This document shows positions 1 through 34,442 of a stretch of DNA of 34,442 nucleotides, piece by piece. Each line of letters opens with the position of its first letter. Within the stretch, counting starts at the first letter, position 1. A program made the translations under genes and the position numbers. The DNA comes from Tannerellaceae bacterium (lineage in GTDB: Bacteria; Bacteroidota; Bacteroidia; Bacteroidales; Tannerellaceae). The DNA lies in assembly GCA_031280435.1 (NCBI GenBank), contig JAITGS010000022.1, positions 1 through 34,442 on the forward strand, read 5' to 3'. The notes below the pieces were generated by a model. That model did no database searches. It saw only the letters and a program-made list of their open reading frames with translations, and was not told the DNA's origin.

Positions 1-67
1 AACAACAATTGTCGTACTGCCTGACTTATTCTTTCGTTTGCGTATAAACATGACGCCGAATATAGTT

Positions 68-103
68 AAAAAAGCCTCGATTCACCCAAAACGGGGTGAA
101 TCG
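68..103 (-). terminator. Hairpin with A/T tract, terminator-like
   Basis: A perfect 10-bp stem (CGATTCACCC at 78-87, GGGTGAATCG at 94-103) encloses a 6-nt loop. Read on the minus strand it is followed by AGGC and six T, the form of an intrinsic terminator for minus-strand transcription. On the plus strand only four A follow, so that orientation is not supported. No gene is visible between this hairpin and the array at 252, so the transcript it would end is not identified. Confidence 0.5.
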
Positions 104-251
104 AAAACCTAATCCAATAACAATCAGCGCTTTGGAATCTTGCCGAAAATGACGTGGCGAAGTCAGGAAAAAAACGTAACGTAGAAACGCAAACCTTAAT
201 TTTTTTAAGGATCGTCATCGTGTCGGTCGCATGAGCGCGTTAGATTGGTAA

Positions 252-374
252 AATAGTCATCGTGACTATTGCCCTCCGGGATTTTGGGAGCCAATAGTAT
301 TCGCAACTATTGCCCCTCCAAATTCCGAAAGGCAATAGTGTTCGTTACTATTGCCTTTCGGAAATTACGGCTGG
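252..374. repeat. 41-bp-period array 1, about 2.6 units
   Basis: The motif AATAGT recurs at 252, 293 and 334, exactly 41 bp apart. Each unit begins with an inverted repeat, AATAGT-n7-ACTATT, followed by GCC and a less conserved remainder. The third unit extends into a perfect 17-bp-arm hairpin (323-339 with 347-363, 7-nt loop). No T-run follows, so it is not a standard terminator. It lies in the non-coding left end of the window and shares its period, but not its sequence, with the arrays near 5493, 12942 and 20911. Confidence 0.75.
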
Positions 375-421
375 GGCTGTTCAAAAGCAAGTCAGGCTCG
401 AACAGTAGACTGTTGGGGACT

Positions 422-529
422 TCTAATAATTAGATTTTTCAAGGCTTGCGACGGAGGCAAAAGCGGAGTGTACTTTAGTACATGAGCATTTTGCCGACAG
501 AGCGAAACGCAGAAAAAGCAATTATTAGA
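422..529. repeat. 108-bp inverted-repeat element (MITE-like or long hairpin)
   Basis: The ends are perfect 10-bp inverted repeats (TCTAATAATT / AATTATTAGA). Further in, TTTTTC/GAAAAA, GGCAAAA/TTTTGCC and a central GTAC-TTTA-GTAC (473-484) also pair, so the whole element can fold into one imperfect hairpin. It contains no coding signal and lies just downstream of the minus-strand gene ending at 587. It could be a small non-autonomous mobile repeat or a long read-through hairpin; the sequence alone does not decide. Confidence 0.55.
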
Positions 530-586
530 CGTTCCCTGTTTTTAATGGCTCCTCCCGTTTGCCGGTGCGGTATGAGAGTCTGAGGC

Positions 587-2170
587 TCAGCTCTTGCTGT
601 CCTCCGCTTTCTCGTCCTGCATCAGCAGCGCTTTTCCTTTTTCGGTGGTGAAGTATCGCTGCAGCGGGCTCGAGGGCTTGGTGGGGATTCGCATGGCCAG
701 CAGGCCCGATTCGAGCAGCGGGCGGATGATGTTCTGGCGGAAGCGTGTGCGGTTGGATTGCTGGACGAGGCGCATCATATCGGTTATCTGCATGGGCTTG
801 ATGCAGGCTGCGAGTATGTCTTCGGCCTTGTCGACGTAGGAAATATCGACAGCCGGGCAGGCTTTGGATATTTTGGAGACGTACACCGGCCATTCGGCTT
901 CGGCTTCGGCTTTGACCGGTTCTACAATAGCCGGGGCTGCTGCTGTTGCTGCGGGTTCGCTGAGGCCTCGGCCTCCGTAGGTCATGGAGAAGGAGAAGCA
1001 CTCGTCGTTGCGAACTTTTATCTCGTAGTGTTTGTCGTAGTACGGAGCATACTTCAGGATGTTGGCACGTCCGGAGCCCGGTTCGCCCGTCCATCCCATT
1101 GCTCGGAATACCTGTGCGATGAGGGGGTTCTTGTCGTTCGGTTCGGGCAGCTCGTGCAGGTCGGCGCTTCCGGGCTGCACCCTGACGCCGTTCTCGGTGA
1201 TGATGCGGTCGGAGAATATCAGCAGGCGTGAGGGGTATCGGTAGGTATATTCTTTATGGATTAAAAAGTTGGAGAGAATCTCATCGAATATCTTTTCCCG
1301 CACGTCTACGCTGCCGTTGCTTATAAAGCGTTCGGGCATATTGCGGCAGATGAACTTTTTCAGCCGCGGCCATGCCTCCATCAGGTTTGAGAAGATAATA
1401 TCGCGATCGTCGTACCTGCTTTCGAGGTATTCGGATGCGGGCTTGGAGAATTCTTTGAAGGTGACGTTCCTGTATACGGCTTCGATGCGATGGATGACCG
1501 GGCTGTAATTCTGTATGGCATCTTCCTTGCCGAAGAGCAGTATGGAGGCCAGCGTAAAGCCGTCTTTGCCGCCAACTAAGTCGCGCCTGCGGAAGCCCTC
1601 CTTGTGCAGAATCTCCTCGTTGCTTAGCGATAGCCAGGGATGAGAGGGATTGGCTTCTGCAATGGCTTTGCGCATTATCAGGAAGGCAGCTTCGTCGAGC
1701 TCCGAAAATTTGAGGAAGGGCGACACCACATTCTCCGACGATTCGTTTTGCTTCCTCAGGTAAAGATTCTCCACCAGATGGTAGTTGTACGTGATGTCTA
1801 CGGTTTCGCTGCCCATTCTGTCGTAGGCTTTCCCTTTGAACCTGTGTACCTCGGCGCTGGGGGGAACGTCTACGTACAGCAGCGTGCTGTTTCCTATCGT
1901 AAGCGCTACGGGCTTCAAGTCGACGGCGGGCGACATCTCTTTTTCCATGGCGTAATCGAAGCGGGCCAGCATGTTGGCGAGGAAGATCTGTGCTACGCCT
2001 ACAATCTTGCCGAAATCGTGAACGCCTATGATCAGCTTCCCTCCGTCTTTGTTGAGGAAGGCGCAAACGGATTGAAAAACAGAGTCCGTCAATTCGGTGC
2101 TGCACTTGCTGAATTCAACGAACCTTGTTTCTCCTTGTTTTAGTATCTGCTTTATTTCCTTCTCATCCAT
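587..2170 (-). CDS. AlbA_2/Schlafen-domain putative transcriptional regulator
   Basis: The 527-residue protein begins with an AlbA_2 (Schlafen AlbA_2, formerly AAA_4) nucleic-acid-binding domain. The signature runs from ETRFVEFS to GGKLIIGVHDFGKIVGV at roughly residues 14-57. The middle and C-terminal half contain a HATPase_c_4-like segment (NPLIAQVFRAMGWTGEPGSG), and the C-terminal ~80 residues look like a winged-helix segment. This architecture is known from putative regulators annotated as RecG-like or ATP-binding proteins; no target is known. I chose the ATG at 2170 because MDEKEIKQIL begins the domain. The upstream in-frame extension to 2236 would use TTG and lies beyond a possible promoter element at 2248-2255. 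It is monocistronic as far as visible. Family confidence is high, role is uncertain. Confidence 0.8.
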   Translation of the reverse strand: MDEKEIKQILKQGETRFVEFSKCSTELTDSVFQSVCAFLNKDGGKLIIGVHDFGKIVGVAQIFLANMLARFDYAMEKEMSPAVDLKPVALTIGNSTLLYVDVPPSAEVHRFKGKAYDRMGSETVDITYNYHLVENLYLRKQNESSENVVSPFLKFSELDEAAFLIMRKAIAEANPSHPWLSLSNEEILHKEGFRRRDLVGGKDGFTLASILLFGKEDAIQNYSPVIHRIEAVYRNVTFKEFSKPASEYLESRYDDRDIIFSNLMEAWPRLKKFICRNMPERFISNGSVDVREKIFDEILSNFLIHKEYTYRYPSRLLIFSDRIITENGVRVQPGSADLHELPEPNDKNPLIAQVFRAMGWTGEPGSGRANILKYAPYYDKHYEIKVRNDECFSFSMTYGGRGLSEPAATAAAPAIVEPVKAEAEAEWPVYVSKISKACPAVDISYVDKAEDILAACIKPMQITDMMRLVQQSNRTRFRQNIIRPLLESGLLAMRIPTKPSSPLQRYFTTEKGKALLMQDEKAEDSKS

Positions 2171-2247
2171 GTCAATGAGTATGCTTTGTTTTTTCGTTGT
2201 ATGATTTCCGAACGGGTTAATACTTATGTGTAACAAATTTTGCGCCT

Positions 2248-2255
2248 TAAAGATA
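2248..2255 (-). promoter_or_regulatory. Possible -7 element of the AlbA_2 gene
   Basis: On the minus strand the sequence reads TATCTTTA, one mismatch from the Bacteroidota -7 consensus TAnnTTTG, 77 bp upstream of the ATG at 2170. No convincing -33 box was found at the right distance. Confidence 0.35.
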
Positions 2256-2298
2256 GTAATAGAAATCGGATGAGCCGCAATCGTTCGGGCTTCTAAGG

Positions 2299-3852
2299 TT
2301 ATCTTGAGAAAGCTCTGCGCCAGGGTTTGTCTTGTTTTCTCGATTTCTTTTCGGCTCTGTTCTTGTCGAACCTGTCGTAAAAGGGAGTTGTTGTCTCTGC
2401 TTTGCGTGCATCTCGGCCGTAGGGTTTTACGCTTGGCTTCTTGTCTTTTTTCTTCTTCTTCGAGGTCTCTTTATAGGGCTTGGAGTTTTTCCATTCTTTT
2501 TTCTTGCGTGGAGGTTCTTCTTCGCTTACGGTGTGTATGTGCCCTGCTTCTTTGTAGTAGTTTATCATACGGTTAAATTCGAGCGACACCATTCGCTTGA
2601 TGATGTCTTCCTTGTCGAGCCAGGCCAGTTTGCGGAAGATGGCCGGCATCAGCGGAGCTATCTCGGCTTCGTCCACTTTCACTTTCTCTATCTTGTCGAC
2701 CAAGTTTACGATTTGCTTTTCGCATATTGCTTTGCCTTCGGGTATATCGGCTTTCTCGAACTTCTTGTTGAGCGTTGTTTCTATGCTGCGTATTTTGCTT
2801 TTCTCGCGGATATGGCAGAGCGATATGGCTATGCCTGTTTTGCCGGCGCGTCCGGTTCTGCCGCTGCGGTGCGTGTATGATTCCACTTCGTCGGGCAGGC
2901 CGTAGTTGATGATGTGGGTGAGGTCGTCGACGTCGAGCCCTCGTGCGGCCACGTCTGTTGCCACGAGCAGCTGTATGTTCCGGATCCTGAACTTCTGCAT
3001 CACGGCGTCGCGCTGTGCCTGGCTCAGATCGCCGTGCAGCGAGTCGGCATTGTATCCGTCGTGCATCAGCTGGTCGGCTATCTCCTGCGTTTCCCGTCGC
3101 GTGCGGCAGAACACTATGCCGTAGATGTTGGGATAGTAGTCGGCTATGCGTTTCAGTGCAAGGTACCTGTCTTGCGCTCTCACCATATAATATATGTGGC
3201 GGATGTTGTTGTTTCCTTCGTTCCGCCTCCCTATCACTATCTCTTTAGGGTGATTCATATACTTCCGGGCTATGGATGCTATGCCTTGCGGCATGGTTGC
3301 CGAGAACAGCAGCATGTTTCGTCCGGCAGGCACTGCGGCCAGTATGTCTTCTATGCTTTCGGAGAAGCCCATGTTCAGCATTTCGTCGGCTTCGTCGAGT
3401 ATCACGTTCCGAACCAGGCGCAGGTCTACGGTTTTGCGGTTCATGAGGTCGAGCAGCCGTCCGGGCGTGGCCACTACTATATGCACGCCGCGCTTGAGGG
3501 TTTTGATTTGGCTTTCTATGCTCGAGCCTCCGTAAACCGGCAGCACTATCAGCGCTTCCATGTACTTTGAGTAGTCGTTCAGGTCGTCGGAAATCTGGAG
3601 GCAGAGCTCGCGTGTAGGGCACAGGATAAGAGCTTGTGGCTGATTAGTTGCAATGTCTATGTTTTGCAGTATAGGCAGGCCGAAAGCGGCAGTCTTGCCG
3701 GTACCCGTCTGGGCCAGCGCTATAACGTCGTTATCATCGCCGAGCAGAAAAGGTATGACTTCTTCCTGCACGGGCATCGGGGTTTCATACCCCATTTCGC
3801 GGATTGCCTTCAAGATTGGCAAGGCAATTCCTAATTCTTCGAATGTTTTCAA
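2299..3852 (-). CDS. DEAD-box ATP-dependent RNA helicase
   Basis: The 517-residue protein has all superfamily 2 DEAD-box landmarks: Q motif (PMPVQ) near residue 26, motif I AQTGTGKT at 47-54, motif II DEAD at 153-156, motif III SAT at 184-186, and motif VI HRSGRTGR at 328-335. It should unwind or remodel RNA in the cytoplasm, for example in ribosome assembly or cold adaptation, as DeaD/RhlE-type helicases do. The C-terminal ~90 residues are Lys/Arg-rich and low in complexity, a likely non-specific RNA-binding tail; I see no DbpA-type RNA-binding domain. I place the start at a TTG (3852) giving MKTFEELG, because the longer TTG start at 3882 falls inside the promoter element. No ATG is available near the domain start. 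Confidence 0.92.
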   Translation of the reverse strand: MKTFEELGIALPILKAIREMGYETPMPVQEEVIPFLLGDDNDVIALAQTGTGKTAAFGLPILQNIDIATNQPQALILCPTRELCLQISDDLNDYSKYMEALIVLPVYGGSSIESQIKTLKRGVHIVVATPGRLLDLMNRKTVDLRLVRNVILDEADEMLNMGFSESIEDILAAVPAGRNMLLFSATMPQGIASIARKYMNHPKEIVIGRRNEGNNNIRHIYYMVRAQDRYLALKRIADYYPNIYGIVFCRTRRETQEIADQLMHDGYNADSLHGDLSQAQRDAVMQKFRIRNIQLLVATDVAARGLDVDDLTHIINYGLPDEVESYTHRSGRTGRAGKTGIAISLCHIREKSKIRSIETTLNKKFEKADIPEGKAICEKQIVNLVDKIEKVKVDEAEIAPLMPAIFRKLAWLDKEDIIKRMVSLEFNRMINYYKEAGHIHTVSEEEPPRKKKEWKNSKPYKETSKKKKKDKKPSVKPYGRDARKAETTTPFYDRFDKNRAEKKSRKQDKPWRRAFSR

Positions 3853-3879
3853 TTGTTGATTATAAATTAAGAGAAGGCG

Positions 3880-3887
3880 CAAAAGTA
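3880..3887 (-). promoter_or_regulatory. -7 promoter element of the helicase gene
   Basis: The minus strand reads TACTTTTG, an exact TAnnTTTG match, 27 bp upstream of the TTG start at 3852. A transcript from here would begin downstream of the alternative TTG at 3882, which supports the shorter protein. The -33 region is weak. Confidence 0.6.
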
Positions 3888-3941
3888 CGAAGAAAGTAAG
3901 AGATTATGAAACCCTTGCTTAAAAGGGGGATTGGGGAGGCC

Positions 3942-5399
3942 TCAGCTGTTGCCTGCCGCCAGCACCGCGTTGGCAATTTTGCGCGCTCTTCTCACCAGGG
4001 CGGAATCGTCGCTGCATAGATCGAGTATGAGTACAGCCGCCGCTGCATGCTGTATGGAGAGCACTTTGTCGGGACGCTGATACTGATAAAATAAAGACAT
4101 GTTGACTAAAACAAGTGCGAAATGAGGATTCCAGGCCTTCGGATACTCTGCGGCTAAGGCCCCGTATGTCTCCGTACATTCCTTGTAGAAAGCTTCGGCC
4201 TTGGCATAATCCGGCGCGGGCTTGTCGGCATAGAAGTTCCCAAGACTATTGAGACTTGAGGCTAAGTCCGGATTGTATGCTTGCGGATTATTCCGGGCCA
4301 GCTCTCTGCGTATCGCTAATGCTTCGGTATGATATTTTTCGGCCTCTTCATAGTCTTTCATATTATAATACACGGTTCCCAGATTATTTAGAGAGGTTGC
4401 AAGATCGGGATTGTGTGTCTTGGCATCCTTTGCAGTCATTTCTCTGTATAATTGCAGGGCGTTCTTGTGGTATGCTTCCGCCTGCGTATATTCTGCCTTG
4501 TCCCGGTGCCATTCTCCAAGATTGTTGAGAGTAATGGCAAGAACCGGATTATATTTGTCAGAGTCTTTTTTTGCCAGCTCTCTATATATCTCCAGCGCTT
4601 CATTATAGCGTTCTTCCGCCTGCCCGTACTCTCCCTTATCCCCGCACAAAGCGCCAAGATTGTTGAGAGTCACGGCTAAGCCGGGCTTATAGGTTTGCGG
4701 ATCCTCATCGTTTAAGCGTCTGGCTATTTCCAAGGCTTCCGCATAAGCTTTTTCGGCTTCCGAATATTCATTCGATTGCCAAAATATCATCCCCAGATTA
4801 TTCAGTACGCTGGCTCTTTGCTCGGCAGATAGCTCCATCTCCAGACAATGCTTTAAATATCCTTGTGCTTCCCTGAAGCGGTTAAGACTATAATAGAACT
4901 TAGCCGCAGCTAATGTGTTATCGAATGAAGGCCATGTGTCGACAGCCATATTGTAATTCCCGCATGCTTCATCGAATTGAGAGTTGGCTATATAGAGCCT
5001 GGCCCGGAAGATGTAGAACTCGGCATCCTTTTCCTTTTTATATGCATCGAGCCGTGCTATGGCTTTGGCGTATTCGCCTTTCTCCACAAATGGCTTTGTG
5101 GCTTGCAAGTAATCGGGCAAGTCTTTTTCGGCAAGTTGTTGCTGCAGTTCCTCAATGGTTTTATCGCGAAGGGCTATTTTATGGAGCAGTGTATCGTCCA
5201 CAATGTTCGCGGCTATTTCAGGAGTAACTATCGCAGGCTCGGCCTTAAATATCTGGGTCAACAAAACGCCAACCACTGCAATTATTAATGTGGCGAGCAT
5301 ATAAACAATGTTATTGCTTATCAGGGCTGCCGCGGCTGCTATCACTCCAAGGGCAACACAAGAAATTATGATTGTAGTCTTCATAAACGCAGTTATCAT
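3942..5399 (-). CDS. Membrane-anchored tetratricopeptide (TPR) repeat protein
   Basis: The 485-residue protein has two hydrophobic segments near the N terminus (about residues 8-27 and 31-49), then a short charged, coiled-coil-like stretch (EELQQQLAEKD), then about eight TPR units with the kinesin-light-chain-like rhythm LNNLGxxxxxxxxYxxAExxYxEALEIxR. The repeats are very regular between about residues 190 and 400. Such proteins act as protein-binding scaffolds; the helical domain is most likely cytoplasmic after a hairpin anchor, but topology is inferred. A second ATG at 5384 (MKTTIIISC) is also a plausible start. It is transcribed alone, away from leuA. A 41-bp repeat array lies just upstream. 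The partner is unknown. Confidence 0.85.
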   Translation of the reverse strand: MITAFMKTTIIISCVALGVIAAAAALISNNIVYMLATLIIAVVGVLLTQIFKAEPAIVTPEIAANIVDDTLLHKIALRDKTIEELQQQLAEKDLPDYLQATKPFVEKGEYAKAIARLDAYKKEKDAEFYIFRARLYIANSQFDEACGNYNMAVDTWPSFDNTLAAAKFYYSLNRFREAQGYLKHCLEMELSAEQRASVLNNLGMIFWQSNEYSEAEKAYAEALEIARRLNDEDPQTYKPGLAVTLNNLGALCGDKGEYGQAEERYNEALEIYRELAKKDSDKYNPVLAITLNNLGEWHRDKAEYTQAEAYHKNALQLYREMTAKDAKTHNPDLATSLNNLGTVYYNMKDYEEAEKYHTEALAIRRELARNNPQAYNPDLASSLNSLGNFYADKPAPDYAKAEAFYKECTETYGALAAEYPKAWNPHFALVLVNMSLFYQYQRPDKVLSIQHAAAAVLILDLCSDDSALVRRARKIANAVLAAGNS

Positions 5400-5492
5400 T
5401 TAAAATTTCAGCCGGCAAGGTAGGCGATAAAAATCGCAATGTAAAAGGAGCCTGCGCAAGCTAATGCAAATAATGGAGGTTAGCCGAACATT

Positions 5493-5621
5493 TTCGCAAG
5501 CTTTAGCGATTGTGGAGAAAGCTCGCGAACACGTTCGCAAGCTTTAGCGATTGTGGAGAAAGCTTGCGAACGCGTTCGCAGACTTTAGCGATTGTGGAGA
5601 AAGCTTGCGAACGCGTTCGCA
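5493..5621. repeat. 41-bp-period array 2, three units plus a partial
   Basis: Units start at 5493, 5534 and 5575, exactly 41 bp apart, with a partial fourth at 5616. Each unit contains an inverted repeat: TTCGCAAGCTTT, a 13-bp spacer, then AAAGCTTGCGAA, perfect in unit 2 (5534-5545 with 5559-5570). Unit junctions form a second dyad, a perfect 16-bp palindrome TGCGAACGCGTTCGCA at 5565-5580 and 5606-5621. The array sits between the divergent TPR gene and the leucine operon. The remaining sequence to 5821 shows no gene or RNA that I recognise. Confidence 0.85.
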
Positions 5622-5821
5622 CAAGACTGAAATGGCTTCAGTTCTTCGACACGTTTCAACGGCGCGGTATCCAAATGTTTCGGTGTCTCGACGGAGCTGC
5701 GGCGGCACATCACAAGGCTTCGGATGGCGCCAACGGGATGGCGGCATGCAAAACAACAGTATTGACCGGGCTGCGGATGCTGCCCGCATCGACCGTCATT
5801 CGTGCGATGAGGCCGGAAAAA

Positions 5822-5852
5822 TTTGGAGATGTCGGAAAAGCGTGTAATTTTG
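5822..5852 (+). promoter_or_regulatory. Promoter of the leucine operon
   Basis: TTTG at 5822-5825 and TAATTTTG at 5845-5852 are separated by exactly 19 bp, a full match to the Bacteroidota primary sigma factor consensus TTTG-N19-21-TAnnTTTG. Transcription would begin near 5859, giving a leader of about 195 nt before leuA that contains the leader peptide and the attenuator hairpins. Confidence 0.8.
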
Positions 5853-5873
5853 CGACGAAATAAAACGAGGCGT

Positions 5874-5951
5874 ATGCAGAACATAACAATATCTCATATT
5901 ATTGCTCCCCTAAGTATTATTCTCATATTGCGAAAGCAAATCGGGAAGTGA
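5874..5951 (+). CDS. Ile/Leu-rich leader peptide of the leucine operon
   Basis: An ATG at 5874 opens 25 codons ending in TGA at 5949-5951. The peptide contains 8 Ile and 3 Leu, with the run SHIIAPLSIILIL in its middle (codons 7-19). It lies about 15 nt downstream of the inferred transcription start and ahead of a terminator hairpin. It ends with basic residues (RKQIGK). This is the form of a translated attenuation leader: ribosome stalling on Ile or Leu codons reports shortage of these amino acids. It has no expected function as a protein. The reading is inference from sequence, but all the parts are present and correctly spaced. Confidence 0.78.
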   Translation: MQNITISHIIAPLSIILILRKQIGK

Positions 5952-6003
5952 GACTGTTATGCCTTATGTTTTTGATAGTTTAAAAGGCGCCTCTCTCGCT
6001 TCC
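5944..6003 (+). promoter_or_regulatory. Antiterminator hairpin of the leu attenuator
   Basis: GGAAGTGAGA at 5944-5953 can pair over 10 bp, with one G-T wobble, with TCTCGCTTCC at 5994-6003. The 3' arm overlaps the 5' arm of the terminator (5990-6001), so the two structures exclude each other. The 5' arm covers the leader peptide stop codon: a ribosome that reaches the stop would mask it, while one stalled at codons 15-19 (5916-5930) would leave it free. Confidence 0.7.
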
Positions 6004-6026
6004 AAAGTGAGGGAGGTTTTTTCTTT
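5990..6026 (+). terminator. Attenuator terminator upstream of leuA
   Basis: The 12-bp stem CCTCTCTCGCTT / AAGTGAGGGAGG (two G-T wobbles, 3-nt loop) is followed at once by six T, one C and three T. It is a canonical intrinsic terminator but lies 29 bp before the leuA start, inside the operon leader, so it is expected to act conditionally. Confidence 0.78.
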
Positions 6027-6054
6027 ATAAGGGTATATACTTAATTTAGATATT

Positions 6055-7575
6055 ATGTCAAACGAGAGATTATTTATTTTCGACACTACCCTGCGCGACG
6101 GCGAGCAGGTTCCCGGCTGCCAGCTGAGCCTCAGCAAGAAGGTGAAGCTGGCGAAAAAGCTGGCGGCAATGGGAGTAGATGTCATAGAGGCCGGCTTCCC
6201 GGCTTCGGGCCAGGAGGATTTCGATAGCGTTGTTGCCATATCGAAGGAAGTTAGCAAAACGAGCATCTGCGCCCTGACCCGCGCGGTTGAGAAAGACATC
6301 GACCTGGCCGCCGAGGCGCTCCGCTATGCCACCTACAAGCGCATCCACACCGGCATAGGAACATCTGAGTTTCACATTCAGGGCAAGTTCCGCTCTACTC
6401 GCGACGACATACTCCAGCGGGCCATAGCCTGCGTGAAGTATGCCAAGCGCTACGTGGAGGATGTGGAGTTTTACGCCGAGGATGCCGGCCGCACCGACAA
6501 CGACTATCTGGCCCGCGTGGTGGAAGCCGTAATCAAGGCCGGCGCAACCGTTATCAACATCCCCGATACGACGGGCTACTGCCTTCCCGAAGAATACGGC
6601 GCGAAGATTCGCTACCTTGTAGAGAATGTGACAGGTATAGACAAGGTGACAATATCGACGCATTGCCACAATGATCTGGGGCTGGCCACGGCCAATACCA
6701 TACAGGGCGTACTGAACGGAGCCCGGCAGGTGGAAGTGACCGTCAACGGCATAGGCGAACGGGCCGGCAACACCTCGCTCGAGGAGATCGTCATGATCAT
6801 CAACAGCCATAAGCTGCCCTACCTGCTGGACGTAAAGCCTGTTTACATCAGCGACCTGAGCAATACCGTTTCGAGCATGATGAACATGCCGGTGCAGCCG
6901 AACAAGGCAATAGTGGGGCGCAATGCTTTTGCCCACTCGTCGGGCATACACCAGGACGGCGTCATAAAAGACAGGAGCACCTACGAGATTATCAATCCCG
7001 AAGATGTGGGCATAGACAGCAACATGATAGTGCTTTCGGCACGCAGCGGACGGGCAGCCCTGAAGCAGCACCTCAAGAGCTTCAGCGTGGATATAGACAA
7101 CGGCAAGCTGGACGACGTGTACAAGCGCTTTGTGGAATTAGCCGAAAGGAACAAATACTTCACCAATGCCGATGTGCTGAAGTTAGTCAGGAAGGATTAC
7201 AGGAAGATGCAGCGATATACGCTGGAGTACATGCAGGTGACTTCGGGCAAAGAGCCCATAAAGCCGGTGGCAAGCGTAGGCATCCTTGATAACGACAGCC
7301 TCATCGAAGCCTCGGCTACCGGCAGCGGCCCCGTAGATGCGGTTATCAGGGCCATCAACCAGGCCATAGTATTGAAGAGGGATAACGACGAGGGCAGGAA
7401 AAAGCTTGCCACGTTCAGCATACATGCCGTTGAGTCGGGCAGCGAAGTGGTAGGCAAGGCTCACATAAGCCTCAACTACGACAAGAGAATCTTCCACGGC
7501 TATGCCGCTCATACGGATATAATAGTTGCCTCGGCCGAGGCTTATATAGATGCAATAAACAAAATATCGGAATGA
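6055..7575 (+). CDS. leuA: 2-isopropylmalate synthase
   Basis: The enzyme condenses acetyl-CoA with 2-oxoisovalerate, the first committed step of leucine synthesis, in the cytoplasm. The 506-residue protein carries the HMGL-like signature DTTLRDGEQ at residues 10-18, the metal-binding HCHND motif (His203, His205) in a TIM barrel, the [11 protein letters not shown] motif, and a C-terminal LeuA regulatory domain (from about residue 390) that in this family binds leucine for feedback control. Length is typical. It is the first structural gene of the cluster; its stop overlaps the leuC start by 4 bp (ATGA), pointing to translational coupling. Upstream lies an attenuator-type leader. Confidence 0.96.
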
Positions 7576-8978
7576 AAACTCTATTTGATAAAATATGGGA
7601 CAGACACGTTGTCGACACACTGCCCGACGGAACGGTGCAGTTGTATATAGACCGTCTGTATTGCCATGAAGTAACAAGCCCGCAGGCTTTCGACGGCCTG
7701 CGTCGCCGCGGACTGAAGCCTCTGCGCCCCGACAGGGTTATATGCGTGGCCGATCATAATATCCCGACCGTCAATCAGGATAAACCTATCAGCGATCTGG
7801 TATCGCGCCACCAGGTGGAGACGCTCGAAAAGAACTGTCGGGAGTTCGGACTGACTTACTACGGTATAAGGCATCCGCGCAACGGCATAGTGCATGTTAC
7901 GGGGCCTGAGCTCGGACTGACCCTGCCCGGTATGACCGTAGTGTGCGGCGATTCGCATACGTCTACTCACGGAGCTCTCGGCGCCGTAGCCTTCGGCATA
8001 GGCACAAGCGAAGTAGAGATGACGCTCGCCACGCAGTGCCTCCTCCAGCGCAAGCCTAAGACGATGCGGATAAACGTTGACGGGCGCCTGAGGCGCGACG
8101 TTACGGCCAAAGACCTGGCTCTGTTTCTTATCAGCAAGATGACCACCGGAGGAGCCACAGGCTATTTCGTGGAATATGCTGGCGAAACCATCCGCAACTG
8201 TACGATGGAGGAACGTCTAACGATTTGCAACATGTCCATAGAAATGGGTGCAAGAGGCGGCATGATAGCCCCGGACGAGAAGACCTTCGAGTACGTCTAC
8301 GGCACCGACTTCGCTCCCCGCTGGGATGCCTGGGATAAGTCGAAGGCCGAATGGACGGCGCTGTGCAGCGATGATGATGCCGTATTCGATGCCGAGTTCA
8401 GCTTCCGCGCCGAGGCAGTCGAGCCCATGGTAACGTTCGGTACCAATCCCGGCATGGCCATGGGCATACGCGAAAGAATCCCCGTGCCCGAATCGGCCGA
8501 AGACAGCGAGCGCTCCTCGTGGCTGAAAGCTTTGGAGTATATGGGCTTCGAGCCCTGGGAGCCTATCCTCGACAAGCCTGTCGACTACGTCTTCCTCGGA
8601 AGCTGCACCAACGGGCGTATAGAAGATTTCGCAGCCTTCGCTTCCATAGTCAAAGGGAAGAAGAAAGCCGACAATGTTACGGCATGGCTCGTGCCCGGCA
8701 GCCATACGGTGGCAAAGCAAATCCGCGCCAGGAATATAGACAAGATACTCGAAGAGGCCGGCTTCGAACTACGTCAGCCCGGATGCTCGGCCTGCCTGGC
8801 GATGAACGACGACAAAGTGCCTCCCGGAAAGTATGTGGTATCCACATCGAACCGCAACTTCGAAGGACGACAGGGCCCCGGCGCGCGTACCATACTCGCC
8901 AGCCCCATAGTTGCCGCCGCCGCCGCCATAACCGGCAAGATTACCGACCCAAGGGAGATTTACACCTACGAAAGCTGA
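7572..8978 (+). CDS. leuC: 3-isopropylmalate dehydratase, large subunit
   Basis: With LeuD it isomerises 2-isopropylmalate to 3-isopropylmalate. The 468-residue protein belongs to the aconitase family. The three cysteines expected to hold the 4Fe-4S cluster are visible: Cys345 in [11 protein letters not shown] and Cys405/Cys408 in [10 protein letters not shown]. The family motifs [12 protein letters not shown] and [12 protein letters not shown] are intact. Length is normal. The ATG overlaps the leuA stop by 4 bp and leuD follows after 49 bp. Confidence 0.97.
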
Positions 8979-9027
8979 ACTGCCGAATAAAATGCAACAC
9001 ATATAAATATCTAATAGCAGAATCAAA

Positions 9028-9615
9028 ATGAAAGAACGATTCGAAACAATAACATCCACTTGCGTTCCCCTCCCGCTGGAGAATGTGGATACCGACCAAA
9101 TCATCCCCGCTCGCTTCCTGAAGGCCACCACCAAGGACGGCTTCGGCGAACTCCTGTTTCACGACTGGAGGTTCGACAAGGCCGGAGATCCTAATCCCGA
9201 CTTTGTGCTCAACCGGGGACGGCACAAGGGAATCATACTCGTAACGGGCAAGAACTTCGGTAGCGGAAGCAGTCGCGAACATGCCGCATGGGCCATAGCC
9301 GGCTACGGCTTCAGAGCGATAGTAAGCAGCTTCTTCGCCGATATATTCAAGAACAATGCGCTGAACAACGGCTTGCTGCCCGTGGTTGTGTCGCAGCTGT
9401 TCCTTGCCGAAACGCTGGATCTTCTGGCGGAATTTCCTGAGGCTATGCTGACGATAGACCTGCCGGAGCAAACGATTCACTCGCATCTGTCGGGACGGGT
9501 GGAGTCTTTCGAGATCAATCCCTTCAAAAAGGAATGTCTGATTAAGGGACATGACGATATCGACTATCTCTTGTCCCGCAAAGACATAATCGAGGCTTAC
9601 GAGAAGCGCGTATGA
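9028..9615 (+). CDS. leuD: 3-isopropylmalate dehydratase, small subunit
   Basis: This 195-residue swivel-domain subunit partners LeuC. Family landmarks are VDTDQIIPARFL near the N terminus and NFGSGSSREHAAWAI, the substrate-loop region, at about residues 75-90. Length is normal for bacterial LeuD. The stop codon overlaps the next start by 4 bp (ATGA), so translation is probably coupled to the second synthase gene. Confidence 0.96.
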   Translation: MKERFETITSTCVPLPLENVDTDQIIPARFLKATTKDGFGELLFHDWRFDKAGDPNPDFVLNRGRHKGIILVTGKNFGSGSSREHAAWAIAGYGFRAIVSSFFADIFKNNALNNGLLPVVVSQLFLAETLDLLAEFPEAMLTIDLPEQTIHSHLSGRVESFEINPFKKECLIKGHDDIDYLLSRKDIIEAYEKRV

Positions 9616-11129
9616 TAGAGATAATGGACACAACCCTGCGCGACGGCGAGCAAACCTGGGGCGTTTCGTTCGCCGCGCAGGAGAAGCTGAGCATCGCGCA
9701 GGCAGCCATAGTCGAGCTCGGAATAGACCGCATCGAGATTGCCTCGGCAAGAGTGTCGGCCGGCGAGATGGAGTGCGTGAAGCGAGTGGCCGCGTGGGCC
9801 GAGCGCTTAGGATACTTAGAGCGGCTGGAGGTGCTGGGATTCATTGACGGCGGACGTTCTCTCGAATGGATAAGAGAGGCCGGATGCCGCACCGTGAACC
9901 TACTCTGCAAAGGCTCGTATCGCCACGTCACGGAGCAGCTCCGCAAAACTCCCGACGAGCACTTGGATGATATACGCAGAGAGATTGACGCAGCCTGCAA
10001 GATGGGCTTAGCCGTTAATGTATATCTGGAAGACTGGTCGAACGGCATGCAGAGCTCGCACGAATATGTTTATCACATGGTCGACGAGCTGCAATACCTG
10101 CCCATACGGCGAATAATGTTGCCGGATACCCTCGGCATACTTAATCCTCTCGAAGCCTACGAATACTGCAAAGCGATGACGAGCCGCTATCCCGCCGTTC
10201 ACTTCGATTTTCATGCTCATAACGACTACGACCTGGCTGTTGCCAATGTTTACTCTGCAATCATTGCCGGAGTGAAGGGCATTCATACCACTATCAACGG
10301 CCTGGGCGAACGCGCCGGCAATGCTCCTCTGAGCAGCGTGCTTGCGGTGATAAACGATCAGCTAAACAGATCGACAAGGCTCAATGAGGCGAAGCTCAAC
10401 TATGTCAGCCGCCTGGTGGAAACCTATTCGGGCATACGCATAGCTCCCAACCGACCCGTCATAGGCGAAGCCGTATTCACTCAGTGCGCCGGAGTACATG
10501 CCGACGGCGACAGCAAGAGCAATCTGTACTATAACGATCTGCTGCCCGAACGCTTCGGCCGGGTTCGCGAGTACGCACTCGGCAAGCTCTCCGGCAAGGC
10601 CAACATCCGCAAGAACCTCGAAGCCCTGGGCCTCGACGCAGGTCTGGATGATGATAGCATACGCAAGGTAACGGAGCGCGTCATAGAGCTCGGCGACAAG
10701 AAGAAGATCCTCACCCAGGCCGACCTTCCCTACATCGTGAGCGATGTGCTGAAAGGCGAGTCGGCTGCCGAACCCTCGGTGCGTATCCTCAATTACTCTC
10801 TGTCGCTCACCAAAGACTTGCATCCTGTTGCAACGCTCAGGATTGAGATCAACGGCGAGTTCTACGAACAATCAGCTTCGGGCGACGGGCAGTATGACGC
10901 TTTCGTCAAAGCCCTGCGGATGATATATGCAGAGCTCGGACGCCCCTTCCCTACCCTTACCGACTATGCCGTAACCATCCCTCCCGGAGGCCACACCGAC
11001 GCTCTTGTGCATACCGTTATCCGATGGAATCTCGACGGCGATGAGTTTAAAACCAGCGGCCTCGACGGCGATCAAACGGAAGCCGCAATACAGGCTACCA
11101 TCAAAATGTTGAACAAAATAGAAAAGTGA
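9612..11129 (+). CDS. Second 2-isopropylmalate/citramalate-type synthase
   Basis: The 505-residue protein is a paralogue of Leu[13 protein letters not shown] at the N terminus, the metal-binding HAHND motif, NGLGERAGNAPL, and a C-terminal LeuA-type allosteric domain (from about residue 390). The family includes isopropylmalate, homocitrate and citramalate synthases. In Bacteroides-like leucine clusters a gene of this type lies beside leuCD. Citramalate synthesis from pyruvate and acetyl-CoA is an attractive role, because LeuCD and LeuB could carry the product to 2-oxobutyrate for isoleucine, matching the Ile-rich leader peptide. Substrate cannot be proven from sequence. A second functional LeuA is the alternative. 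Confidence 0.85.
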   Translation: MIEIMDTTLRDGEQTWGVSFAAQEKLSIAQAAIVELGIDRIEIASARVSAGEMECVKRVAAWAERLGYLERLEVLGFIDGGRSLEWIREAGCRTVNLLCKGSYRHVTEQLRKTPDEHLDDIRREIDAACKMGLAVNVYLEDWSNGMQSSHEYVYHMVDELQYLPIRRIMLPDTLGILNPLEAYEYCKAMTSRYPAVHFDFHAHNDYDLAVANVYSAIIAGVKGIHTTINGLGERAGNAPLSSVLAVINDQLNRSTRLNEAKLNYVSRLVETYSGIRIAPNRPVIGEAVFTQCAGVHADGDSKSNLYYNDLLPERFGRVREYALGKLSGKANIRKNLEALGLDAGLDDDSIRKVTERVIELGDKKKILTQADLPYIVSDVLKGESAAEPSVRILNYSLSLTKDLHPVATLRIEINGEFYEQSASGDGQYDAFVKALRMIYAELGRPFPTLTDYAVTIPPGGHTDALVHTVIRWNLDGDEFKTSGLDGDQTEAAIQATIKMLNKIEK

Positions 11130-11133
11130 TTTT

Positions 11134-11580
11134 ATGAACAAGAAACTGAACATTGCGCTCGTTGCGCACGACAGGCGTAAAGCCGACATGGTGGAATGGA
11201 CACTGCACAACGCCGAGTTCCTATCGCACCATAACCTTATATGCACCGGCACAACCGGCGGACAAATCTCCGGCGCATTTGCCGAGAAAGGCATCTCAGC
11301 CGAGATTACCTGCATGCACTCCGGCCCTCTCGGAGGCGATGCCGAGATAGCGGCTATGGTAGTACGCAAGGAGATAAGCCTGGCTATATTCCTTATTGAC
11401 GACCTCAACCCGCAGCCGCACGAAGCCGACATCCAGATGCTGCTCCGGCAGTGCAGGATTCACAACGTACCTATTGCCTGCAACCGTTACAGCGCCGACC
11501 TCATGATAACAAGCTCTCTTTGGGACGAGCCTTCGTATTCGCCGAGCGAGCCGAGATATATACATTTCCACAGAGACTAA
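11134..11580 (+). CDS. mgsA: Methylglyoxal synthase
   Basis: The 148-residue enzyme converts dihydroxyacetone phosphate to methylglyoxal and phosphate, a glycolytic bypass that releases phosphate. The family core SGPLGGDAEIAA and the segment DDLNPQPHEADIQMLLR are clear. Asp69, Asp89 and Asp99 align with the three conserved aspartates of the E. coli enzyme (71, 91, 101). Length matches the family. It starts 4 bp after the preceding gene and ends 14 bp before leuB, so it lies inside the leucine operon, although it has no known step in branched-chain amino acid synthesis. Confidence 0.93.
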   Translation: MNKKLNIALVAHDRRKADMVEWTLHNAEFLSHHNLICTGTTGGQISGAFAEKGISAEITCMHSGPLGGDAEIAAMVVRKEISLAIFLIDDLNPQPHEADIQMLLRQCRIHNVPIACNRYSADLMITSSLWDEPSYSPSEPRYIHFHRD

Positions 11581-11594
11581 TACCCGCCGATACA

Positions 11595-12665
11595 ATGAAA
11601 CTGAAATTAGCTATACTGCCGGGCGACGGCATAGGCCCCGAAGTTGTTCGCGAAGGCCTGAAGGTGATAAGAGCCGTATGCGCACGCTTCGGTCATGAGC
11701 TCGCATGCGAGGAGGCCTTGGTTGGAGCCGCAGCTATTGACGCCGCAGGCGATCCTTATCCCGAAGCAACCCACAAGCTCTGCATGGAGTCCGACGCGGT
11801 GTTCTTCGGAGCCATAGGCCACCCCAAATATGACAACGACCCCTCGGCCCGAATCAGGCCCGAACAGGGATTGCTCCGAATGAGGCAGATGCTGGGCCTG
11901 TATGCCAACGTCCGTCCCGTATCAGCGCTGCCGTCGCTGGTTCATACCTCACCGCTCCGAGCCGACCTGGTTGAAGGAGTAGACTTTGTTTGTATACGAG
12001 AACTTACCGGCGGACTGTATTTCGGACGCCCGCAGGGACGCAGCGAGGACGGACTGACGGCCTACGACACCTGCCTGTATTCACGCCACGAGGTGGAGCG
12101 CATCGTACGCCTCGCCTTCGACTATGCCATGCGGCGGAGGAGGAAGCTCACCGTGGTCGACAAGGCCAACGTGCTGGCCACTTCACGTCTGTGGCGACAG
12201 GTTGCCGGCGAGATTGCCGCGGAATATCCCGGCGTCGAAACCGAATATATGTTTGTAGACAATGCAGCCATGCGCATCATACAGTCGCCGCGGAGCTTCG
12301 ACGTTATTGTTACCGAAAATATGTTCGGCGATATACTGACCGACGAGGCTTCGGTGATTGCCGGCTCGCTTGGGCTGCTGCCCTCACTGTCGGCCGGGCT
12401 GCACACCTCGGTGTACGAGCCCATACACGGCTCGTATCCTCAGGCCGCCGGCAAGAACATTGCCAATCCGCTGGCCTCCATCCTGAGCGCCGCCCTCATG
12501 TTCGAGCACAGCTTTGGCCTTCACGACGAAGCCCTGGCCGTTCGCAAGGCCGTTGCCCTCTCTGTTGAGCGTCGAACCGTTACCGAGGACATAGCCGCCG
12601 GCGCTGCCTCCTTCACCACATCCGAGGTAGGCGACTCCATTTGCAAACTCATAGCCGAAGCATAA
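11595..12665 (+). CDS. leuB: 3-isopropylmalate dehydrogenase
   Basis: The enzyme oxidises and decarboxylates 3-isopropylmalate to 2-oxoisocaproate with NAD+. The 356-residue protein starts with LAILPGDGIGPEVVREGL, has the decarboxylating dehydrogenase signature ENMFGDILTDEASVIAGSLG, and ends the active-site region with YEPIHGSYPQAAGKNIANPL. The reading frame stays open upstream to 11451 inside mgsA, but the ATG at 11595 gives the normal family N terminus and length. It is the last gene of the cluster and is followed by a strong terminator. Confidence 0.96.
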   Translation: MKLKLAILPGDGIGPEVVREGLKVIRAVCARFGHELACEEALVGAAAIDAAGDPYPEATHKLCMESDAVFFGAIGHPKYDNDPSARIRPEQGLLRMRQMLGLYANVRPVSALPSLVHTSPLRADLVEGVDFVCIRELTGGLYFGRPQGRSEDGLTAYDTCLYSRHEVERIVRLAFDYAMRRRRKLTVVDKANVLATSRLWRQVAGEIAAEYPGVETEYMFVDNAAMRIIQSPRSFDVIVTENMFGDILTDEASVIAGSLGLLPSLSAGLHTSVYEPIHGSYPQAAGKNIANPLASILSAALMFEHSFGLHDEALAVRKAVALSVERRTVTEDIAAGAASFTTSEVGDSICKLIAEA

Positions 12666-12748
12666 CATTCCCCGGCTCCGGGAAGATGCCCTGAAGGAGA
12701 TGCGGCGCCTTCCCCGGAGGCGGGATTCCATCAGCAAAAATGATTTGA

Positions 12749-12790
12749 AAGGGGCTGTGCAAAAATATTTCCGCACAGCCCCTTATTTTT
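12749..12790 (+). terminator. Terminator of the leucine operon
   Basis: A perfect 12-bp stem (AAGGGGCTGTGC at 12749-12760, GCACAGCCCCTT at 12773-12784) encloses a 12-nt loop and is followed by ATTTTT. It lies 84 bp after the leuB stop and is nearly symmetrical, so it may act in both directions. Confidence 0.85.
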
Positions 12791-12941
12791 ACGGCTCATG
12801 ATCGGTCGAAGGAAGGTCGGGCGCAGCCGGGTTCAGGCATAGGGGCCCTGATGATGCCGCAATAACCAATAAACTCCATGCTTCTGCATTATTCTAAACA
12901 ATTAGACGTATATGCACAAAGAATTGTCCCCTTTTTACCCT

Positions 12942-13150
12942 GGCACAACGTTGTTCCGCTCCCAGATTTTTTTTCCGGACGCCGGAACAACGTTGTTCCG
13001 CTACCAGTTTTTTTTTCCGGAGCCGGCACAACGTTGGTCCGCTCCCAGATTTTTCTCCGGACGCCGGCACAACGTTGTTCCGCTCCCAAGATTTTTCTCC
13101 GGACGCCGGCACAACGTTGTTCCGGCTCCCGAATCTCAACTTTTCCGCCG
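12942..13150. repeat. 41-42-bp-period array 3, four units plus a partial
   Basis: Units start at 12942, 12984, 13025, 13066 and 13108 (spacings 42, 41, 41, 42). Each begins GGCACAACGTTGTTCCGCT, continues with CCAG and a T-rich tract, and ends CCGGACGCC; the fifth is degraded. The palindromic core ACAACGTTGT is present in all but the third unit, and unit 2 has a perfect 16-bp palindrome at 12984-12999. The variable T-tract accounts for the 1-bp length differences. It lies in the 697-bp gap between leuB and the next gene; open frames across it are repeats, not genes. Confidence 0.88.
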
Positions 13151-13277
13151 GGAATGAGAGCGCCGGGAAAAACATCCGGGGCTTTCCGAGCTATGTGAAG
13201 TTATCCGCAAGAGAAAAATTTAAAAGTTTCCCGCATCCATTGCGTAGCCGTTTTATTCAACTTTAAAGCTTATATCG

Positions 13278-13285
13278 TATATTTG
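13278..13285 (+). promoter_or_regulatory. -7 promoter element for the 13363-18556 genes
   Basis: TATATTTG matches TAnnTTTG exactly, 77 bp upstream of the ATG at 13363. The -33 region is not convincing. It would drive the isomerase-like gene, purL and the barrel gene. Confidence 0.55.
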
Positions 13286-13362
13286 GCCCGCAGATAAATA
13301 TGAAGCTATTTTTAGCACATTGCCGGTAGCTATTAAAACAATTCTATAATTCTAATTTTCGT

Positions 13363-14244
13363 ATGAAACACATGACAAGGCGTAATGCCATTAAAGCAGC
13401 TTTGGCCGGTGGAGCCATGGCGGCAGTATCATCATCGTCCGTATATGGGATGAAAGCAGCGGGGGTTGCGTCGGCGGCTCCTTTGAAGGGTAATATTCGC
13501 CACTCGGTTAGCAAGTGGTGCTTCGGAAGCTATGAACTCGATGAGTTCTGTAAGATATGCAAGCGTATAGGCATTGAGTCGGTTGAGCTTCTTGATCCTA
13601 AGGACTGGCCGACGGTGCAGGCTAACGGCCTGACGGTTGCTATGGCGCAGGGAGCCGGGCTCGGCATCGATCGCGCCTTTAATGACCCCAAGCTGCACGA
13701 CGAGCTGGTGAAGAGCTATGAGGAGGTGATTCCTCAGGTTGCCGAAGCCGGGCTGACGAACCTGATATGCTTCTCCGGAAAGCGGAACGGCGTTACCGAC
13801 CTTCAGGGATGGGAAAACTGCGAGGCCGGCCTGAAGCGTATTATCCCCATTGCCGAGAAGCATAAGGTGGTGCTTACGATGGAGCTGCTGAACAGCGTTG
13901 GTCATAAGGACTACCTGTGCGATCACACGGTTTGGGGCGTTGAGCTGTGCCGCCGGCTGGGCTCGCCTAATTTCCGCTTGCTCTACGACATTTATCACAT
14001 GCAGATAATGGAGGGCGACATAATAAACAACATCAGGAAGTATCACGAGTTCTTCTCGCATATACATACCGGAGGCAATCCGGGCCGCGCCGAGATTGAC
14101 GAAACCCAGGAGCTCTACTATCCTGCCATCATGCAGGCGATAGTTGCTACGGGATACAAGGGCTTCGTTGGGCAGGAGTTTGTGCCTAAGCAGGCCGACA
14201 AGATTGCATCGCTCGAAAAATGTATTAAGATCTGCGACGTATAG
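13363..14244 (+). CDS. Exported hydroxypyruvate-isomerase-like TIM-barrel protein
   Basis: The 293-residue protein starts with a twin-arginine-like signal (TRRNAIKAALAGGAMAAVS), suggesting export already folded. The mature part is an AP-endonuclease-2-type (xylose-isomerase-like) TIM barrel closest in appearance to hydroxypyruvate isomerase. Likely metal ligands are Glu174 (LTMELLNS), Asp209 (LLYDIYHMQ), His235 (HIHTGG) and Glu272 (VGQEFVP). The substrate is probably a sugar or keto acid, but the family is broad and the physiological reaction is unknown. Only 2 bp separate it from purL, so the two are almost certainly cotranscribed, an unusual pairing with no obvious functional reason. Confidence 0.85.
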   Translation: MKHMTRRNAIKAALAGGAMAAVSSSSVYGMKAAGVASAAPLKGNIRHSVSKWCFGSYELDEFCKICKRIGIESVELLDPKDWPTVQANGLTVAMAQGAGLGIDRAFNDPKLHDELVKSYEEVIPQVAEAGLTNLICFSGKRNGVTDLQGWENCEAGLKRIIPIAEKHKVVLTMELLNSVGHKDYLCDHTVWGVELCRRLGSPNFRLLYDIYHMQIMEGDIINNIRKYHEFFSHIHTGGNPGRAEIDETQELYYPAIMQAIVATGYKGFVGQEFVPKQADKIASLEKCIKICDV

Positions 14245-14246
14245 AA

Positions 14247-17200
14247 ATGATTCTATTTTTCAAGTCATCCGAAGCTACATTGATTGCCGTTGAAGCCGCA
14301 AAGGCTTTGAGCGCCGACGATGTCAGCAAGCTGGCCTGGCTCTTCGGTTCCTCCTCCCCCGCCGAGGAAGCCGTAGAAGGGCACTTTATAGGGCCGCGGC
14401 GCGAGATGATCACTCCCTGGAGCACAAATGCCGTCGACATAACCCGTACTATGGGCATCGACGGCATTGTTCGTATAGAAGAATACCTTCCGGCCTCGCC
14501 CGACGCAGACTATGACCCCATGCTGCAAAGGCTATACGACGGATTGAACCGGGAGCTGTTTGCCGTCGATATACGTCCGGCCGAGATCATCTTCATCGAA
14601 GATATAGAAGACTACAACCGCAAGGAAGGTCTTGCGCTAAGCAAGAGCGAGGCGGATTACCTTGCCGGCCTAAGCCGCAGGCTTGGCCGCCTGCTCACCG
14701 ACAGCGAGGTATACGGCTTCGCCCAGGTCAACTCCGAGCATTGCCGGCATAAGATATTCAACGGCACCTTCGTGATAGACGGCAAGGAGCAGCCTCTGTC
14801 GCTCTTCAGCCTCATACGCCGCACCTCAAGCGAGAATCCCAACAGGCTTGTATCGGCTTATAAGGACAACGTCGCCTTTAACGAGGGGCCGAGGATAGTG
14901 CAGTTTGCTCCTGAGCAGGGCGATGTTCCGAGCTTCTTCGTCGTGAGGGAGATTGAGGCCGTCCTCTCGCTCAAAGCCGAAACGCACAACTTCCCCACCA
15001 CTGTCGAGCCTTTCAACGGAGCCTCTACCGGCACCGGAGGCGAGATACGCGATCGCTTAGGCGGCGGTAAAGCTTCCCTTCCGCTGGCCGGCACTGCCGT
15101 TTACATGACCTCCTATCCCCGTACCGGAAAGGAAACCGTTAACGAATGGGAGCGCGCCTTGGCTCCGCGTCCGTGGCTTTATCAAACGCCCGAGCAGATA
15201 CTCATCAAAGCCTCTAACGGAGCTTCCGACTTTGGGAACAAATACGGGCAGCCTCTTATCTGCGGCTCTCTGCTGACGTTTGAACATAAAGAGAACGACA
15301 GGATTTACGGGTACGATAAGGTAGTGATGCTTGCCGGAGGAGTGGGATACGCCAACCGGCGCGACGCTCTGAAAGGCAAGCCGCAAGCCGGCGACCGCAT
15401 ACTTGTTCTCGGAGGAGATAACTATCGCATAGGAATGGGAGGCGGAGCGGTCTCGTCGGTCAACACAGGCCGGTACACGAGCGGCGTTGAGCTCAACGCC
15501 GTGCAGCGGGCCAACCCTGAGATGCAGAAGCGCGTAGCCAACGTTATTCGCAGCATAGCCGAGTCGGACGACAATCCCATCGTATCCATTCACGATCATG
15601 GAGCCGGCGGACATCTCAACTGCCTGTCGGAACTCGTGGAGTCAGTCGGCGGACGCATAGAGATCAGCCGCTTGCCGATAGGCGATCCTACGCTCTCCTC
15701 CAAAGAAATCATAGGCAACGAGAGCCAGGAGCGCATGGGAATCCTTATAAGGCCTATGGACATCGACCGTGTGATGCGTATAGCCGAACGCGAACGGGCT
15801 CCTATATACGTTGTAGGCGAAACAACCGGCAGCAAGAAACTCATGTTCAGGCAAGCCGACGGACGCAAGCCCATAGATCTCAGCCTCGATGATTTGTTCG
15901 GCAGGCCTCCCAAGGTGATCATTAACGACGTTACTGTTACTGCATCCTTCTCTCCGTTTGAGTTCAGCGATGCCAGGGTGCTGGAATACCTCACCAAGGT
16001 GCTCCGCCTCGAAGCCGTCGGATGCAAAGACTGGCTCACGAACAAGGTCGACCGATCTGTTACCGGTAAGGTTGCCCATCAGCAATGCCAGGGAGAGCTC
16101 CAGTTGCCGTTGGCCGATCTCGGAGTGGTGGCGCTCGATTATAGCGGCAAGGCAGGCATGGCGACTTCAATCGGCCACGCTCCTCAGGCAGGCTTGATCG
16201 ATCCGGTAGCCGGAACGCTTCTGTCTATTGCCGAAGCCCTCACCAATATCGTATTCGCTCCTATTGCCTACGGGCTGGCAGGAGTGTCGCTCAGTGCAAA
16301 CTGGATGTGGCCATGCCGGAACGAAGGCGAGGATGCCCGACTGTACGCAGCCGTCAGTGCGGCCTCCGACTTTGCATGCAGCTTAGGCATCAACATCCCC
16401 ACCGGGAAGGATTCCCTGTCGATGACGCAAACCTACGCCGACGGCAAAGTCCTCTCACCCGGTACGGTCATCATCTCGGCAGGAGCCGAAGTAACAGACG
16501 TCAGGAAGGTCGTATCCCCGGTTCTGAAGAAAGACCTCGATACACATATATATTATGTGGACTTCTCCTTCGACGGTATCAAGCTGGGCGGCTCCGCTCT
16601 TGCTCAGACTATGAACCGGCTGGGAAGCGAAGCGCCTACGGTAACGGATCCTGCCGGATTTGCCCGCACATTCGGAGCCGTGCAGGAAGCCATATCCGCA
16701 GGTCTCATACTTGCCGGACATGATATATCAGCCGGAGGAATGGTAACAGCCCTGCTGGAGATGTGCTTCGCCAATGTTCAAGGCGGATTGCACGTAGATC
16801 TGTCCCAATGGAGCGACCTCTCAATCCTCTTCGCCGAGAATCCTGCCATACTTGTGCAGGTGAAAGACACGGAAGCCTTCGAGCAACTGATGCGCAAAGC
16901 CGAAACCACATTCATCAGGATAGCTCATCCCATAGCCGGTCGCTTCCTTAAGATCAGAGGCTCCGTGAAGTTCGACGTCAGCATAGACGCTGCCCGCGAC
17001 ATCTGGTACTCGCCTTCCCGCAAGCTCGACGAAAAGCAAAGCGGTCTTGCCTGCGCTTCAAAGAGATTTGAGAATTACGGCAAGCAAGCGCTTGAGTTCT
17101 GTTTCCCCGAAACTTTCGGCACAGCAATATGCTCCTTCTCCGCCGCCGAGAGTCGCCGTTCGTCCGGTGTTATAGCCGCTATACTGCGCGACAAGGGAAC

Positions 17201-17915
17201 GAACGGAGAGCGCGAAATGGCCTACGCACTCCACGCTGCCGGCTTCCGCGTTAAAGACGTTCACCTCTCCGACCTCTCCTCCGGACGGGAAACGCTCCGC
17301 GACGTCGGCCTCATAGTTTTCTGCGGAGGCTTCTCCAACTCCGACGTGCTCGGCTCTGCCAAAGGCTGGGCTGCCGGAATCCTCTACAACGAAAAGGCGC
17401 ACGCGGCCATCAAAACCTTCTATGCCCGCCCGGACACCCTTAGCCTGGGCATTTGCAACGGATGCCAGCTCATGGCCGAGCTCGGCCTCCTGTACCCTGA
17501 CTATGAATTGCCGCACAAGATGCGGATTAACCGGTCGACCAAGTTTGAGTCGGCATTTATTTCAGTAGAAATACCTCAAAACCGTTCCGTGATGCTCTCT
17601 TCGCTGAGCGGAAGCAAGCTCGGCGTGTGGATTGCCCATCGCGAAGGCCGATTTGACTTCCCCTACGACGAGAGCGCCTATCACATTGTTGCCAGATATA
17701 ACCATGCCGAATATCCCGCCAATCCAAACGGATCACCGGGAGCAGTAGCAGGGATTTGCTCGGCCGACGGACGCCACTTAGCCATGATGCCTCATCCCGA
17801 AAGAGCCATCTTCCCATGGCAATGCGGACATTATCCGGAGGACAAACGATGTGACAGCTTTACCCCATGGATAGAAATATTTATTAATGCATATAATTGG
17901 ATTATCAACAAATGA
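14247..17915 (+). CDS. purL: Phosphoribosylformylglycinamidine synthase, single-chain
   Basis: The enzyme converts formylglycinamide ribonucleotide, ATP and glutamine to formylglycinamidine ribonucleotide in purine synthesis. At 1222 residues this is the long form with all functions on one chain: an N-terminal PurS-like region, two AIR-synthase-type ATP-binding halves (for example AETHNFPTTVEPFNGASTGTGG and the later TGKDSLSMT), and a C-terminal class I glutaminase. The glutaminase triad is visible: Cys1070 in LGICNGCQLM, and His1183 and Glu1185 in MPHPERAI. It is slightly shorter than the E. coli enzyme. The stop overlaps the downstream barrel gene by 4 bp (ATGA). Confidence 0.96.
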   Translation: MILFFKSSEATLIAVEAAKALSADDVSKLAWLFGSSSPAEEAVEGHFIGPRREMITPWSTNAVDITRTMGIDGIVRIEEYLPASPDADYDPMLQRLYDGLNRELFAVDIRPAEIIFIEDIEDYNRKEGLALSKSEADYLAGLSRRLGRLLTDSEVYGFAQVNSEHCRHKIFNGTFVIDGKEQPLSLFSLIRRTSSENPNRLVSAYKDNVAFNEGPRIVQFAPEQGDVPSFFVVREIEAVLSLKAETHNFPTTVEPFNGASTGTGGEIRDRLGGGKASLPLAGTAVYMTSYPRTGKETVNEWERALAPRPWLYQTPEQILIKASNGASDFGNKYGQPLICGSLLTFEHKENDRIYGYDKVVMLAGGVGYANRRDALKGKPQAGDRILVLGGDNYRIGMGGGAVSSVNTGRYTSGVELNAVQRANPEMQKRVANVIRSIAESDDNPIVSIHDHGAGGHLNCLSELVESVGGRIEISRLPIGDPTLSSKEIIGNESQERMGILIRPMDIDRVMRIAERERAPIYVVGETTGSKKLMFRQADGRKPIDLSLDDLFGRPPKVIINDVTVTASFSPFEFSDARVLEYLTKVLRLEAVGCKDWLTNKVDRSVTGKVAHQQCQGELQLPLADLGVVALDYSGKAGMATSIGHAPQAGLIDPVAGTLLSIAEALTNIVFAPIAYGLAGVSLSANWMWPCRNEGEDARLYAAVSAASDFACSLGINIPTGKDSLSMTQTYADGKVLSPGTVIISAGAEVTDVRKVVSPVLKKDLDTHIYYVDFSFDGIKLGGSALAQTMNRLGSEAPTVTDPAGFARTFGAVQEAISAGLILAGHDISAGGMVTALLEMCFANVQGGLHVDLSQWSDLSILFAENPAILVQVKDTEAFEQLMRKAETTFIRIAHPIAGRFLKIRGSVKFDVSIDAARDIWYSPSRKLDEKQSGLACASKRFENYGKQALEFCFPETFGTAICSFSAAESRRSSGVIAAILRDKGTNGEREMAYALHAAGFRVKDVHLSDLSSGRETLRDVGLIVFCGGFSNSDVLGSAKGWAAGILYNEKAHAAIKTFYARPDTLSLGICNGCQLMAELGLLYPDYELPHKMRINRSTKFESAFISVEIPQNRSVMLSSLSGSKLGVWIAHREGRFDFPYDESAYHIVARYNHAEYPANPNGSPGAVAGICSADGRHLAMMPHPERAIFPWQCGHYPEDKRCDSFTPWIEIFINAYNWIINK

Positions 17916-18556
17916 AAAAAACGATTTTATTAATCATGTTGACCGCGCTGCCATTACTATCGGCCAGCGCCCAGGGCGAGTTCGCCCTCACGCCGCGCGC
18001 CGGGCTTAATCTGGCGACTATTACTTCAACCAAAGGCAGCTCTATTAAGCCGGGACTGAACTTCGGCGTTGTTGCAGATTACATGTTCACGTCGCAGTGG
18101 GGAGTGGAAAGCGGGCTGATGTATTCCATGCAGGGAGCTACATTCAGCGGTCTTTCCCCAAGCATTGACTATCTGAATATCCCCTTGCTTGCAAAGTTCT
18201 ATCTGACGGATTACTACACCGAAAGTATGGGATTCTACGTCGTGGCAGGCCCTCAGTTCGGGCTGGTCGGCATTATGGACAAGGTGGGCTATACCACCGG
18301 CTATGAGGGAAAGCTCATGCCCGACGCCATAACCAAAGGCTTCGACTATGCAGCCGTCGTAGGCGTAGGATACGAGCTCGAATCGGGATTGGCGCTCTCG
18401 GCCCATATCAACTGGGGGCTGGCCAATATCGCTAAGGATTCCTTCAAAGCTTACACTACGACAGGACAGTCCACAACCGAGCAAGTCATCAAACGCGACA
18501 AATCCTACTCCAACTTCGTCTTCCAACTGAACTTCGGATACAGGTTTACGCTATAA
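17912..18556 (+). CDS. Outer-membrane beta-barrel (porin-family) protein
   Basis: The 214-residue protein has a clear signal peptide (MKKTILLIMLTALPLLSASA followed by QG). The rest is alternating, aromatic- and glycine-rich sequence typical of the small eight-stranded OMP_b-brl_2/PorT-like barrels common in Bacteroidota, ending in FQLNFGYRFTL with a hydrophobic terminal strand as seen in outer-membrane proteins. The start at 17912 gives the signal peptide directly; a longer frame from 17897 would add five residues inside purL. It overlaps the purL stop by 4 bp. The role is unknown. Confidence 0.82.
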   Translation: MKKTILLIMLTALPLLSASAQGEFALTPRAGLNLATITSTKGSSIKPGLNFGVVADYMFTSQWGVESGLMYSMQGATFSGLSPSIDYLNIPLLAKFYLTDYYTESMGFYVVAGPQFGLVGIMDKVGYTTGYEGKLMPDAITKGFDYAAVVGVGYELESGLALSAHINWGLANIAKDSFKAYTTTGQSTTEQVIKRDKSYSNFVFQLNFGYRFTL

Positions 18557-18579
18557 GCCGAACCACATCCGATCTCCTA

Positions 18580-18617
18580 AAAAAGGGCCGCCGGACATAC
18601 AGTCCGACGGCCCTTTT
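18580..18617. terminator. Bidirectional terminator between convergent genes
   Basis: AAAA-GGGCCGCCGGAC and GTCCGACGGCCC-TTTT form a stem of about 16 bp with one mismatch and a short loop. The A and T runs on either side let it serve both the plus-strand barrel gene ending at 18556 and the minus-strand gene ending at 18645. Confidence 0.8.
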
Positions 18618-18644
18618 CGCATCCGGCAATTCCCGGACAAAGCC

Positions 18645-19520
18645 TCAGAGAGCCGCTTTCAGCTCCTCCAGGAGCCTCCGGACCCTCTCGCGCTCGTTGC
18701 CCTTGCCTATAATCTCAATGGGAACATAGCCGCAGTAGCCTCCCTTGCGGATAATATCCATAACCCGACCAACGTCGGTTTTCGTCTCCAGGCCATTTTC
18801 AAAAACCGTCTCCTTCACCTGCCAGGTTACGGCATAGCCTATCGTCCGCTCTATCTCCCGGTAAGGCTCGGAGCGATAGCTGCCTATGTCGAGCATCAGG
18901 CCGACGGCCTCGGAGCGAATCCGCGAGAAGAGTTGCTCCACATCCTCGGCCGTCTTGAGGAAATCATTATGATTTTGCAGCGCAATCACTATCCCGTAGC
19001 TTTCCGCAACCGCAGCGCACTCGTTGATAGCCTCGGCCACCTGCCTTGCCGTCGCCTCCCGCGTCGATCCCTGCGGAACGCCCTCGCCGGCAAAGATTCG
19101 CAGCGTAGACGCTCCAAGCTTGGCCGCCACAACTATCCAGTCCTTCACAAGCTGCTTCTCCTTTTCCAGAGCAGCCCTGTCGGCAAGCGTAAAGTCATTC
19201 CGCACGCCCGTTCCGCATATCTGAATCCCCCGGCGGAAAGCCCTGTATTTCGTGCGATAAATCTCCTCGTCGGACGGCGCCGCCGGATAGGTGCTGAAGT
19301 AATACCCCGTCATATCCAGCGCAGCATATCCCAGCGAAGCCGCATAGTCAATAACACTCTCCAGGGTTTCGCTCCCATCGGTAAGCGGACTGTTGAACGA
19401 GTATAAATTCAGGGCAATCTTCACCGAACTACTGTCGGCCCTGTTCCCAAACCTGTTTTGAGCCGTAGCCGCAGTGCAAGCAATCGCAGCCGCCGCTATA
19501 AAGAGCATCAAGCTTCTCAT
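18645..19520 (-). CDS. Exported sugar phosphate isomerase/epimerase-like protein
   Basis: The 291-residue protein has an N-terminal signal peptide (about residues 1-20, cleavage likely after ATA before QNRF). It then folds as an AP-endonuclease-2-type TIM barrel: ALNLYSFN at the start of the barrel, TLRIFAGEGVPQG, IVIALQNHNDFL, VGLMLDIGSYR, VPIEIIGKGN. Asp in LDIGS and Glu in IEIIG are candidate metal ligands; the residue expected as Glu in the third motif appears as Gln (LQNHND). It is probably periplasmic and acts on a sugar-like substrate that cannot be named. It follows the DUF3127 gene by 11 bp, so they probably share a transcript. Confidence 0.8.
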   Translation of the reverse strand: MRSLMLFIAAAAIACTAATAQNRFGNRADSSSVKIALNLYSFNSPLTDGSETLESVIDYAASLGYAALDMTGYYFSTYPAAPSDEEIYRTKYRAFRRGIQICGTGVRNDFTLADRAALEKEKQLVKDWIVVAAKLGASTLRIFAGEGVPQGSTREATARQVAEAINECAAVAESYGIVIALQNHNDFLKTAEDVEQLFSRIRSEAVGLMLDIGSYRSEPYREIERTIGYAVTWQVKETVFENGLETKTDVGRVMDIIRKGGYCGYVPIEIIGKGNERERVRRLLEELKAAL

Positions 19521-19531
19521 GGCGCGGCGGT

Positions 19532-19915
19532 TTAAAACGGCAGATCGTCCGAAGGCGCAGGCGGCGGCGATTCCGGAGCATCGTCAAACTGCGGATAAAC
19601 AGGCCCCGACGGCTGAACCGTTTCGGCCGTATTCTCCCGCCAGGCGTCAGCCCTTTCCACCTTCCAGGCGTTGATGTTGGTGTACCACCTGCCGTTAAAT
19701 TCGCGGCTCTCAATGTCGAACGATACCCTCACATTCTCTCCCTGCTGAACGTTTGCCTGGGCAATCTTGTCCGCCCCAAAAATCTGGAAGCAGACTTTCT
19801 TGGGAAACTGGTCCTCGGTTTCTATCACATACTCTTGCTTCTTCCACTCGTTGCCGGCCCGGCTCACACCTTCCTGTGCAGGGATAACGGCCACTATTTT
19901 TCCTGATATTTCCAT
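19532..19915 (-). CDS. DUF3127 protein with SSB-like acidic tail
   Basis: The 127-residue protein matches the DUF3127 family, small OB-fold-like proteins widespread in Bacteroidota: MEISGKIVAVIPAQEG, the KKQEYVIETED strand, FDIESREFNGRWYTNINAWKVE. After residue ~95 a proline- and acid-rich linker leads to the C-terminal DDLPF, which closely resembles the DDDIPF tip of bacterial SSB that recruits replication and repair proteins. Together these suggest a DNA-binding or genome-maintenance role, but the biochemical function is not established. An exact TAnnTTTG element lies 38 bp upstream. Confidence 0.85.
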   Translation of the reverse strand: MEISGKIVAVIPAQEGVSRAGNEWKKQEYVIETEDQFPKKVCFQIFGADKIAQANVQQGENVRVSFDIESREFNGRWYTNINAWKVERADAWRENTAETVQPSGPVYPQFDDAPESPPPAPSDDLPF

Positions 19916-19952
19916 AAAAAAATAAAATTAATTGTTTGATTTTCTATGCCGG

Positions 19953-19960
19953 CAAAGATA
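19953..19960 (-). promoter_or_regulatory. -7 promoter element of the DUF3127 gene
   Basis: The minus strand reads TATCTTTG, an exact TAnnTTTG match, 38 bp upstream of the ATG at 19915. It lies immediately beyond the stop codon of the preceding gene. No clear -33 box. Confidence 0.55.
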
Positions 19961-19961
19961 C

Positions 19962-20840
19962 TTATTTGGCATCAGTCTGCGAGGCCTTATCCGAAGTCGT
20001 CGCCGGAGCGGCAGCCTCAGCCTTCGAATCGTTCTTCGTCCGGGCATCGCCATCCTCCTTCTTCTCCTTTTTTTTGCGGTGATATCCCCGGTGGGCCAGG
20101 TTGGACTGCGCCTGGTGAACGGCAGCGCTTATAATATCCCTCACATCCATAAGATTTTGGCGGACTGCAGCATCCTGCGGCCCTAATTCATTCGCTGCCC
20201 AGGCAACGTTTATGCTGTCTATAAGCGCATCAAAGGCCGCGTCGACTTCGAAGCGCACCTTCGACAACCTGCCTATTTCAGACACATGCGTCCTGCTCAC
20301 CGAGCGTTCCTGATAAAGCGACATGAACGTTTCGTGTGCAGTCTTTATCTTGTTTATATAATGAGCAAGATCGATGAGCAGGGCCGACGACAGAAGCTGT
20401 ATAGCCTGCTGATTGACCGCTATCCCACAATCCTGGAGGAAATTACTCATATTGCCGCTCAAATTGTAGTAAGCCATTTCGGGCAGGGCCCTGTACGTGT
20501 GATGCAGGAACTTCAGCCTGTCCGCAGCCAGTTTCACATCCGCCCCCGGCAGATAATCGGCCATTTCAACGCATCTCCACAGGAAGATGAAATGAGCCAC
20601 CCGCTCTTCATTCAACCTGGCAATATTGCCCGTCAGAAACGAAGCCTGGCTAAGCTTAAACAGAGAATCCTCAAGGCTAAAAACAATTTTCAGGCTATCG
20701 AGCATCCCCTTCACCGTCGGCAAATTATCCAGCAAGCCTTTCAGCCCCTCAATGACAGGCCCCTCATAAAAAGAGAAATGTTCTCCTATATAAAGCCTTT
20801 TCAAAAGAGTTTTGAACGATATGGGAAACAACTTCTTCAT
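19962..20840 (-). CDS. DUF6261-like protein of unknown function
   Basis: The 292-residue protein has no signal peptide or membrane segment. It is mostly helical by composition, with the N-terminal motif TLLKRLYIGEHFSFY and a later RFEVDAAFDALIDSINVAW segment. These resemble the DUF6261 family of Bacteroidales, though I hold that assignment loosely. The last ~45 residues are low-complexity: a Lys/Glu-rich stretch (KKKEKKEDGD) then an Ala/Thr/Ser-rich tail. I chose the ATG at 20840 (MKKLFPISF) because the longer frame to 20951 crosses the promoter and enters the repeat array. Function unknown. Confidence 0.65.
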   Translation of the reverse strand: MKKLFPISFKTLLKRLYIGEHFSFYEGPVIEGLKGLLDNLPTVKGMLDSLKIVFSLEDSLFKLSQASFLTGNIARLNEERVAHFIFLWRCVEMADYLPGADVKLAADRLKFLHHTYRALPEMAYYNLSGNMSNFLQDCGIAVNQQAIQLLSSALLIDLAHYINKIKTAHETFMSLYQERSVSRTHVSEIGRLSKVRFEVDAAFDALIDSINVAWAANELGPQDAAVRQNLMDVRDIISAAVHQAQSNLAHRGYHRKKKEKKEDGDARTKNDSKAEAAAPATTSDKASQTDAK

Positions 20841-20874
20841 AAATTCATTTTTTGTATCTGATGTTAATAGGCCA

Positions 20875-20882
20875 CAAATATA
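20875..20882 (-). promoter_or_regulatory. -7 promoter element of the DUF6261-like gene
   Basis: The minus strand reads TATATTTG, an exact TAnnTTTG match, 35 bp upstream of the ATG at 20840. The -33 position would fall at about 20902-20905, directly against the first unit of the repeat array. Confidence 0.6.
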
Positions 20883-20904
20883 AAAAAATAATTTCAGCCC
20901 ATTT

Positions 20905-21322
20905 ATATATCGCAAAACTTTGTGAGAAATATTTTCAAGCTTTTGCGACATCGCAAAACCTTGCGAGAAGCCTTTTCAGACTTTTGCTATATCGCAAAAC
21001 CTTGCGAGAAACATTTTCAGACCTTTGCGACATCGCAAAACCTTGCGGGAAATATTTTCAGGCTTTTGCGATATAGCAAAACTTTGCGGGAAATATTTTC
21101 AACCTTTTGCTATATGGCAAAACCTTGCGAGAAATATTTTCGGGCTTTTGCGATATAGCAAAACCTTGCGAGAAATATTTTCAAGTTTTTGCGACATAGC
21201 AATGCCTTGCGGGAAATGTTTTCAGGCTTTTGCGACATAGCAATGCCTTGCGGGAAATATTTTCGGGCTTTTGCGATGTCGCAATGCCTTGCGGGAAATA
21301 TTTTCGGGCTTTGCCATACTTA
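20905..21322. repeat. 41-bp-period array 4, ten units
   Basis: Equivalent positions of the unit fall at 20911, 20952, 20993, 21034, 21075, 21116, 21157, 21198, 21239 and 21280: ten units with exactly 41 bp between each and no insertion or deletion. The unit contains TCGCAAAACCTTGCGAGAAA followed by an AT-rich ATTTTC stretch and TTTTGCGA. Junctions form the dyad TTTTGCGA-n2-TCGCAAAA (perfect at 20941-20958). Substitutions are shared by neighbouring units (GCAATGCC in the last three), as expected from local duplication. It fills the gap between the GH106-like gene and the DUF6261-like promoter. Confidence 0.92.
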
Positions 21323-21410
21323 AAACCTCGGAATATTTTTCGTGCAGGCCGTTGCGGCATGGATATGCTGCATGGCTGTCTGGCGGAGGGAATAGCGGCG
21401 AAGAAAAGGG

Positions 21411-23990
21411 CTAAAACCGGGGCTGAGGCATGGGCTGCATCTCAAGAAGCTTCACGGGGCCGAGGAGGCCGGAGGGGAGGGGCTGCCACCGGCTGAAGGT
21501 TTCGTTGCGATAGTGTATGCCTACGAAGTTGATTTCGCGGAAAATTCGCCACTCCACTCCGCGGCGGTCGTAGTCCGAAATGCGGTTGGCGGGGAGGTTT
21601 GTGACCGATATTTCTATTCTGTTCTCGCCTTCGCGCAGCAGCGGGCCTATGTTTATCTCGAAGGGGATGGCGAAGAGGGTTCCGGCCGGGCGTCCGTTGA
21701 CCGTGACGGATGCGCTCTCGCGGACGTCGCCAAGGCAGAGGCGGTAGTCTGCTCCGGGCGATTTGCGTAGCGTGAAGCTTGTTGCGTAGAGGGCTGTGCC
21801 GCGATTGATCCTGAGGCTGTCTCCCGGAAGTTCCGTCCACGAGCCCGGCTGGTCGAGCAGGTATGTGGCGGAGCCGAGTGGCGGATCGCTCTCGATGAAA
21901 TGCATGCGCCAGCCGGATTGCAGCTCTACGGCCTGTCCTGTGGGCTTATAATATTCCCAGCCGGCGGCTGCGGCGACAGTATGGTCGAAGGTTTTGAGGA
22001 TAAGGGATTCTCCGGGCCGCAGCTGCATGTATACTTCGGTTGCTCCCGGACTGTTGCGGAGGATGGCCTTCCCGGTTTTTCCGCTCATGGGGTCGTAAAA
22101 AATTGCGCTTGCGGGATTGGTTCCGAGGCGTATCCATCCGTCGACGGCTTCGCCTCGAAGCATTGAGAAGAAGTACGTGTGCCCGTGCTGATGCCGGCGG
22201 CGGATCATGCTTCCCTTTTTATCGGTTACAAAGGATTCTGCCCCGGCTTCGAAACCTGGGGGGATGATGGTTCCTCCGGCGGCGGTTACGCTGCTTTCCG
22301 CTGCGAGCTGCTCTATGATTTTTTGCAGCTCGAGGCGTCGTTCCTGCATGCGGTAAAGTCCGGGTACGTCTCGCGGATAATCTCCGGCGAAGTAGATGCG
22401 GGCTCCTTTTTGTGCCATTTCGCTGATGTGAGCGAGTGTTTGCGGGGGGATGCGACGGATTGGGGGCAGGATTAGCGCTTTGTAAAGGCTGCCTCCCGAT
22501 GTGCGTATTTGTCCGTTTTCAACGGTACTGCTGCGGATGAAGCTGTCGGAGATGTAGTCTGCATCGTATCCGGCAGAGCGTATTGTGTCGACGAGGGCGC
22601 AAAATTCGGGCAGCCGTTCGCGCAGGCCGTGGATTGGGAAAGAGAGGTAGTGATTGCCTCGCTCTTCGTGCCAAATGTCGTAGATGGGGAAGTAGAGAAG
22701 GAAGTCGGCATCGGGTTCGCCGCTTTGCAGAAATGAGAGGGCGCGTGCGGTGTAATGAAAGAATGATGGCGCGTCTCGCCAGAGGGTATTGGTTGGCGAC
22801 ATGTCTACGGCGGCGTAAAACTTCCATCCGGGCCATGGGGCGTCCTCAGGAGAATAGGTTGTTCCGTGGAAGACGATGCGATTGACTCCGGCGGCGAGCA
22901 TGAGGTCGAGTTCGGGCTTACATTGCGAGAGCGAGGTTCGGAAGTGCTCTGTGAGCCAGGTGAAGGCCTCGGCGGAGGTGAATCTTCGTCCTGCTATGTG
23001 TGCTGCGGATGATGCGAATTTGAGGACTGCGGGATCGCCGTCGTTCACCTTGCGGATGGAATCTCGGCGCAGTCCGGGGATGTCGAAGTCTGTAATGCCG
23101 AAGGATTCGCACTCCGGGATGTCTGCTGCGGCATAAAGGTCGATGAGCGAGGCGGGCGAGCCGTGTGCCTGGTATCGGGTGGATGTTCCCTGGCGATGTG
23201 CCCAGTCGGTCCAGCTTTTTGCGAAGTTATCGAGCAGAATGTCGGAGATGGTTTCTCTGTAATCGGCTATGATGCGCGCTGCGGTATCGGTGCTGCCGTC
23301 GGAGAGTAGCTGTGCGACGAAGGGCTCTATGGGATAGCCTCGCCTGCGCTCAAACTCGTCGGGCAGGGATGCTGTCCAGTCTGCGCCGTATACTTCGTAG
23401 GAATCGTTGAAGAAGCTGTTCGGAAATGGGGTGGATGTGGCGCTGAAGGCCTGGTCGAACTTTGCGAGGTATCGCTCTACGGCTTCTCGGTTGAGATGAT
23501 CGAGCACGAGGCCTTCTCCTCCCGGAGCTGCCCGCTTGACCATCTGACGGGTTTTGCCGGTGGCGATCTCATCGCCGAGCCATACGAGCCGGGAGGCTGC
23601 ATCCTCTTCGCCGACGTCGGGTCCTCCGAAGGGCCATCCTGTGCCTTGATTCATATCGACGCCCATTCCGAGCCTGCGGGCTTCGGCTATTGTGTAGGCA
23701 AGCATGTTCATCCATCGTGGCGAGAGGTAGTCGATGTACTGCGCTTCTTTGCCTTTGACGCCGTAGATGGGTGTTATCTCGACGCCTCCTATTCCGGCCC
23801 CGGCCAGAGCCTCCAGATTGTATGTGATGCCTGCGGAATCGACGGCGCTGCCCATCCACCACCAGCGTGTCCATGGTTTGGATTGGTTTGTAATGGTTGG
23901 CCACGCGGTGAGATTGTCGGACTGCCTGCATCCGCATAGGAGCAGCGCGAGGAGTAGGAGGATTTGGGGAGAGGGATTTGTGTGTTTCAT
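21411..23990 (-). CDS. GH106-like glycoside hydrolase lipoprotein
   Basis: The 859-residue protein begins with a lipoprotein signal (ILLLLALLLCGC, lipobox LLCG-C), so it is probably anchored in a membrane facing the periplasm or surface. The catalytic part resembles family GH106 and related alpha-L-rhamnosidase-type enzymes: KPWTRWWWMGSAVD, GGVEITPIYGVKG, MGVDMNQGTGWPFGGP. The C-terminal part (about residues 690-850) looks like a galactose-binding beta-sandwich (TVNGRPAGTLFAIPFEINIG). Substrate specificity cannot be read. The start at 23990 gives the signal peptide; the in-frame extension to 24077 runs into lptD. It follows lptD by 77 bp. Confidence 0.82.
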   Translation of the reverse strand: MKHTNPSPQILLLLALLLCGCRQSDNLTAWPTITNQSKPWTRWWWMGSAVDSAGITYNLEALAGAGIGGVEITPIYGVKGKEAQYIDYLSPRWMNMLAYTIAEARRLGMGVDMNQGTGWPFGGPDVGEEDAASRLVWLGDEIATGKTRQMVKRAAPGGEGLVLDHLNREAVERYLAKFDQAFSATSTPFPNSFFNDSYEVYGADWTASLPDEFERRRGYPIEPFVAQLLSDGSTDTAARIIADYRETISDILLDNFAKSWTDWAHRQGTSTRYQAHGSPASLIDLYAAADIPECESFGITDFDIPGLRRDSIRKVNDGDPAVLKFASSAAHIAGRRFTSAEAFTWLTEHFRTSLSQCKPELDLMLAAGVNRIVFHGTTYSPEDAPWPGWKFYAAVDMSPTNTLWRDAPSFFHYTARALSFLQSGEPDADFLLYFPIYDIWHEERGNHYLSFPIHGLRERLPEFCALVDTIRSAGYDADYISDSFIRSSTVENGQIRTSGGSLYKALILPPIRRIPPQTLAHISEMAQKGARIYFAGDYPRDVPGLYRMQERRLELQKIIEQLAAESSVTAAGGTIIPPGFEAGAESFVTDKKGSMIRRRHQHGHTYFFSMLRGEAVDGWIRLGTNPASAIFYDPMSGKTGKAILRNSPGATEVYMQLRPGESLILKTFDHTVAAAAGWEYYKPTGQAVELQSGWRMHFIESDPPLGSATYLLDQPGSWTELPGDSLRINRGTALYATSFTLRKSPGADYRLCLGDVRESASVTVNGRPAGTLFAIPFEINIGPLLREGENRIEISVTNLPANRISDYDRRGVEWRIFREINFVGIHYRNETFSRWQPLPSGLLGPVKLLEMQPMPQPRF

Positions 23991-24067
23991 AATGGTATGT
24001 TGTTTTATGGGATTACGGATGCGAAAGTAAGCTTCCTTGCGGATAGTTCGATCTTCGGGTTCCGTCC

Positions 24068-26893
24068 TCAGTACCATTTCAGGCCTTCGCGGTAATTGCT
24101 TCGGCGATCGTATTTGAGGTCTTTGAGCATGGATGAGCTGACGGAGACGGAGAAAGTATAAGATTTATAGTTTCCGACGGGGATGATGCTTGCGGTCATG
24201 TTAAAGCAATGCAGGTTTCGGGAGATGTTGCATGTGAGGTATGAGAGGCGTTTTGCGTTGACGTCGTAGGTAGCGTTGAAGTTTAGCTGCCAATTTTTGG
24301 TGGGCTGCATGTTGCCGCTGAAGCTGAGTGCGTGGCTGAGGCGGTAGTTGTATTCCTTTTTATCGAAGTTGAAGTCGCCGTAGCCGAGGTTAAGGCTATA
24401 ATTGAAGGATAGGCTCCACTTGAAGTCGTTTTTGTGATAGCCGTCGTGGTCTACATCGCTGTTGTGGTCGTGTTCGTTCTGATCGGGTCGAAGTCGTCCG
24501 CGGTTTTGGTCGGGCACGAGCTCGCGAATTTCGCCAAATTCGTCCATGGTGCTAAGGTTTTCGTTATCGGTTGAAGGTTCCGGCTCTGCGGGCTTGCCGT
24601 CGGTATCTAATCCCAGAAGTCGTCCGATAAGTCCTGTTTTGTAGAAGTCCTGGTTGATGGTGTAGGCGAAGCTGGTTCCGGTTGAGCGAAGCCGTCCGAG
24701 GCCTTTCCCCGAGGCTATTCGCATAACATTTTGCCTGCGGAAGCTTCGCGTACCGTTAGGGCCTTCGTCAACGCGGTAGGTGTAGGTTTCGAAAACACCG
24801 TTGAGGTTGAGGGTATAACTTTTGGTTAGCTTGAGGCGGAGGCCTACGTTGAGGTCGCTCCAGTTGAAGGAGTCGGCCATGATGTTGTAGCTCATTCCGA
24901 GCGAGAGCTTGTCGATGAGGGATCGCTTGAGTCCTTCGCCGGTAGAATCGTTTTTGGAGATATACTTGGCCTCTACATTGTTGTCGAGGCTAAAGCTAAG
25001 GTTTCCCTGCTGCCCGCGTCCCGGAACGCCGAACATTCCGGTCTCGAATGGCGAGTAAGTGAGGTCATGGATTACTCCCTGGTTGTCGGCATACTGATAG
25101 TTTTTATAGAAGCCGTGTTTTGGGTCGCCAAAGTCCGGAGTATATCCCAAGCTGACGGACATGTCCATTCTGTGCCGCACGGTTTTCAGGAATTTGCTCA
25201 GCAGAGGGATTGTCGGCTGAAAGAAGCCGTAAACGGTGGTCGATGCGGAGACTGAGGTGTTATAATCGTATACGCGATAGAATCCGTAGGTTGTATCGAC
25301 GTTCAATACGGAGTTTGTTTGCATGTCGAAGCCTTTCTCAACGCGGTTGGTGTACCATCTTTCCCGATAGCCGACGGAGGGCGAGACATTGATGAAATTG
25401 AAAACGCTGTAAGTGGCGCTGACCGGTATGCTGTGCTGCATGCCGTTTTTCCAGTCCTTAACGAGGCTGGACTGCATGAATTTGTATTCTTTGGTGGATA
25501 TACTGTTGCGCATTGTTCCGGTATAGCTCATCGAAATCTTCTCGTACCACCGATCGCTCCCCACAGCCATTTTGCGCTTAAAGGGGTAGATGCGGCTCAT
25601 GTTTATGGATATGTCGGGCAAAGTTACCGAGAGCATGGTGTCACGCGAGACCTGATTGATGCTGAAGGCCGAAGATATGTTGAACGGGCTGCGGGGAAAT
25701 CGTTTGGTATAGCTTATGCTTGTGCTTTTGGTGTTTTGCGTAGAGGTGGGTACATACATGCCCTGTATGTTGTTTTTATCGTATCCGCTGGTGGCGAAGT
25801 TCGCGCTTATCGAGAATGTATGATAAGGGCTTGACTTAGGGTCGAGGCTAAAGGAGCCGGCGAGCTTGAAGTCTTTCGTGATGCTGTAATCCGAAAGTCC
25901 TTTGTCGCCGAGCTTGGTTACGAGGTAAGATGCATTGAGACTGCCGCTGTATTTGTATCGCTTCCTCAAAGCGCTGCGAGCCGTAACGCCCCAGGAGCCT
26001 TTGGTATAGATTTCACCGGTGACGGCCATATCCATGTAATCGCTGAGGGCAAAATAATATCCGCCTTCCCTGAGGTAGAAGCCACGTGCCGATTCTTCGC
26101 CGAAGGTCGGGAAGAGTATGCCGGATGAATAGCTCTCGGAGAATGGAAAGTAGCCGAATGGGAGGCCGAGCAGATATATAGGAACGTCGGCAATGACGAG
26201 ATAAACTGGGCCGGTTACTATGTTTTTCTTTGGTCGAACCTTGGCGCGCGTCATTTTGATGTAGAAGTGAGCATGATCAGGATCGTCGCAGGTTGTGTAT
26301 TCGCCGTCCTTCATGTACAGAATGTCGTCTTCCATTTTCTTGGTGAGGCCGGCGGTTACGAATCCTTCGCCTTGCTTGGTGATGAGATCGGTGCTGTACC
26401 CTTTCTTCGATTTGAAGTTGTATCTCATGGTTTTCGATTCGTATTCCTGGTCGCCGTCTTTGAATATGGGATAGCCGAATTCGAGGCCGAGAGTGTCGAG
26501 CCCGAATTTGGCGAAAACGAGGCTGCTGTCGAGGTGCATCTCCATGTATTCTGAGCGCAGCTCTATCTGCTGGTACTTCACTTCCCCTTTGCCGTAGAGG
26601 AATGCACGGTTGCCGCTTGCTATGACGATCGAATCGGAAGCGATGTAGGTGACGACGGCCTCAAGCGAGCTTACTCCGACGGCAACCGTATCGGCTGCGT
26701 TCTGAAGCGGTGGAATGGAATCGGGAAGTAGGCCTGTGGAATCAGGCAAATGAATGAGAGTGTCGGGAGCGAAGGTGTCGGAAGTGATAGTCGAATCCGG
26801 CAGCGCGAATGTTTCCTGCCCCCTGAGCGTCAGCGGAGCTGCGGAGAAAACGGATATTACGACTATATGAACGATTGTGTATTTGGGAAACAT
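24068..26893 (-). CDS. lptD: LPS-assembly outer-membrane protein LptD-like
   Basis: The 941-residue protein has an N-terminal signal peptide, a proline/aspartate-rich linker, an OstA-like periplasmic domain (about residues 85-240), and a long outer-membrane barrel. The segment KDGEYTTCDDPDHAHFYIKM followed by GPVYLVIADVPIYLLGLPFGYFP is characteristic of LptD, which inserts lipopolysaccharide into the outer leaflet. Three cysteines are visible (one in TTCDDP, two in TCNISRNLHCF). An acidic, His/Asp-rich insertion occurs at about residues 780-830. Gene name by family resemblance; an LptD paralogue is possible. Confidence 0.88.
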   Translation of the reverse strand: MFPKYTIVHIVVISVFSAAPLTLRGQETFALPDSTITSDTFAPDTLIHLPDSTGLLPDSIPPLQNAADTVAVGVSSLEAVVTYIASDSIVIASGNRAFLYGKGEVKYQQIELRSEYMEMHLDSSLVFAKFGLDTLGLEFGYPIFKDGDQEYESKTMRYNFKSKKGYSTDLITKQGEGFVTAGLTKKMEDDILYMKDGEYTTCDDPDHAHFYIKMTRAKVRPKKNIVTGPVYLVIADVPIYLLGLPFGYFPFSESYSSGILFPTFGEESARGFYLREGGYYFALSDYMDMAVTGEIYTKGSWGVTARSALRKRYKYSGSLNASYLVTKLGDKGLSDYSITKDFKLAGSFSLDPKSSPYHTFSISANFATSGYDKNNIQGMYVPTSTQNTKSTSISYTKRFPRSPFNISSAFSINQVSRDTMLSVTLPDISINMSRIYPFKRKMAVGSDRWYEKISMSYTGTMRNSISTKEYKFMQSSLVKDWKNGMQHSIPVSATYSVFNFINVSPSVGYRERWYTNRVEKGFDMQTNSVLNVDTTYGFYRVYDYNTSVSASTTVYGFFQPTIPLLSKFLKTVRHRMDMSVSLGYTPDFGDPKHGFYKNYQYADNQGVIHDLTYSPFETGMFGVPGRGQQGNLSFSLDNNVEAKYISKNDSTGEGLKRSLIDKLSLGMSYNIMADSFNWSDLNVGLRLKLTKSYTLNLNGVFETYTYRVDEGPNGTRSFRRQNVMRIASGKGLGRLRSTGTSFAYTINQDFYKTGLIGRLLGLDTDGKPAEPEPSTDNENLSTMDEFGEIRELVPDQNRGRLRPDQNEHDHNSDVDHDGYHKNDFKWSLSFNYSLNLGYGDFNFDKKEYNYRLSHALSFSGNMQPTKNWQLNFNATYDVNAKRLSYLTCNISRNLHCFNMTASIIPVGNYKSYTFSVSVSSSMLKDLKYDRRSNYREGLKWY

Positions 26894-26922
26894 TCCTGCC
26901 TTTTTATTTGTGTCTTACGCGG

Positions 26923-26930
26923 CAAAGATA
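26923..26930 (-). promoter_or_regulatory. -7 promoter element of lptD
   Basis: The minus strand reads TATCTTTG, an exact TAnnTTTG match, 30 bp upstream of the ATG at 26893. A TTTG lies upstream at 13 bp, too close for the usual -33 spacing. Confidence 0.55.
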
Positions 26931-26955
26931 GAATATTTTCCGACAAATACGTGTT

Positions 26956-27666
26956 TTAAATTATATGGGTGCTATAACTTTTCAATTCTTTTCTCAACAA
27001 CATGTCACTATTTCCGGTTACGCGATGCATAAGCTCCCAGAAAGCGGAACTGTGATTCATCTCAACCGTATGGCACAGTTCATGCAGAATTACATAATCG
27101 ATCAAATGATCAGGTAGTAGCATAAGGGCGATGGAGAGGTTGATTCGCCGTCCTGCCGCACAGCTTCCCCAGCGGCTTTTGGTATTAGCAAGGCGCAAGC
27201 TGTCGTAGGTAAATCCGTGCTGTTCGGCGAGTGTGCGGAGGCGTCCGGGGAGGATACGCTTTGCCTCATGCCGCAAGGCTTTCTCAATAAAGCCCTTCAA
27301 AAGAGTTTGCACCCGCCGGTCGGTGAAATCGGTTTGCCGCGGACAGCTTATATGCAGGATTCCCTCATCGCTGTCGAGGCTCATATAGAAGTTAGTGCGG
27401 TCGGTCAGAGTAATATCGAGGCTGAAGCTATTGGTTTGCAACTGCAGGCCCGGGGCTAATATCTCCTTTGGAGGAGTATCTTGCAGAATGGTTTTGAGGC
27501 GCGATCGCTTCCGATCAATAAAGCTGAACAACGTTGCCTCACTGCCGCCGCAAGGCATTACGGCAACGATTATCCCGTCTTTAACGCGGAGCGTGTATCT
27601 TTTGGCTCTGGCATTGGTACGAACAATGATAGGGCCGAGCTCCGCGTCACTATATGTTTTCTCCAT
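26956..27666 (-). CDS. YgjP-like (DUF45/M48-type) metallopeptidase
   Basis: The 236-residue protein has the zinc motif HELCH followed by VEMNHSSAFW, in which a second His and downstream residues complete the site, as in the YgjP/WLM-type DUF45 family. KSRWGSCAAGRRINLSIALMLLP just before it is the family's other hallmark. No signal peptide, so probably cytoplasmic. Members of this family are linked to protein processing but substrates are mostly unknown. It starts 9 bp after the acyl-CoA synthetase stop, so the two genes probably share a transcript. Confidence 0.9.
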   Translation of the reverse strand: MEKTYSDAELGPIIVRTNARAKRYTLRVKDGIIVAVMPCGGSEATLFSFIDRKRSRLKTILQDTPPKEILAPGLQLQTNSFSLDITLTDRTNFYMSLDSDEGILHISCPRQTDFTDRRVQTLLKGFIEKALRHEAKRILPGRLRTLAEQHGFTYDSLRLANTKSRWGSCAAGRRINLSIALMLLPDHLIDYVILHELCHTVEMNHSSAFWELMHRVTGNSDMLLRKELKSYSTHII

Positions 27667-27675
27667 ACGCAGGGA

Positions 27676-29343
27676 TTAATAGTTGCTGTACAGGTAGCGC
27701 TTGATGCTCTTCTTGGGAGTTTTCTCGAACTCGGTAGGATACAGGCAAACGGATAATATGTTCTCATACGGCGCGAGTAGCTTGTTCAGCTCTTGCCTGT
27801 TTTGCTCCATCACGGCCGGAAGATCTTCGTGCCGGATACCAACGCCGTCTACCGCATCGTAGTCGGGATAGACTAAGGCAACGAGCTTGCCGCCTTTCTC
27901 CACGACAAGGCTTTCCATCACGAAGGGTAGATTGTTCAGCTTCGATTCGATTTCTTCGGGGTAGATGTTCTGGCCGTTTGAGCTAAGGATTAGAGTTTTG
28001 CTCCGACCACGAATGTAGATGCGCTTTTTATCGTCTATGGTTCCGAGATCGCCCGTCCGGAGCCAGCCGTCGGAGGTGAAGGTATTAGCCGATGCATCCT
28101 CGTTCTTATAGTATCCATGCATGACGTTTTCACCTCTCACCTGAATCTCGCCCACGGTGTTGAAAGGATCCGGCGAGTCGATGCGAACGTCCATAATATC
28201 CTGGAGGATGCGGCCGCATGATCCCGGAACGTAGTCGTTATGATTATCGTAGCTTATAAGCGGCGCACATTCCGTCATACCGTAACCTATGGTGAACGGG
28301 AACTTTATCTTGTAAAGGAAATCCGTCACCTCCTGGTTCATCGGAGCTCCGCCAACGATCACTTCGCGAAAGTTACCTCCCAGAGCATGCACCAGCTTTT
28401 TGCACACCTGTCCGTAGATGCGGGCGTCGAGCAGCGGGATATTCAGGGCCAGACGCATGGTTCGCTTCGACAGTTGCGGAAGTATGGTCTTCTTGTAAAT
28501 CTTCTCCAGAATAAGAGGGACACTTATTATAAGATGTGGCTTGACGTCTTCAAAGGCTTTCAGCAGGATCTTCGGCGTCGGCAGTTTTCCAAGTATATAA
28601 ACATGGGCTCCGAAGGCGATAGGTACAAGATAATTGAATGCACAACTGTAAGCGTGCGCCAGCGGAAGGAAGCAAAGCATGCGCTCGCCGCGGAAGATAA
28701 CGTCGAGTCGACGGGCATAGGTCACATTGCCGGCAAGATTATTGCCCGTAAGCATTACGCCCTTGCTGAAGCCGGTGGTTCCGGAGGTATAGTTAATCAG
28801 GGCAACCTCGGCATTGTCAACCTCGGCGTAGAGAATATCGTCGGGGGAGAATCCTTTGGGATAGCGGGCAACGAACTTTCTTTCAAGATCGTCTATTGCC
28901 GGAACAGGAGCCGACTCACCGTATTGGTGATATATACAGCGAAAGTCCGACAAGGAAAAAACCGCACGCACCGCGCCTATCTTCTCTTCCTCAAGGCTAT
29001 CCCAAATCTTATCGCTCACGAAAAGCAAGCAGGAATCGGAATGATTAATAATGTGATGAATATCATTAGGATTAAAATCCTGAAGTATGGGGACAACGAT
29101 TGCTCCGTAGGTCATCACCGCAAGATGCGCTATGCACCAGGCCGAACAATCCTTGCCGACGAGAGCCACCTTATCGCCCCGGCCCACCTGGCATTCTTCG
29201 AGTATAATATGAATCTCGGCAATTTTACGTGCGAGAAGTCCGAAAGTTATGGTTGTGTCCTTACCATAGTCGGTAAGGGCCGGGAGGTTCCAGTTTTCAC
29301 GAAAGCTCCGTTCGTAAATCTTTATAAAGTTTTCCGTAATCAT
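27676..29343 (-). CDS. Long-chain fatty acid-CoA ligase (AMP-forming)
   Basis: The 555-residue protein activates a fatty acid to acyl-CoA through an acyl-adenylate. The ATP/AMP signature YTSGTTGFSKGV lies at residues 185-196; further motifs are IGYGMTECAPL and the C-terminal hinge GDLGTIDDKKRIYIRGRSKTLI. The lysine-bearing end KKSIKRYLY is present. No signal peptide; likely at the inner face of the membrane. Chain length preference is not readable. It precedes the metallopeptidase gene and follows the YccF gene by 56 bp on the same strand. Confidence 0.92.
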   Translation of the reverse strand: MITENFIKIYERSFRENWNLPALTDYGKDTTITFGLLARKIAEIHIILEECQVGRGDKVALVGKDCSAWCIAHLAVMTYGAIVVPILQDFNPNDIHHIINHSDSCLLFVSDKIWDSLEEEKIGAVRAVFSLSDFRCIYHQYGESAPVPAIDDLERKFVARYPKGFSPDDILYAEVDNAEVALINYTSGTTGFSKGVMLTGNNLAGNVTYARRLDVIFRGERMLCFLPLAHAYSCAFNYLVPIAFGAHVYILGKLPTPKILLKAFEDVKPHLIISVPLILEKIYKKTILPQLSKRTMRLALNIPLLDARIYGQVCKKLVHALGGNFREVIVGGAPMNQEVTDFLYKIKFPFTIGYGMTECAPLISYDNHNDYVPGSCGRILQDIMDVRIDSPDPFNTVGEIQVRGENVMHGYYKNEDASANTFTSDGWLRTGDLGTIDDKKRIYIRGRSKTLILSSNGQNIYPEEIESKLNNLPFVMESLVVEKGGKLVALVYPDYDAVDGVGIRHEDLPAVMEQNRQELNKLLAPYENILSVCLYPTEFEKTPKKSIKRYLYSNY

Positions 29344-29399
29344 GAAAGAATATTATTATAGAAACAAGATAGATGAGCAGTGAGATAAGAAGCCGTTCA

Positions 29400-29774
29400 C
29401 TACCCGATATTTTTCCCGAAAGGCGTTAAGGCCAGGCCTGCAAGCTTCAAATGCTGTAAGCCGAAGGGAATTCCAACAACAGTGATGCAAAAAAGCAAAC
29501 CGAAAAGCAGATGCGTGATGCAAATCCAAATACCTCCAAACAGTATCCATATAACATTCATAGCGACATAGAGGCAACCGGAGGCAGCTCCCGGACTGTC
29601 CGTAATGTTGGTTCCGAATGGCCACAGGGCCACTTGAGCCAGCTTAAGCGTTTGCAGCCCGAAGGGAATACCTATTATCGTCAGCATCAGCAGGAGGCTT
29701 GCCACGAGGTATTCCAAAGCTATAAGAAAGCCTCCGAAGACAAGCCAGATTATATTACCGAAACACGAAAACAT
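29400..29774 (-). CDS. YccF-domain inner-membrane protein
   Basis: The 124-residue protein consists of two tandem YccF domains, each with the motif GNIIWLVFGG or VIWILFGG followed by a hydrophobic segment and GIPFGLQxLKLA. About four membrane segments are visible. YccF is a widespread inner-membrane family without an established function. It lies downstream of the 56-residue membrane-protein gene, separated by a terminator hairpin. Confidence 0.88.
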   Translation of the reverse strand: MFSCFGNIIWLVFGGFLIALEYLVASLLLMLTIIGIPFGLQTLKLAQVALWPFGTNITDSPGAASGCLYVAMNVIWILFGGIWICITHLLFGLLFCITVVGIPFGLQHLKLAGLALTPFGKNIG

Positions 29775-29804
29775 AATATAAATATGAGTTTAGCGTCCGA
29801 AGTC

Positions 29805-29829
29805 AAAAAAAGGGAAGCGGCAGCCTCCC
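29805..29829 (-). terminator. Terminator after the 56-residue gene
   Basis: Read on the minus strand, GGGAGGC-TGCC-GCTTCCC forms a 7-bp stem (one G-T wobble) with a 4-nt loop, followed by seven T. It lies 25 bp after the stop of the small gene and 31 bp before the YccF start. Confidence 0.75.
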
Positions 29830-29853
29830 TTAATTCCCTCGGTAAAACGATGT

Positions 29854-30024
29854 CTATTGAACTCTTCTTCCAAGTATAATATGCGTCAAATAACCCAGTA
29901 TGACTACACCCAGGCCTACCAGCAAAATTGAATTGGAGGAGCTTCCCGACAATGTCGGTATCGCAAGAATCAAAAGCCCAATAATCAGGATACAAATTCC
30001 CAGATATTTAAAAAGATTGTTCAT
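29854..30024 (-). CDS. Small (56-residue) two-helix membrane protein
   Basis: An ATG at 30024 opens 56 codons ending in TAG at 29854-29856. The peptide starts MNNLFKYLGICILIIGLLIL, then a proline and a Ser-rich turn (SGSSSNS), then a second hydrophobic helix (ILLVGLGVVILGYLTHIIL) and a basic end (GRRVQ). The two-helix hairpin with positive ends is a convincing membrane topology. It has its own promoter-like sequence and a terminator immediately downstream, which supports a real gene. No function known. Confidence 0.7.
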   Translation of the reverse strand: MNNLFKYLGICILIIGLLILAIPTLSGSSSNSILLVGLGVVILGYLTHIILGRRVQ

Positions 30025-30059
30025 GGTGATTGATATTTAATAGTTATTATTTCCTTCTG

Positions 30060-30089
30060 CAAATAAAGCAATAATAATGCGACCACAAA
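30060..30089 (-). promoter_or_regulatory. Possible promoter of the 56-residue gene
   Basis: The minus strand has TTTG (30086-30089) and TTTATTTG (30060-30067) separated by 18 bp. The -7 element has one mismatch to TAnnTTTG. The gap 30090-30259 to the next element shows nothing else recognisable. Confidence 0.45.
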
Positions 30090-30259
30090 AATATTACCGA
30101 ATAAAAAAACCTCCATTAGCTATTTTTTTGCGCTGCTCAAGCCCTCATTTTGCCTTGCCGTGAGTAATATTTTCAGATATTTCGGACATCTGTAAGTTGT
30201 GCGAACGATCTTCTATTAAGGCCCTAAACGCATCCGGAGGCTCTTATTGCAAGGGCGAA

Positions 30260-30290
30260 TTTGCAGGATGAGCCGAAAATATATACTTTG
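30260..30290 (+). promoter_or_regulatory. Possible promoter of the AGCS symporter gene
   Basis: TTTG at 30260-30263 is followed after 20 bp by TACTTTG at 30284-30290, one base short of the TAnnTTTG consensus, 32 bp before the ATG at 30323. Confidence 0.45.
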
Positions 30291-30322
30291 GCACTCTGTT
30301 AATTTTTAATCAACTATTTGCC

Positions 30323-31999
30323 ATGCAACAATTAAATGAAATTTTGTCACTCGTCGATTCCTGGATAGGAGGCTCACAATGGTTTGTTTTTCTTCTGGTT
30401 GGTACTGGTATTTTCTTTACCGTATACTTGAAATTTCCTCAGGTCCGTTATTTCCGCCATGCCGTAAGGGTGTTGGGAGGGAAATACGACGCTGCCGATC
30501 ATCCGGGAGATACTTCGCACTTTCAGGCTCTGTCGACTGCACTGTCGGGAACTATCGGAACAGGGAATATTGCCGGCGTCGCTCTGGCTATTCACCTGGG
30601 AGGGCCTCCGGCTATCTTTTGGATGCTGGTGACGGCCTTTGTCGGCATGACAACCAAAATGGTTGAGGTTACGCTCTCGCATAAATACCGCGAGAAAACG
30701 GCCGACGGCACCATGGCCGGCGGCCCTATGTACTACATGAAAAACCGGCTGCGATTGCCTTGGCTGGCTGCTATCTTTGCCATTGCCACCATCTGTTCAT
30801 CTTTCGGCACGGGCAGCTTGCCGCAAATCAACAGCATCTCGAATGCCATGTTTGCCAATCTCGGCATCAATCACATTATTACCGGCGCGGTTCTGTCCGT
30901 CGTAATGGGACTTATTATTATAGGAGGCATCAAGCGGATTGCTTTGGTATCCTCGCGGCTTGTTCCGTTCATGTCCGTCATATATGTTATAGTCGCTTTT
31001 AGCGTGCTGATTTATAATTACAACAATATTATTCCTTCAATATGCGCCATATTCGGCAATATACTGAGCGGTACGGCGGCCACCGGAGGCTTCCTCGGAG
31101 CCAGCGTGGCCTTTGCACTTAACCGAGGCGTTAATCGTGGGCTCTTCTCTAATGAAGCCGGACAAGGCTCGGCCCCAATAGCTCATGCGGCTGCAAGGAC
31201 GGAGGAACCCGTATCCGAAGGCATGGTCGCTCTGCTCGAACCTTTTATAGACACCATTGTTATATGCTTCTTCACAGGCCTTGTCCTGCTTTCTTCGGGA
31301 GCATGGAACGAAAAGCACGACAATATGTTTCAGCAGGCCGACCTCTACGTTCTCAATGGTGCGTACAGCGAGCAAAATGCCTCCGACCGCGAAGCCGTTG
31401 CCGCTTTTATCCTCAAGAAGCAAGACCTGTCGTTATTCTCCGGACAAATACCCGTACAGGATGGAAAAATAGAGAGCGCAGATGTTACTATCATCCACGC
31501 CCGCTCCTTTGCCGAAGCCATAATAGTGAAAGAAGCCGACAAGCCGTTCACCGGACAGCTATCCGTGGATAAAGGCAGGGTTAGCCTGTCGACTCCCGAC
31601 GGAGGCAAGCTTCACATTCACGGCAAATCGCTGCTGCACTCCGCTCCTCTATCGTCCGAAGCTTTCAAGAAAGGATTCTTCGGCGAGTGGGGGAAGTACG
31701 TCATTCCGTTCTCCCTGCTTCTTTTTGCTTTCACCACAGCCGTAGCATGGTCGTACTATGGCGACAGGGCCGTTACTTATCTCTGGGGAAACAAATACGT
31801 GAAGTACTACCATATAATATATGTGATAGCTTTCTTCATTGCTTCTTTCACCGACACCACTATTATATGGACATTCTCAGGCATAGCCATTGCGATGATG
31901 GCCATTCCTAATCTTATAGGCATACTTTTCCTTCACAGGGAAGTGAAGTTGCTTGTGAAGGAATATTGGGCAAAAGTAAAATCGCTCGAAAGGAAATAA
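30323..31999 (+). CDS. AGCS-family sodium:alanine/glycine symporter
   Basis: The 558-residue inner-membrane protein has the family motifs GTIGTGNIAGVALAIHLGGP (residues 77-96), MAGGPMYYM (131-139) and NRGLFSNEAGQGSAPIAHAA (271-290). About ten hydrophobic segments are visible. It imports alanine or glycine with Na+; exact substrate is inferred from family. Between residues about 341 and 445 a soluble, hydrophilic insertion separates two membrane helices that are close together in most relatives; it has beta-strand-like repeats (GKIESADVTIIHARS, GRVSLSTPDGGKLHI). plsC follows one base later. Confidence 0.9.
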   Translation: MQQLNEILSLVDSWIGGSQWFVFLLVGTGIFFTVYLKFPQVRYFRHAVRVLGGKYDAADHPGDTSHFQALSTALSGTIGTGNIAGVALAIHLGGPPAIFWMLVTAFVGMTTKMVEVTLSHKYREKTADGTMAGGPMYYMKNRLRLPWLAAIFAIATICSSFGTGSLPQINSISNAMFANLGINHIITGAVLSVVMGLIIIGGIKRIALVSSRLVPFMSVIYVIVAFSVLIYNYNNIIPSICAIFGNILSGTAATGGFLGASVAFALNRGVNRGLFSNEAGQGSAPIAHAAARTEEPVSEGMVALLEPFIDTIVICFFTGLVLLSSGAWNEKHDNMFQQADLYVLNGAYSEQNASDREAVAAFILKKQDLSLFSGQIPVQDGKIESADVTIIHARSFAEAIIVKEADKPFTGQLSVDKGRVSLSTPDGGKLHIHGKSLLHSAPLSSEAFKKGFFGEWGKYVIPFSLLLFAFTTAVAWSYYGDRAVTYLWGNKYVKYYHIIYVIAFFIASFTDTTIIWTFSGIAIAMMAIPNLIGILFLHREVKLLVKEYWAKVKSLERK

Positions 32000-32000
32000 T

Positions 32001-32741
32001 ATGGCACGTATTCTCTACGCTCTGTACGTTAGGCTAATCTTCGCCCCTGTCTTCATTGTCCTGACCATGATGGCGGCCCTTGCAACCATAGTCGGATGCA
32101 TGCTCGGCGGCAAGCGCATATTTTCTTATTATCCGGGAATGATATGGGCCAGGCTGGCTTGCCGGCTTGCTCTCTGTCCGGTCAGGATTCGAGGCAGCGA
32201 GCACGTACAGCGTAGTCGACCGGCAGTTTACGTTGCCAACCATCAGGGTGCGGTAGATATTTTCCTAATCTTCGGATTCCTTGGCGTCCCGGTAAAGTGG
32301 GTGATGAAGCTGGGGCTGGTCAAAATTCCCTTTGTAGGCGCAGCATGTCGGGCAGCCGGCTTCGTTTTCGTCAATCACAAAACCTTGAAGGCTGCAACCG
32401 AAAGCCTGATAGAGGCCGAGCGGCTACTGCAAGCCGGCTCCTCCATCTTTATCTTCCCCGAAGGCTCCCGGACGACAACCGGCAAGATGGGCCGCTTCAA
32501 GAAAGGAGCCTTCCAAATCGCCGTCAACCGGCGCGTACCCGTCATACCGATCACGCTCAACGGCCCTTTCGACGCGCTGCCTATCGGAAGCCTCAACCTC
32601 CGCCGTCGCCCTCTCGAAATAGTTGTTCATCCGCCTATACTTACCGAAAGCTCCGATGCATCGCACGAATCGGTGCGCCGCTTGGCCGACGAGGCTTTCG
32701 CCGTCATCTCCTCAGCCCTTTGGGAGCCCTACGCGGGTTAG
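32001..32741 (+). CDS. plsC: 1-acyl-sn-glycerol-3-phosphate acyltransferase
   Basis: The 246-residue enzyme adds the second acyl chain to lysophosphatidic acid in phospholipid synthesis. The catalytic NHxxxxD motif is NHQGAVD at residues 80-86, and the substrate-binding FPEGSR motif is at 152-157. An N-terminal hydrophobic segment (about residues 10-35) should anchor it to the inner membrane. It starts one base after the symporter stop, so translation is probably linked. Its last 38 bp overlap the end of the opposing Wzi-like gene. Confidence 0.92.
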   Translation: MARILYALYVRLIFAPVFIVLTMMAALATIVGCMLGGKRIFSYYPGMIWARLACRLALCPVRIRGSEHVQRSRPAVYVANHQGAVDIFLIFGFLGVPVKWVMKLGLVKIPFVGAACRAAGFVFVNHKTLKAATESLIEAERLLQAGSSIFIFPEGSRTTTGKMGRFKKGAFQIAVNRRVPVIPITLNGPFDALPIGSLNLRRRPLEIVVHPPILTESSDASHESVRRLADEAFAVISSALWEPYAG

Positions 32742-34209
32742 CCTGCTTTGCAAAATTGCGAGCTATGCCTATCGAGGCTCCTATACCTTTCCTGCGCAGA
32801 TAATCGCCACGGTCGGCTGCAATCGTTCCGGTGAAAGTCCAACCGGGCAAGAAGGCGGGGCTGTATGCAAGCTCTCCCATTCCCGACATTCCTTTCTTGG
32901 TATTGAGATAAGGCCTGTAATGCGTTCCCCAGGTTTCCATCACAGTAAACAGTGCCCGATAGGAAAGCTCCGGGATGAAGCGGCCTGCTATGCCGAAGTG
33001 CAGGTGATGCGTCCGCGTATCCGCGAAACCGAGCTTGCCGTCGGCATTATATTCCGGCGAAGCAATAAGCGGAGAGCCTATGCCGCGATTAAAATAGGAT
33101 AGGCCCGTCACGTACTCGCCGTTGTTATAATAGTTATCGGCCCCGCCGCCAACGCCGGGATGCTTCTCGTGGTCGAACTCTATGAAGTGGAAGGGGCCCG
33201 TTTGGTGGCGTGTCTCCAGTATTTCGAACAGTACTTTGCCGATCCAGGGCAGCGAGGGCGGCAGGTTTAATTGCAGGCCCCACAATCCGTCCATCCCGTT
33301 CAGGAACTCCGTCCCCGACTTATCTTCAAAAAACCTTTGGTGATATGCCCATATACTCCAGTCGGCAGCTGCATTATACGATAGGCGGAAATCGTAGGAG
33401 CCGTATTGATTCCCCAAAACATTAATTTGGTCGGATATGGTTGCATTATCATCGCCGGCCATTCCCATCACCACGCGCAAGAAATCGCCGAGCGATTTCG
33501 GCTGTGCGCCAACTTTCGGGTTGGTCGACACTCCTCCCCACTGCGCTCCGTGCTGAAGGCCGAATTCGAGCGAAAGCGGGAAGCGCTCCTCGGAATCCTT
33601 CAGGCGGAAGTGCAACGCCTTGTAATGCCACAGAACATCCGTAACGTATGTTTGCTTCCCTTGTGTGAAATGCTTCAGATAGTCGGTGTCAAACGATAGT
33701 CCGGCCGAGAAGTGCCCCTTCAACTGCAGCCATCGCTCGGCAAGCCACACAGGCGCATAGTCCGGGATGCTCAGCATCACCTCCGGCAGCGGCCTTGCAT
33801 TGGCCGAGCGCACCATATCGCCCGAACTCAGCTCCCTGTCCCAAAGCGAGGTATATTGCTCCCTGCTGCCGACGGTGAGCCTCAGGCTCCTATATCCCAG
33901 CTCGCCGTAGGCCTGCCGCACGAAAGCATTGCGATAGCGGGGCGCGGCCACAGCCAGGTCGAGGCCCGCCTCCCAGCTCCATCCCTTAGCCGATCCGCGG
34001 TAAAGAGCTCCGGCGCTTACGTATCCGCCAGGCGCATCCAGTGGGACCAGCCCATGGTGATTGCTTACCATCCAGAAGGGCGTATTATCCTTTGAAATTA
34101 TGCCTGTCATTTCGGCCCGCCATGCGAATCCGTTGCTGTCCTCCGTTTGCGCCGCGGCCAGGCTTACCAAGAGTGCGGCGGCAGTGATAATAATATGTTT
34201 GCGTTGCAT
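32704..34209 (-). CDS. Wzi-like capsule assembly outer-membrane protein
   Basis: The 501-residue protein starts with a signal peptide (MQRKHIIITAAALLVSLAAA, then QTED). The rest is a long barrel with regular aromatic strands; FWMVSNHHGLVPLD near the N terminus and VGSREQYTSLWDRELSSGDMV are typical of the Bacteroidota proteins grouped with capsule assembly Wzi. Wzi binds capsular polysaccharide at the cell surface; for these distant homologues that role is only inferred. I chose the ATG at 34209 because it gives the signal peptide and lies 27 bp downstream of an exact -7 element. No capsule cluster is visible nearby. Confidence 0.82.
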   Translation of the reverse strand: MQRKHIIITAAALLVSLAAAQTEDSNGFAWRAEMTGIISKDNTPFWMVSNHHGLVPLDAPGGYVSAGALYRGSAKGWSWEAGLDLAVAAPRYRNAFVRQAYGELGYRSLRLTVGSREQYTSLWDRELSSGDMVRSANARPLPEVMLSIPDYAPVWLAERWLQLKGHFSAGLSFDTDYLKHFTQGKQTYVTDVLWHYKALHFRLKDSEERFPLSLEFGLQHGAQWGGVSTNPKVGAQPKSLGDFLRVVMGMAGDDNATISDQINVLGNQYGSYDFRLSYNAAADWSIWAYHQRFFEDKSGTEFLNGMDGLWGLQLNLPPSLPWIGKVLFEILETRHQTGPFHFIEFDHEKHPGVGGGADNYYNNGEYVTGLSYFNRGIGSPLIASPEYNADGKLGFADTRTHHLHFGIAGRFIPELSYRALFTVMETWGTHYRPYLNTKKGMSGMGELAYSPAFLPGWTFTGTIAADRGDYLRRKGIGASIGIARNFAKQANPRRAPKGLRR

Positions 34210-34236
34210 ATTTCTTTTATTTATAATGATTAGCGG

Positions 34237-34244
34237 CAAATGTA
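34237..34244 (-). promoter_or_regulatory. -7 promoter element of the Wzi-like gene
   Basis: The minus strand reads TACATTTG, an exact TAnnTTTG match, 27 bp before the ATG at 34209. A longer in-frame start at 34239 would sit inside this element. No clear -33 box. Confidence 0.55.
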
Positions 34245-34346
34245 AGGCTTTTCGGATAGATAGGAAGCCGCGTGCCTATATCATGCAGCTACCTACCCAC
34301 CTCCTCAACTTTTCCCGCCTATTCCCCCAAAAAAATCACCCGGAAA

Positions 34347-34376
34347 TTTGGTAAATCAAAATATTCTTTATCTTTG
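34347..34376 (+). promoter_or_regulatory. Promoter of the gene at the right edge
   Basis: TTTG at 34347-34350 and TATCTTTG at 34369-34376 are 18 bp apart, close to the Bacteroidota consensus, and lie 26 bp before an ATG at 34403. Confidence 0.65.
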
Positions 34377-34402
34377 CCAACGTTAAAAAAAATAATACCG
34401 AC

Positions 34403-34442
34403 ATGAAATTCCGGGTGATTACTGATTACATATTATATATAA
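34403..34442 (+). CDS. Start of an unidentified gene (cut by the window end)
   Basis: An ATG at 34403 opens a frame (MKFRVITDYILYI) that is still open at the window end. Only 13 codons are visible, so the product cannot be named. The good promoter just upstream supports a real gene start. Confidence 0.5.
   Translation, partial: MKFRVITDYILYI

Follow-up and report, generated by a model that had tools for sequence, protein, structure and literature searches.

The intergenic tandem arrays described here are a large class of Bacteroidales repeats that keep a unit length of about 41 letters and have no common sequence. Many of them lie beside genes of DUF6261 (PF19775), which points to an undescribed protein-DNA system. 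No description of arrays of this kind was found in the open-licence PMC literature, among the matches listed. The preferred reading, to which we give a probability of roughly 0.45, is that the arrays are helically phased rows of putative binding sites for the product of the neighboring gene, with dispersed secondary copies. DUF6261 is a family without known function, and it gains a concrete candidate partner in the array beside its gene.

Arrays of the window and of its genome

The window is the whole stretch of DNA analyzed, 34,442 nucleotides of a Tannerellaceae genome (G000). Its relevant features are:

252..372, no strand: array 1, three dyad units (CAATAGT...ACTATTG) at spacings of 41 and 41, without adjoining DUF6261 gene, read in the sequence
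5485..5621, no strand: array 2, 41-bp unit, dyad GCGAACRCGTTCGC, without adjoining DUF6261 gene (TRF)
12942..13130, no strand: array 3, 42-bp unit, dyad around AACGTT plus T-tract, without adjoining DUF6261 gene (TRF)
13278..13285, forward strand: TAnnTTTG box, after array 3 and ahead of the gene at 13363
19962..20840, reverse strand: DUF6261 (PF19775) gene, 292 amino acids, Pfam E 4.1e-18, start set by paralogue alignment
20875..20882, reverse strand: -7-type box TATATTTG in the presumed promoter of the DUF6261 gene, with array 4 upstream and the start codon downstream of it
20907..21312, no strand: array 4, 41-bp unit in 9.9 copies, with dyad TTTTGCGATATCGCAAAA and an A-tract (TRF)

The four arrays with a spacing of about 41 bp noticed by a sequence-only reading are real. 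TRF reports array 2 (period 41, 3.3 copies), array 3 (period 42, 4.5 copies), and array 4 (period 41); array 1 falls below TRF reporting at score 40, and its spacings were read directly. Array 1, which lies near the contig end, is related to sequences at two other sites of the genome (79% and 84% identity over 102 and 116 bp). Array 2 lies in the gap that separates a TPR gene (3942-5399, reverse strand) from the divergent leuA (6055-7575, forward strand), and is 95% identical over 137 bp to an array that precedes the DUF6261 gene of contig C92 on its 5’ side by 123 bp. Array 3 is flanked by leuB and a TIM-barrel gene and has a relative at L152:14205 (80% over 186 bp). Array 4 is upstream of the window DUF6261 gene, 66 bp from its start codon.

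The placement of the arrays between genes, claimed from the outset, holds, as no Pfam-supported gene extends over any of the four; some mechanical ORFs overlap with them, including a long form of the DUF6261 ORF (19962-20951). The four consist of head-to-tail units and have none of the unique spacers that separate the identical repeats of a CRISPR array. Coding repeats were likewise rejected for the arrays at large: the class of arrays “inside an ORF” disappeared once array-spanning ORFs were excluded, partly by construction.

A sample of 645 kb, 21% of the window’s genome, contains 126 tandem arrays. The unit is 40-42 bp long in 106 of these and 21-23 (or 46) bp in 18, both near whole helical turns, and two have other lengths. 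Extrapolation of the 106 arrays gives approximately 500 in the genome. In a control of 1,350 kb from 80 named loci, the period was 40-42 bp in none of 22 arrays. The common period suspected from the window is thus beyond chance, and in the sample the periods peak sharply at 40-42 bp in arrays that differ in sequence. Arrays of this class are also present in relatives.

Two of the initial claims stood in part. The arrays had been said to differ in sequence, and the sharp period does span different units; across the class, however, they are not wholly unrelated. Runs of at least five A/T are found in 46% of 190 consensus units, compared with 8% of shuffled ones, and the pieces CGGAAAA, GCTTGCG, and AGCTTTC recur (families are uncollapsed in both, which inflates the counts). 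A dyad had been claimed for every unit. Dyads are enriched but not universal: 33% of the 190 consensus units score above the shuffled 95% quantile and 19% above the 99% quantile. Arrays 1, 2, and 4 are within the top 60 of this ranking and array 3 is outside it, although a perfect CGGAACAACGTTGTTCCG can be read in one unit of array 3.

Arrays were sorted into families by a clustering stricter than single-linkage at E 1e-6, which over-joined. Dispersed copies are tandem arrays of about 2-11 units. Among the DUF6261 genes with arrays, 20 of 30 have further arrays of their family at other places of the 21% sample, and 15 of the 18 multi-member families with a linked array contain one DUF6261 gene only. 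Families dispersed away from the DUF6261 gene were not foreseen by the sequence-only reading. No DUF6261-linked relative was found for 56 of the 95 arrays away from a DUF6261 gene. Convergent gaps hold seven of the orphan loci. The idea that orphan arrays mark DUF6261 genes that have decayed was rejected, with no remnant found near 78 orphan loci.

Linkage to DUF6261 and HU-type genes

The window DUF6261 gene scores 66.2 bits against a Pfam cut-off of 27. The genome has 44 PF19775 matches, and copy number within the genus ranges from 2 to 44. An array lies within 500 bp of 84 of the 110 DUF6261 genes judged in 21 genomes, 75 of these 5’ of the gene. Ten of the judged genes have a 3’ array, and one DUF6261 subclade has its array on the 3’ side. 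Within 200 bp on the 5’ side, an array is present at 6 of 8 DUF6261 genes and at 36 of 455 other ORFs of the same sample (p = 1e-5), and at 27 of all 38 judged G000 DUF6261 genes (p = 1e-18, with TRF 60 here and TRF 80 for other ORFs). Elsewhere in the order, a 41-43 bp repeat occurs at 16 of 20 judged genes (12 by TRF, 4 by lag only); two of the 20 belong to the same family but to a different genus. Other Bacteroidales families show the link as well.

A search for a conserved gene correlated with the arrays had been proposed. DUF6261 is such a linked gene, but array density per genome does not track DUF6261 gene number. G010 has 40 genes and 1 array in 75 kb, G005 has 30 genes and no array in 45 kb, and G004 has 3 genes and 2 arrays in 74 kb; the idea that gene number sets array density was rejected.

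A TAnnTTTG box, which we take to be the Bacteroidetes -7 type promoter consensus, lies within 100 bp 5’ of the ATG in 25 of 40 G000 DUF6261 genes, compared with 5.7% in shuffles. It is 34-49 bp before the ATG in 24 of the 25. Where an array is present, the box is always between the array and the ATG. The window contains 20 such boxes against 15 expected, and the box at 13278 is weak on its own.

Forty DUF6261 sequences have the invariant residues M1, R80, and R179, and the structure model is a helical bundle. Foldseek gave no match to the PDB at E 0.001 or better for both models, and a sequence search of PDB chains gave one weak match, MecA (E 0.008). PADLOC and NCBIfam gave no match for the two DUF6261 proteins scanned, nor did a genome-contig scan with the window DUF6261. 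Some DUF6261 proteins have an extra C-terminal domain, which does not resemble DUF4469 (probability 0.1 against the DUF4469 profile).

A parallel class of 21-23 bp arrays beside HU-type genes was also not anticipated. HU-HIG and HU-DNA_bdg-DUF4469 proteins are reportedly treated by Burroughs et al. 2017; the Pfam names of PF18291, PF14848, and PF14734 carry no array partner. In the same genus, 14 of 18 DUF4469 loci have 21-23 bp arrays, 12 of them 3’ and 2 of them 5’ of the gene. Such an array is directly 5’ of 10 of the 22 HU-HIG genes judged, with none by TRF at the other 12. The array is mostly 3’ of DUF4469 genes and mostly 5’ of DUF6261 genes; therefore, the plans differ.

Many DUF6261 proteins and some HU proteins of one genome have a common C-terminal tag, and tags common to both families were found in G000, G012, and G005. 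The tag is missing from 2 of 4 HU-DUF4469 proteins and from 12 of 43 G000 DUF6261 proteins, including that of the window, whose C-terminus is without the HPxxGE tag. Tags on two protein scaffolds suggest a common partner.

Exchange and divergence of arrays

At a fixed locus, one array can be exchanged for another. L024 and L329 are syntenic on both sides, and their arrays share only 16-bp pieces. DUF6261 paralogues that are 81-82% identical (L029/L040 and L271/L263) lie beside unrelated arrays, so the array does not simply follow from the protein sequence, and a strict rule from one to the other is contradicted. In nine close paralogue pairs, similarity spans the ORF and 3-142 bp upstream, not through the array. 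Downstream, it ends at or before approximately 3 bp past the stop codon in eight of the nine; in the exception, L026/L017, it continues about 100 bp further.

Among G000-G009 pairs in which both members have an array, the two arrays are similar in 6 of 8 pairs at a protein identity of at least 62% and in 0 of 6 at 57% or less. This co-divergence may reflect shared age only. Array 4 is matched by a similar array at the corresponding syntenic position of G009 (74.7% over some 390 bp). By eye, a symmetric dyad (TTTTCGAyrTCGAAAA) is present at 2 of 8 unit junctions there and the other 6 are asymmetric, and the idea of compensating dyad changes in the two genomes was dropped for this reason. An unrelated array of 81-bp period lies 5’ of leuA in G009 at the same distance as array 2. 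The flank beyond it does not align, and leuA was dropped as a proven fixed array site. No TRF array was found within 1.5 kb 3’ of leuB in G009. The proposal of an element class whose sequence drifts under a kept length is supported as to the class; drift is not the sole process, as arrays are exchanged too.

Proposed mechanism and alternatives

Each array would be a cis-acting row of sites for the product of the gene next to the founding member of its family, with 41-43 bp arrays bound by DUF6261 and many 21-23 bp arrays bound by HU-type proteins (HU-HIG and HU-DNA_bdg, some of them fused to DUF4469). With roughly four or two helical turns per unit, the sites would fall on one face of the DNA, where several protein copies could bind side by side or bridge, presumably with cooperativity. 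An array upstream of the DUF6261 promoter may serve autoregulation or nucleation, and related arrays elsewhere may be secondary sites of action for the same protein. The C-terminal tag would recruit the common partner. This model takes in the observed period, gene-array linkage, position relative to the promoter box, family structure, syntenic exchange, and partial sharing of tags. The lack of a recognized DNA-binding fold in DUF6261 counts against it. So do the unrelated arrays beside close paralogues, the array density that does not track gene number, the 56 arrays with no DUF6261-linked relative found, the orphan loci in convergent gaps, the mostly asymmetric junctions in G009, the proteins that lack the tag, the 12 HU-HIG genes with no such array by TRF directly 5’, the differing plans of DUF4469 and DUF6261 loci, and the extra C-terminal domain that does not resemble DUF4469. 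By analogy, HU speaks for it, being a recognized DNA-binding fold that appears to follow a similar plan with 21-23 bp arrays. Should arrays and proteins prove to be cognate pairs, a single genome would provide dozens of natural variants of one fold that differ in specificity, and a handle on why length is conserved and sequence is not.

The HU parallel and the common tags suggest that these proteins have an undescribed partner in common and serve some form of chromosome organization or conflict in bacteria, for which no description was found in the open-licence PMC literature, among the matches listed. A wider and more doubtful proposal is a chromosome-wide addressing system. Dozens of putative DNA-binding proteins per genome, on the two unrelated scaffolds DUF6261 and HU, would each have a private satellite, locked to whole helical turns (about 41 or 22 bp), free in sequence, and spreading or exchanged, and many of them, on either scaffold, would have a genome-specific C-terminal tag for one partner. 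Such a system would be a bacterial counterpart of fast-evolving satellites and their binding proteins.

The arrays could instead be ordinary upstream operators acting in transcription only, with orphans marking the regulons of dozens of paralogous local regulators and no chromosome-scale or common-partner role. Their position upstream of the DUF6261 promoter box is consistent with this, as is their presence in 23 of 48 divergent gaps of at least 60 bp against 31 of 113 tandem and 6 of 36 convergent gaps, although gap length confounds this bias. Orphan arrays are about equally far from gene starts (median 224 bp) and gene ends (187 bp; p = 0.44), and together with the ten 3’ arrays and the tags across two scaffolds this makes the account unlikely. 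Rather improbable is the reading of the arrays as REP/RAYT-like parasites, mobile or copied by DUF6261, with the gene-side array as source. One gene for most families, dispersed relatives, the copy number range, and paralogue similarity that stops short of the array all agree with it. Against it, no Pfam transposase family was found in the DUF6261 proteins scanned and no conserved catalytic set is evident. The window DUF6261, as a single query of limited reach, has no plasmid or phage match, and HU proteins, which are not transposases, are similarly arranged.

Fast turnover, exchange, and a density unrelated to gene number would also suit neutral satellites, in which slippage favors the unit length and DUF6261 genes tolerate or insert beside arrays. 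The absence of the period peak from the 80 control loci, the constant position relative to gene and promoter box, the 75 to 10 excess of 5’ arrays, and a link that holds across families of the order leave this quite improbable. Least probable is an RNA mechanism like type III toxin-antitoxin, in which hairpin small RNAs from a transcribed array act on the protein of the adjoining gene. The array directly 5’ of a protein gene and the strong hairpins that stretches of all four arrays of the window form when folded as RNA (z -3.6 to -6.9) favor it, but hairpins are expected from DNA dyads, and an Rfam scan of the window gave no match. The gene’s own promoter box is between array and ATG, the array is 3’ in one subclade, many arrays have no gene, and DUF6261 is all-helical, unlike the ToxN fold; no ToxN-type RNase family was found in the proteins scanned.

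Several known systems resemble the arrays in part. REP/BIME elements with RAYT have short palindromic units in dispersed families, with an HUH/Y1 transposase as the partner gene of each family, and the units are dispersed singly or in pairs through intergenic DNA. The arrays here likewise have short units, in which palindromes are enriched, and form dispersed families with a partner gene each. They differ in that no HUH/Y1 transposase was recognized, two unrelated partner folds are present, and the units stand in tandem with a fixed length of 41-43 or 21-23 bp; the dispersed copies seen are tandem arrays, the form that the search covered. Plasmid iterons are direct repeats of whole helical turns beside a Rep protein gene. 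The arrays are also whole-turn direct repeats adjoining the gene of the expected binder, but no replication initiator domain was recognized in the proteins scanned, a genome has up to 44 DUF6261 matches, and arrays also occur away from the gene. In the centromere-like systems ParB-parS and ParR-parC, a protein that binds DNA has its own private sites, repeated close to its gene, as may be the case here for the putative binder; however, no ParA/ParM or ParB family is among the window proteins scanned, and each genome has many array families. Type III toxin-antitoxin systems such as ToxIN have a tandem array 5’ of a protein gene with a family-specific repeat sequence. The arrays share this layout and differ in the intervening promoter box, the helical protein, the gene-less arrays, and the 3’ arrays of the subclade. 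The HU-HIG and HU-DNA_bdg-DUF4469 loci occur in the same genomes, often have an array beside the gene, and have tags in common with DUF6261; they differ in the HU fold, the 21-23 bp units, and the mostly 3’ array of the DUF4469 group.

BrickBuilt MITEs of Porphyromonas gingivalis are likewise intergenic tandem repeats in a Bacteroidales genome, but their 23-nucleotide units lie inside MITEs with leader and tail sequences, and no 41-bp class appears in the excerpted text of that source (PMC4596501). Beggiatoaceae have abundant intergenic TAACTGA direct repeats with a proposed regulatory role, according to an excerpt of the source (PMC4679880). The arrays are also abundant intergenic direct repeats, of fixed length and free sequence rather than the one fixed heptamer given in that excerpt.

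Period and Density of the Arrays

Four repeat arrays were followed up in the window, and one of them lies upstream of a gene of the DUF6261 family (Pfam PF19775). The features are as follows.

252-372, array 1: three dyads readable in the sequence, spaced 41 and 41 bp apart; not reported by TRF at score 40
5485-5621, array 2: TRF period 41 bp
12942-13130, array 3: TRF period 42 bp
20907-21312, array 4: TRF period 41 bp
19962-20840, minus strand: DUF6261 gene, with 66 bp between array 4 and its start codon (set by alignment)
587-2236: Schlafen AlbA_2/Fic-like C-terminal protein, towards the contig end
32704-34239: Wzi capsule-assembly-like protein, towards the contig end

The nearly identical spacing of about 41 bp claimed in the sequence-only reading is reproduced in all four arrays. 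The window spans the entire contig C49. Its genome, G000, is incomplete (143 contigs totaling 3.06 Mb, 83% complete). The genes of the window are Bacteroidales-like in content, and the nearest named leuB loci include metagenome-assembled genomes (MAGs) of Parabacteroides, Tannerella, and Candidatus Symbiothrix.

The period distribution was taken from 645 kb of G000, composed of the window and up to 20 kb from the start of each of the contigs C1-C40. Arrays with a TRF score of at least 80 and a period of at least 15 were counted, and the best lag was used. The sharp peak proposed by the same reading is present, with a best lag of 40-42 bp in 106 of 126 arrays. The remainder comprises 18 arrays at 21-23 or 46 bp, one at 33 bp, and one at 57 bp. 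Extrapolated to the whole genome, the 40-42 bp class would number about 500 arrays. The control was 80 named leuB neighborhoods (1,350 kb), nearly all labeled Bacteroidota and not a random genome sample. These contain 22 arrays with scattered TRF periods, none of them at 40-42 bp; one has a period of 80 bp and one, from a Tannerella MAG, a period of 84 bp.

The density of class arrays (units of about 40-43 bp) is 16.1 per 100 kb in G000 (first 20 contigs and window). Relatives carry them as well, at 13.6 per 100 kb in the genome G009 and at 0-3.4 in the rest of the ten other genus members sampled.

DUF6261 Genes and Their Arrays

A conserved gene linked to the arrays had been anticipated, and DUF6261 is such a gene. 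It has 44 matches in G000 and between 2 and 44 across genus members. The 21 genomes used hold 268 matches, part of which were fetched (by score rank outside G000); 121 ORFs remained once 5 duplicates had been removed. Only the 110 ORFs that had a start assigned and 300 bp or more of sequence upstream were judged. A 39-43 bp array lies within 500 bp of the 5’ end in 75 of these and within 500 bp of the 3’ end in 10, one of which has arrays on both sides. The first-seen 3’ cases belong to one DUF6261 subclade. No array is present on either side in 26, and in nine of these (L022, L027, L031, L064, L071, L085, L253, L279, and L309) the best local lag falls at 40-43 bp and exceeds the 99% quantile obtained from shuffled DNA. 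In a subclade from low-copy genomes (L071, L075, L076, and L079), TRF reported no class array.

Within the G000 sample, an array is found no more than 200 bp 5’ of 6 out of 8 DUF6261 genes vs. 36 out of 455 other ORFs (p = 1e-5). When all judged G000 DUF6261 genes are taken, the count is 27 out of 38 (p = 1e-18), scored at TRF 60 against other ORFs that were scored at TRF 80 and include some chance ORFs. In G009, TRF placed a class array 5’ of 25 of the 28 DUF6261 loci, two of which are also in the 110-gene set. Across the order, DUF6261 is present in 15 of 148 sampled genomes, G000 included. Of 26 newly fetched loci, six lacked a profile match or a start and were dropped; 20 were kept, two of them from another genus of the same family. 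In twelve of the 20, TRF reports an array of 41-43 bp, or of a multiple, no more than 500 bp away (eleven 5’, one 3’); four more have their best lag at 41 or 42 bp, and four have none that is clear.

The motif TAnnTTTG, which we take to be the Bacteroidetes -7 element, occurs in the 100 bp 5’ of 25 out of 40 G000 DUF6261 genes (5.7% in shuffles), and lies 34-49 bp before the ATG in 24 of the 25. Arrays, where these genes have them, are always upstream of this box.

Array abundance does not track the number of genes. Density is 1.3 per 100 kb in G010 (40 genes), 0 in G005 (30 genes), and 2.7 in G004 (3 genes), and across the sampled genus members it does not follow DUF6261 gene number. None of the 16 class arrays in the stretches from the ten other genus members (TRF at least 60) lies within 700 bp of a DUF6261 gene, and these same stretches contained no DUF6261 gene at all.

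The window DUF6261 protein is modeled as a helix bundle with a disordered tail (mean pLDDT 89, pTM 0.67). A longer form has an additional beta-rich C-terminal domain (model pTM 0.50) of about 120 residues with the motif LAxLTGxxYP, as in L271, L263, L280, L308, and others (genomes G010, G003, and G016). Neither model matches the PDB at E 0.001, and no further Pfam family scored above the cut-off in four long proteins scanned. M1, R80, and R179 are invariant in 40 sequences. Repeats of 63-69 bp flank the DUF6261 loci L012, L023, and L070, and appear to be coding units of the leucine-rich-repeat type.

Array Families and Turnover

Families were built (blastn E 1e-9, length at least 55 bp) from 35 arrays beside 30 DUF6261 genes and 95 others, the latter lying more than 500 bp from such a gene and drawn from the sample plus array 1. 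There are 59 families. A relative among the other arrays was found for 23 of the 35 linked arrays (20 of the 30 genes); 39 of the 95 other arrays share a family with a linked array and 56 do not. Fifteen of the 18 multi-member families having a linked array contain one DUF6261 gene. Array 2 and the array of a DUF6261 gene on contig C92 share 95% identity over 137 bp; the relatives of arrays 3 and 1 are unlinked arrays. Orphan arrays as decayed DUF6261 loci were considered and rejected, as no gene remnant was found near 78 orphan loci. An array is present in 23 of the 48 divergent gaps of at least 60 bp, in 31 of the 113 tandem ones, and in 6 of the 36 convergent ones (array-spanning ORFs excluded), with gap length as a confounder.

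Nine pairs of close paralogues are similar over the ORF and a further 3-142 bp upstream. In none does the similarity extend across the array, and in L038/L039 it ends at the array edge. Downstream, it ends by about 3 bp beyond the stop codon in eight pairs and about 100 bp later in L026/L017. Paralogues that are 81-82% identical (L029/L040 and L271/L263) have unrelated arrays.

G000 and G009, whose LeuA proteins are 89% identical, were compared at 21 reciprocal best DUF6261 pairs, with 450 bp examined for arrays. Seven pairs (L021, L031, L039, L251, L252, L253, and L259) lack the array or upstream DNA on one side and were not counted. At 62% identity or more, with arrays on both sides, a similar array is kept in six of eight pairs (window, L011, L018, L030, L035, and L250) and not in L012 and L024. 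At 57% or less, none of six (L020, L023, L025, L040, L045, and L254) share more than short pieces. The array of L024 and its counterpart L329 has been exchanged at a fixed locus, since the flanks align at 78% and 94%, and the promoter region aligns as well, while the arrays have only 16-bp pieces in common. The window locus is syntenic, with the array 74.7%, DUF6261 64%, and neighboring proteins 73-83% identical. By eye, two of the eight junctions in the G009 counterpart of array 4 still form a symmetric dyad, altered in both arms, and six are asymmetric.

In G009, an unrelated array of period 81 bp lies in the gap 5’ of leuA, as far from the gene as array 2 is in the window. Arrays end about 330-440 bp from leuA in G003 (83 bp), G016 (63 bp), and G002 and G006 (22 bp), and 22-bp arrays lie about 0.9-1.1 kb away in G001 and G013. 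No array is present in the fetched 1.5 kb 5’ of leuA in 10 of 17 relatives. The comparison is only suggestive of a recurrent array site, because the window and G009 do not align over the far flank.

HU-Type Genes, C-Terminal Tags, and Interpretation

Genes with HU-type DNA-binding families form a parallel to the DUF6261 arrangement. Two G000 arrays of 21-23 bp adjoin genes with HU-DNA_bdg (PF14848) or HU-HIG (PF18291) plus DUF4469 (PF14734). Units of 22-23 bp (or 44-46, 69) lie within about 200 bp of the gene at 14 of 18 DUF4469 loci from G000 and G001, 3’ in 12 and 5’ in 2. Thirty HU-HIG loci were fetched from five genomes and 22 judged, eight weak matches with in-frame stops being left out; a 21-22 bp TRF repeat lies within about 150 bp 5’ of 10. 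The HU-DNA_bdg and HU-HIG loci, often with DUF4469, are L057:9733-10491, L155:14799-15578, L401-L418, and L419-L448. Some 21-23 bp arrays adjoin genes of other kinds. In the G001 sample, seven of nine arrays have a period of 21 or 23 bp, and of its two DUF6261 genes, the one examined lacks an array.

Genome-specific C-terminal tags (HPxxGE in G000, GGGGIG in G012, and P[VI]E[DE] in G005) are common to these two unrelated families. The last 60 residues of 1,908 sample ORFs and of the DUF6261 and HU loci were searched in G000. HPxxGE was found in 35 distinct ORFs, comprising 31 of the 43 DUF6261 proteins obtained, two of four HU-DUF4469 proteins, and two apparent chance ORFs; the 12 DUF6261 proteins missing it include that of the window. 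Loci were picked around DUF6261 and HU genes, and the tag counts are therefore not genome-wide. A GGGIG end (plus up to 3 residues) occurs in 8 of 352 ORFs of G012: five of eight DUF6261, two HU-HIG, and one HU-DNA_bdg-DUF4469 protein (by Pfam) whose gene has, 90 bp 3’, a 69 (3 x 23) bp array. The ends PIEE and PVED occur in G005 on one DUF6261 and one HU-HIG protein (2 of 270 ORFs), and in G002 such an end occurs in three DUF6261 and zero HU proteins (3 of 375 ORFs).

The reading that fits best is of the arrays as phased platforms on which DNA binders would act as dimers or multimers, each array with a sequence of its own and a length that is conserved. The link between gene and array, the array position before the promoter box, and the HU-gene parallel are observed; binding itself, autoregulation, bridging, and a common partner are what we infer. 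The strongest objections to phased binding are that DUF6261 is without a known DNA-binding fold, that near-identical paralogues lie beside unrelated arrays, and that array densities ignore DUF6261 number. The paralogue objection could be answered by few specificity residues, or by arrays that are exchanged faster than genes. None of the known arrangements tested fits the anatomy of arrays and partner genes, and no description of it was found in the open-licence PMC literature searched.

The leuB neighbors on contig C13 of G005 (L425 and L434) are HU-HIG genes, where G000 has array 3. At L056, L135, L155, and L164, arrays of 21-23 or 43 bp lie beside related large genes that resemble, by appearance, outer-membrane proteins of the SusC/TonB type.
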